DNA from: Terriglobales bacterium
GTDB lineage: Bacteria; Acidobacteriota; Terriglobia; Terriglobales; Acidobacteriaceae
Direction: 5' to 3'
Assembly: GCA_035764005.1 (NCBI GenBank)
Contig: DASTZZ010000071.1
Span: forward strand, 1 to 48,086
Length of the DNA: 48,086 nucleotides
Shown here one piece after another: positions 1 to 48,086 of the stretch; positions within the stretch are counted from its first letter, which is position 1; each line of letters starts with the position of its first letter. The notes beneath the pieces are model-generated. The model was not told the DNA's origin. It saw only the letters and a list, made by a program, of their open reading frames with translations, and searched no databases. Made by a program: the position numbers and the translations under genes.

Positions 1-333
1 CTGGTGTTTCAGTCGCTCCGCCGAGGCGCCCCGCTCAGCGACGGAAACGTCCTGCGCCGCCACTTGCGCCCCGCAGCCATCAAGCTCGGGCTCGATCCGA
101 AGAAGGCCACTTGGCGTTCACTACGAACATCCTGCGCCACGTGGATGGTCGAGGCTGGAGCAAACCCGAAGGATGTACAAGGACAGATGCGACACGCGCG
201 CATCTCTACCACCATGGACGTCTACGCGCAGTATGTTCCCGACAGTCAGCGGCGGGCCATTGAGCGCACGATGGCGATGGTGGAAACGCGACAAGCTCAG
301 TTGCAGCAAGTTCACAGCAGAAGAGTCAACTGA
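1..333 (+). CDS. Tyrosine recombinase/phage-type integrase, C-terminal part (5' end outside window)
   Basis: The reading frame is open from the first base, so only the C-terminal catalytic part (about 110 residues) is visible. The segment RSLRTSCATWMVEAG followed by MRHARISTTMDVYAQY matches the end of the tyrosine recombinase fold: the second catalytic Arg (SLR), the His of box II (RHARI) and the nucleophilic Tyr (VYAQY). Family members usually have His at the start of the HxxR box; here that position is Arg (RSLR). The gene ends 58 bp from the 3' end of a tRNA-Ala on the opposite strand, the usual placement of an integrase beside its attachment site. The family call is firm; specificity and activity cannot be judged from a fragment. 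Confidence 0.85.
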   Translation: MVFQSLRRGAPLSDGNVLRRHLRPAAIKLGLDPKKATWRSLRTSCATWMVEAGANPKDVQGQMRHARISTTMDVYAQYVPDSQRRAIERTMAMVETRQAQLQQVHSRRVN

Positions 334-391
334 ATTGGAACGATTTGGAACGGAAAATGCCTGAAGCGAGCGCGCTAAGTGGTTGAAAATA

Positions 392-467
392 TGGTGGAGC
401 TAGTCGGGATCGAACCGACGACCTCATCGTTGCGAACGATGCGCTCTCCCAGCTGAGCTATAGCCCC
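392..467 (-). tRNA. tRNA-Ala (anticodon CGC)
   Basis: On the minus strand the segment folds as a full cloverleaf of 76 nt with encoded CCA. The acceptor stem GGGGCTA/TAGCTCC contains the G3-U70 wobble pair that identifies alanine tRNAs, and the discriminator is A. The anticodon loop TTCGCAA gives CGC, reading GCG codons. The T-arm is GTCGG-TTCGATC-CCGAC. The 3' end points toward the truncated integrase, so the T-arm/acceptor end is the likely attachment core of an element lying to the left of the window. Confidence 0.97.
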
Positions 468-616
468 CCTTGAGGTACTTCGATTTTAACAGTGACTGTG
501 CTGCGCAGGAAGGGTGTTTGCGTGATGTGTAGCGCGTCATTTCGGGGAGATCACCAAAATCAGCCCTACACCTGCAAAAACATGCGCTTCCCCACCACCT
601 GCGGGCGGCGGTTCTG

Positions 617-2650
617 TTATACCAGTGCGCGTTCGCGAGCTTCGGCGGGTAGATACTCGGTGATGTATCCAGCAATGGCACTGGCTGCTACCGTGTAGGG
701 GCTCGCGAGATACATCTGTCCCGGTCCGCTGCGGCCGGGGAAGTTGCGGTTTTGCGCGCTGATAACGATCTGATCGGGACGAGTCGACACTCCCGGACCG
801 GCATTGATGCAGGCGCCACAGCTCGGCTCGATCATTTTAGCTCCGGCCTGGCGGAAGATGTCGAGATAGCCCTTGCGCAAGCAGTACTCGCGCGTTTCCT
901 GCGAGCCGAACTGGATGTAGAACTGGACCGACGGCGAGACGCGCTTACCCTGACGCAGGGCATCACTTAGAACGGCGGCGTACATGTCCATGTCTTCGTT
1001 CTTGCCGGCGGTGCAGGTGCCGCCGTAGGCGATCTCGATGGGAACGGGCGTGTGCAGCTCGCGCACGTACTTGCCGTTGCCGGGATCTCCGGGCGTAGCG
1101 ACCATGGGATAGATCTCAGAGGCGTCCATCTCGATTACATGCGCGTACTGTGCTCCAGGATCGCTGTAGAGCTCGCCGAGCAGTTTTTCGGCTTTCCCAG
1201 GATTTATGCCGCGGCGCTCCACGAGAAACTCCACGACTTTTTTGTCAGGAGCGACGATACCGGTGAAGCCCCCGATTTCGGCGGCCATATTGCACATCGT
1301 GGCGCGCTCATCCACTCCGAGCTCTTCGATGGCCTCACCGGAGTATTCCATCACTTTGGCAAGAGCTTTGCCGCTGCGGATGTAATCCATCGCGAGCAGC
1401 TTGAGGATGTAATCCTTGGCGGTGACGTTCGTGCGGCGCTTGCCACGAACGATCACCTTCACCGATTCGGGAACCTTCACGCGGACGTCTTTCGTGATCC
1501 AGGAGTTGAAGACGTCGGTAGTCCCGATTCCGAACGCGACACATCCGACTGCTCCCACGTGCGGAGTGTGCGAATCTGAGCCGACGTTTAGCTGTCCGGG
1601 CAGAGCATAGCTCTCGGCCATAACGGAATGGCAGATGCCTTCGGAACCTTTGCGGTCCTTCAACTCGCCGTGCAGCTTTATGCCCTGCGATTGCGCGAAG
1701 GCCTCCTGCTTCATCTTGAGCTGCGTGGCCAAGTCAAGCAGGCCCATCTTCTTCTTTTCTTCCGACAAGACCTCGTCGAGAAACGTGAGGTGGTCGCGGA
1801 AGAACATGATGCTCTCGCGATCGTTTACGGGCGCGTCCTTGCCGACGAAGTGCTCGTAGAAGATCGCCGCCATAGGCGTTACGTACTCATGGCTGAAGCG
1901 CAAGTCGGTGCGCGCGAATCCGGAGTCGCCGGGCTTCACTGCCGGGACTCCCACTTTGCCATCGGGAGCGATCATGTGGCGCGCGAAAATCTTTTCTGTG
2001 ACCGTCATAGGGTGAAGCTTAGGGTCGATTCCCGGAATGGAAACCTTGCCCTGCATCCGCGCGACGTTGAACGGGAAGAGTCCACCGTATTCGATCACCT
2101 GGCGCGTAATCTCGTCTTCTCCGCGCGTGAAGACCTCGAGTGGAATCTCTTCGCCACGGCGGATGCAATCGATGAGGCTGAAGTCGGTTGACGTGAGTAC
2201 GCCGAGGTTCTGGCAGTTTTGTTTGTAGATGCGTTCGATGTTTTCGGCGATCACCAGCTTGATTCCCGCCGACAGCTCCGCATATGGCGACTGTTCGCGG
2301 CTTGATCCTTTGCCGCGCCTCTTCCCGCTCACGGCTGCGACGAATCCGCCGCGCTTTACGTCTCCGCGCTTAATCGGCAGATCGCTGCCGCACTTCAGAC
2401 CGGTGTAGGGAAACTCGCCCAGGGTTTCATCGAAGAAGAAGCAGATGTGCGCTGGCGTGATCTCATCCGTGGAGATGTCGTCGCGCAGCTTGGGATTGTT
2501 TGCCGGATTTTTCGTGTCCCACGGCAGGTCTTCTCCCGCGAGTTGGCGACGGATGACCTCGGGATCTTCAGTGAGAAAGAGGATGCGTCCGGTGAGCTTG
2601 ACCGACGCAGGACGCTTGCGAACTTCACTCGTGAGGAGAGGCCTGGGCAC
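617..2650 (-). CDS. Aconitase-family hydratase with N-terminal swivel domain (domain-permuted)
   Basis: A 677-residue member of the aconitase/isopropylmalate isomerase superfamily, which isomerises hydroxy-tricarboxylic or isopropylmalate-type substrates with a 4Fe-4S cluster. Likely cluster ligands are the Cys of GGTCTAGKNED (about 546) and of EPSCGAC (about 611 and 614). GSDSHTPHVGAVG near 370-380 is the conserved substrate/cluster loop. The swivel domain, recognisable by DDISTDEITPAH and the KRGKGSSREQSPYAE loop (about 58-130), comes first instead of last. This is the AcnB order but without the AcnB HEAT-like domain. The start used is GTG with a weak ribosome-binding site, so a slightly different start is possible. 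Aconitate is the likeliest substrate given the fused swivel, but homoaconitate or isopropylmalate cannot be excluded. Confidence 0.85.
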   Translation of the reverse strand: MPRPLLTSEVRKRPASVKLTGRILFLTEDPEVIRRQLAGEDLPWDTKNPANNPKLRDDISTDEITPAHICFFFDETLGEFPYTGLKCGSDLPIKRGDVKRGGFVAAVSGKRRGKGSSREQSPYAELSAGIKLVIAENIERIYKQNCQNLGVLTSTDFSLIDCIRRGEEIPLEVFTRGEDEITRQVIEYGGLFPFNVARMQGKVSIPGIDPKLHPMTVTEKIFARHMIAPDGKVGVPAVKPGDSGFARTDLRFSHEYVTPMAAIFYEHFVGKDAPVNDRESIMFFRDHLTFLDEVLSEEKKKMGLLDLATQLKMKQEAFAQSQGIKLHGELKDRKGSEGICHSVMAESYALPGQLNVGSDSHTPHVGAVGCVAFGIGTTDVFNSWITKDVRVKVPESVKVIVRGKRRTNVTAKDYILKLLAMDYIRSGKALAKVMEYSGEAIEELGVDERATMCNMAAEIGGFTGIVAPDKKVVEFLVERRGINPGKAEKLLGELYSDPGAQYAHVIEMDASEIYPMVATPGDPGNGKYVRELHTPVPIEIAYGGTCTAGKNEDMDMYAAVLSDALRQGKRVSPSVQFYIQFGSQETREYCLRKGYLDIFRQAGAKMIEPSCGACINAGPGVSTRPDQIVISAQNRNFPGRSGPGQMYLASPYTVAASAIAGYITEYLPAEARERALV

Positions 2651-2751
2651 AAGTAAATTTTAGCTGACTGGAGACGGCAACAGAACCGCCGGCGGGCGGC
2701 CGCGTGTGTTGCGGCTGCGCTTACTTTCACAGTGCAACGATCATTGTGAGC

Positions 2752-2777
2752 CCGGAGCTGCCATTCGGCATCTCCGG
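2752..2777. other. Stem-loop between the ADOP permease and the aconitase gene
   Basis: CCGGAG-C-TGCC-ATTC-GGCA-T-CTCCGG makes a stem of about 11 bp with one mismatch and a 4-nt loop. It lies between the end of the minus-strand permease gene and the start of the minus-strand aconitase gene. There is no clear U-run, so a role as a terminator for the permease operon is only a guess. Confidence 0.35.
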
Positions 2778-2804
2778 CCCACCGCCTACCGGCGCCGGTT
2801 CAGT

Positions 2805-5549
2805 CTATTCCTGCCGGAGCGCATGTGCCGGATCGATCAACGCCGATTGCCGTGCGGGCAAATAGCAGGCGAGCAATCCAAGTGCAATAAGCAGCAGTGG
2901 TGCGCCAATCAGCACGACAGGATTCGAGCTGCTGGTGCTATTCACCTGGCCCGCTGTGGACGACATCGCCGAAAGCGCTCGCTCCGCGGCCAAAGCCAAC
3001 ATTATTCCCCAAATGGAGCCCAAGATGAGCAGAAAAGATCCTTCGCCGATCACCAGCCGCAGCACATCTCGTTTCTGCGCTCCCATCGCCAGTCGGACCG
3101 CAAGTTCCTGGCGACGCTGCGACACGGAATACGCGCTCATTCCCGCAAGGCCGACGCAGGCGAGCAGCAGGCCAAAGATTCCAATCGCGCCGTACGTCCA
3201 CGCAGCCATCTTCAACGGCGACATGAATTGCTCGATGTGTTCATTCATCGACATTACGTTGAAGGGCGTCACATTCGCGCTGAGCCTGGTGATTTCGTTC
3301 TGCACTGCGTCGGTGGGATTCGCCCCCGGCGTTCCGCGAACGATCAGCGTGACTCCATCAAGCGAAGGTCGCTGAAATGTCGAGCCATTCAGCGGAAAAT
3401 AGACGGCAGGCCGCGGCTTTTGCACGACGAGGCCCTCGGCGACATCGCCCGCGACTCCAACTACCTGATACCCCTGCACGTCTCCGGTCCCGACTTGAGC
3501 ACGATAGTCGAAGGATCCCGGTAAGATTTTCGGCGGGGTGAGGGCATCGTTCGCAATTTCAACCCGTCGGCCAATCGGATTTTCTCCCGGCCACAGCTTC
3601 TGGACCAACGCCTGGCTCACAATGACCGCTTTTGTATCGCTGGTTTCATCGCTGCGAAGGAATGCACGACCTAGCTGAATTGGAACTCCCGTGGTTTCGA
3701 AGTAATCCTTGCCGACAACGTGACTCGCAACCGCATCCGCAATCTCGGAATGCCCGAAGCGGTCGGTGGGTGCGGACAAGCTTACAAAGCGGCTGGGTAG
3801 CGATACGGGAATCGATTCCGTGAGCGTTGCAGCCGCAACTGTCGGTAGCGCTTGCAGTCGTTCGAGAAGCTTTTCAAGAAAATCGCCGACCTTCTCCGAC
3901 GGATATCCGTCGCGCACCGGGTCCATCGAGAGCAGGTAAAGATTACGAGCGTCGAAGCCGGCTCTCACTCCCATTGTGGTCTGGATACCGATGGACATGA
4001 GCGCCAGCACTATGAGAACCGTGAGCGATCCCGCGACCTGCGAAACCATCAGCAGATTGCGTAATCCAATGCGGCGGAATTTTGTGAACCTTACGTCGCG
4101 GCCATCTTTCAATGCTTCGGCAATGTGCGGCCCGGTTGCGTGCAGCGCCGGCGCCAATCCGAAGAAGAATCCGGTCATCAGCGTCAAAGCCATGCTGAAG
4201 AAAAGGACGTGAGCATCCGGCGTGAGGTCGTAACTGACAGGCATCGGCAGTGGCAGGCGAAGCTGTGAGAGCAAATGCATGAGCCATGCGGACGCAAGCA
4301 GCCCGAGCACGCCCGCTGCAGCGGCAATGATCATGTTCTCCGTCACCAGCTGGCGGACGAGGCGCGCGCGGCTTGCGCCGAGGCTTAGCCTGACCGCGAT
4401 CTCCCGGCGCCGTTCAGTGGCGCGAGCCAGCATCATGTTGGCGACGTTCGCGCAAGCGATCAGCACCACTAGTCCAGCCATCAGCAGAAGGAATGAAGTA
4501 AAGAACGGACGGTCTTGCTTGCGCAGCGGCAAAAGCTTGCCACCATCCACCAGGAACACACGTCGGCCTCTTCGTTTACTCTGCTTTTCGCCATTGTCCT
4601 GTTCAAGCTGCTGGGTGATCGCATCGAGCGCCGCTTCGGCACGGCTGGCGGTGACGCCCGGCTGTAATCGCCCAACGACACGGAAGAGTGCTACATCCCG
4701 CCGAGTCAGCGCGCCGTCGGAAAGTTCAGGGGCAATCGCCTCACCGGCGAACATGGGCAGCCAGATGTCGGCTGCAAAAAGAGCGGGAGAAGCACCGAAA
4801 AAATTCTCTGGAGCAACACCAATCACGGTCGCGGGATGACCGTTCAGCGTAAGAGCCTTGCCGACCACCTGCGGATCAGAGCCGAGGTTATCTGTCCAAA
4901 ACCGGTAGCTCACGACGACGTTTGGAGCACGATCAGTTTGTTCTTCGTCGGCGCTGAAGAATCGTCCCAACACAGGAACGACTTCATAAGTTTCGAAATA
5001 CGAAGGCGTAACCAGTTGGCCGAAGGTGCGCTCGCTGCGAGCGCCGAGCACGACCGCGAACGACACTGGTGCTACATACGCGGCAGTGGAAGAAAATAAG
5101 TCCTTTCGATCGCGGTAGCTTTCGAAATTGGGATAAGAGGTGGGCGCAAGCAACGCAACCAACTGCTCGGGATGAGGCACTTCGGGCAGATTGCGCAGCA
5201 CAATGCCATTCATCTCGCTGATCGCGCAGGTTGCGATGCAAATGCCGAGTGTTAGAGAAATCAAGGCGACTGCTGTAAAGCCAGGCGACTTGGCCAGCGT
5301 ACGCAAGCCGAAGCGAAGGTCCTGCCGAATCTCTGCCGCGTACTCGGCTGGGATACGACAAGCGATATCCCACAGCAAACGAATCACTCCCACTACGCCG
5401 TATTCCTCGGCGGCAAATTGGATGGCACCGTCGCCCGCCTGCAGCAGTTCCTCTCCATACAGGTTCTTGAACTCGCGTGGGAAGGCGCTCGCCAACGAGC
5501 GATAAAGGCGCGAAGTGAAAGCGAGCTTGCGCTTGGAAGAAATATTCAT
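2805..5549 (-). CDS. ADOP-type orphan ABC permease (FtsX/MacB-like) with N-terminal prefix domain
   Basis: A 914-residue membrane protein of the acidobacterial duplicated orphan permease type: two successive MacB-like periplasmic core plus FtsX units without an ATPase gene alongside. Residues 1-75 form a soluble helical prefix. DLRFGLRTLAKSPGFTAVAL (77-96) leads into the first membrane helix (about 91-112). The first FtsX block is near 360-440, with the signature ERRREIAVRLSLGASR. The second is near 790-905, with RRQELAVRLAMGAQ. The gene follows the padR gene by 5 bp, and its ribosome-binding site GGAGG lies inside the padR end, so the two are one operon. Substrate and ATPase partner are unknown; export or signalling is inferred from the family only. 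Confidence 0.9.
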   Translation of the reverse strand: MNISSKRKLAFTSRLYRSLASAFPREFKNLYGEELLQAGDGAIQFAAEEYGVVGVIRLLWDIACRIPAEYAAEIRQDLRFGLRTLAKSPGFTAVALISLTLGICIATCAISEMNGIVLRNLPEVPHPEQLVALLAPTSYPNFESYRDRKDLFSSTAAYVAPVSFAVVLGARSERTFGQLVTPSYFETYEVVPVLGRFFSADEEQTDRAPNVVVSYRFWTDNLGSDPQVVGKALTLNGHPATVIGVAPENFFGASPALFAADIWLPMFAGEAIAPELSDGALTRRDVALFRVVGRLQPGVTASRAEAALDAITQQLEQDNGEKQSKRRGRRVFLVDGGKLLPLRKQDRPFFTSFLLLMAGLVVLIACANVANMMLARATERRREIAVRLSLGASRARLVRQLVTENMIIAAAAGVLGLLASAWLMHLLSQLRLPLPMPVSYDLTPDAHVLFFSMALTLMTGFFFGLAPALHATGPHIAEALKDGRDVRFTKFRRIGLRNLLMVSQVAGSLTVLIVLALMSIGIQTTMGVRAGFDARNLYLLSMDPVRDGYPSEKVGDFLEKLLERLQALPTVAAATLTESIPVSLPSRFVSLSAPTDRFGHSEIADAVASHVVGKDYFETTGVPIQLGRAFLRSDETSDTKAVIVSQALVQKLWPGENPIGRRVEIANDALTPPKILPGSFDYRAQVGTGDVQGYQVVGVAGDVAEGLVVQKPRPAVYFPLNGSTFQRPSLDGVTLIVRGTPGANPTDAVQNEITRLSANVTPFNVMSMNEHIEQFMSPLKMAAWTYGAIGIFGLLLACVGLAGMSAYSVSQRRQELAVRLAMGAQKRDVLRLVIGEGSFLLILGSIWGIMLALAAERALSAMSSTAGQVNSTSSSNPVVLIGAPLLLIALGLLACYLPARQSALIDPAHALRQE

Positions 5550-5554
5550 GGCAG

Positions 5555-5917
5555 CTACGCCTCCGCAAGCCTGCGTTTCGCACGTATGACCTTGACCAGG
5601 TCCTCCAGTCGTTCGGTTTCGGCGGCAAGCACCCGCTTTCCCAATTTGGTAAGTCGGTAATATCGCCTGCGAGAATCATCTAGTACAGGATCAGGCCGTT
5701 CGCTTGATTCCTCCAACAGTCCTTCGTCGATCAGCCGCTTCAATGTGCCATAGAGTGTGGCTGGCCAGAGCCGCACCTTGCCGTCGGTGCGCTCCAGGAC
5801 TTCCTGCATGATTCCGTAACCATGCTGCTCCTGGTTCGCCAGCGAGAGCATCACGTGAAACCAGTGTGGTTTGAGAGGGAGAAAATCGTCGGGCGAGACA
5901 GACTTAGTCACAACCAC
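5555..5917 (-). CDS. PadR-family transcriptional regulator
   Basis: A 120-residue winged-helix protein. HWFHVMLSLANQEQHGYGIMQEV is the PadR helix-turn-helix entry; LWPATLYGTLKRLIDEGLLEE is the recognition helix and start of the wing, and SRRRYYRLTKLGKRVL completes it. The C-terminal helix (about 95-120) would dimerise. It is the first gene of an operon with the ADOP permease, a pairing recurrent in Acidobacteriota. The start is uncertain: the GTG at 5917 lies inside a perfect palindrome, and a second in-frame GTG follows at 5911; neither has an obvious ribosome-binding site. A leaderless transcript with autorepression through the palindrome would explain this. Confidence 0.93.
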   Translation of the reverse strand: MVVTKSVSPDDFLPLKPHWFHVMLSLANQEQHGYGIMQEVLERTDGKVRLWPATLYGTLKRLIDEGLLEESSERPDPVLDDSRRRYYRLTKLGKRVLAAETERLEDLVKVIRAKRRLAEA

Positions 5918-5946
5918 AATATATATTACTTAATATATATTGTGGT
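5913..5946. promoter_or_regulatory. Perfect 34-bp palindrome, probable PadR operator
   Basis: Arms ACCACAATATATATTA and its exact reverse complement TAATATATATTGTGGT flank a 2-nt centre (CT). The AT-rich core contrasts with its GC-rich surroundings. It overlaps the first possible padR start codon and is the only upstream region of the padR-permease operon. Long palindromes at their own promoter are usual for PadR proteins, so binding by the adjacent PadR is a strong inference. Confidence 0.75.
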
Positions 5947-5965
5947 CAAGAGCACCTACAGCGCG

Positions 5966-7018
5966 CTAGTCCGTAACCGCGATCCACACGGGATTGGTTC
6001 CGATCGTGTATGGCGATCCTGCAGCTGCAGTGAGAGAACCGCTGCCGGAGATGGCGAAATCGGTGATGTCGTTCGAATCTCGATCGGCTACGTAGAGGTG
6101 ATCGCCGTTGTGGTTCACAATGACGAAAGTTGGCGCTGTTCCTGCGCCGAATGGCGAGCCCGAGACGGCGGTGAGCGCTCCGCCGGAGCCGATGGCAAAT
6201 GCCGAGACATTGTTCGAGCCTTGATTGGCGACGTAGAGGAACTTGCCATCTGGACGCATGGCCAGGCTCACAGGAGTGGTGCCGGTGGCGAATGATCCAC
6301 TGATTGCCGTCAGAGATGTCCCGGACACGGTGAAGCCAAAAACGGCATTGCTCGTTTGATCGGCAACGTAGACGAAGTGATTGCCGGGATCGACGGTCAC
6401 GAACGCCGGCGAAGTGCCGACAGCCATGGGTGCCTGTCCTGCTGCTAGCGTCCCATCCGATTTGATCGAGAACGACGCCACACCTTGCGTGGGACTGACA
6501 ACATACAAAGCATCTCCTTTGCCCGACATCGCCATCGACACAGGACCAGAAACGGTTGAAAAAGGCGATCCCGAAATGGGAGTAAGCACACCGGTAGTCT
6601 GGTCGATGGAATAGGCGGAGATACTGCTGGAGCCTTGATTCAACACGTAAACGTGCTGGCTGGAAGGATCGATTGCGATCGCGACCGGGTTCGTTTGCGT
6701 CGCGACAGCTCCCGCCGCAGCTGTAAGTCCGCCTTTGCTCTTGTCAAAGGTATATGCAAGGATGCCGTTACCGCCGGAGCTGAGCACGTAGGCAAAGTTC
6801 CGTGCAGGCGTTACCGCGATCGCGGTGGGGATGCTGCCGGTCGCGAAAGGCGATCCGGAGATGCTGCTGAGGCCTGCCGACGACTGCTCCTCAAAACCAA
6901 AGATGGTCTCCGCATTGCTACCCAGGGCATAAACAAAATGACGATGGGAGCTGCCGCAGGCCGACAGCAGAACTGACAATCCCAATACAAAGAAAGCTGA
7001 TAGAAGTCTTACGCGCAC
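5966..7018 (-). CDS. Beta-propeller lipoprotein (7-bladed lactonase/YVTN-like)
   Basis: The sequence begins with a lipoprotein signal (VRVRLLSAFFVLGLS then LLSAC) and continues as about seven blades of 45 residues with recurring elements such as FVYVADQTSNAVFGF, FLYVANQGSNNVSAF and HLYVADRDSNDITDF, each followed by a SGSP-F-TG turn. This resembles the lactonase_7_bladed/YVTN group. The protein is probably anchored in the membrane facing the periplasm. The start chosen is GTG at 7018, preceded by GGAG with 9 nt spacing and directly followed by the signal peptide; a TTG at 7054 would add 12 residues. Acidobacterial genomes carry many such propellers with unknown roles, and enzymatic lactonase activity is not implied. 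Confidence 0.82.
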   Translation of the reverse strand: MRVRLLSAFFVLGLSVLLSACGSSHRHFVYALGSNAETIFGFEEQSSAGLSSISGSPFATGSIPTAIAVTPARNFAYVLSSGGNGILAYTFDKSKGGLTAAAGAVATQTNPVAIAIDPSSQHVYVLNQGSSSISAYSIDQTTGVLTPISGSPFSTVSGPVSMAMSGKGDALYVVSPTQGVASFSIKSDGTLAAGQAPMAVGTSPAFVTVDPGNHFVYVADQTSNAVFGFTVSGTSLTAISGSFATGTTPVSLAMRPDGKFLYVANQGSNNVSAFAIGSGGALTAVSGSPFGAGTAPTFVIVNHNGDHLYVADRDSNDITDFAISGSGSLTAAAGSPYTIGTNPVWIAVTD

Positions 7019-7106
7019 TTGCTCCCACTCCAGAACGATTGGCTTTGAATTCAAGAATATGTGTCACTACCAGTGTAAGACGTTAAGGAATGTAAGCAGC
7101 GGGGGA

Positions 7107-7823
7107 TTAGCTTGCGCTGTAGCCGCGCGGACTCGACTGCGGCACGTTTGATTGCGGAACGCGGGCAGACGTTCCCAAAAACTTCATTGCCACAAATGTC
7201 GCTACCACGATCAGGAAGGTAACTCCGAGCGAGATCCAAAGATACTGTCCGGGATGCCGCATGTAACGCATAATCCGCCGACCGTAGTGAGCTGCGACAA
7301 TCGTGAGCAACGTATAGCGGGTTGCGCGACCGAAGAATACCGCTGCGAAGAACTTGCGCAGCTTGTATTGAAAAGCTCCTGCAGCGAGCAGAAACACCGC
7401 CGTGGGCCACGGCGGCGGCGCAACAGTAGAAACGAATACCGCGCCAAATCCCCAGCGCTCGAGCGCATACTCCACCTGGTGCGAGCGACGCTCGCCGAAC
7501 TTGCGTTCCATCCATCCGCGTCCAGTACGCGCTCCGAGCTTGTACGTAATGTAGGCGCCAATCATTGCGCCGAGCGTCGCCATACTGGCGTAGTACAGCC
7601 AGAGATCGGGGTGCCGGGCAGATAGAAACGCGGTGAGGATATCGACACTGCCAAAGGTTGGAATGAGTGAGCTGTCGAGAATCGCCAGCGGCACGAGCCC
7701 CAGCCCACCCCAGTGGGAGAACAGGCGCAGGATCGCAGGACTCTGCGTGCGGCGGTGCTGCTGCTGAATCGCAGCGCCCAGCGCTCGATGCGTCGCAATC
7801 GACTTGGCAACCTTCCAAAACAT
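7107..7823 (-). CDS. VTT/SNARE-associated (DedA or YqaA-like) membrane protein
   Basis: 238 residues with a re-entrant-loop region LVPLAILDSSLIPTFGSVDILTAF (about 42-65), an AMIGAYITYKLGARTG helix, and a second re-entrant half with STVAPPPWPTAVFLLAAGAF (about 137-156). It ends with a hydrophobic helix near 195-215. These are hallmarks of the VTT family, linked to lipid flipping and membrane homeostasis. The cytoplasmic N-terminal 30 residues are basic. The ribosome-binding site is weak. It is separated from the lipoprotein gene by about 90 bp, so co-transcription is uncertain. Confidence 0.8.
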   Translation of the reverse strand: MFWKVAKSIATHRALGAAIQQQHRRTQSPAILRLFSHWGGLGLVPLAILDSSLIPTFGSVDILTAFLSARHPDLWLYYASMATLGAMIGAYITYKLGARTGRGWMERKFGERRSHQVEYALERWGFGAVFVSTVAPPPWPTAVFLLAAGAFQYKLRKFFAAVFFGRATRYTLLTIVAAHYGRRIMRYMRHPGQYLWISLGVTFLIVVATFVAMKFLGTSARVPQSNVPQSSPRGYSAS

Positions 7824-7927
7824 CTGGCTTTTAGATGCAGCTTAATGCTGCCATCGATCTTTGCGTAGCTTAAAGCTTGTAAACGAGTGGCAATGGAGGT
7901 TCGGCAGCAGAGGGGAAGGAAACGGCA

Positions 7928-7965
7928 CAAAAAGAGCGCCCATCCCTGCGGCTGCAGAGATGGGC
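7928..7965 (-). terminator. Intrinsic terminator after the outer-membrane barrel gene
   Basis: On the minus strand GCCCATC pairs with GATGGGC, and an inner CTGC/GCAG extends the stem to about 12 bp with one wobble and an AGCC loop. The sequence then runs GCTCTTTTTG. It starts about 30 nt past the stop codon of the barrel gene. Confidence 0.75.
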
Positions 7966-7993
7966 TTGCTGTTTTCAGTTGGTCTCAGCTCGA

Positions 7994-8551
7994 TTAGAAA
8001 CCGCGTCCGAACTTCGGGTGGAAGGTCACACCGAAGGAGAGGCGAATATTGTTCTGGGTTGCGCTTCCGAAGCGCGTGACCAGATAGTCAGCCTGGAAAA
8101 GGCGAATCGACATCGACTGAGATGCTCTCCAGTCATAGCCACCGCCGAACGCCATCGCGAATGCGTTGTCCGCAACCGACACGTTGGTGCCCAGGATGTT
8201 TGCGCTCACGCTATCATGGGCGAAGCCCATAAGCCCGTGAACGAACAACGCACCCTTGTCGTTCGCTTTCTTGAACTCGGGACCGAACAAGTAGGTGTAG
8301 ATGTGCTGGTTGGCTCCGCTCTGGCTCTTGTAGGTGCCGTCCACGTCAGCGGATATGCCGAATACCGGGTTCAGGCGAAACGTTGCCATGCTCTCCCAGC
8401 CGTTCTGGTTGATAGCATCGGCACCCTGGCCCGGGTTAAAGCGGACAAATGAATATCCGCCGAATACGTCCATCTTGTCCGACGACTTCTGCGCGAAGAG
8501 CGAGAAGCTGGCGGCCAATACGAAGAAACTCGCAAACAGTACTTTCCTCAT
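7994..8551 (-). CDS. Small outer-membrane beta-barrel protein
   Basis: 185 residues starting MRKVLFASFFVLAASFSLFA, a signal peptide cleaved around FAQ. The rest alternates short amphipathic strands (DVFGGYSFVRF, IHTYLFGPEFK-like, FAMAFGGGYDWR) and ends in an aromatic strand (NIRLSFGVTFHPKFGRGF), as in OmpA-like or OMP_b-brl eight-stranded barrels. The start at 8551 is chosen over an ATG three codons earlier because GGAGG is 9 nt away from it but only 1 nt from the earlier one. It is monocistronic, with its own terminator. Function unknown; such barrels in acidobacteria are often abundant surface proteins. Confidence 0.78.
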   Translation of the reverse strand: MRKVLFASFFVLAASFSLFAQKSSDKMDVFGGYSFVRFNPGQGADAINQNGWESMATFRLNPVFGISADVDGTYKSQSGANQHIYTYLFGPEFKKANDKGALFVHGLMGFAHDSVSANILGTNVSVADNAFAMAFGGGYDWRASQSMSIRLFQADYLVTRFGSATQNNIRLSFGVTFHPKFGRGF

Positions 8552-9023
8552 GAAACTCATTCCTCCCGTCGCGAACAAAATGCGTTCGCTTTTGGAACTG
8601 GATTTCCTGGGGCTGTTAGCGTCAAAGATACTGGGAAGGCATAGCCGAGTAATAGATTTCTATAGACAGTAACGTTACCCAGTCCTTATGTAACGTTTAC
8701 TAATTGATTAATTGGTCCGTTTTGGAACAAATCGTGATTGGGGCGAATCAGGCTCCGCTGAAAATTACAGACCAACAGCATGGGGCGATCCTGCTGCCTG
8801 TCCACGTTTGAGGCTGGTGCTCGACCGCTTTGGAGCTCAGCAGCCGCGGTCTTCCCCTCATCATCAAGCCTTCAGCACCGTTCTGAATCTTCGTCCCGCA
8901 TTCATGCTCCGTGTTCCCAAAATGACATTTGCTCCCGCGATTTACGTCCCGTAACGAATCTTTGACACAGCGAAAGCGTCGATATGCCAGCGCGGATTGT
9001 GATGCGCTCAGGAGAAAGTAGTA
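8552..9023. other. Gene-free divergent promoter region
   Basis: About 470 bp between the minus-strand barrel gene and the plus-strand secreted-protein gene. It holds the paired GTAACGTT sites described separately. A possible -35 TTGACA at 8962-8967 has only a poor -10 (TATGCC, 15 nt spacing) for the right-hand gene. The open frame at 8712-8954 lacks a ribosome-binding site and any recognisable domain. Confidence 0.5.
8670..8700. promoter_or_regulatory. Two GTAACGTT sites spaced 21 bp upstream of the barrel gene
   Basis: GTAACGTTAC (8670-8679, a perfect 10-bp palindrome) and GTAACGTTTA (8691-8700) start exactly 21 bp apart, two turns of the helix, 120-150 bp upstream of the barrel start codon. 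The spacing suggests cooperative binding of a dimeric regulator. No regulator gene is adjacent, so the factor is unknown. Confidence 0.4.
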
Positions 9024-9431
9024 ATGAAGAAAATGTTGTCTCTGCTGTTTATTGCGGGCACTCTGTGCGCGGCGAATTTGGTGAATGCTCAGACAGTTTT
9101 GAAGGTGACGGTGCCGTTCGATTTCGTTGTCGGCAAAAACACACTGCAGGCTGCGAGTTATAACATTCAAAGGCCATCTTCGAACGACAGCACCGGCATT
9201 GCGTTTGTGGCTGATGGCTCGTTAGTACTAAGCCGAGCGAGCGCAATCGATTCGACAGTCAATGGAGCACGCCTGGAGTTTGTGAAGATCGGCAACCAGT
9301 ACTTCCTAACCGATGTGGTGACTCCGACTGGAACTCTGCATTTTCCGCTCTCACGTAAGCGTGTACAAGTGATGGTGAATGCAAACCACACGTCCGTTGA
9401 GGGCGTTGTAGCGGAGCAATCAGGTCGCTGA
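9024..9431 (+). CDS. Small secreted protein of unknown function
   Basis: 135 residues. MKKMLSLLFIAGTLCAANLV plus NAQ form a clear signal peptide, and the mature part starts near TVLKVTVPFDFVVGKNTLQA. It is predicted to be mostly beta (VPFDFVVG, GARLEFVKIGNQYFLTDV, LHFPLSRKRVQVMV). The ATG is preceded by AGGAG at 9 nt. The VPFDF-VGK-LPAG-like start followed by a FV/YFL-V strand pair is a pattern I recognise from uncharacterised acidobacterial exported proteins. I cannot assign a role. No cysteines in the mature part and no lipobox. Confidence 0.75.
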   Translation: MKKMLSLLFIAGTLCAANLVNAQTVLKVTVPFDFVVGKNTLQAASYNIQRPSSNDSTGIAFVADGSLVLSRASAIDSTVNGARLEFVKIGNQYFLTDVVTPTGTLHFPLSRKRVQVMVNANHTSVEGVVAEQSGR

Positions 9432-9621
9432 CCGATCGGGACGAGTGGTGTTACGTCGTCGAGAAACGGAGAACGATCGAGCGCTGAACCGCGGGATGAC
9501 GCAAGATTATGCCGCGAATTTGGCGCTCATTCTATTGCGACGGTGCAAGGCACAACTAAAGTCGTGACTGTTCAAAACAATTCCACGAGGTTTGCTTCGC
9601 AGCGCGAAAACGTGCGCTCTA

Positions 9622-9649
9622 CAGAAACAAGAGCCGGGGAGTACCGGCT
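9622..9649 (-). terminator. Possible terminator after the DUF3443 gene
   Basis: On the minus strand AGCCGG-TACTCC-CCGGCT is followed by CTTGTTTCTG. It begins 2 nt after the gene's stop codon. The stem is 6 bp and the T-run is interrupted, so this is a weak candidate. Confidence 0.4.
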
Positions 9650-9651
9650 GC

Positions 9652-10986
9652 TCAGAAGGCAACATACGGGCCGTTCCCGGCGGGAGTAGCTTGCCCTTCA
9701 ATCGCGGTAAGCACCGTCTTCCCAAAAAAGAACGGGAGTCCAAAGTCAAAGCTGTTGGAGTTTTCTCCCCCCACATCGTTGAATGCCGAGAAATTATTTT
9801 GGAATAGTGTGCTGGCGTTCGCGACGTTAAACGTGATGGTGCGAGCCGAACCCACAGGCGTCCCATTTGCAGTCTCGCCTAAGACGTTCACGGAAATCTG
9901 CTGTGTAGTTCCTGGACAATAGAAGCCCATGAGCGCGTTCGGCCCTGATTGCGGACAGTCAGGAATATTCAACCCAAATTGGTTGCTCAAGGTAGCCGAG
10001 TCAAGGAAGAAGAAGCCGTTCGAACCGCTATCGATGAAGCTCGATCCGTGACCACTGCCGGTTCCGTTGAAATCGTTGTACAAGGTGCCCATGAACTGAG
10101 CGGCAAAGTTTCCCGTGCCGGGATCCACCGGAAGCACGGTTGCACTCCCCAATCCATTGTTGGACTGAGTCCCGATGCCAAACGTTAGGGTTCCGGTTGC
10201 GGTCGTTTGTCCCGTATCGGGCACAGATGGCAGCGTCATCATGACCCCGTTGTTATCGGTAGGAAACATCCATACTGGGTTTTGCACCTGTGCAGTCAGA
10301 CTTTCTGAAGTAGGCGTGCAGTTGGTTCCGTCACAGCTGTAGTAAGCTCCGGAAGGAGCTCCGGTTGAGCACCCCGGCCCGCAGTCCTGGCGAAATACTC
10401 CGATTCCGAGAAGCGCTTTGGCTCCCAAACTTTGAATATCGAAGAGCTGGCCACCGGTCTGGCCAGAGCTGCAGCTTGTGGGTGTTGTCTGGAAGTCCTG
10501 CTCCAGGATGTGAATCGGAACGCTCTTCGCAACTTCGCCGGCGATCTGAATATCGGCACTCTCGACAGGTCCCCAGCCATACGTGAGATCGCCAAATTGA
10601 ACGCACTCAGCGATTGCGTTGTTGCCGGAAGTCTGCTGTGGAAGGGACAAAGTTAAGGCCGGGGAAACGATTCGCAGTCCTTCCGATCCGGTATCTACTT
10701 CCACGTGATCGATGATCTGACAGGTTGGGGTTCCCGGAACGCAGACTGTAACGCTTATGAATGGCACATCTTCATCGGCGAATCCAGCATTCAGCAACTC
10801 AGCTGGTCCGAAATCGACTACCAGCTGGGTCGAATTATTGCTGGATTGCGTGCCAGTTGATCCGTCGCCTCCAGAGCTGAATCCTCCTCCGGATGAAGAC
10901 GAACTTCCTCCGCTTCCGCATGCCGCGAGAAGAAAGGCGAATGAGAATAGCGCAGCAAATCGAAGAACGCGAAATGTGTTTTTCAC
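9652..10986 (-). CDS. DUF3443-type lipoprotein with two D(T/S)GS motifs
   Basis: 444 residues. The lipoprotein signal (FSFAFLLAAC) leads to a Gly/Ser-rich linker (about 23-52) and a large secreted domain. The domain has VDTGSEGLRI near 98 and SFIDSGSNGFFF near 316, with several Cys pairs between. This matches the DUF3443 family. The two motifs sit in the two halves of the protein, as the catalytic Asp motifs do in pepsin-like proteases, but protease activity is only my inference. The GTG start overlaps the TGA stop of the DUF2844 gene (GTGA) and uses a GAGG 7 nt upstream, so the two are translationally coupled. Confidence 0.8.
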   Translation of the reverse strand: MKNTFRVLRFAALFSFAFLLAACGSGGSSSSSGGGFSSGGDGSTGTQSSNNSTQLVVDFGPAELLNAGFADEDVPFISVTVCVPGTPTCQIIDHVEVDTGSEGLRIVSPALTLSLPQQTSGNNAIAECVQFGDLTYGWGPVESADIQIAGEVAKSVPIHILEQDFQTTPTSCSSGQTGGQLFDIQSLGAKALLGIGVFRQDCGPGCSTGAPSGAYYSCDGTNCTPTSESLTAQVQNPVWMFPTDNNGVMMTLPSVPDTGQTTATGTLTFGIGTQSNNGLGSATVLPVDPGTGNFAAQFMGTLYNDFNGTGSGHGSSFIDSGSNGFFFLDSATLSNQFGLNIPDCPQSGPNALMGFYCPGTTQQISVNVLGETANGTPVGSARTITFNVANASTLFQNNFSAFNDVGGENSNSFDFGLPFFFGKTVLTAIEGQATPAGNGPYVAF

Positions 10987-11435
10987 TTAATGTCCTCGAG
11001 GCGTACGTCGGCTGGTACCATTGCGGGAATGTAGGCTCTTCCAGTCAGAGCGCGCATATGCCCGCCCGATTGAATCACTAAATTTTGGGTTCGAATTGTT
11101 ACTGGCCCATGCATGCGGTGCGTTGGCCTGGCGGCTGTAAATTCTGAGTAGTAGCTTCCAAGCATTTGTTGCAAATCGGGACGGCTGGGACCCTGCCAGG
11201 AGATGCCGAATACTTTGCCGTCAGGCGACACGAACTCGCGCACGACTGTGGTCGACTCGCTTTGCATCTCGTGCACTGTGTAGGCGGCGTTTTGAATCAC
11301 TCGGCGCTGCGCGCGCATGTGCGCCTGATCCGCCTGAATTGAAGTGACATCACCTCCAAGCGCAGCGAAAGCGGAGTACGAGAATGCAGAAACAATTAAG
11401 CAGAGAAGGAAGGGGCGGGGAGACAGCACACGCAT
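10983..11435 (-). CDS. DUF2844-type exported protein
   Basis: 150 residues with signal peptide MRVLSPRPFLLCLIVSAFSY followed by SAFAALGG. The C-terminal LTGRAYIPAMVPADVRLEDI and the central FVSPDGKVFGISWQGPSRPDLQQMLG are typical of DUF2844. The ATG at 11435 has GAGG 5 nt upstream. It is first in a two-gene operon with the DUF3443 lipoprotein, and the same pair recurs in several proteobacteria and acidobacteria. Both proteins act outside the cytoplasmic membrane; the common role is unknown. Confidence 0.8.
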   Translation of the reverse strand: MRVLSPRPFLLCLIVSAFSYSAFAALGGDVTSIQADQAHMRAQRRVIQNAAYTVHEMQSESTTVVREFVSPDGKVFGISWQGPSRPDLQQMLGSYYSEFTAARPTHRMHGPVTIRTQNLVIQSGGHMRALTGRAYIPAMVPADVRLEDIK

Positions 11436-11595
11436 TCATGCCTCACGAAAGACACACCTGTGTCTCTATTGGTTGAACTGGGTAAACACAGAAAGGATGC
11501 CTAAGTTGCGGGCTTCCGCGTAGCTATCGAAAGGACATGGCCATTGAGAAGTAAGGCGCGCGCAGTAATCTCGCGACTGCACAGCCGTTGGCGAA

Positions 11596-13278
11596 TTACG
11601 CCAATTCTAATTCGATCTGCTTTGATTCGGCGTCGAGTCTGCTTATACGAAAGCTGCGCACCTGACCTGGGACGAGCCCGCTTTTGCCCGTGGAACCAGC
11701 TGCGCTTCCGGATTTCCAGCGAGCACTCAGCATCGAACTGAGGGCCGACAAATCGAGAGTTCCTGGAGACGCGTGTTCCTGAGACTCTGCTCCAGGTTGC
11801 GTGATCCTGCAGGTCCCACGTACGCCTTCTCCAAGCTCCACTTGGGCAGTGTCGCCAGAGATGCTGATCACGCGACCGCTCACAACATCCCCTTGTTTTC
11901 GATCGCCAATGTACTCCTCGAGGCTGCTGGGGACCATCTGCTTCATGCTCAGTCGAAGTTGGCGCTTTTCTTTATCGACTGAGAGCACTTGTGCTTTTGC
12001 GCGCTGTCCCACTTTGAAAACGTCACGTGGATGATTGATGTGCTTTTCTGCACTGATCTCGCTGACATGAATCATTCCCTCGATTCCTTCCGCCACTTCG
12101 ATGAACGCGCCAAAGTTTGTCATTCGCGTGACCGGGCCTTCGACAACCGTGCCGGAGGAGAATTTTCGCTCTGCGTCCTTCCATGGATCACCGAGGGCCT
12201 GCTTCAATCCAAGAGACATCCTGCGCTCCGCTGGATTGATGCCGAGCACGATGACCTCAACGGTTTCGCCGGCCTTCAGCAAATCGCTTGCCTTCCGTAC
12301 ACGCTTCACCCACGACATTTCGGAAACGTGAATGAGGCCTTCGATTCCTGGTTCCACTTCTATGAACGCACCGAACTCTAAAACACGGGTGATGACGCCG
12401 CGTACACGATCACCAATCTTGTACTTCCCCGCGCCTGCTTCCCACGGATGTGGCTGGAGTTGGCGAAGGCTGAGCGCGATTCGTCGCTTGTCCGATTCGA
12501 TCTTGATGACCTTCGCTTCGATCTCCTGACCAACGCTGAGCGCATCTTCAGGCTTGCTGATTCGTGCCCATGAGATCTCACCTACGTGCAGGAGCCCGTC
12601 CACTCCGCCGAGGTCGATGAACGCTCCGTAATCGGTGAGACTGCGCACGACTCCGCGGATGACATTTCCTTCTTTCAGTTCCGAGTAGCGCCGCTCTTTC
12701 TGCGAACGCTCCTCTTCTTCAGCGATGACCCGGCGATCCACGACAACATCCTCATCGGCAACATCGAGTTTCGTGATCCGGCAGCGAATCTCCTGGTCGA
12801 TCAGTTTTTCCATCTCTACAGCATCGCGAGTGCCGGTACGCGAAGCCGGCATGAAAGCGCGCACCCCAAGGTCGATACTCAGGCCACCCTTCACTACTCC
12901 AGTCACGGTTCCTACGATTGTGGCCTTCTCTTCAAAGGCTTTCTGCAGCGAATCCCAATCTGTCGGCCGCGAAATCTTGAAACGGGAAAGCTGATAGTAG
13001 CCCTCGGGATCGCGTCCTTTGATCGCGACCAGAATCTTCTCGCCCGTTTTGGGAACCTGACCGGAAAGCTGAACTTCGGCCAACGGCAGAATGCCTTCGG
13101 TCTTGAAACCAATATCCACGTAGACCGAGTCGGTCGAGATCGCGATAACAGTCCCTTCGATCTGATTGCCCGCCGACTGTGGACGCGATCTGCCTGGCTG
13201 GTATTGAGAGAGAAGTCCGCTGAAAGATTCGGTGGTTTCGGAGCTCGGCACTTCGGGAGTATCTGGATTGGGAGTCAC
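11596..13278 (-). CDS. rpsA: 30S ribosomal protein S1
   Basis: 560 residues with six S1 (OB-fold) repeats at about 40-100, 121-184, 205-272, 289-358, 376-446 and 463-493. Repeats 3 to 5 carry the full RNA-binding signature (for example YGAFIDLGGVDGLLHVGEISW). Repeat 6 is degenerate, and the last 60 residues are Ser/Gly-rich. The protein helps the 30S subunit capture and unfold mRNA. The gene stands alone, not next to cmk or himD as in enterobacteria. The start is GTG with a poor Shine-Dalgarno, which fits the autoregulated rpsA leaders known elsewhere. Confidence 0.93.
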   Translation of the reverse strand: MTPNPDTPEVPSSETTESFSGLLSQYQPGRSRPQSAGNQIEGTVIAISTDSVYVDIGFKTEGILPLAEVQLSGQVPKTGEKILVAIKGRDPEGYYQLSRFKISRPTDWDSLQKAFEEKATIVGTVTGVVKGGLSIDLGVRAFMPASRTGTRDAVEMEKLIDQEIRCRITKLDVADEDVVVDRRVIAEEEERSQKERRYSELKEGNVIRGVVRSLTDYGAFIDLGGVDGLLHVGEISWARISKPEDALSVGQEIEAKVIKIESDKRRIALSLRQLQPHPWEAGAGKYKIGDRVRGVITRVLEFGAFIEVEPGIEGLIHVSEMSWVKRVRKASDLLKAGETVEVIVLGINPAERRMSLGLKQALGDPWKDAERKFSSGTVVEGPVTRMTNFGAFIEVAEGIEGMIHVSEISAEKHINHPRDVFKVGQRAKAQVLSVDKEKRQLRLSMKQMVPSSLEEYIGDRKQGDVVSGRVISISGDTAQVELGEGVRGTCRITQPGAESQEHASPGTLDLSALSSMLSARWKSGSAAGSTGKSGLVPGQVRSFRISRLDAESKQIELELA

Positions 13279-13674
13279 TGCTAGTCTCGTGAGGTAGAGT
13301 CTTCATCAACGATAACATCGGATCGACACCTGCAAAGGAGACTGTGATTGCTGGGTTTCCGCAACGCTCGCTTTTACCGGCTTGCCACGATTTTGACGCT
13401 GCACTTCCCTCAGGCCTGCGCCGAATCCCGGGCCTCAGAACCAAACTGTGCGTTATTGAACAGAACCCTTCGGCAATGAACAAAAGGAGCGCTTGACTCC
13501 CCGGGGAACGTGAGGCTAGGTTCCTGAAATCCATTACTTGCAAATCGCCCTGACCGGGAATCAAACCTGCACGGGTATCGATAACATTCCTTATCAGATT
13601 CCCGATAGACGATTGTCGAAACCCATTGAAGCAAACGTCGAACCAGTGACCAACTCGGCGATGGAGATGCAGCC
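13279..13674. other. Gene-free divergent spacer between rpsA and the second ADOP gene
   Basis: About 395 bp that must hold the rpsA promoter (minus) and the permease promoter (plus). I see no convincing -35/-10 pair, tandem repeat or conserved small gene. The region has no inverted-repeat elements of the type found in the ribosomal cluster. Confidence 0.4.
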
Positions 13675-16149
13675 ATGACACTCAACCCAGGCGTGATGTT
13701 CCAGGACCTGAAGTTTGCAGCGCGTTCGTTGATGCGCGTGAAGGGCCTCTCAATTACGGTCATCCTCACGCTGGCTCTCGGTATTGGCGCCAACGCTGCC
13801 ATTTTCACACTGGTTCGAGGAGTGCTCCTCAAACCGCTGGTGAATCGCGGCGAAGACCGGCTGATTTACATCCGCCAGAGTGCGCGCGGACTCGACACTG
13901 AAAACGCGAATTTCTCCGTGCCGGAGATCCAGGACCTGAAGGATCGAGTCAAGACAGTCGGCGAGTTTGGCGACTTCTCTACCATGGGCTTCACCATGAT
14001 CGGATTGGGCGAGCCTCGGGTCGTACGCGGAGGAGTGGTTAGCGGCTCGTATTTCGATGTTGTCGGCTTGAAACCTGAGCTTGGCCGCTTGCTCGACGCG
14101 CACGACGATGGCCCCAACGCCGCCGGCGCCATTGTGCTGACTCATCGCTTCTGGACGACCGCATTGAAAAGCGATCCAACCGTAATTGGCAAGACCGTCC
14201 GGCTCGATTCGATCGGCACCCGTTCTGCAACCATCGTCGGGGTGCTCGAACCTTCTGTGCCTTATCCCACCGAGACCGAGATCATCAGCAATATCGTTAC
14301 CAGTCCTCATCACCTGTCGGCCACGATGGTGACGGGACGCGTCCACCGCATGACCGAGCTCTTTGGACGCCTCGCACCCGGCGCCACGCTCGATCAAGCT
14401 CGCGCCGAACTGACGAGTGTGCACAACGCCGTCATGAAGGAGTACCCAAAAGATTATCCGGCGAAAGCAAATTTCGCGATCGAAGCAAGAATGCTGCGCG
14501 ACCAGATCACTTCGAATGCGCGCACGGTGCTGCTGGTGCTGCTTATCTCGTCCGCACTGGTTTTTGTCATCGCATGTTCAAATGTCGCCAACCTGATTTT
14601 GGCTCGCACCGTGCGCCGCGAAGGCGAACTCGCGATTCGCGCTGCACTGGGCGCCAGCAACCGGGCGCTGCGTTGGACGCTGCTGTGTGAAAGTCTTCTT
14701 CTGTGCCTAGCCGGAGCCACGCTTGGAGTCTTGAGCGCCAGACCAATGGTCGCCATTCTTGCCCGCTATGCTTCGAAGTTCTCCGTACGTGCGCTCGATC
14801 TAAACGTGGACTCGAGCATGCTGTGGGTGAGCGCAGGATTGGCTCTCATCGCGGCTGTGGTTCTGGCATTCGTACCTCGTCTGCCAAAGGCGAATACCTC
14901 GCAGGGAATTGGCCTTGCCAGCGGTGGGCTGCGGATCACCGGCAATACCACCAAGCGGCTGCGCGCTTTTGCCATCACGCAAATCGCTGCGTCGTTCATT
15001 CTGCTCGCCGGCGCGAGCATGTTGCTGAAGACACTGCTCTCACTCCGAACGGCGCAGTCTGGATTCGATACTCAGAACGTGCTCGCCATCAATGTTCCCG
15101 CAGTTTCCTATGGCAAGACGCCGGAGCAGGTCGTCGACTTTTATCAGGAGGCAATGCGACAAATCAGGCAGCTCCCTGGTGTAGATAATGCTGCTTTCGG
15201 CCTTATCGTTCCCTGGCGCGACGCCGGTTCGTTCGGCACCGGGTTCCTATTCGAGGCTGAAGGGCACGTCCAACCCGCGGGGGAAGAACCTCGCGCTCAG
15301 CTCCGGACCATCTCGCCTGGATTCTTCTCAACTCTGCGGGTTCCTATCCTCGCGGGGCGCGACTTCAATGACCTGGACCGAAAAGATACAGACAGCGTTG
15401 TGATCATCAGCCAAACCCTTGCCCAGCGCATATTCCCAAATCAGGACCCACTGAATCGCCATATCATGTGGACGGATCCCGTAATGAAATTCATCGGCAT
15501 CAAGCCGACGCCGCGACGGATTGTTGGCGTTGCCGCGGATATTGACGACGAACACATGATCCCCGAGCCAACCCTGACTGTTTATTCTCCGTTCCAGGAG
15601 GGACTCCTGCTCGGCGGGCGCGTCTTCATTCACACCCACACCGATCCCTATGCGCTGGTGACTCCGGTCACACGAATCATCCGCACCTTATCTGCAGATG
15701 AACCAGTCGAACACGCTGCCACACTCGACGATGTCCGCGCCGAGGTGCTGACTCCAGAACGCCTGAATACTTTCGTATTTGGCGGATTCGCTGCGGTTGC
15801 GCTGACGATTGCGATCGTCGGAGTCGCGGGAGTCTTGGCGTTTTCAGTGAGCGGACGGATTCGGGAATTTGGCATCCGGTTGGCGCTCGGATCCCAACCT
15901 CGTGATCTATTGGTGGGCGTGATCACTGAGGGAGCGATCATTGCCTCAATTGGAGTAGTAGCCGGAGCAGTCCTAGGCGAGGTGCTAAGCCGCGTGGCGG
16001 GAACGTATCTTTTTAATCTTCAGAAGCCAAGCGTCCTGCCTCTGATTGCTGCTGCGTTTGTGCTGCTTGCGGCAGCGGTAATCGCATCGCTAGTTCCGGC
16101 AGCGCGGGCTGCGAGAGTCGACGTTATGCAGGCGCTCCGAACGGAGTGA
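13675..16149 (+). CDS. ADOP-type orphan ABC permease (FtsX/MacB-like)
   Basis: 824 residues. It starts directly with the core element MFQDLKFAARSLMRVKGLS and a first helix at about 24-45 (ITVILTLALGIGANAAIFTL), so it lacks the 75-residue prefix of the other ADOP in this window. The first FtsX block is near 285-370 (EGELAIRAALGASNRALRWTL) and the second near 700-815 (IREFGIRLALGSQPRDL). A MacB-like extracytoplasmic core separates them. The ATG has GGAG 8 nt upstream. No PadR or ATPase gene is adjacent, so it appears monocistronic. Substrate unknown. Confidence 0.9.
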   Translation: MTLNPGVMFQDLKFAARSLMRVKGLSITVILTLALGIGANAAIFTLVRGVLLKPLVNRGEDRLIYIRQSARGLDTENANFSVPEIQDLKDRVKTVGEFGDFSTMGFTMIGLGEPRVVRGGVVSGSYFDVVGLKPELGRLLDAHDDGPNAAGAIVLTHRFWTTALKSDPTVIGKTVRLDSIGTRSATIVGVLEPSVPYPTETEIISNIVTSPHHLSATMVTGRVHRMTELFGRLAPGATLDQARAELTSVHNAVMKEYPKDYPAKANFAIEARMLRDQITSNARTVLLVLLISSALVFVIACSNVANLILARTVRREGELAIRAALGASNRALRWTLLCESLLLCLAGATLGVLSARPMVAILARYASKFSVRALDLNVDSSMLWVSAGLALIAAVVLAFVPRLPKANTSQGIGLASGGLRITGNTTKRLRAFAITQIAASFILLAGASMLLKTLLSLRTAQSGFDTQNVLAINVPAVSYGKTPEQVVDFYQEAMRQIRQLPGVDNAAFGLIVPWRDAGSFGTGFLFEAEGHVQPAGEEPRAQLRTISPGFFSTLRVPILAGRDFNDLDRKDTDSVVIISQTLAQRIFPNQDPLNRHIMWTDPVMKFIGIKPTPRRIVGVAADIDDEHMIPEPTLTVYSPFQEGLLLGGRVFIHTHTDPYALVTPVTRIIRTLSADEPVEHAATLDDVRAEVLTPERLNTFVFGGFAAVALTIAIVGVAGVLAFSVSGRIREFGIRLALGSQPRDLLVGVITEGAIIASIGVVAGAVLGEVLSRVAGTYLFNLQKPSVLPLIAAAFVLLAAAVIASLVPAARAARVDVMQALRTE

Positions 16150-16211
16150 TAGCCTGGAGTCACACGTCTTCTTTTATGCTTTTATATGCGCTGTCCTAAT
16201 TCGGAAAATTG

Positions 16212-16985
16212 TTAGACCCAGCCGGCGTCGATGATGTAGCTCTGGTTCGTGATTGCTGAACTATCGTCGGCAGCGAGGAAAAGCACAAGTCGCGCCACTT
16301 CTTCAGGCAAAATCATTCTCTTCAGAGCCTGCTGCGAGAGTACTTCTCCTTTGTAGGCTTCTGTCAGCCAGAGTCTTTGCTGTCGTTCGGTAAGCACAGC
16401 TCCGGGCATGATCGAATTCACTCGTATGTTGCTTGACCCAAGCTCGTGAGCAAGCGTGCGAGTCATTCCGATAATGCCGGCCTTCGCTGTTACATACACC
16501 GCCTGATTGACGGACGGAATGACCCAGCCGATCGAACTCATGTTGATAATCGAGCCGCGCTGCGCCTGTTGCATGCAAGGGATGACTGCCTGTGTCATAA
16601 AGAACTGATGCTTCAGGTTGACAGCAATGGTGTAATCCCAGAACTCCGGCGTCACCTCTGAAATTTTGTGGCGGGTGTCATTGCCGGCATTGTTGACGAG
16701 CACGTCCACTGTCCCAAAACGCTCCAACACTCTTTTCACATTATCTTGTACCGCGGCGATATCGGTGAGATCACAGGAGTAGTAGGCGGGAGGATTCCGT
16801 GACAATGACAATCGGGCCATGAGGGCAGCTGCGGCTTCGTCCTGCACGTCGAAAAAGCAGACCCGCGCTCCTTGCACAGCGAATTCATCCACAATGGCCT
16901 CCCCAATGCCACTCGCGCCCCCTGTGACTAGAACGACTCTGTCTCGCAGGCTTGGATAGGTTGCGAACATCCCCTCGTTCTGCAT
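16212..16985 (-). CDS. SDR-family NAD(P)-dependent oxidoreductase
   Basis: 257 residues of a classical short-chain dehydrogenase: TGGASGIG (21-28), NNAG (98-101), catalytic Ser151, Tyr164 and Lys168 (YVTAK). Asp46 after the second strand (CFFDVQ) favours NAD over NADP. The C-terminus (YIIDAGWV) is of the sugar/polyol or 3-hydroxyacyl dehydrogenase kind. The ATG is preceded by GAGGAG at 8 nt. A second SDR gene starts divergently 94 bp away, suggesting shared control and perhaps one carbohydrate pathway. The substrate is not deducible. Confidence 0.88.
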   Translation of the reverse strand: MQNEGMFATYPSLRDRVVLVTGGASGIGEAIVDEFAVQGARVCFFDVQDEAAAALMARLSLSRNPPAYYSCDLTDIAAVQDNVKRVLERFGTVDVLVNNAGNDTRHKISEVTPEFWDYTIAVNLKHQFFMTQAVIPCMQQAQRGSIINMSSIGWVIPSVNQAVYVTAKAGIIGMTRTLAHELGSSNIRVNSIMPGAVLTERQQRLWLTEAYKGEVLSQQALKRMILPEEVARLVLFLAADDSSAITNQSYIIDAGWV

Positions 16986-17079
16986 GCTGGGCTCTCCTCG
17001 AATGTTCAGAACAAATCAGTTGTATATACTCCATTTCCATTGCAAGCCACCTAAGCTGAAACGCCGCGCATGGAGGAAC
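16986..17079. promoter_or_regulatory. Divergent promoter region of the two SDR genes
   Basis: The 94-bp spacer must drive both genes. It contains the 8-bp palindrome GTATATAC (17022-17029) in an AT-rich context (TTGTATATACTCC). This resembles operator cores of GntR-type regulators of sugar-acid genes, but no regulator gene is adjacent and the assignment is speculative. Confidence 0.35.
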
Positions 17080-17832
17080 ATGAACCAAATTGATCTCAAG
17101 CACCGTTGCGCGGTAGTCACCGGGGCTGCGCAAGGAATTGGCTTCGCGATCTCCAGGCGCCTTCTGGCATCCGGTGCCGCCGTTTCGTTGTGGGACCGAG
17201 ATGCGGAACGTCTTTCAGATGCTGGCAAAGAGCTTCAAACTGCGGGTCGGATTTCATCCGAAATCGCCGACGTGTCGGATGCTTCCAGTGTCGCCGCCGC
17301 GACTGCATCGACTATCTCGCGCTTCGGAAGAATCGATATTCTCGTCGCCAACGCAGGCATCGCGGGAAGCAACCATAAGACGTGGGAGTATCCCATCGAT
17401 GCCTGGAAAAAGATTATGGAGGTCAACCTCAACGGCGTCTTCTTCTGCTGCCATGCGGTAATTCCGCACATGCTCCGCCATGGATATGGGCGAATCGTGA
17501 CCGTGGCTTCAATCGCCGGAAAGGAAGGCAATCCCAATGCATCTGCATACAGCGCATCGAAAGCCGGTGTGATAGCGCTGACGAAATCTCTTGGCAAAGA
17601 GACGGCGGACAAGAATATTGCTGTTAACTGCATTACACCGGCGGCGGCAAAGACGAGCATCTTTAATCAGATGGCTCCGGAACACATCAATTTCATGCTA
17701 GCTCGCATTCCTCGTGGACGCTTTCTTGAAGTCGATGAGATTGCCGCCATGGTCGCATGGCTTGTCTCTGAGGAGAATTCTTTTACTACCGGCGCAGTCT
17801 TCGATCTAAGCGGCGGCCGCGCAACATACTGA
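17080..17832 (+). CDS. SDR-family NAD(P)-dependent oxidoreductase (FabG-like)
   Basis: 250 residues with TGAAQGIG (14-21), NAG (91-93), Ser144, Tyr157 and Lys161 (YSASK). Asp39 in LWDRD suggests NAD preference. The C-terminal VFDLSGGRATY is typical of sugar-alcohol or 2-keto-sugar-acid dehydrogenases of the FabG-like group. The ATG at 17080 directly follows GGAGGAAC. An upstream in-frame start at 16984 would add 32 residues without homology-like character and would run into the divergent gene, so it is rejected. Function beyond the family is unknown. Confidence 0.88.
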   Translation: MNQIDLKHRCAVVTGAAQGIGFAISRRLLASGAAVSLWDRDAERLSDAGKELQTAGRISSEIADVSDASSVAAATASTISRFGRIDILVANAGIAGSNHKTWEYPIDAWKKIMEVNLNGVFFCCHAVIPHMLRHGYGRIVTVASIAGKEGNPNASAYSASKAGVIALTKSLGKETADKNIAVNCITPAAAKTSIFNQMAPEHINFMLARIPRGRFLEVDEIAAMVAWLVSEENSFTTGAVFDLSGGRATY

Positions 17833-17870
17833 AAGGTGCAAGTGAGTTGCCTGACGTGAGGAGGTGAGAG

Positions 17871-18752
17871 CTATTCGACGTGCGATTGTGCGTGGCGTCG
17901 CTCTACGAATTCCTTCTGTAATACTCGCTCAACCAGCCGCTCAACCTGCGGCATGAACGGCTCTGGATTTGCAACCGCGAGCTTACCGGTGTGGCCCATT
18001 TGCAGAGCGATCTCGTTCCAGCGCAGCAACGGAGAAGTAAGGGGAATGTGGAGCGACTCGCGTGAAGGTTCTGGCTTCAAGAGATAGACCATCCAGACCA
18101 ATAGCGAGACGTAGTACCCCATCGGCAGTAACTGTGACCCAAGGTGAATCTTACTCACTCGATTCATCAACGTGCTGAACACCAAGAGCTGGCACAAGGC
18201 ATCGAATCCGAATCCCAGCGCGAAACCAAATACCCGATTCTTCATCGAGAGGCCGAGATGCTGGGAACCGACGAACAGGAAGATCAATAACGCACACTGC
18301 ATTAGAGCCACGGTGCGCTCGAAATCGTGGATAGTGAGCGTCAACCAATGGTTGGGCGTACTGGCGACAGATGCCGCATTGCTGATGAACACAACAAAGG
18401 CTATGCACAAAATAGATCCAGCAGCCCACTTGAATACGATCTTCGCTAAATCCTGCAAACCCGCGAATGGCTTGAAGGCGCCGCAGAAAAGCTCATAGAG
18501 CACCGCAATTGCGGCAATGTTCGCCAGCGCAGTCCCGACCCAGTACACAGAAAAATAGGCCCAGGAAGACAAACCAAATTCGCGGTAACAAACTAAGCGA
18601 ATCGCATTCAGGAGTGTGAGAAACAGTAAATAGGAGGCAAGGAATGTGAACTGTTTCAGCAGCTTACGTCGATATAACAGGTAGACACACAACAGCTGCA
18701 GAATCGGAGCTGACGACCATATTAAGACCGCTTGAAGGGTAAGGCCGGACAT
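17871..18752 (-). CDS. Seven-helix integral membrane protein, unknown function
   Basis: 293 residues with about seven hydrophobic helices (roughly 5-25, 35-55, 68-90, 110-132, 148-165, 175-195 and 207-225) and a soluble C-terminal tail of 65 residues that ends in charged helix. No catalytic motif is recognisable. It lies 88 bp downstream of, and on the same strand as, a gene for a 47-residue secreted peptide, so the two may form a peptide-membrane protein unit. The family is known to me only as hypothetical acidobacterial membrane proteins. Confidence 0.72.
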   Translation of the reverse strand: MSGLTLQAVLIWSSAPILQLLCVYLLYRRKLLKQFTFLASYLLFLTLLNAIRLVCYREFGLSSWAYFSVYWVGTALANIAAIAVLYELFCGAFKPFAGLQDLAKIVFKWAAGSILCIAFVVFISNAASVASTPNHWLTLTIHDFERTVALMQCALLIFLFVGSQHLGLSMKNRVFGFALGFGFDALCQLLVFSTLMNRVSKIHLGSQLLPMGYYVSLLVWMVYLLKPEPSRESLHIPLTSPLLRWNEIALQMGHTGKLAVANPEPFMPQVERLVERVLQKEFVERRHAQSHVE

Positions 18753-18840
18753 CGTCGAATCCGTTTCGAGGAGGATATTCCTTCGCCCGGCCTTCTACAA
18801 GCAGAAAAGTTAATGCCGCTCTCAGTGCCTGTTCGGGCGG

Positions 18841-18984
18841 CTAGTTGATAAGGCATCCGCCCGGAGGGCATGCCGGCACTGGGTCTGCGCCAGCCGACGC
18901 TGGCCGATTGTGCGAAACACTCGCCGCAGCGACCGCGGCTCCGAGAATTATGGTTCCGACTAGCATGCGAAACGACTTCTTCAT
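18841..18984 (-). CDS. 47-residue exported peptide with CPPGGC motif
   Basis: MKKSFRMLVGTIILGAAVAA followed by ASVSHNRPASAG is a normal signal peptide. Cleavage at ASA or nearby would release about 16 residues ending PVPACPPGGCLIN, with two Cys able to form a small loop. The ATG is preceded by GGGGG at 7 nt; the longer open frame to 19122 lacks a better start. It is upstream of the membrane protein gene on the same strand. Possible roles are a secreted signal peptide or a small periplasmic protein; nothing in the sequence decides. Confidence 0.6.
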   Translation of the reverse strand: MKKSFRMLVGTIILGAAVAAASVSHNRPASAGADPVPACPPGGCLIN

Positions 18985-19656
18985 GGTGTAACCCCCAATC
19001 AATAAAGCAGTAACCTTCCAAAACATCCTGCTGGTTACCTTATGATGCGACGATACCAACCAAAGGCCGAATTCCCAACAGGTTTTTCGGGGAGAACCTG
19101 CTTTAAAAAGCCGGAAGGGCATGGCCTGCGGTGGTCCTAGGAAGAGGTATTTTCGGGCTTCTTCGATTCGGAAACCGAACTAGCACAGGAACTATGCAGC
19201 TAGGCACCGAGGTCATCGGGCTTCAACTAAGCACTCCATCTACTTGACTCTGCGCGTCAGCGCAGAACCAAGCGAACGTGCCGCATCCATCGAGCAGATA
19301 AGCGTGATTGGACCCCAGTTAAAATCCACAGCAGTGCCGCCGGGATGCCGGGCTGGAAGTTGGTTTGGGACACCAAGCCAAAGATCCGGGGAATACCCCG
19401 TCCTTTGCTGCGGACGCTGAGGACTCGGTCACAAATATAACTTCAGGGCAATGTGGATCTCGCGCCGACCTCCGGCCCGTCGATCCACATTCCCATAATG
19501 GGACTCAGACTATTCACAGTAGGAGCCCGCTGTTTTGTAATCACACAGGTAACTGCAATCTTCATGAACTCTTTCTCCTTAGCGTCCAAGATGTGCAGCG
19601 ATGGTCTCGCGTTGCAGAAAAAGGCATACTTACAGGGCGGCTGAATCTCTCCATGC
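18985..19656. other. 670-bp region without a convincing gene
   Basis: The region lies between the peptide gene and arsR. Short open frames occur (19365-19739, 19453-19644), but none has a good ribosome-binding site, signal peptide or recognisable domain, and they overlap one another. A small stem GCGCGTCAGCGC sits near 19252. I see no tRNA, terminator with a U-tract or repeat array. Confidence 0.45.
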
Positions 19657-20061
19657 TCAACTCACCGAGTCAATTCGCATCGGCGCCGGAGCGCCGAGCA
19701 CCTGCACCAGGCTCTTCGGACCGCAGCAGGCGCGGTTGAGCCGCTCGCAGTCGCGCTGCATCTCAGCGCTGTTCTTCAGCGCGTCCAGTGTGGTGTTGAG
19801 AATCGCGAGGGCATGAGGATCGCGAGGGGCGGTCAGCCGATAGTGCATCCACTTCCCTTGCCGCCGAGCAGCCACCAGCCCTGCTCTCCGCAGGTACGCG
19901 AGATGTCGCGAGATCGTCGGCTGCGGTGCCCCAATCACCTCGATGAAATAGCACACACAGATTTCCTGCTCCGACATCAGATGGATCAGCCGCAACCGTG
20001 TGGGATCAGCAAGCGCCCGGAACAACTGGTCCAGAGAAACCGGCTTCTCGTTTGACTTCAC
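19657..20061 (-). CDS. arsR: ArsR-family metalloregulator
   Basis: 134 residues of winged-helix repressor: LFRALADPTRLRLIHLM (13-29), metal-site helix ICVCYFIEVIG with Cys35 and Cys37, and recognition helix QPTISRHLAYLRRAGLV (47-63). The CVC motif is the As(III) site of the classic ArsR group. Extra Cys105, Cys112 and Cys113 near the C-terminus could supply a third ligand. The start is GTG. It is divergent from arsM, and two operator-like palindromes lie between them, so As(III)-relieved repression of both genes is likely. Confidence 0.93.
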   Translation of the reverse strand: MKSNEKPVSLDQLFRALADPTRLRLIHLMSEQEICVCYFIEVIGAPQPTISRHLAYLRRAGLVAARRQGKWMHYRLTAPRDPHALAILNTTLDALKNSAEMQRDCERLNRACCGPKSLVQVLGAPAPMRIDSVS

Positions 20062-20078
20062 GATTAGCCATTATACAC

Positions 20079-20136
20079 ATTCGCCTTGACGAATATATCG
20101 GGCGGGTGTAGATTCATTGCATTCGCGTATGCGAAT
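20079..20136. promoter_or_regulatory. Paired ArsR operator palindromes in the arsR-arsM spacer
   Basis: ATTCG-CCTTGA-CGAAT (20079-20094) and ATTCGC-GTAT-GCGAAT (20121-20136) are palindromic sites starting 42 bp apart, four helical turns. One is close to arsR and the other 14 bp before arsM, overlapping its likely promoter region. The sequence type fits ArsR-family sites; assignment to this ArsR follows from position. Confidence 0.65.
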
Positions 20137-20149
20137 ATGAGGAGCAGTT

Positions 20150-21001
20150 ATGAACCGAGATGTAAAGCAAGCAGTCCAGGCGAAATACGGCGAGGCTGCG
20201 CGACGCGCCGCGATCGGCGAAGAAAGCGCATGTTGTGGAGCATCGGCGTGCTGTGGCACGGAGATCGATCCGATCACCAAAGATCTCTACGACGACTCGC
20301 AGAAGAACTTGCTTCCCGATGCAGCGATAAGGGCCTCTCTGGGCTGCGGGAACCCAACTGCTTCCGCGGAACTCAAGCCTGGCGAAATCGTGTTGGACCT
20401 CGGCTCCGGAGGAGGAATTGATGTGCTGCTCTCTGCACGCCGCGTTGGTCCGACTGGAAGAGCCTATGGCCTCGACATGACCGACGACATGCTGGCCCTC
20501 GCGCGCGAGAACCAAAAGAAAGCCGGCATAGAGAATGTTGAATTCCTGAAAGGGGAAATCGAAGATATTCCACTTCCCGATTGCTCGGTCGACGTGATCA
20601 TCTCCAACTGCGTCATCAATCTTTCTGCCGACAAAGATCGCGTGCTGCGCGAAGCCTTCCGCGTACTCAAGCCAGGAGGCCGCTTTGCCGTCTCCGACGT
20701 CGTAGTGCGGGGAGACCTTCGCGACGACATCCGCAAAAGCATGCTGCTATGGGTAGGTTGCATCGGCGGCGCGCTCAAGGATGCCGACTACGTCGCCAAG
20801 CTAACCAACGCCGGCTTTGAATCAATTGAGATCGAACCAACTCGCGTTTACAACATCGAACACGCCCGCGCATTTCTGAGCACCGAAGCGATCGATGTGG
20901 ATGGGATTGCCAAAGAAGTGGAAGATAAGTTCATCAGTGCCTTTGTCCGCGCGAAGAAACCGCGGCCTGCACCCTGCTGCTCTTCCGGGTGCTGCCAATG
21001 A
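20150..21001 (+). CDS. arsM: Arsenite S-adenosylmethionine methyltransferase
   Basis: 283 residues. The SAM motif [14 protein letters not shown] is at 81-94. The three conserved As(III)-binding cysteines of ArsM correspond to Cys66 (SLGCGNP), Cys154 (ISNCVINLS) and Cys204 (WVGCIGGAL). An N-terminal CCGASACCG (28-36) and a C-terminal CCSSGCC tail add eight more cysteines. The enzyme methylates As(III) to methylated arsenicals in the cytoplasm. AGGAG lies 5 nt before the ATG. It is controlled from the shared ars spacer. No efflux gene (arsB/acr3) is present in the window, so methylation may be the local detoxification route. Confidence 0.96.
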
Positions 21002-21073
21002 CGAGGTGCTGCCAAAGCGATCGCATATTCCCGTCTTTGCATTAATCGTATAAATTATCCAACGACAGCCAGA

Positions 21074-21155
21074 GCTAACACGAATATCGCGAAAATAAAG
21101 ATCAAGGTCACGGAGCTTCGTGAACTTCGTCAACCTTCGTGCCTTTCGTGTTAAC
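21074..21155. repeat. Imperfect inverted repeat with a CTTCGTGNN nonamer array
   Basis: The right half (21116-21151) is four 9-nt words of the form CTTCGTGAA. The left half starts AACACGAA and ends GGTCACGGAG, which is roughly complementary. It is a degenerate example of the word-array palindromes seen between ribosomal genes, here between arsM and the Tat-protein gene. Confidence 0.55.
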
Positions 21156-21216
21156 TCCCGCCTTTTAACTGCGGTCACATCATGATCCGCAGAAACTCTG
21201 TCGCTGGATAGACAAT

Positions 21217-22761
21217 ATGGACGAATCATCCAATAAAGCCCCGGAACCCTCGCGCCGCAACTTCCTGAAAGCCCTTACTGCGCTGCCGGTCCTCTCAAAG
21301 GCCGGTGTGAGGACCTGGGTTGACGCGGCCACCGATGCCGCCAAGCAACAACCTGCCAATCTATCGCTGAACGGCGGAAAGCGCTTTGTCGCTATCCAAG
21401 TGGGAGCAAGATCGTTCGTCGATGAAGGTGTCGATCAGGTTCTCGATACCTTTCAGCAGAAGGCCGGCGTCAACGTCGTCATGCCCGCTGTCTTCACCTA
21501 CGGACGCGGTCTCTCCGGACGGCAGATTCCCGGCCAGCCGCTGCCCGATCATGGTGTGCATGCGGACGACGAAATCCATGGCGGCAGTTATTCAAAAATG
21601 TATCCCGAGTTTGCTTCGAAGTCAGTGATCAAAGATGTGCGCGCGCCTGAACTGGGCGACTTCGACATTCTCGCCGACGTGATCCCAAAAGCCAAAGCGC
21701 GCGGGATGCAGACGTACTGCCTCTTCGAAGAAGCCTACAATCCGCGCCTGATGCCGGCCTTCGAGCAGATTGCCGAAATCGATCTCGAAGGGCGTCCCGG
21801 CGGCAGCACCTGCCTGAATAATCCGAATGCGCGCAGTTTTCTCGTCGCGCTGGTTGAAACCTGGTTTCGCCACAACGATCTCGACGGCATGATGTGGGAA
21901 TCCGAGCGCCAGGGGCCGTTCAACAACACCATCGGTGCGCATTTTGGGAACTTTAACGGCAATTCAAGGATCTACTGCTTCTGCAAGTACTGCGTCAGCA
22001 AAGCGACGGACCAAGGTATTAAGGTTGAGCGCGCGCGGGCGGGCTACACGGCGCTCCATCAGTGGGTGAAGCAGGTCACGCAGCCCAGTGCGAACGCTGC
22101 GGCGGGTGATTTTGTGTCGTTGTGGCGAGTGTTGCTCGACTATCCCGAGATCCTGGAATGGCACAGGTTCTGGTTCCGCAGCCAGGAAGAAGTGTATGAA
22201 CTGCTGCGTCAGGCGGTGAAGGCGATCAATCCCAAGGCTCAGGTCGGATGGCACATCATGCACCTGGTGACGATGAGCCCGTTTTATCAGGCCGATCAGG
22301 ATTATGCGCGCATTGCCAAGGTCTCCGATTTTCTCAAACCTTGCCCTTACAACAACTGTGCCGGGCCGCGCTTTGCGCACTATATCCGCAATGTAAATTC
22401 AACCGTCTTCCGCGACCTGACTGGCGACGAGGTTCTGGAACTGCACTATCGTCTGCTCGGATACCAGCACGAAGCCAGCCTGGAAGCTTTGCCCACTTCG
22501 GGAATGTCAGCCGAATATGTCGCGCGCGAAACCCGCCGCGCACTCGCGGAAGTAAATGGCGCGATTCCGATTTACCCCGGCATCGATATCGATATTCCTA
22601 CGGGTCTGAAGGAGAAGCGCACGCAGCCCGCCGACGTGAAAGCCGCGGTACTCGCCGCTTTTCGCGCAGGAGCCCCTGGAGTCGTCCTCTCGCGCAAGTA
22701 CGCTGAGATGAAGCTGACCAATCTGGCCGGAGCAGGAGATGCTCTAAGAGAGTTGGCTTGA
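21217..22761 (+). CDS. Tat-exported TIM-barrel-like protein, putative glycoside hydrolase-like
   Basis: 514 residues with a twin-arginine signal (PSRRNFLKALTALPVLSKAG, RR at 13-14). The rest reads like an alpha/beta barrel of the glycoside-hydrolase superfamily: LDTFQQKAGVNVVMPAVFTYG, KARGMQTYCLFEEAY, DLDGMMWESERQGPF (possible acidic catalytic loop), and INPKAQVGWHIMHLV. A short Cys cluster (YCFCKYC, about 248-254) may bind metal or form disulfides. Folding before export via Tat would fit a cofactor or metal. The exact family and substrate are not recognised. No polysaccharide-use genes are adjacent. Confidence 0.65.
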   Translation: MDESSNKAPEPSRRNFLKALTALPVLSKAGVRTWVDAATDAAKQQPANLSLNGGKRFVAIQVGARSFVDEGVDQVLDTFQQKAGVNVVMPAVFTYGRGLSGRQIPGQPLPDHGVHADDEIHGGSYSKMYPEFASKSVIKDVRAPELGDFDILADVIPKAKARGMQTYCLFEEAYNPRLMPAFEQIAEIDLEGRPGGSTCLNNPNARSFLVALVETWFRHNDLDGMMWESERQGPFNNTIGAHFGNFNGNSRIYCFCKYCVSKATDQGIKVERARAGYTALHQWVKQVTQPSANAAAGDFVSLWRVLLDYPEILEWHRFWFRSQEEVYELLRQAVKAINPKAQVGWHIMHLVTMSPFYQADQDYARIAKVSDFLKPCPYNNCAGPRFAHYIRNVNSTVFRDLTGDEVLELHYRLLGYQHEASLEALPTSGMSAEYVARETRRALAEVNGAIPIYPGIDIDIPTGLKEKRTQPADVKAAVLAAFRAGAPGVVLSRKYAEMKLTNLAGAGDALRELA

Positions 22762-22859
22762 GTAACCGATGCTGTTTCGTGGAAGCCGCGACATCGTTGT
22801 GAGAAAGGGATGCCGCCTATGGTGAGCGAAGTCAAGCGATCGTCTGTTTTACATTTGTT

Positions 22860-22922
22860 GCTGCCGCCGGAGCCCCCGGAAGCCGGTAGCCGGCAGCTTC
22901 TCTACCTAGCAGCTCCGGAGCT
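22860..22922. repeat. GC-rich palindromes of the AGCCGG/AGCT word type
   Basis: GCTGCCG (22860-22866) pairs with CGGCAGC (22891-22897) around AGCCGG-like words. A perfect 12-bp palindrome AGCTCCGGAGCT follows at 22911-22922. The words resemble the CCAGCTN arrays in the ribosomal spacers. The element lies between the Tat-protein gene and the F420-reductase-like gene and could act on either transcript. Confidence 0.5.
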
Positions 22923-22973
22923 TAGCGGCTTGTTCTAATCTACTAAGCTAGAGATCGATCACGAGGAAAGCTT

Positions 22974-23654
22974 ATGAACATCGGCATTATTGGAGCAGGA
23001 CACATCGGCGGCACGCTGACGCGGCGCTTCAGCGCGCTCGGACATAAAGTCTTTGTGGCGAATTCAAGAGGTCCGGAAACTCTCAAGGACTTGGCGGCGG
23101 AGACTGGCGCAACTCCTGTCACGGTCGAAGAGGCAGCTCACAGCGGCGAGGTCATCGTTGTGACCATCCCGATGAAGAACATTCCTGAACTGCCGCGCGA
23201 TTTGTTCCAAGGCGTTCCCGAAAATGTTGTGGTCATCGACACCAACAATTATTACCCGCAACAGCGCGACGGCCGTATCGATGCGATCGAGAACGGCATG
23301 GTCGAGAGCCGCTGGGTCGAACAGCAGTTGGGCCGACCGGTAGTGAAAGCCTTCAACAATATCTACGCCGATCACCTGTTGAGAAAAGGCCAACCCGCAG
23401 GAAGCGCAGGTCGCATCGCGTTGCCGGTGTCGGGGGATGATCGGAGAACGAAAGAGATTGTCTTCAAACTCGTCGATGAGCTGGGCTTCGATCCTGTCGA
23501 CAACGATGGCCTGGACCAATCATGGCGTCAGCAGCCCGCGACTCCCGTTTATGCGACTGACCACGACGCCGAAGGCGTGCGCCAAGCGCTTTCGGAAGCC
23601 AGCAGGGAGCGAACACCCGAGTTCAGATCGAAGTCTGGAAGCCAGGCCGCCTGA
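22974..23654 (+). CDS. NAD(P)/F420-type oxidoreductase (COG2085-like)
   Basis: 226 residues with an N-terminal Rossmann motif GIIGAGHIGGTLTRRF (4-19), NSRGPETL after the second strand (which suggests NADP), and VVVIDTNNYYPQQRDGR and VVKAFNNIYADHLL as in F420-dependent NADP reductase-like proteins and STEAP-related dinucleotide-binding proteins. The ATG is preceded by GAGGAAAG. It is a stand-alone gene. The family fits reduction of F420 or an unidentified flavin-like cofactor, but the true substrate is unknown. Confidence 0.8.
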   Translation: MNIGIIGAGHIGGTLTRRFSALGHKVFVANSRGPETLKDLAAETGATPVTVEEAAHSGEVIVVTIPMKNIPELPRDLFQGVPENVVVIDTNNYYPQQRDGRIDAIENGMVESRWVEQQLGRPVVKAFNNIYADHLLRKGQPAGSAGRIALPVSGDDRRTKEIVFKLVDELGFDPVDNDGLDQSWRQQPATPVYATDHDAEGVRQALSEASRERTPEFRSKSGSQAA

Positions 23655-23703
23655 GAAGCAGCGTTGCGCAGGAGCCTACAAGTGGAGTGCGCGCTGCATT
23701 GGT

Positions 23704-23801
23704 AGGAGCGCGCGGATTTATCCGCGGGTGAGGCTTTAGCCTCGTCTTATGAGGTGGGAGCTCACGGATTTATCCGTGGACGATGCTTTAACGTCGCCTT
23801 A
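23704..23801. repeat. Tandem 45-bp double-hairpin units (period 53 bp)
   Basis: Two copies (23704-23748 and 23757-23801) each contain two stems with TTTA-type loops. In copy 1 CGCGGA-TTTA-TCCGCG and GAGGC-TTTA-GCCTC; in copy 2 CACGGA-TTTA-TCCGTG and GACG-ATGCTTTAA-CGTC. Differences between copies change both sides of the stem, keeping it paired. It lies directly downstream of the F420-reductase-like gene, facing a minus-strand gene. No U-tract is present. Confidence 0.8.
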
Positions 23802-23852
23802 AATGCAGCGAAAAATCTTTGGGACTTAGCCGCGGGCTCGGTTTCCCTTAGC

Positions 23853-24296
23853 TTATACGAAGAGCGCCGGTCGGTTTTGCAGTCGCACGCGGGCTGCTTT
23901 GAGCCTTTCAATCATTTCTTCCACGCGCTTCGATTGCCGCCTGCAACCGTCGTACGCCGCCCGTGCTCTCTCGCAACTGAGTTTTGCGTTAGCTGCAACC
24001 GCCAGCCATTCTCGTCGCTCCCGACCTTGGTCTGCTGTTGATGCGTGCGGCGCCACAACGATGGGCCCAATAACAGCCATTGGCTTGCCCAACCATTCAT
24101 CGACCTCGTCGGAAAACGCAAGCACCGCGCTTCGACTTCTTCCCGCCGGCCGGTGGATAGGGAAGCCAAGCTGAACTTCGTATCGCTGAAGCGTACGCAC
24201 ACCTCTGCCTGTGTAGCTGGCGATGTCTTTCCAGGAATGCAGCACTTTGCGTTGAGTGACAGATTTCGGCGTAAATACACTGGTAGTATTCGGCAT
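23853..24296 (-). CDS. Excisionase/MerR-like helix-turn-helix protein
   Basis: 147 residues from ATG 24296, which has AAGGG 8 nt upstream (the earlier GTG at 24326 lacks this). Residues 18-72 (VLHSWKDIASYTGRGVRTLQ then RYEVQLGFPIHR) form a HTH of the excisionase/MerR kind, common as an N-terminal module in acidobacterial proteins. The C-terminal 45 residues are a charged helix, perhaps coiled-coil. It may be a DNA-binding regulator; targets unknown. It is not adjacent to an integrase, so a role as an excisionase is not supported. Confidence 0.65.
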   Translation of the reverse strand: MPNTTSVFTPKSVTQRKVLHSWKDIASYTGRGVRTLQRYEVQLGFPIHRPAGRSRSAVLAFSDEVDEWLGKPMAVIGPIVVAPHASTADQGRERREWLAVAANAKLSCERARAAYDGCRRQSKRVEEMIERLKAARVRLQNRPALFV

Positions 24297-24656
24297 TCTG
24301 CGCGCCCTTCTCTCTGCGCAGAACACCGTCGCCTATGCAGGCGGAATAGTGCGTAGGGGATTTACAACATGCGATGAGATGCTGCCCTGGTGTGGCGGGA
24401 TGTGCCCGCGACTCAGTGCGGCGGATCTTAACGGGAGCACCGAGCCTGCCAAGCCACGAAGCCCCCGAGCTGCGGAGCGGACAAAGCAGACACCGCTGGC
24501 GCATCCGTGTGATCCGTGCCGTCCGTGCAGTCCATGTCGTGTTTTGCTTTCGTTGTTGCTCGCGGAAGCTGTTAGCTGAAAGCCGAAAGCAAATAACCGG
24601 CATCCAAACTTGCAGTGCTTTGCCGTGGATATAAGAAGAGTGCTGGGCCGAGTCCA
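24297..24656. other. Gene-free region with a nonamer word array
   Basis: 360 bp between two divergent genes. At 24503-24538 there are four successive 9-nt words (ATCCGTGTG, ATCCGTGCC, GTCCGTGCA, GTCCATGTC). Further right, near 24565-24590, AGCTGTTAGCTGAAAGCC words resemble the AGCT/CCGAAAGC families of the ribosomal spacers. Nothing else was found. Confidence 0.55.
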
Positions 24657-24908
24657 ATGGATCAACAAGAAGTAACGGCGGATTTCCTGAAAAACGAATT
24701 GCAAACCGGCATCACCTTTGCCGACCTTGCCCTGAGCGCCCGGCATAACGACCGCCGTGAGCGGAACAAAGCCAATGCGCGCAAGGCTTACGACACCGCG
24801 CTCCGGTTCATGAGCACTGATTCGCCGACTCCCAACATCACCGCCGAGTTGAAGGATCGTCTCGAACATTTGCGCGACCAGCTCAAGCAGCTGGGAGAAA
24901 GTATTTGA
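24657..24908 (+). CDS. Small helical protein, unknown function
   Basis: 83 residues from the ATG at 24657; the upstream extension to 24615 has no homology-like character. Predicted all-helical: FADLALSARHNDRRERNKAN, then ARKAYDTALRFM, then a C-terminal ELKDRLEHLRDQLKQLGESI helix, together like a single TPR-type or MIT-type bundle. The ribosome-binding site is weak. I know similar short proteins only as conserved hypotheticals in acidobacteria. Confidence 0.6.
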   Translation: MDQQEVTADFLKNELQTGITFADLALSARHNDRRERNKANARKAYDTALRFMSTDSPTPNITAELKDRLEHLRDQLKQLGESI

Positions 24909-25064
24909 GCCATTTCCAAGGCCGGTGGAAGCCCACGGATTGGGTTTCGGAAACCTACGCATTTACTCAGGCGAGCAATCCTGAAAAGAACTCCAAGGAG
25001 CTACCGCTTGCTGCCGTGATCGCCTCATAGAGGTCTATACTTCCCATCAATCGAGGAGGCAGCG

Positions 25065-25601
25065 ATGGGACAACGAGTTTTTGTGGCGGGGCGAAGTCTC
25101 ATCTACATCTGCGGATTCATGTTGGTATGGCTCTGGTTGATTCCGCGTTGGATCGGTCTGCATACATCGCTGCAGTTAGCTTCGGTGAGCGCTTTACGCT
25201 GGCTCGGATTGATCCCACTTTCTCTCGGCGCTGCCATTGCAGTCTCATGCTTCATACACTTCGTAAGCAGTGGGCGAGGAACACCTGCTCCGTTCGACGC
25301 TCCGCGTCGGCTGGTCGTGAGTGGACCCTATCGCTATGTCCGAAATCCGATGTATGTGGGGAGTGGCTTGTTTCTCGCAAGCTGCGCGATTCTGTTTTCG
25401 GAATTTTCGGCCGTTCTATTGTGGTACGCACTCGCGATCTCGGTTGGAGTGAATTTGTTCATCCTGTTGTATGAAGAACCAACGCTGCGCAGGAAGTTTG
25501 GCGGTGACTACCGCGAATATTCTCGCAATGTACGCAGGTGGGTTCCACGTTTGCGACCATGGCAGCTGGAATCTTCGCGCTCGGTTGCTGCTGGAACTTA
25601 A
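25065..25601 (+). CDS. Isoprenylcysteine carboxyl methyltransferase-like membrane protein
   Basis: 178 residues with four or five membrane helices and the family signature GPYRYVRNPMYVG (87-99), followed near 137-165 by YEEPTLRRKFGGDYREYSRN and RRWVPR. These form the SAM pocket of ICMT/PEMT-type enzymes. The ATG is preceded by AGGAGG at 5 nt. Bacterial members methylate unknown lipid or small-molecule substrates. It converges on the ribosomal cluster, and the spacer carries a repeat and a terminator. Confidence 0.85.
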   Translation: MGQRVFVAGRSLIYICGFMLVWLWLIPRWIGLHTSLQLASVSALRWLGLIPLSLGAAIAVSCFIHFVSSGRGTPAPFDAPRRLVVSGPYRYVRNPMYVGSGLFLASCAILFSEFSAVLLWYALAISVGVNLFILLYEEPTLRRKFGGDYREYSRNVRRWVPRLRPWQLESSRSVAAGT

Positions 25602-25614
25602 CTCAATTGTCAAA

Positions 25615-25752
25615 GATTGAACACAGAGGACAGAGGATTTCTTGTATGCTTCACAGCTCGACGTCGCCTCAGGGTTCTACACTCACTGCTGGTTACAAAA
25701 TTCCGAGAATCCAGCATTCCTCCGTGTTCCTCCATGCCATCCGTATTCAATC
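25615..25752. repeat. Inverted repeat of the GAACACNGAGG family
   Basis: The left arm GATTGAACACAGAGGACAGA (25615-25634) is matched by the reverse complement of 25718-25752, which reads as GATTGAATACGGATGGCATG and continues with words of the GGAGGAACACGG type. The same words form the perfect 24-bp arms in the rpsD-rpoA spacer. The arms are about 80 nt apart, in the convergent spacer between the ICMT-like gene and rplQ. Confidence 0.6.
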
Positions 25753-25793
25753 CCGCCGAACACCCGGCCGAGGCCGGGCCGGCTCCACCGAAC

Positions 25794-25822
25794 AAAAAAG
25801 CGCGGAATAAATCCGCGCTTTT
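25794..25822 (-). terminator. Terminator of the ribosomal gene cluster
   Basis: The 7-bp stem GCGCGGA/TCCGCGC (25800-25818) has a 5-nt loop; on the minus strand TTTTTT follows, and on the plus strand TTTT, so it can work in both directions between the convergent ICMT-like gene and rplQ. It starts about 20 nt after the rplQ stop. A second stem CCCGGCC/GGCCGGG lies at 25763-25778. The loop region (GGATTTATTCC) resembles the 23704 hairpins. Confidence 0.85.
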
Positions 25823-25842
25823 GAAATGAAATAAACTGAAGC

Positions 25843-26346
25843 TTACTCGGACTTGTTCTCGCCTTCGCCCGCTGCGGGACCACCGCTGGCTTCAATGTTG
25901 GCTTGCTGTTCCTGCATCGCCTTTTCCATCTCCTCGCGCCGCTTGGCGCGCAGCTCGGCACGCTTTTCGCGACGCTCGTCGAGAATCTTTTCCGAGCCGA
26001 TCAGCTCGATGAAGGCTTTTTCGCCTCCATCGCCTTTGCGAAAACCGGTGCGGATGATGCGCAGATATCCGCCACTGCGATCGCCGTACCGCGGAGCTAC
26101 TTCGGCGAAGAGCCGATCGACGGCTTCCCGCGAAGTGAGAAACGATGCTGCCGAACGGCGAGCAGCTACGTCGCCCCGCTTGCCGAAGGTGATCATCTTT
26201 TCCACGTGCGGACGCATCGCTTTCGCTTTTGCGACCGTCGTCTCGATTCGCTCTTCGAGAATCAGCGAGCTCACCAGGTTGCGCAGCAGCGCGCGCCGAT
26301 GGCTGGTGTTACGTCCTAGTTTCCAGGTTGCTTTCAGGTGACGCAT
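25843..26346 (-). CDS. rplQ: 50S ribosomal protein L17
   Basis: Last gene of the cluster, 167 residues. [24 protein letters not shown] is the family start, with [19 protein letters not shown] next; the core ends near 120. L17 binds 23S rRNA near the tunnel exit. The last 45 residues ([20 protein letters not shown]) are a charged helix beyond the usual 116-130 residues. It follows rpoA after a 250-bp spacer with repeats, and a terminator follows. Confidence 0.96.
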
Positions 26347-26391
26347 GGTGTTGTCCTAAGCCTTGCTGTAGTTTGCGACCGCTCTGGAGCG

Positions 26392-26592
26392 GGCTTTCGG
26401 CTGTCGGCGTTCGGCCACTAACCCGCATGGCAGAACCTCACGAGAACCTATGTTGCCGAGTGATCCTACTTTGAAACTGAACTTCTCTTGAAACTGAGCT
26501 TCGAATTTTGAAAATCAGTTTCGGAGCATCTGCCCTCGACATTCAGCTACGGACGGTTGCTGGCCGAAAGCCGAATGCCGAGTGCCGAATGC
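26392..26592. repeat. rpoA-rplQ spacer: WTTCGGC word arms plus a GAAACTGA cluster
   Basis: GCTTTCGGCTGTCGGCGTTC (26392-26411) pairs with the words GCCGAAAGCCGAATGCCGAG at 26562-26581. Inside lie GAAACTGAACTTC, TTGAAACTGAGCTTC and AATCAGTTTC (26473-26522), a second nested element. The outer words are those of the rpsN-rpsH spacer. There is no U-run. Confidence 0.6.
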
Positions 26593-26598
26593 CTGTTT

Positions 26599-27672
26599 TC
26601 AGAACGTCCCTGCCGGTTCATCGTCTTCCAGATCGTCTTCCGGCGTGCGATATGTTCCAGCGAGAACGGCAGCTGGAGCCTGGCTCGTTGGACCTGGCAC
26701 GGCGTTTCCGTGCTCATCGATCTTCATGCCCAAGCTCAGTCCCATCTGCGCGAGGATCTCTTTGATCTCGTTCAGCGACTTGCGCCCGAAGTTCTTCGTC
26801 TTCAGCATCTCGGCTTCGGACTTCTGTACCAGCTCGCCAATCGTCTGAATGTTCGCGTTCTTCAGGCAGTTGTAGCTGCGGACCGAGAGCTCCAGCTCCT
26901 CGACCGAACGATTGAGATTCTCGTTGCGAATCTCGGGCTTGCGATCGTCCGCTCCTTCGGTTTCGAGCTCTTCCTCGAAGTTGATGAAGATGTTCATATG
27001 ATCTTTCAACAACTTCGCCGAGAGGCCGATGGCATCTGCCGGAGCTACTGCGCCGTTGGTCCAGACTTCGAGCGTGAGCTTGTCATAATCTGTGATCTGT
27101 CCCAGACGCGCGGCTTCGACGGTGTAGTTGCATTTGCGCACCGGCGAGTGGACGGAATCAATAGGAATGAAGCCCAGTCCGAGGTCTTCGTCGAAATTCT
27201 TGTCGGCAGAGACATAGCCGCGTCCGCGCTTCAGACGCATTTCCATGTCAACTTTGCCTCCTTCGCTCACTGTGGCGATGTACACATCCTTGTCGAGGAT
27301 CTCGACATCACCGTCGGCTTCGATCATGCCGGAGGTGATCACGCCTGGCTGGTCGGTCTTCAGGTAGATCGCCTTGGGATTTTCGCTGTTCAACTTGAAT
27401 GGAACCTGCTTGAGATTCAGGATGATGTCGGTGGCGTCTTCGACGACCCCTGGAATCGACTGAAACTCGTGCAGAACGCCCTCAATGCGGACCGCAGTAA
27501 TTGCAGCACCTTCAATCGAGGAGAGCAGAACGCGACGGAGCGCGTTTCCAATAGTGGTTCCGAATCCACGCTCAAACGGCTGTGCGTAAAACTTGCCGTA
27601 CTTATCGGTGAGCGTGTCGGTGTCAGCGGCGAGCCGCTTCGGTTTTTGAAATCCCTTCCAGAGCATGTTCAT
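26599..27672 (-). CDS. rpoA: DNA-directed RNA polymerase subunit alpha
   Basis: 357 residues. The N-terminal assembly domain (1-230) includes [20 protein letters not shown] then LRRVLLSS. The C-terminal domain (about 255-325) has [20 protein letters not shown] and [15 protein letters not shown], the part that touches UP elements and activators. The last 30 residues are acidic and Pro/Ala-rich. Its position between rpsD and rplQ is conserved in bacteria. Confidence 0.98.
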
Positions 27673-27786
27673 TGTCCTTTTCTGTTAATTCAGTGAGCTG
27701 AAGTTTCCTGCGCGGCTAATGCGTCGCGAAGCATTCTGCGGCGGCCACGCCGTGGTTCCCTTTCGAGTTAGTCAGTTTTGTTTTGG

Positions 27787-27864
27787 ATTGAACACGGAGG
27801 TCACGGAGGACTCAGAGGAAACAATCGAAATCCTTCGTGTTCCTCCGTGACCTCCGTGTTCAAT
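27787..27864. repeat. rpsD-rpoA spacer: perfect 24-bp inverted repeat
   Basis: ATTGAACACGGAGGTCACGG plus AGGA (27787-27810) has an exact reverse complement at 27841-27864, with a 30-nt loop. The words are 9-mers around CACGGAGGT. It begins 8 nt after the rpsD stop codon and is related to the 25615-25752 element. The hairpin lacks a U-tract on either side. Confidence 0.85.
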
Positions 27865-27872
27865 TCCGCTTT

Positions 27873-28502
27873 TTACTTCGAATACAATTCGACGATCAAC
27901 TGTTCGTTGACCGGCAGATTGATGTCTTCCCGTTTCGGGAGAGCCGTGACTCTTCCCTTGTAGTTGTCACGATCGACTTCCAACCAGTTCACTGCCGGCT
28001 GATGGCTCGTAAATTCTTTCGCGATCTCCAGCACTGTCATCTTCTTACTGTTATCCCGCACCACGATCTCTTCACCGACCGCAACCTGGTACGAGGGAAT
28101 GTTCACCTTGCGTCCATTTACCGCAACGTGTCCGTGACGAACAAGCTGGCGAGCCTGGCGACGCGAAATCGCGAAGCCCAGGCGATAGACCACGTTGTCG
28201 AGACGACGTTCGAGCTGCTCCAGCAGCTTGGCGCCGGTTACGCCTTTGGCGCGGGAGGCTTTCTCGAAGTAGTTGCGGAACTGCTTTTCCAGCGTGAAGT
28301 AGATGCGCTTGGTCTTCTGCTTCTCGCGGAGCTGGAGACCGTAGCCAACGACTTTGGCTTTGCGATCTTTTCCATGCTGTCCGGGAGCGAAGTTGCGCTT
28401 CTCGACTGGGCACTTATCGCTGAAGCACTTGGTGCCCTTGAGAAAGAGTTTCATGCCTTCGCGTCGGCAAAGGCGGCAAACTGGTCCTTTATAACGTGCC
28501 AT
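27873..28502 (-). CDS. rpsD: 30S ribosomal protein S4
   Basis: 209 residues. The N-terminal Cys9, Cys12, Cys26 and Cys31 (VCRLC, KCFSDKC) form the zinc-finger version of S4. The S4 RNA-binding domain is near 95-160 ([23 protein letters not shown]). S4 nucleates 16S assembly and in many bacteria represses its own operon. GGAG stands 5 nt before the ATG. It follows rpsK after a repeat-filled 210-bp spacer. Confidence 0.98.
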
Positions 28503-28619
28503 TGTTTCTCCAAACCTCGGGTTGTTGTGATCGGTTTACAGGCGGCATTGCCCTTCGTCCCGATCCAGCTTTCCTAAGCACCCTGAACGCTTCTTAGTTG
28601 TTCAGGCTACTTTCCTCTT

Positions 28620-28702
28620 GTCATTCCGAGCGTAGCGAGGAATCCCTACTGTACCCATGCCGTTTCGTGGCTATAGGGATTCCTCGCTACGCTCGGAATG
28701 AC
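28620..28702. repeat. rpsK-rpsD spacer: perfect 29-bp inverted repeat of the GTCATTCCGA family
   Basis: The left arm (28620-28648) begins GTCATTCCGAGCGTAGCGAG and ends AATCCCTA; the right arm at 28674-28702 is its exact reverse complement, with a 25-nt loop. It begins 10 nt after the rpsK stop codon. The rplF-rplR spacer carries a second member. A smaller stem CCTGAAC/GTTCAGG lies at 28582-28606. Confidence 0.9.
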
Positions 28703-28712
28703 AAACAAAAAC

Positions 28713-29150
28713 CTACACTCGTCTCCGCTTCGGCGGACGGCATCCGTTGTGCGGAATCGGCGTCACGTCGCGGATCATGCGCACTTCGATGCCAGCCGCT
28801 GCGAGAGCGCGGATTGCGGATTCGCGTCCCGATCCGGGGCCGCTCACGCGAACGTCAACCGAGCGCATGCCGTGATCGCGCGCCTGATTGGCTGCGTTCA
28901 TCGCTGCCTGCTGCGCGGCGAACGGAGTCCCTTTTCGGGAACCGCGGAAGCCGAGCGATCCGGAGCTCTTCCACGACACCACCTTACCCTCATTATCTGT
29001 GATGGTGATGATGGTGTTGTTGAATGAAGCCTGAATGTGCGCCAGCCCAAACGGCACATTCTTGCGTTCTTTTTTCTTGAACTGCTTCTTCTTGCCTGTT
29101 TTCTTTTCGGGCGCTGCCGCGCCGCCTGCTGCTGCTGCCGGTTTTGCCAT
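28713..29150 (-). CDS. rpsK: 30S ribosomal protein S11
   Basis: 145 residues. The core from about 33 ([20 protein letters not shown]) to the terminal [11 protein letters not shown] is standard. The first 32 residues are an Ala/Lys-rich extension ([17 protein letters not shown]). S11 forms part of the platform and the E-site. It starts 2 bp after rpsM with coupled translation. Confidence 0.98.
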
Positions 29151-29152
29151 GG

Positions 29153-29539
29153 TTATGTCTTCGCCGCCGCTTTCTTCTTGTTCGCTACCGTGCCCTTGCG
29201 CGGACCTTTGCGCGTGCGGGCGTTGGTGTGCGTGCGCTGTCCGCGCACCGGGAGGTTGCGGCGATGACGGAATCCGCGATAGGAGCCGATCTCGATGAGC
29301 CGCTTGATGTGCATCGACGTGTCCTTCCGCAGATCGCCTTCGACGTTGCCCTCCGCTTCGATCACCTGACGGATGCGATTGACCTCGTCTTCGTTTAGGT
29401 CCTGGACCTTCTTGTCAGGCTCGACCTTCGCGGTGGCGAGAATGCGCGCCGAACGCGGATTGCCGATGCCGTAGATGTAAGTGAGCGCGATGTTCACGTG
29501 CTTGTTGCGCGGAAGATCGACGCCTGCAATGCGTGCCAT
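29153..29539 (-). CDS. rpsM: 30S ribosomal protein S13
   Basis: 128 residues from [20 protein letters not shown] to a basic tail ([20 protein letters not shown]) that reaches the P-site tRNA. The head protein forms intersubunit bridges. AAGGA 9 nt before the ATG overlaps the end of rpmJ. Confidence 0.98.
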
Positions 29540-29545
29540 AGTTAC

Positions 29546-29659
29546 TTATCCTTGACGCTGCTTATGCTTTGAGTTTTCGCAGATCACGCGCACCACTCCG
29601 CGGCGGTGGATGATCTTGCACTTATCGCAAATCTTCTTAACTGATGCTCTGACCTTCAT
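29546..29659 (-). CDS. rpmJ: 50S ribosomal protein L36
   Basis: 37 residues, read directly from the minus strand: [20 protein letters not shown], then [17 protein letters not shown]. Cys11, Cys14, Cys27 and His32 are the zinc ligands, so this is the zinc-type L36. It lies between infA and rpsM, its usual place, 6 bp before rpsM. Confidence 0.97.
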
Positions 29660-29664
29660 AAAAC

Positions 29665-29758
29665 AAGCTGCTAAGCTGCTCAGCTTCTGAGCTGCTTAGC
29701 TAAATCCCCTTTTGGTATCCAGGCTGCCAGCTCAGAAGCTCAGCAGCTTAGGAGCTTA
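29665..29758. repeat. infA-rpmJ spacer: AGCTNCTNAGCT word palindrome
   Basis: AAGCTGCTAAGCTGCTCAGC (29665-29684) continues with TTCTGAGCT. The right arm at 29729-29758 is AGCTCAGAAGCTCAGCAGCT plus TAGGAGCTTA and pairs over about 30 nt with two or three mismatches. It overlaps the infA stop codon and ends 6 nt before the rpmJ start. The same words recur in the fusA-tuf spacer. Confidence 0.8.
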
Positions 29759-29974
29759 CTTATACCGATAAACAATCCGGCCGCGGTTCAGGTCGTACGG
29801 TGATAGCTCTACAGCGACGCGGTCGCCGGGCAGGATCTTGATGAAATTTTTTCGCATACGTCCGGAAACATGGGCGAGAACTTGATGCTTGTTCTCCAGC
29901 TCGACCCGGAACATTGCATTGGGCAGCGGCTCTAGAACCACCGCCATTACTTCAATCGCGTCTTCTTTGCTCAA
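29756..29974 (-). CDS. infA: Translation initiation factor IF-1
   Basis: 72 residues, an OB-fold ([20 protein letters not shown] to RGRIVYRYK) that occupies the A-site during initiation. The start codon is TTG, with AAGGA 5 nt upstream; no in-frame ATG or GTG fits. It lies between map and rpmJ. The stop codon is part of the following repeat element. Confidence 0.97.
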
Positions 29975-30016
29975 TCAGTTCCTTAGCTGCCGACTTTCTG
30001 TCAGCAGCTTGAAATT

Positions 30017-30769
30017 CTATGCCGTCAAAACTACAGGTCCATCTTTGGTGACCGCCACCGAGTGCTCGAAGTGAGCGCTCAGACTTCCATCCACGGTCAC
30101 GGCTGTCCACTTGTTGTCGAGCAGTCGCGTGTCCGGCCTGCCGACATTCACCATCGGTTCAATCGCGAGCACCATGCCTTCGCGCAATCTCGGACCGTGT
30201 CCCCGTGTTCCGTAATTGGGAACCTGCGGCTCTTCGTGCAGCCTGGTTCCAATCCCGTGTCCGACAAATTCTCGGACTACGCTGAAACCATTAGCTTCGA
30301 CCATCTCCTGCACGCTCGCGCCGACATCCCCGACCGTACTGCCAATGCGCGCCGTCTGAATCGCACGCTCCAGGGAAGCCTTAGTAACATCCAGCAGCTT
30401 CTTAATCTCCGGCTTCAGGTGGTTCCCGATCGGGACCGTCACAGCCGAATCCGCGTAGTAGCCGTCGAGCACTACGCCGCAGTCGATCGAAACGATGTCG
30501 CCTTCCTTCAGCATGCGCTTAGCGGAAGGAATGCCGTGTACGATCTCCTGATTCACCGAGGTGCAGAGCACACAAGGGTAATCGTAATAACCCTTGAACG
30601 CCGGCTTGGCTCCGAGCTCATCGATCTTGGCCGCAGCCACAGACTCAAGATCCATGGTGCTAATGCCCGGCTTCACTGCCGCCACTGTCGCGTCGAGAAC
30701 CTGCCGAACGATGCGCCCACTGCGACGCATTTTCTCAATTTCAGCCGGCGACTTGCACATAATGGCCAT
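30017..30769 (-). CDS. map: Methionine aminopeptidase, type I
   Basis: 250 residues. Metal ligands Asp96, Asp107, His171, Glu204 and Glu235 (SIDCGVVLDGYYADSAV, GHGIG, IEPMV, EHSVAV) and His79 are all present. It removes the initiator Met from new proteins. The usual place after secY is kept, but adk is missing between them. The Shine-Dalgarno is weak, and the 300-bp spacer upstream could hold an internal promoter (TATAAT at about 30915-30920 on the minus strand, -35 unclear). Confidence 0.97.
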   Translation of the reverse strand: MAIMCKSPAEIEKMRRSGRIVRQVLDATVAAVKPGISTMDLESVAAAKIDELGAKPAFKGYYDYPCVLCTSVNQEIVHGIPSAKRMLKEGDIVSIDCGVVLDGYYADSAVTVPIGNHLKPEIKKLLDVTKASLERAIQTARIGSTVGDVGASVQEMVEANGFSVVREFVGHGIGTRLHEEPQVPNYGTRGHGPRLREGMVLAIEPMVNVGRPDTRLLDNKWTAVTVDGSLSAHFEHSVAVTKDGPVVLTA

Positions 30770-30921
30770 CAGGCCACACTCTCAAAAAATGCAGGATTCC
30801 GCATAGGCTCGTTTCCTCGTCGGAGAACGGCATCGGAACCATTAGGCTTGAGATGATCGTTGCTGCCGCGGGCGGGACAAGAACGACGTCCAGAGAGCCG
30901 TTGCAGTCTTTGATTATAACT

Positions 30922-31063
30922 GAGCTGCCAGCTTCCAGCTACCAGCTTCCAGTCGAACCCAACAGCAAAACCAGCTGCCCAACCAGCGATCTCCTGAAAA
31001 CGAGCCACGCAGCCAGCGGAACCTGAACTTGGCTGGTAGCTGGCAGCTGGTAGCCGGCAGCTT
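30922..31063. repeat. secY-map spacer: CCAGCTN word palindrome
   Basis: GAGCTGCCAGCTTCCAGCTA (30922-30941) continues as CCAGCTTCCAGT. The right arm GGCTGGTAGCTGGCAGCTGG (31031-31050) continues as TAGCCGGCAGCTT, pairing over about 33 nt with seven mismatches. It starts 5 nt after the secY stop. The remaining 150 bp to map contain no gene or adk remnant that I can see. Confidence 0.7.
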
Positions 31064-31067
31064 CCTC

Positions 31068-32465
31068 TTACCATCTTCGCCCGCGAATACGACCGCTGCG
31101 CGGCGTAAAGCCTTCGTAGTGACGCATTACCAACTGCGCTTCGATCTGGTTCACCGTGTCCATGGCCACGCCCACCACAATCAGCAGTGAGGTTCCACCA
31201 AAGTAGAAGTTGACGCCTAGTCCGTTCGTAAACCAATTCGGGAACCGTTCGAAGAAGTTGCCCATGAATCCAGGCAAGTGGTTCAGGTGAATGCCGCCGA
31301 TCATCCACTGAGGGATGATCGAAACGATGCACAGGTAAATGCCGCCAACCAGCGTCAGGCGCGTGAGGATGTCGTTCACGTACTCCTGGGTGCGCTTGCC
31401 CGGGCGGATGCCCGGGATAAATCCGCCGTATCGGCGCATATCATCGGCAACGCGTGCCGGATCAAAGATGATCGAGACATAAAAGTAAGCAAAGAAGATG
31501 ATGCCGATGATGTAGAGCAGCTCGTAGAGCGGCTCGCCACCGCGCAACTGGTCAAACATCCATCCGAAGCCGCGCACATTCTTGAAGTACGGAGCAAGAA
31601 AAAGCGGAGCGCTGAGGATCGACGCCGCAAAGATCACCGGCATCACGCCTCCCGCGTTTACGCGGAATGGCATGTAGGTGCTCTGGCCGCCCATCATTTT
31701 GCGTCCCACAATGCGCTTGGCGTACTGCACCGGAATGCGCCGCTCGCTGCGTTCCACGAAGACGATGAACGCCACGACGACGATCATCACAATGATCAGC
31801 AGCGCCATGGCCGGAACGGTGAAGCCGCCCCATGCATCGGTGCGGGCTTTTTCGTAGAGGTCAGCCACACCGCGCGGCAGGCCAACAACGATGCCGGCAA
31901 AGATCAGCAGCGACATTCCGTTTCCGATGCCGCGCTCGGTGATCTGCTCGCCCAGCCACATGACGAATGCTGTGCCCGCTGTGAGAGTCAGCACCGTAAG
32001 AGCAATGAATCCCATTCCTGGATTAACCACGTATTGCACGCCGCCGGATACCGAACTCTTCTGCAGCGTGATCGCGATTCCCAACGATTGCAGCAACCCG
32101 AGAACCACTGTGAGGTAGCGGGTCCACTGCGTGATCTTCTTGCGCCCCAGCTCGCCTTCCTTTTGCAGCTTCGCGAGCGGCTCATACACGACTGTCAGCA
32201 GTTGCAGAATGATCGACGCCGTGATGTACGGCATGATGCCGAGCGCGAAGACGGTGAGCTTGCGCAGGTTGCCGCCGCTGAACAGATCGACGAAGCCGAG
32301 CACGGTACCGCGCTGCTGGTCGAAGAACTGCGCCAGCAGGTCGCCATTGATTCCCGGAGTGGGAATGTGGCCGCCCAGGCGGTAGACCGCCAGGATCCAT
32401 GCGGTAAACAGAACACGGGTCCGCAGGTCGGGCACGCGGAAGATATTGGCTAACTTCTCAAACAT
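31068..32465 (-). CDS. secY: Protein translocase subunit SecY
   Basis: 465 residues with ten membrane helices. The N-terminal helix (LFTAWILAVYRLGGHIPTPG), plug region (RGTVLGFVDLFSGGNLRKLT) and C-terminal RIRGRRW tail match. The YVPF-like loop 5/6 region contains GGQSTYMPFRVNAGGVMPVI. It is the core of the Sec channel. Second to last in the spc block, it follows rplO by 16 bp. Confidence 0.98.
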   Translation of the reverse strand: MFEKLANIFRVPDLRTRVLFTAWILAVYRLGGHIPTPGINGDLLAQFFDQQRGTVLGFVDLFSGGNLRKLTVFALGIMPYITASIILQLLTVVYEPLAKLQKEGELGRKKITQWTRYLTVVLGLLQSLGIAITLQKSSVSGGVQYVVNPGMGFIALTVLTLTAGTAFVMWLGEQITERGIGNGMSLLIFAGIVVGLPRGVADLYEKARTDAWGGFTVPAMALLIIVMIVVVAFIVFVERSERRIPVQYAKRIVGRKMMGGQSTYMPFRVNAGGVMPVIFAASILSAPLFLAPYFKNVRGFGWMFDQLRGGEPLYELLYIIGIIFFAYFYVSIIFDPARVADDMRRYGGFIPGIRPGKRTQEYVNDILTRLTLVGGIYLCIVSIIPQWMIGGIHLNHLPGFMGNFFERFPNWFTNGLGVNFYFGGTSLLIVVGVAMDTVNQIEAQLVMRHYEGFTPRSGRIRGRRW

Positions 32466-32481
32466 GGTGAATCAAACATCC

Positions 32482-32925
32482 TTATGCTGCGCCGATGACT
32501 TCTGCCTTGCCGCCGGCCTTGGTGATCTTCTCTTGCGCTGACTTGGAAAACTTGTGCGCCTGCACGTTTACTTTCTTCTTGAGCTCGCCATCGCCCAGAA
32601 CTTTCACCAGAGCGCCGTCTTTCGCAAGACCGGCCTTAACCAACGCCTCAAGCGTGACTTCCGCCTCGCCGAGTTCGGCAATGCGGTCGAGGTTGAGGAT
32701 GGTGTACTCGGTCCGGAAGATATTAGTGAATCCGCGCTTGGGGAGACGGCGGTGAAGCGGCATCTGGCCGCCTTCAAAGCCGCGCATCATGCGCGATCCG
32801 GAGCGCGAGCGCTGTCCTTTGTGTCCTCGGGTCGAGGTCTTGCCCATGCCCGATCCCATACCGCGTCCGACGCGCTTCTTGTTCGAATTCGCCTTTTTAG
32901 GGGCGCGTAGATTAGAAAGATTCAT
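32482..32925 (-). CDS. rplO: 50S ribosomal protein L15
   Basis: 147 residues from [20 protein letters not shown]. The Gly/Arg-rich N-terminal arm has [16 protein letters not shown] and [17 protein letters not shown]. The ATG at 32925 has AGGAA upstream; an in-frame upstream extension to 33024 reads through the repeat and is not translated. It helps the assembly of the 50S subunit. Confidence 0.97.
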
Positions 32926-32949
32926 TGTGTTTCCTACGAACTCTTCAGG

Positions 32950-33038
32950 GCTGCTGGCCGCTGGCTGCCGGCTTCCGGCTAAAGCCTGAAAAACTTCAGG
33001 ACTTAGCCAGAAGCCAGTAGCCAAGAGCCAGAAGCCGC
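32950..33038. repeat. rpmD-rplO spacer: CTGGCTNN word palindrome
   Basis: GCTGCTGGCCGCTGGCTGCC (32950-32969) plus GGCTTCCGGCTAA pairs with TTAGCCAGAAGCCAGTAGCC (33003-33022) plus AAGAGCCAGAAGCCGC. The words are 7-8 nt around GGCTTC. It starts 1-2 nt after the rpmD stop codon and is related to the CCAGCTN family. Confidence 0.7.
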
Positions 33039-33039
33039 C

Positions 33040-33249
33040 TTACTGCACAAACTCCAGCAGGTGCGGAACCTTCTTCACCATGCCACGAATAGAGGGTGTG
33101 TCCTCGCGCTCGACTACCTGATTCAGCCGAGTGAAGCCAAGACCCTTGACGATCTTCTTGTGTTTTACCGGCGAAGCGATGTACGACCGCACCCAGCGGA
33201 TACGAACCGTGCCCTTCGCTCCCGCGCTTGTTGTCTTTTTCTCTGCCAT
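33040..33249 (-). CDS. rpmD: 50S ribosomal protein L30
   Basis: 69 residues. The bacterial L30 core VRIRWVRSYIASPVKHKKIV, then GLGFTRLNQVVEREDTPSIR, is preceded by about 13 extra basic residues. AGGAG 9 nt before the ATG overlaps the rpsE stop. Confidence 0.95.
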   Translation of the reverse strand: MAEKKTTSAGAKGTVRIRWVRSYIASPVKHKKIVKGLGFTRLNQVVEREDTPSIRGMVKKVPHLLEFVQ

Positions 33250-33252
33250 GGA

Positions 33253-33765
33253 TTACAGCTCCTGCGCGGTTTTGCCGCGAAGCGCGGCCACTTCCCCGCG
33301 ATCTCGTAGCTTGCCGAGCGCATCGAAGGTAGCTTTGATTACATTGTGCGGATTGGCGGTGCCGAGCGATTTCGTGAGCACATTCTGCACTCCAGCCGAG
33401 GTCATGACCGCGCGAACGGCGCCGCCGGCGATCACGCCAGTTCCTTCCGGAGCCGGCTTGAGCAGAACCTGTCCGGAACCGAAACGTCCGAGCACGATGT
33501 GCGGCACGGTGGTCTGCGTGAGATTCACCTTGATCAGATTCTTTTTCGCCGACTCGATGCCTTTGCGGATCGCCTGCGGAACTTCCTTGGCTTTGCCCGA
33601 GCCGTAGCCGACCACTCCCGCGGATGGATCTCCGACCACCACCAGCGCCGCGAACGACAGGTTCTTGCCGCCTTTGACGACCTTGGTCACACGATTGATG
33701 GCGACGACCTGATCTTTCAATTGGAACTGGCCGGCGTCAATTCTCTTCTTTGCAGTTGCTGCCAT
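33253..33765 (-). CDS. rpsE: 30S ribosomal protein S5
   Basis: 170 residues: the double-stranded RNA-binding domain ([20 protein letters not shown]) is followed by [20 protein letters not shown] and the C-terminal half. It takes part in decoding fidelity (ram-type). It is 5 bp downstream of rplR and 3 bp upstream of rpmD. Confidence 0.97.
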
Positions 33766-33770
33766 GTTGA

Positions 33771-34145
33771 TTAGAACTCCAATCCTGCTTCGCGAGCCGC
33801 GTCGGCCAGGGCCTTGATGCGTCCGTGATAGAGATATCCGCCGCGATCGAAGACCACCTGCTTCACGCCTTTTTCCTGCGCACGCTGCGCGATCAGCTTG
33901 CCAATCTCTTTCGCCGAGGCCACGTTGCCTCCGGTGCGCTTCTTGCCTTTCGTTTCTTTCTTTCCGGAAGCGGTCGAGGCGGAGACGATGGTCAAGCCTT
34001 TCGCATCGTCGATCACCTGCGCGTAGATGTGATTGAGCGAGCGATATACATTCAGCCGCGGACGCTCATCGCTTCCCTGCATCTTCTTGCGAATGCGAGT
34101 GTGCACCCGCCGCCGTACTTCGTCTTTTGAAATCTGAGGAATCAT
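33771..34145 (-). CDS. rplR: 50S ribosomal protein L18
   Basis: 124 residues from [20 protein letters not shown]. The core includes [20 protein letters not shown] and the C-terminal [20 protein letters not shown]. An insert with [15 protein letters not shown] (about 65-80) is more basic than usual. The upstream extension to 34295 belongs to the repeat. L18 binds 5S rRNA with L5. Confidence 0.96.
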
Positions 34146-34229
34146 AATTCTTAGTTCAACAGCTTCGCCGCTGTCGAATCCCTTTCCTTCGCAACGTTCT
34201 GTGCGCCGCGATGAAATTGCATTTGCTTT

Positions 34230-34310
34230 GTCATTCCGACCGAAGGGAGGAATCCCTACTGAACCATACATCTGGGTGAGGTAGGGATTCCTCACTTCGT
34301 TCGGAATGAC
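34230..34310. repeat. rplF-rplR spacer: 30-bp inverted repeat of the GTCATTCCGA family
   Basis: The left arm at 34230-34259 starts GTCATTCCGACCGAAGGGAG and ends AATCCCTAC; the right arm at 34281-34310 pairs over 30 nt with two mismatches. It uses A/C and G/T where the rpsK-rpsD copy has G and C, while the fixed words stay the same. It begins 24 nt after the rplF stop. Confidence 0.88.
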
Positions 34311-34334
34311 AGGTCTTCGGACTGACGGCCTGCG

Positions 34335-34874
34335 TTACTTCGCTCCCGTCTTACCAACCTTCTTCTTCAGCCGCTCGCCAACGTAGCGCACGCCCTTATT
34401 CTTGTACGGATCCGGCGGACGCAGCGCCCGCATATCGGCCGCAACCTGTCCGACCTTCTGGCGGTCGATGCCGCTGACCGTCAGGCGCGTCTGCTTGGGA
34501 TCGACGGCTACGTCGATTCCAGTAGGCAGCGGGAACTCGATCGGATGCGAGTATCCCAAGGTGAACACGACGGTTCCTTTGCCCTTCAGTTCCACACGGT
34601 ATCCGATGCCGACGATTTCCAGTTCCCTCTTCCAGCCGTTGGTCACGCCTTCGACGGCGTTGAAAACCAACGCGCGAGCGAGTCCATGCAGCGCCGCCTG
34701 CGAGTCGTTCTCGCGCGTGGCAACGAGATGCCCGTCTTTCTGCTCAACCTTGATTCCGCTTGGAACCGGTGTATCCAGCTTGCCCTTGGGCCCTTGCACC
34801 GAAACCACATTGCCCTGGATGTTGACCTTCACTCCACCGGGCACGGCAATCGGCTTTTTTCCAATTCTCGACAT
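34335..34874 (-). CDS. rplF: 50S ribosomal protein L6
   Basis: 179 residues with two L6 repeats. [17 protein letters not shown] starts it, and [17 protein letters not shown] near the end is the diagnostic motif at the 23S contact. GAGGAATTT stands directly before the ATG. It lies between rpsH and rplR, each separated by a repeat element. Confidence 0.98.
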
Positions 34875-34885
34875 AAATTCCTCGA

Positions 34886-34943
34886 TAGCTTCTAACTGTT
34901 AGCTTCTGGCCGCTAGCAGTTAATGGCTAGTAGCTGGCAGCTA
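34886..34943. repeat. rpsH-rplF spacer: TAGCTTCTN palindrome
   Basis: TAGCTTCTAACTGTTAGCTT (34886-34905) with CTGGCCGCTAGC pairs roughly with GCTAGCAGTTAATGGCTAGT (34912-34931) plus AGCTGGCAGCTA. It runs over the rpsH stop codon and stops 12 nt before the rplF start. The words belong to the AGCT-rich group. Confidence 0.6.
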
Positions 34944-35339
34944 CCACACCTCGCAGAGTATCTCTCCGCCTACGCCACTCTTGCGCGCCTCGCGACCGGT
35001 CATCACGCCCTTCGGCGTCGTGAGAATGCTGATTCCAAGACCGCCCAGCACACGGGGGATCTCGTTGTGACCGACGTAGACGCGGCATCCCGGACGCGAC
35101 ACACGCGCGAGGTTGGTAATGGCAGCATCATTGTTAGAACCGTACTTGATGTAGAGCCGCAGCAGTTTGCGCCCGTTTTCTTCCGTCGCCTTAAAGTTCG
35201 CGAGATAGCCTTCTTCTTTAAGGATGCGGGCGATCTCCGTCTTCAGCTTCGACGCAGGAACGTCCAGCTTCTGCTGCCGGGCATTGATCGCGTTACGGAT
35301 ACGGGTCAACAAATCTGCGACCGGATCAGTGAAACTCAT
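34941..35339 (-). CDS. rpsH: 30S ribosomal protein S8
   Basis: 132 residues from MSFTDPVADLLTRIRNAINA. The C-terminal GLGISILTTPKGVMTGREAR then KSGVGGEILCEVW is diagnostic. GAGGAG 6 nt upstream selects the ATG at 35339. In other bacteria S8 represses the spc operon by binding the rplE region; no such site was tested here. Confidence 0.97.
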   Translation of the reverse strand: MSFTDPVADLLTRIRNAINARQQKLDVPASKLKTEIARILKEEGYLANFKATEENGRKLLRLYIKYGSNNDAAITNLARVSRPGCRVYVGHNEIPRVLGGLGISILTTPKGVMTGREARKSGVGGEILCEVW

Positions 35340-35409
35340 TCTTATCTCCTCTTCAACGTTTCGCGTTATCTCCAATGCTGGAGAACCAGTTCCGAAACGG
35401 TACTGCACT

Positions 35410-35487
35410 GGCATTCGGCATTCGGCACTCAGCATTCGGCTTGAACCTGAGCTGTTGCCGAGTGCTGATTGCCGACTGCCGAATGCC
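35410..35487. repeat. rpsN-rpsH spacer: WTTCGGC word palindrome
   Basis: GGCATTCGGCATTCGGCACT (35410-35429) plus CAGCATTCGGC pairs with GCCGAGTGCTGATTGCCGAC (35457-35476) plus TGCCGAATGCC, 28 of 31 positions. Words are 7-8 nt. It begins 6 nt after the rpsN stop. The same word family forms the outer arms of the rpoA-rplQ spacer. Confidence 0.82.
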
Positions 35488-35493
35488 TCTTTC

Positions 35494-35718
35494 CTACCAG
35501 GACGACTTCGCGATGCCGGGAATCTCTCCCCGCAGCGCCAGACCGCGGAAGCACAAGCGGCAGATACCGAACTTGCGCAGGTACGCGCGCGGACGTCCGC
35601 AGAGCTTGCAACGGTTATGCCGGCGTGTCGAAAACTTTGGCCTCTCGGCTTTTTTGTCGCGCGCCTGCTTGAACTTGGCCTCGATCTTTTCGTCCTTAAC
35701 TCGTTTTGCGATAGTCAT
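35494..35718 (-). CDS. rpsN: 30S ribosomal protein S14, zinc type
   Basis: 74 residues. Cys37, Cys40, Cys53 and Cys56 (RCKLC, ICRLC) bind zinc as in the short S14 form. The N-terminal 13 residues are longer than in the common 61-residue type. The C-terminus [11 protein letters not shown] is conserved. AAGGA 4 nt before the ATG. Confidence 0.97.
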
Positions 35719-35759
35719 GCAATCCTTAAAACTCTCTGTGTTAACTCTGGATCTGAACT

Positions 35760-36305
35760 CTATGCAGCGCGGAAGGGCATGCCGAAGCTGCGCAGCAGAG
35801 CGCGTGCTTCGTTGTCGTTCTTCGCCGTTGTCACAATCGTGACATTCATTCCCTTGAGCTTATCGACTTTGGCGTAGTCGATCTCCGGGAAGATCAACTG
35901 ATCGCGCAGGCCGAGCGTGTAATTGCCGCGGCCGTCGAACGATTTCGTCGAGACGCCGCGGAAGTCACGCACGCGCGGCAGCACGACGTTGATCAGCCGG
36001 TCAAGGAACTCATAGGCGCGATCACCGCGCAGGGTTACCATTGCGCCGATCGGCATGCCTTCACGAACTTTGAATGCCGCAATCGACTTTTTTGCTTTGG
36101 TCACGACGGGCTTCTGTCCCGTGATCTGTCCCAATTCGCCAACCGCCGGATCGAGAATCTTCGCGTTTTGCGTTGCCTCGCCGACGCCCATATTCACAAC
36201 GATCTTGTGTAGGCGCGGCACTGCCATCGGATTTTTCAGTTCCAACTCTTTTTGCAGAGCCGGAGCAATGTCTTTATGAAATTTTTCGCGCAGCCGGGAT
36301 GCCAT
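35760..36305 (-). CDS. rplE: 50S ribosomal protein L5
   Basis: 181 residues from [20 protein letters not shown]. Motifs include [20 protein letters not shown] and [20 protein letters not shown]; the C-terminus [11 protein letters not shown] is the 5S rRNA contact. The start at 36305 follows GGAG inside the rplX end; the longer frame to 36398 is rejected. Confidence 0.97.
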
Positions 36306-36307
36306 AA

Positions 36308-36637
36308 CTAACTCTTCTCCAGCGTGGTCCTGCATTCTTTGCAGACGCGCACGTTTTTGTCGCCCTGGCGTTCGTGGGCGACGCGCACCGGGCCGCAACT
36401 CGGGCAGATGAGCTTCACGTTCGAGATATCGATCGGGCTCTCCTGCTCGGCGATGCCGCCCTTGATGTTCTTCTGCGGGTTCGGACGGACGTTCTTCTTC
36501 GCGACCATCACGTGCTCCACGAGTACGCGTCCCGTGTCGGGAAATACGCGAAGCACGCGCCCTTCCTTACCCTTATCGCGGCCGGCAATGACCTTGACCT
36601 GGTCGTTGCGGCGAATGTCGTATGTCTTTTGCATCAT
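36308..36637 (-). CDS. rplX: 50S ribosomal protein L24, with C-terminal zinc ribbon
   Basis: 109 residues. The KOW segment [20 protein letters not shown] (11-30) is followed by a C-terminal extension with Cys78, Cys81, Cys99 and Cys102 (LICPSCG, VCKEC), a four-Cys ribbon. L24 starts 50S assembly. Two ATGs stand in tandem (36637, 36634). The AGG of the likely ribosome-binding site follows the end of the repeat arm. Confidence 0.96.
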
Positions 36638-36650
36638 GATCGTAAAACCT

Positions 36651-36746
36651 GTTTCGAGTTTCCAGTTTCAAGTTTCGGCAAAGCCAGTTCCTTACAGTGA
36701 TGCTGAGATCAGGCTTTGCCGAAACTTGAAACCTGAAACTCGAAAC
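36651..36746. repeat. rplN-rplX spacer: GTTTC word palindrome, 35-bp arms
   Basis: GTTTCGAGTTTCCAGTTTCA (36651-36670) plus AGTTTCGGCAAAGCC pairs with GGCTTTGCCGAAACTTGAAA (36712-36731) plus CCTGAAACTCGAAAC at 33 of 35 positions, with a 26-nt loop. It starts 4 nt after the rplN stop. A sister element with the same GGCAAAGCC end lies in the rplP-rpmC spacer. Confidence 0.88.
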
Positions 36747-36750
36747 TGTC

Positions 36751-37122
36751 TTAGAGAACTTCGGGCGCCAGCGAAACGATCTTCAAAAACTTCTTCTCGC
36801 GCAACTCGCGGGCTACCGGACCAAAGACGCGCGTGCCGACCGGCTCGCCGGCATCGTTGATCAGCACTGCTGCGTTCTGGTCGAAACGAATGTAGGTGCC
36901 ATCGCGGCGGCGCGATTCTTTGCGCATGCGCACGACCACGGCTTTCACTACTGTGCCCTTCTTCGCCGTCCCATCCGGCGACGCTTCCTTTACCGCGGCA
37001 GTGATGATGTCGCCCAGACCGGCTCGCAAGCCGCTAGACCCTCCGAGAGGCAGGATCATCTGCAGCTTGCGCGCGCCGGAGTTGTCGGCGACTTCCAACA
37101 TGCTTCGCATCATGACAGCCAT
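36751..37122 (-). CDS. rplN: 50S ribosomal protein L14
   Basis: 123 residues from [20 protein letters not shown]. The start at 37122 has GGAG 9 nt upstream. [20 protein letters not shown] is the usual C-terminus. L14 forms intersubunit bridges and a binding face for assembly factors. Confidence 0.98.
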
Positions 37123-37153
37123 ATCTTTTGACTCCTTCCAATCGCCTGCATTT

Positions 37154-37229
37154 GCGATTGGCGATAGGCGATAGGCGGTACGCAATAGGCTTTCTGTTTA
37201 TCGCCTATCGCTTATTGCCTATTGCCGCC
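37154..37229. repeat. rpsQ-rplN spacer: GCGATAG heptamer palindrome
   Basis: GCGATTGGCGATAGGCGATA (37154-37173) plus GGCGGTACGCAATAGGC faces TCGCCTATCGCTTATTGCCT (37201-37220) plus ATTGCCGCC. Words are seven nt. A perfect stem CCAATCGC/GCGATTGG (37138-37161) overlaps it. It starts 2 nt after the rpsQ stop. Confidence 0.78.
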
Positions 37230-37231
37230 TG

Positions 37232-37555
37232 CTAGCTCGCCTGCTCCAGCTTCTCCTCGCCCGGAACGATTGCCGCTCGCTGGATAACCTCAGCCAAGCG
37301 CCAGCGCTTCAGCTTCGATAGCGGACGCGTCTCGACGATGCGCACTACGTCTCCGGTGCGAGCGGCGTTCTGCTCGTCGTGTGCGTAGAACTTCTTCGAC
37401 TTCGCGATCACTCGCTTGTACTTCGCGTGTGCTCTTTTCATCATCACTTCCACAATGATGGTTTTCGCCATCTTGGTGGAGCGGACGTACCCGATCTTCT
37501 CGTTGCGGTGCGAATCGGTCTTGCGCGTTTCGCTTCCGGTTGCTTGCTGAGCCAT
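37232..37555 (-). CDS. rpsQ: 30S ribosomal protein S17
   Basis: 107 residues. The OB-fold core (KIGYVRSTKMAKTIIVEVMM to DVVRIVETRPLSKLKRWRLA) is standard; about 18 extra residues precede it (MAQQATGSETRKTDSHRN). GGAGAGAG stands before the ATG. It binds near helices 7 and 11 of 16S rRNA. Confidence 0.96.
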   Translation of the reverse strand: MAQQATGSETRKTDSHRNEKIGYVRSTKMAKTIIVEVMMKRAHAKYKRVIAKSKKFYAHDEQNAARTGDVVRIVETRPLSKLKRWRLAEVIQRAAIVPGEEKLEQAS

Positions 37556-37598
37556 ATTGAAACTCTCTCCTCATCCCGCTCACGCGGGAGCGCGAAGA

Positions 37599-37979
37599 CT
37601 ACTTCTTCGCCTTGGTCTTCTTCTTGGCTGCCGCTTTCTTTTTCGGAGCAGCCTTTGCCGCCGATTTCTTCTTCGCCGCCGGACGCTTCGCTGCAGCCGC
37701 CTTCGCCGGTGCTGCTGCAGCCGCTGCTTCCTGGCTCGGTTCTGCTGCCGCCGAGGAGCCGGTCGCATTGCCTACAGCCGTGGTCGTGATGCCCAACTCA
37801 CGTTCGCGAGCGATGGTCTTGATCCGCGCCAGATCCCTGCGCAGCTCGCGCATTTTTTTCAAGCCGATCGTCTGTCCCATTTTGAGCTGGAACTTCAGAC
37901 GAAAGAGCTGGTCGGCGGCTTCGCGCTGCTGATGCAGAAGCTCGTCAGGACCAAGATTTCTGATCTTCTCGATATTCAT
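37599..37979 (-). CDS. rpmC: 50S ribosomal protein L29 with a histone-like tail
   Basis: 126 residues, about twice the usual 60-70. The L29 core spans 1-68 (MNIEKIRNLGPDELLHQQRE, QLFRLKFQLKMGQ, LRRDLARIKTIARERELG). Residues 71-126 are Ala/Lys-rich (AAAAKRPAAKKKSAAKAAPK), resembling the C-terminus of histone H1. The tail is too long to stay buried in the ribosome and probably extends near the tunnel exit or binds rRNA. The SD (AGG, 6 nt) lies just past the repeat arm. Confidence 0.95.
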   Translation of the reverse strand: MNIEKIRNLGPDELLHQQREAADQLFRLKFQLKMGQTIGLKKMRELRRDLARIKTIARERELGITTTAVGNATGSSAAAEPSQEAAAAAAPAKAAAAKRPAAKKKSAAKAAPKKKAAAKKKTKAKK

Positions 37980-37988
37980 TTAGAACCT

Positions 37989-38109
37989 GTTTCAAGTTTC
38001 GCGTTTCCGGTTTCGGCAAAGCCAGATGCGACCTTCATTCCCGAGCCTTGGCTTCGTTCAAACTGTTTCGGACTGGCTTGGCCGAAACTCGAAACCTGAA
38101 ACTCGAAAC
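37989..38109. repeat. rplP-rpmC spacer: GTTTC word palindrome, 37-bp arms
   Basis: GTTTCAAGTTTCGCGTTTCC (37989-38008) plus GGTTTCGGCAAAGCCAG pairs with CTGGCTTGGCCGAAACTCGA (38073-38092) plus AACCTGAAACTCGAAAC with six mismatches over 37. The loop is 47 nt. It starts 10 nt after the rplP stop and ends 9 nt before the rpmC start. It is related to the rplN-rplX element. Confidence 0.82.
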
Positions 38110-38119
38110 GCCTTTCTCC

Positions 38120-38533
38120 CTAGTGTCCTTCGCGCGCCACGAACTTGGTTCGCAGCGGCAGCTTGTGCGAGGCGAGACGCAACGCTTCTTGAGCGTCCGT
38201 GCGGGTCACGCCTTCCATCTCAAACAGCACTTTGCCTGGACGAACGACGGCGACCCAGTGATCCGGCGCGCCTTTGCCTTTGCCCATACGGGTTTCGGCG
38301 GGCTTCTTCGTCACCGGCTTATCCGGAAACAGGCGCAGCCAGATTTTGCCGCCGCGTTTGACGAAGCGCGTCATAGCAACACGGCTGGCTTCGATCTGCC
38401 GGTCGGTGATGTAGCCGCACTCGAGGACCTTCAGTCCGTAATCACCGAAAGAGAGCTCGGAACCGCGCCAGGCTTTACCCGCCATGCGTCCGCGCTGCTG
38501 CTTGCGGTACTTAACTTTTTTCGGCATCAACAT
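38120..38533 (-). CDS. rplP: 50S ribosomal protein L16
   Basis: 137 residues from [20 protein letters not shown]. The core has [20 protein letters not shown] and [20 protein letters not shown], the peptidyl-transferase-proximal loop. AAGG stands 9 nt before the ATG at 38533; the second Met (38527) is less likely. It lies between rpsC and rpmC, each spaced by a repeat element. Confidence 0.98.
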
Positions 38534-38570
38534 GATGAATTGCCTTTTTGGGAATACTCCCCTTTACTCA

Positions 38571-38643
38571 ATTTCGCGATTTCGTGATTATGTGATTTCG
38601 TGATTTGCAATCGCGAAATCACGAAATCGGGAAATCACGAAAT
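38571..38643. repeat. rpsC-rplP spacer: GATTTCGYG octamer palindrome
   Basis: ATTTCGCGATTTCGTGATTA (38571-38590) plus TGTGATTTCGTGATTTGC faces GCAATCGCGAAATCACGAAA (38607-38626) plus TCGGGAAATCACGAAAT. Words are 8 nt. It starts 3 nt after the rpsC stop. Sister elements stand in the rplB-rpsS and rplW-rplB spacers. Confidence 0.82.
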
Positions 38644-38646
38644 TCC

Positions 38647-39312
38647 TTAGAACGCCGTCGCCGCTACGTGCGGCTCGCGCTTCTTCTGCGACAGAATCTC
38701 GCCTTTGTAGATCCAGGTCTTCACTCCGATTACGCCATAGGTGGTGCGCGCTTCGGTGAATCCGTACTCGATATCTGCACGGAGCGTGTGCAGCGGCAGA
38801 CGTCCTTGCAAATACCACTCCGAGCGCGCGATTTCGTTTCCGTTCAGACGGCCCGAAACTCGAACTTTGATTCCCTTACATCCGAAGCGCAGTGCCGAAT
38901 CGACACTCTTGCGCATGGCGCGACGGAATCCCACGCGTTTCTCAAGCTGCAGCGCGATCGACTCAGACACAAGCTGAGCGTCGAGCTCCGGCTTGTGCAC
39001 CTCCTGGATGTCGATGAAGACATCGCGGCTCGTGCGCTTCTGCAGTTCGATCTTGAGCTTGTCGATCTCAGCGCCTTTGCGTCCGATGATGATTCCCGGA
39101 CGTGCGGTTTTGATGATGATGCGCAGCTTGTTGCCGGGACGCTCGATCTCGATCGAGCTCACGCCCGCCGACTTCAGCTTGTCCTTCAGCTCCTTCTTGA
39201 GCTTCACGTCTTCAAGCAGCAGCTTGTCGTAATCGCGCTCCACGAACCAGCGCGACTTCCACGGTTTGGTGTAGCCGAGCCGGAATCCGTAGGGATGTAC
39301 TTTTTGACCCAT
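38647..39312 (-). CDS. rpsC: 30S ribosomal protein S3
   Basis: 221 residues. [20 protein letters not shown] starts it; the KH domain has [14 protein letters not shown] (GRKG at 77-80), and the C-terminal half has [20 protein letters not shown]. Together with S4 and S5 it lines the mRNA entry channel. AAGGA 5 nt before the ATG, 2 bp after rplV. Confidence 0.98.
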
Positions 39313-39314
39313 AC

Positions 39315-39803
39315 CTATCCTTTCGCCGTCGCTTTCTTCGAGGCGGATTTCTTCTTCGCCGCTTTGCGTGGAGCGCGCCGCTTCGCCGTCGTTCCAGTTT
39401 CTTCGCCGACTACTGTGGCAGCGCCATTGGCTCCAGCGCGCAGACGCTCGGCCACAGCGATCTCGATGTGCGCCATGCGTCGCTGATAGCGGTACGCGCG
39501 TCCCATCGGTGCCGGACGGATACGCTTCATACGCGGCGCGTCATTCGCGATTGCCCGCTTCACATACAGCTGATCGACATCGACGTCAGCGCCCTTTTCC
39601 TGGCTCACATAGTTCGCATTCTCAATCGCCGACCGCAAAAGCTTGCCGATGGCGGGAGCAATTCCCTTTTTGGTAAAGAGCAGAGTGTTCATCGCCTGCT
39701 CTACCTGCTGGCCTTTAATCAGGTCCAGCACCAGGCGCGCCTTCTGCGGAGAGACTCTCTGGAAGCGCGCTTCGGCTCTGTATTCCTGTTCTGCAAAATT
39801 CAT
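39315..39803 (-). CDS. rplV: 50S ribosomal protein L22 with basic tail
   Basis: 162 residues, about 45 longer than usual. The core ([20 protein letters not shown] and the tunnel loop [20 protein letters not shown]) ends near 120. The tail ([20 protein letters not shown]) is Lys/Ala-rich. L22 lines the exit tunnel. GGAG stands 7 nt before the ATG. Confidence 0.96.
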
Positions 39804-39815
39804 GCTTCTTCTCCG

Positions 39816-40127
39816 CTATCTAGCCGACGGTGCCGGTGCCGGCTTCGCGGCGGTTTCAGTTGCAGCCGCTTTCACCGAGTGTCCTTTAAAGTTGCGCGTC
39901 TGGCTGAACTCGCCCAGCTTGTGGCCGACCATGTTCTCCGAGATGTACACCGGAATGAACTTGCGTCCGTTGTGCACGGCGATGGTGTGTCCGACCATAT
40001 CCGGGTGAATCGTCGAACGCCGCGACCACGTGCGCACGACTTTCTTATCGTTCGAGCGGTTCATCGTTTCGATCTTGACCATCAGGTGACCGTCGATGAA
40101 TGGACCTTTTTTTGTGCTTCTCGCCAT
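39816..40127 (-). CDS. rpsS: 30S ribosomal protein S19
   Basis: 103 residues from [40 protein letters not shown] and [20 protein letters not shown] are family motifs. The last 20 residues (Ala/Pro-rich) are an extension. It forms head contacts with S13. AGAAGAG before the ATG lies next to the repeat. Confidence 0.97.
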
Positions 40128-40139
40128 AATCTCTTCTCA

Positions 40140-40207
40140 ATTTCGCGATTTCGCGATTGCGTGATTGCGTGATTTGAAAATCGCGAAATCACTCATAACG
40201 AAATCAC
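40140..40207. repeat. rplB-rpsS spacer: GATTTCGYG octamer palindrome
   Basis: ATTTCGCGATTTCGCGATTG (40140-40159) plus CGTGATTGCGTGATTT faces AAATCGCGAAATCACTCATA (40178-40197) plus ACGAAATCAC. The words match the rpsC-rplP and rplW-rplB spacers. It starts 6 nt after the rplB stop. Confidence 0.8.
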
Positions 40208-40213
40208 CCGATC

Positions 40214-41038
40214 CTATTTGCTTCTCCGCGCCACAATGAATTTGTCAGTGCGCTTGTTATTGCGCGTCTTGTATCCGCGTGTGGGCTGTCCCCACGGAGT
40301 CACAGGATGACGTCCGCCGGAGGTCTTGCCTTCACCACCACCGTGCGGGTGATCGACCGGGTTCATCGCCACACCGCGGTTCACCGGACGACGTCCCAGC
40401 CAGCGCTTACGACCGGCCTTGCCGATCGAGACGTTCTCATGGTCGGTGTTGCCTACCTGCCCAATCGTCGCCATGCAGTCGATGAGGATCTTGCGCGTCT
40501 CACCGGAAGGCAGCTTGATCAGCGCGTAGTCGCCTTCTTTCGCGACCAACTGAGCGGCGCCGCCCGCCGAGCGCACCATCTGCGCGCCTTTACCGGGCTT
40601 CAGCTCGATGTTGTGCACCGTCGTGCCGGCTGGGATATTGCGCAACGGCAGGGCATTGCCGACGAGGATGTCAGCCTCTGGCCCGCTCACGATTTTCTGC
40701 CCAACCTGCAATCCCACGGGCTGCAGGATGTAGCGCTTCTCGCCATCGGCGTACGACAGCAAAGCGATACGCGCGGAGCGGTTGGGATCGTATTCGATCG
40801 AGGCGACAGTCGCCGGAACGCCAGCCTTGTCGCGCTTGAAGTCGATGATGCGGACCTTGCGCTTATGTCCTCCGCCACGATGCCAGCTCGTCAAGTCTCC
40901 CGAGTTGCGGCGCCCACCGGTGCGCAGCTTGATCTCGGTCAACGCCTTGTGCGGACGGTTAGTCGTGATCTCGTCGTTAACCAGCGTGGTCTTGAAACGC
41001 AGCGACGGAGTAAGCGGTCTGTATGTCTTAATCGGCAT
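40214..41038 (-). CDS. rplB: 50S ribosomal protein L2
   Basis: 274 residues from [20 protein letters not shown]. The C-terminal [20 protein letters not shown] includes the conserved His near the peptidyl-transferase centre. It is the largest primary 23S binder. The Shine-Dalgarno is weak, and the spacer before it is a repeat element. Confidence 0.98.
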
Positions 41039-41048
41039 GAGCTAAACC

Positions 41049-41113
41049 ATTTCGTGATTTCGCGATTGTGTGATTTCAAATCACGAAATCGCGAAATCAC
41101 CCAATCACGAAAT
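41049..41113. repeat. rplW-rplB spacer: GATTTCGYG octamer palindrome
   Basis: ATTTCGTGATTTCGCGATTG (41049-41068) plus TGTGATTT faces AAATCACGAAATCGCGAAAT (41078-41097) plus CACCCAATCACGAAAT; the loop is only 1 nt (41077), giving an almost closed hairpin. It starts 6 nt after the rplW stop. Third copy of this family. Confidence 0.85.
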
Positions 41114-41119
41114 TTCTTT

Positions 41120-41461
41120 CTACGCGTTATCCGCGTATTCCGGCATCTTCTCGCCTACTTTGAGGCGAACGTATGCCTTCTTCCAATCCGGACGGTGTCC
41201 GGCGAATTTGCCGCGGCGGCGTTCTTTGCCGTGGAAGTTCGCAGTGCGAACGTCCTCCACTTTCACTTTAAACACCTGCTGCACGGCCTGCTTGATTTCA
41301 GTCTTGGTCGCCTTGGCAGCCACTTCGAATACCAACTGGCCGGAGGTAGCTTCCTTCTTGCGCGAAGTCTTGTCCTTCGCCGCCTTAGGATCGAACTCTT
41401 TCGCGCGCTCGGCCTTTTCCGTGACTACGGGACGGCGGATGATCTCGTATGCAGATTTCAC
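41120..41461 (-). CDS. rplW: 50S ribosomal protein L23
   Basis: 113 residues. KSAYEIIRRPVVTEKAERAK is the family start, and RRRGKFAGHRPDWKKAYVRL the conserved arm. It lies at the tunnel exit and docks trigger factor and SRP. The GTG start overlaps the rplD stop by one base (TAGTG), so translation is coupled. Confidence 0.96.
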   Translation of the reverse strand: MKSAYEIIRRPVVTEKAERAKEFDPKAAKDKTSRKKEATSGQLVFEVAAKATKTEIKQAVQQVFKVKVEDVRTANFHGKERRRGKFAGHRPDWKKAYVRLKVGEKMPEYADNA

Positions 41462-42135
41462 TAGGCCACCTCCGCCTTCTGCCGCTTGGAGACGGTCTTC
41501 TTGAGCGTCTCCTGCAACTGCTCGATCGCCGGGCGCGAGAAGATGGCGCGGTCATAGCGCAGCAGATGATAAGGATGGACTTCGTGTCCGGCCACGAGTT
41601 CGACGCCATCCAGATTCCGCGAGCTCAGATAGAGATTGCGGCTGTGCTGGCGGTTTTCCGGATTCAGGTTGGCCACCAGCAGCGAAGTCTTTTCGACTCC
41701 CAGTGTATCCAGGGCCTTGCGCATCTCTTTGGTTTTGCCGGAGAGCACTTCGAGGCTTTCGACGACCGTTAACTTGCCGTCAGAGAGCTTGCTCGCGAGC
41801 GCAGAGCGCAAAGCGCCCAGCAGTTTCTTTTTGGGAAACTGATAATCGTAGCTGCGCGGCTGAGGTCCGTGAACGGTTCCGCCGTGGCGCCAAAGAGGCG
41901 AGCGGATCGAACCCACTCGGGCACGTCCGGTGCCTTTCTGCTTCCACAGCTTCTTGCCCGAACCTGAAACCAGCTTCTTGTTCTTGGTGGCATGCGTACC
42001 TGCGCGCTGAGCCGCACGATAGTGCTGCACCGCCTCCCACAGCAAGTCTTCGTTAATTACGCCGAAGACCTCATCTGCCAGCTCGAAGCTGCCGACTTTC
42101 TTGCCGTTCAGATCTAAAACGTCAACTTTTGCCAT
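41461..42135 (-). CDS. rplD: 50S ribosomal protein L4
   Basis: 224 residues. The extended tunnel loop KKLWKQKGTGRARVGSIRSP and the body LGALRSALASKLSDGKLTVV match. L4 lines the exit tunnel and, in some bacteria, attenuates the S10 operon; no leader was identified here. It follows rplC by 2 bp and overlaps rplW by 1. Confidence 0.98.
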   Translation of the reverse strand: MAKVDVLDLNGKKVGSFELADEVFGVINEDLLWEAVQHYRAAQRAGTHATKNKKLVSGSGKKLWKQKGTGRARVGSIRSPLWRHGGTVHGPQPRSYDYQFPKKKLLGALRSALASKLSDGKLTVVESLEVLSGKTKEMRKALDTLGVEKTSLLVANLNPENRQHSRNLYLSSRNLDGVELVAGHEVHPYHLLRYDRAIFSRPAIEQLQETLKKTVSKRQKAEVA

Positions 42136-42137
42136 GG

Positions 42138-42908
42138 CTATTTCTTGGCCTTTCCGGCAGCGGCCTTCTTCGCGGCCTTCAGAGGATCGACCGTAGTCGC
42201 GCCCGCGAATCCACGACGCTCACGCGGCGGCTGCTTGGCCTTGTTGATCACAACGTATCCGCCTTTGGGACCGGGCACTGCGCCTTCGACCATCAGCAGG
42301 TTGTCTTCAAGATCGATACCCAGGATGCGCAGATTGCGAACGGTGCACTGATCGACCCCCATGTGGCCGGACATGCGCTGGCCAGGGAAGGTGCGCGACG
42401 GAAACGACGATGCGCCGATCGAACCCTGCACTTGGAACATGTGTCCGTGCGATTTAGGACCACCGCCGAAGTGGTGGCGGCGAACAACGCCCGCGAATCC
42501 GCGTCCCTTGCTCGTGCCGGTTACATCGACAAACTTTTCGTCCTGGAAGATATCGACCAGAACCTTGTCACCAACTTTGACTTGTCCGTTGGTTTCGGCT
42601 GCGGGATTCTCGCCTTTCGCTTGCTTCTCACCTGCTTCGCCGGGAGTCGTGACTGCGACTTCCTTCATGAATTTCACCGGCGGCAGATTATGCTTGCCAA
42701 AGTGTCCCTGCATCGCCTTGGTGACGCGCTTCCCTTTCACGAACTCGATGAGTCCGATCTGCACAGCGTCGTAGCCATCACGCGCGGCATTCTTGCGCTG
42801 CGTGATCACGCACGGGCCAGCCTGCAGCACTGTAATAGGACGAATCTCGCCCCTATCGTCGAAGAGCTGCGTCATGCCGACTTTCTTTCCTAGAATTCCT
42901 GAAACCAT
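42138..42908 (-). CDS. rplC: 50S ribosomal protein L3, extended
   Basis: 256 residues, about 45 more than usual. [20 protein letters not shown] starts it. [20 protein letters not shown] forms the tip loop; Gln found in the E. coli methylation motif is not conserved here. The C-terminal 35 residues (Ala/Lys-rich) are an added tail. It has an acidic insert near 85-105 ([20 protein letters not shown]). Confidence 0.97.
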
Positions 42909-42957
42909 TTCTTTACCGACTCCTCATCATCCCGTATATGGGACTGTAGGTATTTTG

Positions 42958-43275
42958 TTACTTGCCGAACGCCTTGATCTCAACATCCACACCTGCGGGC
43001 AGGTCGAGCTTCATCAATGCATCGACCGTCTGCTGCGTGGGATCGAGGATGTCGAGCAGCCGCTTGTGCGTGCGAATCTCGAAGGCCTCGCGGGATTTCT
43101 TATCGACGTGCGGCGAACGCAGCACGCAGTACTTGTTCTTGATCGTCGGCAGCGGGATCGGTCCTGCTACCTGCGCTCCGGTGCGACGTGCTGTTTCCAC
43201 GATCTCTCCAGTTGACTGGTCAAGAACGCGGTAGTCATAAGCCTTCAACCGGATGCGTATTCGTTGTCCTACCAT
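42958..43275 (-). CDS. rpsJ: 30S ribosomal protein S10 (NusE)
   Basis: 105 residues from [20 protein letters not shown]. The tip loop [20 protein letters not shown] and [20 protein letters not shown] are standard. S10 also acts in transcription antitermination with NusB. It follows tuf after a 194-bp repeat-rich spacer. Confidence 0.98.
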
Positions 43276-43329
43276 TTTTGTCTCTCAAAGATCTGCTGCG
43301 GTCTGTGCCGCTGCGTGGTTCAAAACTTG

Positions 43330-43463
43330 GTTTCAATAAATTCGTTTCAGATAAACCGTTTCGAGTACTGCGTTTCAGGAAACTGCGTTTCAACTTCACT
43401 TCGCTTTCGGTGTTGAAACGCCTCAGCCGAAACGCCTTTCTGAGAAACGCCTCTCTTGAAACG
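43330..43463. repeat. tuf-rpsJ spacer: period-14 GTTTC/GAAACG palindrome
   Basis: Five GTTTC(A/G) words start at 43330, 43344, 43358, 43372 and 43387, and four GAAACG words at 43415, 43429, 43444 and 43458; spacing is 14-15 nt. The two blocks are complementary, so one long stem with regular bulges can form. It starts 6 nt after the tuf stop. Same core word as the rplN-rplX and rplP-rpmC elements. Confidence 0.85.
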
Positions 43464-43469
43464 CTTCTT

Positions 43470-44657
43470 CTAAGCGAGGATTTCGCTAATCGTTCCTGCA
43501 CCCACAGTTCGGCCGCCTTCGCGGATCGCGAACCTGAGTCCCTTCTCCATAGCTACCGGCGTGATCAGCTCGATCACCAGTGCCACGTTGTCGCCGGGCA
43601 TCACCATCTCTGTTCCGGCGGGCAGTTCGGCTACTCCGGTTACGTCCGTCGTTCTGAAGTAGAACTGTGGACGATAACCTTTGAAGAACGGCGTATGACG
43701 TCCACCTTCTTCCTTGGTCAGCACGTAGACTTCAGCTTTGAACTTGGTGTGGGGCGTGATCGATCCAGGCTTCGCCAGCACCATGCCGCGCTCCACGTCT
43801 TCTTTCGCAGTCCCGCGGAGCAACAGTCCGGCGTTGTCGCCGGCCATGCCTTCGTCGAGCTGCTTCTTGAACATCTCGACTCCGGTTACGACCGTCTTTC
43901 TGGTCTCACGGAAACCGACGATTTCCACTTCCTCGCCGACCTTCACCTTGCCGCGCTCGATTCGGCCGGTAACCACAGTTCCACGGCCTGAGATCGAGAA
44001 GATATCTTCGATCGGCATCAGGAATGGCTTGTCCACATCACGCGCTGGCAGCGGTACATTCTTATCGACGGCTTCCATCAGCTCGTCGATCGTCTTTTCC
44101 CACTTGGCTTCGCCATTGAGCGCTCCAAGCGCTGAGCCGCGAATGACCGGCAAGTTGTCGCCCGGGAACTGATACTTATTCAGCAGTTCGCGAACTTCGA
44201 CTTCCACCAGATCGATCAGCTCAGGATCTTCAACCGCATCGCACTTATTGAGAAACACCACGATGTACGGCACGCCAACTTGACGAGCGAGCAGCACGTG
44301 CTCCTTCGTCTGTGGCATCGGACCATCGGTCGCCGCCACGACTAAGATGGCGCCGTCCATCTGTGCCGCGCCGGTGATCATGTTCTTGATGTAGTCGGCG
44401 TGGCCCGGGCAGTCGACGTGCGCATAGTGCCGATTCGGCGTCTCGTACTCGACGTGCGCGGTCGCGATCGTGATTCCGCGCTCGCGCTCTTCAGGAGCGT
44501 TATCGATCGAATCAAACGAGCGGAACTGGATCTTCGGGTTGTGCTTCGAGAGCACCTTCGTGATCGCGGCCGTCAACGTCGTCTTGCCGTGATCGATATG
44601 CCCAATCGTGCCCACGTTCACGTGCGGCTTGCTGCGGTCAAATTTCTCTTTCGCCAT
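43470..44657 (-). CDS. tuf: Elongation factor Tu
   Basis: 395 residues. G1 GHIDHGKTT (19-27), DCPGH (82-86) and NKCD (137-140) are intact, followed by the beta-barrel domains 2 and 3 ([20 protein letters not shown]; ending [18 protein letters not shown]). It delivers aminoacyl-tRNA. It follows fusA in the str order. AGGAG 9 nt before the ATG is part of the AGCTCCTAAGC repeat upstream. Confidence 0.99.
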
Positions 44658-44666
44658 TGAAATAAG

Positions 44667-44701
44667 CTCCTAAGCTGCTTAGCTTCTTAGCTCCTAAGCT
44701 G
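44667..44701. repeat. fusA-tuf spacer: AGCTCCTAAGC array containing the tuf ribosome-binding site
   Basis: AAGCTCCTAAGCTGCTTAGC (44667-44686 region) continues as TTCTTAGCTCCTAAGCTG. Words are the same as in the infA-rpmJ spacer. On the minus strand CTAAG-CAG-CTTAG can pair just before the AGGAG that serves tuf, so the repeat could modulate EF-Tu translation. Confidence 0.7.
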
Positions 44702-44725
44702 AACTCGTTAACTCGTACTCCCAAA

Positions 44726-46822
<2,097 letters not shown>

Positions 46823-46870
46823 TGTATTCCTAAACTTTCCTGAAAAACTAAACTCTGTTCCGACGTGGGA

Positions 46871-47341
46871 CTACCACCGGTAATGCGCGAACGCTTTGTT
46901 GGCCTCAGCCATACGGTGGACATCTTCTTTCTTCTTCATCGCCGCGCCGCGACCGTTGGCGGCATCGAGCAGCTCATTCGTGAGCTTGTCGATCATGCCT
47001 TTCTCTCCGCGGGCCCGTCCGTAGCTCACCAGCCAACGGATCGCAAGCGACGTGCGGCGATCGGGATTCACTTCGACCGGAACCTGATAGTTCGCACCGC
47101 CTACGCGTCGAGTCTTGACTTCGAGCAGCGGCTTGCAGTTCTCGACTGCTTTCTTGAAGAGCTTCAGGGCTTCGTCCCCGCCCTTCTGCTCCAGGTTCTT
47201 CATGGACTGGTAGAAGATCGACTGGGCAGTGCTCTTCTTGCCCTCGTACATCATCGAGTTCACAAACTTGGTCACCAGAGTCGAGTTGTAGATCGGGTCT
47301 GCGGCAACTTCGCGCTTTGCTATGTGTCCTTTACGCGGCAT
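46871..47341 (-). CDS. rpsG: 30S ribosomal protein S7
   Basis: 156 residues from [20 protein letters not shown]. Core motifs [20 protein letters not shown] and the C-terminal [17 protein letters not shown] match. It organises the 16S 3' major domain. GGTGA stands 6 nt before the ATG, 20 bp after rpsL. Confidence 0.98.
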
Positions 47342-47361
47342 GTGTCTTCACCTTCAAAAAC

Positions 47362-47736
47362 TTAGGCCTTCGGCCTCTTGGCTCCGTACTTGGAGCGGCT
47401 CTGCTTACGGTTCGCTACGCCCACGGTGTCCAGCGTTCCGCGCACAACGTGATAACGCACGCCGGGAAGGTCCTTCACACGGCCTCCGCGGATCAGCACG
47501 ATCGAGTGCTCCTGCAGGTTGTGGCCGATGCCGGGGATGTAGGTCGTGACCTCGATTCCATTTGTCAGGCGCACGCGAGCTACTTTGCGCAGCGCCGAGT
47601 TCGGCTTCTTGGGCGTTTGGGTATAGACGCGGGTGCAAACGCCGCGCTTCTGGGGCGACTCCTGCAGCGCCGGGCTAGCCGTTTTGTATCGCGGCGCCGT
47701 CCGGCCTTTGCGCACAAGCTGATTAAATGTCGGCAA
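47362..47736 (-). CDS. rpsL: 30S ribosomal protein S12
   Basis: 124 residues from the TTG at 47736 ([20 protein letters not shown]), chosen because GAGGAG is 6-7 nt upstream and the protein then matches the usual S12 length. [20 protein letters not shown] carries the wild-type Lys residues of the streptomycin region, and [13 protein letters not shown] the second site, so a streptomycin-sensitive ribosome is expected. First gene of the str block visible here. Confidence 0.97.
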
Positions 47737-48086
47737 ATTCCACTCCTCAGGGCTTTCCGAGGCATCCGCCTCTGCAGGCGGCCTGCAACTCACACTTCCA
47801 CGCAGCCGAATAGGACTGCGCACAAACTTGGTTTAGGCTGACCACCGCCGAGCGGGGCCATACTCTCGCACTAAAAGCGAGAAATTGAACGACCTAGGGT
47901 TGAATGCCGACGGTGTCGCCAAGGATGAAGACAGGCGATCCGTTTCGTCACTCCCGGCCCACATATCCTTCTTGGGAGAAGGCAGCGCAGGCATCGTCAG
48001 CGAGGAAGCCTCTGGCAGGTTAACCAGAGAACCGATTCGAACTAAAGCTCTACCGCTCTAGAAGAACTAAACTGACTCGCAGAACC
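47737..48086. other. Upstream region of rpsL (leader/promoter), no gene seen
   Basis: The 350 bp upstream of rpsL hold no recognisable gene; the frame open to 47823 is only an upstream extension of rpsL. Short stems occur: TCTCGC/GCGAGA at 47864-47882 and CTCTGG/CCAGAG at 48010-48029. No clear -35/-10 could be set. The main promoter of the cluster is probably here or beyond the window. Confidence 0.5.

Follow-up and report, generated by a model that had tools for sequence, protein, structure and literature searches.

What fills the long spacers of a ribosomal-protein cluster when nearly all of them appear to hold an inverted repeat made of 7–9 nt words? The question is raised by a soil Acidobacteriota genome (Terriglobales bacterium, assembly GCA_035764005.1), in a window comprising the 48,086 nucleotides of contig DASTZZ010000071.1 analyzed here. 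Gene order and spacer lengths were confirmed. Seventeen cluster spacers exceed 55 bp, the same set in which the initial annotation had seen inverted repeats throughout. Fourteen of the 17 fold with z ≤ −3 (200 dinucleotide shuffles each), against 3 of 102 length-matched coding stretches with z below −3 (60 shuffles each). The three above the cut-off are fusA-tuf (z 0.04), rplB-rpsS (z −1.5), and rpsH-rplF (z −0.64). A tandem-array scan finds 7–9 nt arrays in 11 cluster spacers, all from that set and including fusA-tuf and rplB-rpsS. Either fold or word array supports 16 of the 17; rpsH-rplF is seen by eye only. The companion claim, that spacers below about 50 bp are empty, fails at map-infA (42 bp, z −4.28) and, weakly, at rpmC-rpsQ (z −2.30). 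The reading that we favor, with a probability of about one half, is that the spacers hold several dispersed families of short palindromic DNA elements, REP/MITE-like and built of words that consist of a core plus linkers.

The elements of the window are about 50–190 bp long and are given here on the minus strand. Family A, with 8-nt GATTTCGN words, occupies rplW-rplB (41049–41114; fold, palindrome, dispersed copies), rplB-rpsS (40139–40207, upper limit by eye; array scan, dispersed copies), and rpsC-rplP (38570–38644, 8-nt words and a 3-nt loop; fold, palindrome, array, dispersed copies). Family B (GTTTCNN, 7 nt) is found with an inner arm in rplP-rpmC (37989–38109) and again in rplN-rplX (36651–36746), both supported by fold, palindrome, and dispersed copies, the latter also by an alignment with other genomic relatives of almost full length. 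Family C (TCGGCNN, 7 nt) forms the rpsN-rpsH element (35410–35487) and the arms, around a long loop, of the rpoA-rplQ element (26397–26593). Family D is present as CTGGCTN words in rpmD-rplO (32949–33036) and as CAGCTNC words in secY-map (30923–31062), both 7 nt. Family E (AGCTNCTN, 8 nt) lies in infA-rpmJ (29665–29757) and family H (GGCRATA, 7 nt) in rpsQ-rplN (37154–37225). All the elements of families C, D, E, and H are supported by fold, palindrome, and array. Family F (GTCATTCCGA..GGAATCCCTA), REP-like and with no word array, is found in rplF-rplR (34229–34311; fold, palindrome, dispersed copies) and in rpsK-rpsD (28618–28704), where copy alignment with near-full-length relatives elsewhere adds to the same evidence. 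Family G, with 9-nt CACGGAGGN words, lies in rpsD-rpoA (27787–27864; fold, palindrome, sequence). The remaining spacers hold a single array of 8-nt AGCTNAGN words with a weak fold (fusA-tuf, 44663–44700), an element of GGCGTTTC or GAAACGC words (tuf-rpsJ, 43329–43465, limits by eye; z −3.57), degenerate AGCT/TAGC-like words in the weakest case (rpsH-rplF, 34875–34940), and a short inverted repeat, AGCTGCTGAC..GTCGGCAGCT, that had escaped the initial annotation (map-infA, 29975–30016).

The word families had been described as unrelated to each other, but not all of them differ. By eye, GATTTCGN words are found at three cluster sites, GTTTC at three, TTCGGC at two, AGCTNCTN-type words at two, and CAGCTNC/CTGGCTN words at two or three; the wordless REP-like element (GTCATTCCGA) is at two sites, and CACGGAGGN and GGCRATA words are at one each. 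Moreover, the three elements searched in the whole genome all belong to dispersed families. The rplN-rplX element has relatives at 13 other places (at least 80 of 96 bases, 75–86% identity), the rpsC-rplP element at more than 20 (at least 60 of 77 bases, best 94% over 67; 40 of 66 candidates scored), and the rpsK-rpsD element at no fewer than 15 (at least 80 of 87 bases, 77–87%; 40 of 96 candidates scored). Among the matches scored for these three, none exceeds 94% identity across the greater part of its element. In the alignment of family B copies, GTTTC and the inner GGCAAAGCC arm are retained and the next two positions vary; one family G element has a family F element nested in it. As extragenic palindromes in many copies, the elements share this trait with REPs of the GTAG/RAYT type. 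Elements lie between codirectional, convergent, and divergent genes alike.

The cluster is nevertheless a preferred place: arrays are found at 11 of 32 junctions there and at 30 of 700 elsewhere, in a non-random sample of 1.38 of the 5.10 Mb and with gene calls outside the cluster from our own simple finder, which merges infA-rpmJ-rpsM, shifts some starts, and yields 17 cluster spacers of 55–400 bp that are not exactly the 17 of the fold test. The spacer shuffles of the genome palindrome survey and of the period survey were first-order Markov resamples. Neutral insertion alone does not predict this enrichment. Nine of ten proteins flanking five array spacers outside the cluster matched a family, all ordinary (amidase, DUF6599, PilZ, IleRS-type synthetase, signal peptidase II, DeoC-type aldolase, aldehyde dehydrogenase, FtsX-like permease, and ABC ATPase); thus, arrays are not confined to ribosomal operons.

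The architecture of the words is uniform. Of 339 arrays in the window and its relatives, 334 are built of 7- or 8-nt words (period 7, 280; period 8, 54); here, as in the word, arm-pair, stop/start-position, and paired/unpaired border-array counts, identical spacers were counted once, and many loci repeat the same genome. Words consist of a conserved core and free positions (mismatch clustering 3394 versus 2274 ± 29), and the free positions, which sit at the same point of the word in different copies and species, show no homogenisation. The cores of the two arms are mutually reverse-complementary in 120 of 133 array pairs, against 31% at random. Among palindromes that share a core, arm orientation is equal in 554 pairs and opposite in 37; 11 of the 12 opposite pairs among those listed involve self-complementary AGCT words, and the 9-nt family GTCCAC/GTGGAC is found in both orientations (C38, C70). 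The initial annotation had argued from a common architecture to one kind of mechanism, and the regularities just described, together with the inverted pairs near stops at many loci of relatives, speak for it.

Substitution rates separate core from linker. Over 32 overlapping, and so non-independent, species pairs, cores differ at 6.6%, linkers at 27.3%, the remainder of the spacers at 13.1%, and fourfold sites at 31.6%. That is, the free positions evolve near the fourfold-synonymous rate and the cores much more slowly. A looser comparison, over 399 pairs of spacers (8.4% in cores, 27.6% at free positions, and 17.7% in non-array sequence), was set aside, as some of its alignments were not orthologous.

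A purely mutational origin, in which polymerase slippage with a preferred 7–8 nt step and pairing-driven conversion of the arms build the arrays with no selected function, would account for the shared period over many unrelated cores and for the word-sized indels seen by eye in close species pairs. Conversion among words would also keep cores uniform, and on this point the core and linker rates cannot tell. An excess of heptamers in bacteria has been ascribed to the size of the polymerase contact, in work cited by PMC4692102, as far as the available part of that paper goes. However, slippage does not explain why free positions are fixed within the word, and unhomogenised, across copies and species, why family B copies have an inner arm in common besides their words, or why complementary cores so far exceed the random level. 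We consider this origin unlikely.

Less likely by far is the growth of palindromes by template switching, one arm being copied from the other, which had been among the mechanisms first proposed. In its favor, arm complementarity is good, and an element's own arms are closer to each other than to any other copy in 3 of 4 cases in family C, 5 of 6 in F, and 5 of 16 in G; yet own arms beat the best other copy in only 0 of 7 (A), 1 of 5 (B), 1 of 4 (D), 1 of 3 (H), 0 of 8 (J), and 1 of 9 (K). The free positions of paired arms match at 46.6%, against 50.6–52.7% for arms from different elements. Null partners in the first version of this comparison matched the core more closely than observed pairs did; at equal thresholds the values are 47.1 versus 52.6% and 46.6 versus 50.6%. 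Recent growth of this kind thus finds no support, and the process is already disfavored to the point of being scarcely probable. A mirrored inverted duplication was likewise rejected, since the linkers are not mirrored between arms.

Do the palindromes act as RNA? It may be supposed that the stems shield 3′ ends, control how stable each cistron is, hold up terminating ribosomes, or join a stop to the next start for re-initiation. Positions relative to stop and start bear on such roles. The 12 codirectional cluster palindromes begin −2 to 19 nt from the stop, and the fusA-tuf element 25 nt from it; outside the cluster, 11 of 28 array spacers have their array within 12 nt of the stop, where 3.2 are expected (p about 5e-5). 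The closeness to the upstream stop that had been noted at the outset is thereby confirmed. With a score of 13 and all periods, 8 arrays lie in coding sequence versus 65 in codirectional, divergent, and convergent spacers. In favor of an RNA role, most stop-side arrays in relatives begin 0–6 nt behind the stop, and for start-side arrays the commonest end lies 3–7 nt ahead of the start; start codons there were placed by comparison with the homologous window proteins and are wrong at some sites (rplX). A Shine-Dalgarno-like tetramer is present in 29 of 147 cases that have a start-side array but in 796 of 1461 that lack one. Enrichment in the ribosomal cluster also favors such a role, and a stalling of terminating ribosomes is reported, in the available part of PMC12306157, for E. 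coli REPs that lie no more than 15 nt from a stop.

Pairing at the RNA level argues the other way. G-T and A-C mismatches are equally frequent in the window's own elements (54:58), in relatives (278:285), and in cores as well (28:40). The same test on the conserved rpsH leader RNA (within 35340–35409), which lies beside but outside the rpsN-rpsH palindrome and serves as the positive control, gives 132:43, about 3:1. Because the leader structure had been chosen with G-U allowed, structure was also taken from one half and counts from the other, which gives 968:325 (3 of 20 splits were without structure). This leader is the sole control, since no consensus fold was obtained for rplX-rplE and rplF-rplR and rpsK-rpsD had only 4 G-T and 4 A-C. 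Leader-like conserved stretches are also seen, by eye, in some of the long spacers, before rpsH (the one tested), rpsD, rpoA, and rplR. The elements thus lack the tolerance of G-U over A-C that marks a structured RNA, and a detectable RNA-type pairing constraint is absent from them, although a very stable stem could tolerate A-C, which weakens the test. A stem bridging stop and start was rejected as a general rule, since Shine-Dalgarno frequency is 22% both with a paired and with an unpaired start-side array.

Nor do the stems resemble intrinsic terminators, in which a U-tract follows the stem. One of the 12 cluster palindromes, that of infA-rpmJ, has five T in the 8 nt behind the 3′ arm, as do 8 of the 64 remaining codirectional palindromes, in agreement with the early remark that most lack a U-tract, and a terminator-type scan limited to loops of 3–8 nt gives 32 matches versus 25.4 ± 4.4 in shuffles. 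Rfam returned 19 matches at E up to 1 for positions 25500–48086, all below gathering and nearly all to microRNA hairpin families, and these were rejected. Adding the elements in divergent spacers and their absence at the same junction in congeners, we hold an RNA function to be rather improbable. Protection of mRNA 3′ ends and control of cistron stability, as first proposed, are not supported as the selected function, given equal G-T and A-C counts, convergent and divergent sites, and the gain and loss of elements among congeners. A stable stem between two ribosomal-protein genes of these genomes is, on its own, no ground for calling it a terminator or a regulatory RNA.

Turnover is indeed rapid. 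When coding identity is 90–94%, an alignment is still possible for 10 of 61 spacers with arrays, as against 17 of 33 without; species pairs overlap here too, the 94–99.9% bin of this comparison holds few species, and identical loci were left out of it and of the rate and core-sharing comparisons. Elements are exchanged between close species, and the rplB-rpsS spacer measures only 5–14 bp in four of five congeners. The expectation that words would be rare in genes and biased to stops was borne out; its counterpart, that relatives would keep a palindrome at the same junction, was not, several congeners having none where the window is filled. Empty junctions exist, with flanks too diverged to define an insertion point (by eye), and no target-site duplication or clean empty site was seen. 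Distant genomes share cores more often at the same site (17.2%) than at different sites (8.3%), so the sites have memory; between sites of one genome the value is 15.3%. Cluster elements that are replaced so rapidly between related species look like mobile or exchangeable DNA rather than a conserved RNA hairpin.

We therefore return to the reading of dispersed DNA elements. In most families each arm consists of 3–5 words, 7 or 8 nt long (one family has 9 nt), with a core and one to three linkers, and the second arm repeats the same core in reverse complement with linkers of its own. We infer a REP/MITE-like life, in which elements arrive, decay, and get swapped for members of other families, surviving mostly where they may do least harm, between a stop and the leader or start of the gene that follows. 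The core would most likely be the DNA recognition unit of a putative transposase, recombinase, or other protein; it would therefore be kept while linkers and loop drift. Some results count against this reading. At the threshold used, most border arrays in relatives have no partner arm (140 start-side arrays are unpaired and 49 paired, and 208 spacers have an array on the stop side only). The site memory of cores, the two orientations of the GTCCAC/GTGGAC family, and the cluster enrichment are further points against it, as is the failure to find near-identical copies of the three elements searched, a target-site duplication, or a transposase with these arms among the four Y1 genes read.

Candidates for such a protein are the genome's Y1 (RAYT/TIRYT) transposases, with the elements as ordinary REPs moved by them. 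The genome has 12 Y1_Tnp matches; families F, J, and K resemble classical REPs; and the available part of PMC3733652 reports, for Koribacter and Terriglobus, tyrosine transposases that have terminal repeats. However, the four Y1 genes with readable flanks carry other terminal repeats, none of them word arrays, and the word-array families are, by eye, without tag-plus-hairpin anatomy, so that this version is very unlikely. In the one region between two family B copies that was read, no transposase was noticed (by eye).

How do the elements compare with known repeats? In the available parts of the reports, REPs and GTAG-REPs are likewise many-copy extragenic palindromes in dispersed families, part of them directly behind stops, but they are hairpins of 20–40 bp, many with a tag (PMC3733652, PMC12306157), where the arms here are word arrays. 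A link to RAYTs is also missing here among the four genes read. Bacterial MITEs are short, non-coding, dispersed, and nested, with inverted arms. The elements share all of these traits; they differ in that no target duplication was found at the junctions compared and no autonomous partner in the flanks read, and in their poorly conserved loops.

Closest are the heptamer arrays, reported from several phyla without explanation in the available parts of PMC4692102 and PMC4679880. TAACTGA direct repeats of Beggiatoaceae, Cyanobacteria, and Bacteroidetes are heptamer arrays with one shared core (AACTGA), few Shine-Dalgarno sequences, and a presence in ribosomal-protein operons, and they adjoin start codons in the main species (PMC4679880, in part); they are direct arrays with one indirect repeat, whereas the elements here have inverted pairs, a free seventh position, and many cores. 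As far as the available text of PMC4692102 goes, Xanthomonas has GGGAATC or (GGGANTN)n and Nostoc GGGGA(C/T)T arrays; those of Xanthomonas lie a mean 28 nt from the upstream gene versus 160 nt, with 70 and 75 inverted pairs in two genomes. Shared with these arrays are 7-nt words having conserved and free positions, a mostly intergenic place nearer the upstream gene, a frequent number of four units, inverted pairs, scarcity between divergent genes, and variability between species. The 7-nt period and fixed conserved and free positions typical of Xanthomonas are indeed present. The elements are thus best read as akin to the Xanthomonas arrays, a variant of a known, unexplained kind of repeat, and no earlier description of such arrays in Acidobacteriota was found among the matches listed from the open-licence literature. 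In a single clade, many unrelated cores share one geometry, core and linker rates can be measured, and turnover is fast within an operon that is highly conserved; what makes and keeps the arrays thereby becomes testable. It is a long shot, but Terriglobales may have an enzymatic system that writes and swaps inverted word arrays at gene ends, copying a short core in 7–8 nt steps with one to three unspecified nt each, on both sides of the spacer; any core could spread while the geometry stayed fixed, and the heptamer arrays known from Xanthomonas, Nostoc, and Beggiatoaceae would then be relatives with a single core. If true, this would be an array-writing system so far undescribed.

The differences lie in the cores and their setting. 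Xanthomonas and Nostoc have one G-rich core per genome, which forms G-quadruplexes in vitro (PMC4692102, in the part available); on the Terriglobales side each genome has many unrelated cores, words may also be 8 nt long, the inner arm of one family is conserved, and arrays lie close to both stop and start. Most cores listed (TCAGC, AGCTGA, GTTTC, GTAATT) are without a run of three G, and such a run is present in the ATCGGGNN family and in ACAGGGG-type words.

The window, contig C71 of a draft genome of 5.10 Mb, encodes the str-S10-spc-alpha cluster on its minus strand. Recalculating the cluster spacers from the starts and stops of the genes returned the same 17 spacers longer than 55 bp that the initial annotation had listed. 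Its claim that all of them carry inverted repeats is borne out for 16, since either the fold test or the word scan is positive in each; the remaining one is supported by neither. Folding gave z ≤ −3 in 14 of the 17 (200 shuffles each), compared with z below −3 in 3 of 102 coding controls of matched length, and a tandem-word scan found arrays of 7–9 nt words in 11 of the 17. By eye, word families recur inside the cluster, and a REP-like element without words occupies two cluster sites.

Relatives retrieved via ribosomal protein S3 are Acidobacteriota labelled Acidobacteriaceae, Terriglobia, Candidatus Sulfotelmatobacter, Candidatus Korobacter, and similar. A scan admitting periods 5–12 found arrays at score 11 in 339 of 1608 distinct ribosomal spacers of 30–400 bp (window plus relatives), with period 7 in 280 and period 8 in 54; resampled spacers yielded 7. 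Mismatches between words concentrate at particular positions (3394 versus 2274 ± 29 permuted; 474 arrays), i.e., a word has a conserved core and free, or linker, positions. The cores of start-side arrays are the reverse complements of stop-side cores: NNTCAGC is found 18 times near stops and never near starts, and NAGCTGA twice near stops and 20 times near starts. Within one spacer, array pairs of equal period have complementary cores in 120 of 133 cases, where 31% is expected at random; 25 of the same-spacer pairs match directly as well. At free positions, the two arms of one element are 46.6% identical (n = 393), and arms from different elements 52.7% (n = 2412), or 50.6% at equal core thresholds. 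That is, arms of one element are no more alike at free positions than arms of different elements. Alignments of family B, with 7-nt GTTTCNN words, keep GTTTC and the inner GGCAAAGCC arm, the next two positions being variable and the loop showing only partial likeness among aligned copies. In a phylum-wide search, the pattern AGCTGANAGCTGANAGCTGA was matched in 26 of 247 genomes and its backward control in 6, one of these rich in pattern and control alike; the N position takes all four bases among the matches listed. The same search found no AGCTGANAGCTGANAGCTGA in the genome of the window. The distant acidobacterial genome G173 has many matches to both pattern and backward control, 22/16 and 18/12, and its array content is unusual.

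Substitution rates were taken from 62 alignable spacer comparisons in 32 species pairs, which overlap and were counted in both directions and so are not independent. In these pairs, 6.6% of core positions (114/1717) and 27.3% of free positions (59/216) are substituted; elsewhere in the spacer the figure is 13.1%, and fourfold sites reach 31.6%. Judged from these alignments, the cores are constrained or homogenised and the free positions near neutral. At 94–99.9% coding identity, 8 of 21 array spacers are still alignable versus 10 of 12 array-free spacers, and at 90–94% the figures are 10 of 61 versus 17 of 33; below 90% there is no difference. Above 90% coding identity, then, spacers with arrays disappear faster than those without. 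Between the loci L106 and L113 (91% coding identity), families differ at rplX-rplE, rplP-rpmC, rpsH-rplF, and rplR-rpsE, while the rpsN-rpsH element is the same in both and the leader flanking the rplX-rplE element is conserved. At rplX-rplE of L106, a AGCTAAGAG-type array lies within the loop of a leader hairpin that is otherwise conserved, and array-free, in L113. In the genus of the window, two genomes carry the REP-like family F at rpsK-rpsD and a third carries a different family there, and the rplB-rpsS spacer is only 5–14 bp in 4 of 5 congeners.

Stop-side arrays in relatives mostly start 0–6 nt past the stop, and start-side arrays end with a mode of 3–7 nt ahead of the start; in the window, the gap between 3′ arm and start is variable, ranging from 9 nt to over 100 nt. 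Of 28 first arrays outside the cluster, 11 begin no more than 12 nt from the stop, against an expectation of 3.2. Where a start-side array lies within 12 nt, a Shine–Dalgarno-like tetramer occurs among the final 20 nt of the spacer in 29 of 147 cases, as opposed to 796 of 1461 for the other spacers. The fraction is 44% (91/208) with a stop-side array only and 58% (791/1360) without arrays. Because it is 22% whether the start-side array is paired (11/49) or unpaired (31/140), it is this array, rather than the stem, that accompanies loss of the Shine–Dalgarno sequence.

The cluster word families are also found elsewhere in the genome, and each of three elements tested by whole-genome blast is a member of a dispersed family. 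An ungapped inverted-repeat scan of 723,776 bp gave 121 palindromes at score 26, or 167 per Mb; Markov resamples built from four contigs gave 17 per Mb. They lie in codirectional (76), convergent (19), and divergent (15) spacers and in coding calls (11), the spacer densities being 1.25, 1.19, and 0.5 per intergenic kb, respectively. Over 1,378,018 bp, arrays of period 7–9 occur in 68 spacers (46 codirectional, 12 divergent, 10 convergent), 11 of the 46 belonging to the ribosomal cluster; when the score was made stricter, just 8 arrays, all periods counted, fell inside coding calls. The cluster is enriched in arrays: 11 of 17 codirectional spacers of 55–400 bp versus 27 of 396 elsewhere (Fisher p = 8e-9), and 11 of 32 codirectional junctions versus 30 of 700 (p = 2e-7). 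At C10:6901–7157 of this genome, a perfect 57-bp inverted arm consists of an outer CACGGAG array and an inner GTCATTCCGA element; the elements are nested, with both arms intact.

If pairing of the transcript is under selection, G-U should be tolerated over A-C. In sense orientation, the G-T:A-C ratio is 54:58 in the 76 codirectional elements of this genome and 278:285 in 330 elements of relatives' spacers (219:219 in 240 stricter ones); the convergent and divergent elements of this genome give 16:30. It is 28:40 within cores and 72:68 within free positions. The test has power, since the rpsH leader adjoining the rpsN-rpsH palindromes (window 35340–35409, plus relatives) shows a G-T excess of 132:43 in 83 sequences. 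This leader RNA is conserved and covaries: all nine of its pairs show at least two Watson–Crick types, and when one half of the sequences supplied the structure and the other half the counts, the ratio is 968:325 over 20 splits. Nothing in window 25500–48086, this leader included, matched Rfam at gathering score. Weak selection may hide behind a very long stem in this test.

Dispersed families, cores that appear constrained with linkers near neutral, non-mirrored arms, occurrence in all gene orientations, same-site replacement, and the lack of RNA-type constraint point to the arrays being DNA elements with a recognised core. The proposal includes putative mobility and a putative partner protein. 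As to the enrichment in the ribosomal cluster, promoter-free junctions within operons may simply tolerate insertions. Distant genomes, however, have cores in common in 17.2% of cases at the same site and in 8.3% at different ones; among the sites within a single genome the figure is 15.3%. This site memory between distant genomes argues for something beyond random insertion.

Counted per locus, arrays are common within the window's own family, with 0–4 per locus in five congeners and 0–8 in 15 other genera; in the window's genome, 11 of the 22 spacers of at least 30 bp carry them. In other families, 4 of 20 loci have arrays (G037, G051, G056, and G057). Five isolate loci (L117, L121, L124, L126, and L132) have none. 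The anatomy is partly that of repeats described in the literature: inverted pairs of (GGGANTN)n arrays near upstream genes in Xanthomonas (PMC4692102), TAACTGA arrays ahead of starts, ribosomal operons included (PMC4679880), GTAG REPs along with acidobacterial transposases that bear terminal repeats (PMC3733652), and REPs within 15 nt of stops, for which ribosome stalling is cited (PMC12306157). Unlike those repeats, the arrays here have many cores per genome, cores that are paired and complementary, and placement at both gene borders.

Leader-like stretches, with limits set by eye, precede rpsD (GATCGGGACGAAGGGC..CCTGTAAACCGATC; window 28503–28600), rpoA (27673–27780), and rplR (34146–34220); by eye, all three are conserved in congeners while the adjoining palindrome changes. 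The secY-map spacer (window 30770–30900) looks by eye like an adk remnant. Many relatives have 700–900 bp between secY and map with adk-like sequence inside; this genome and two congeners have just a short stretch that resembles it. Y1 transposase genes at loci L174, L177, and L179 and at C17:16516 are bounded by long terminal inverted repeats that belong to two other families and are candidate TIRYT-type elements. In the congener L137 (sequence same as L104), the rpsK-rpsD spacer is 632 bp and may hold a reading frame inserted within the alpha operon.
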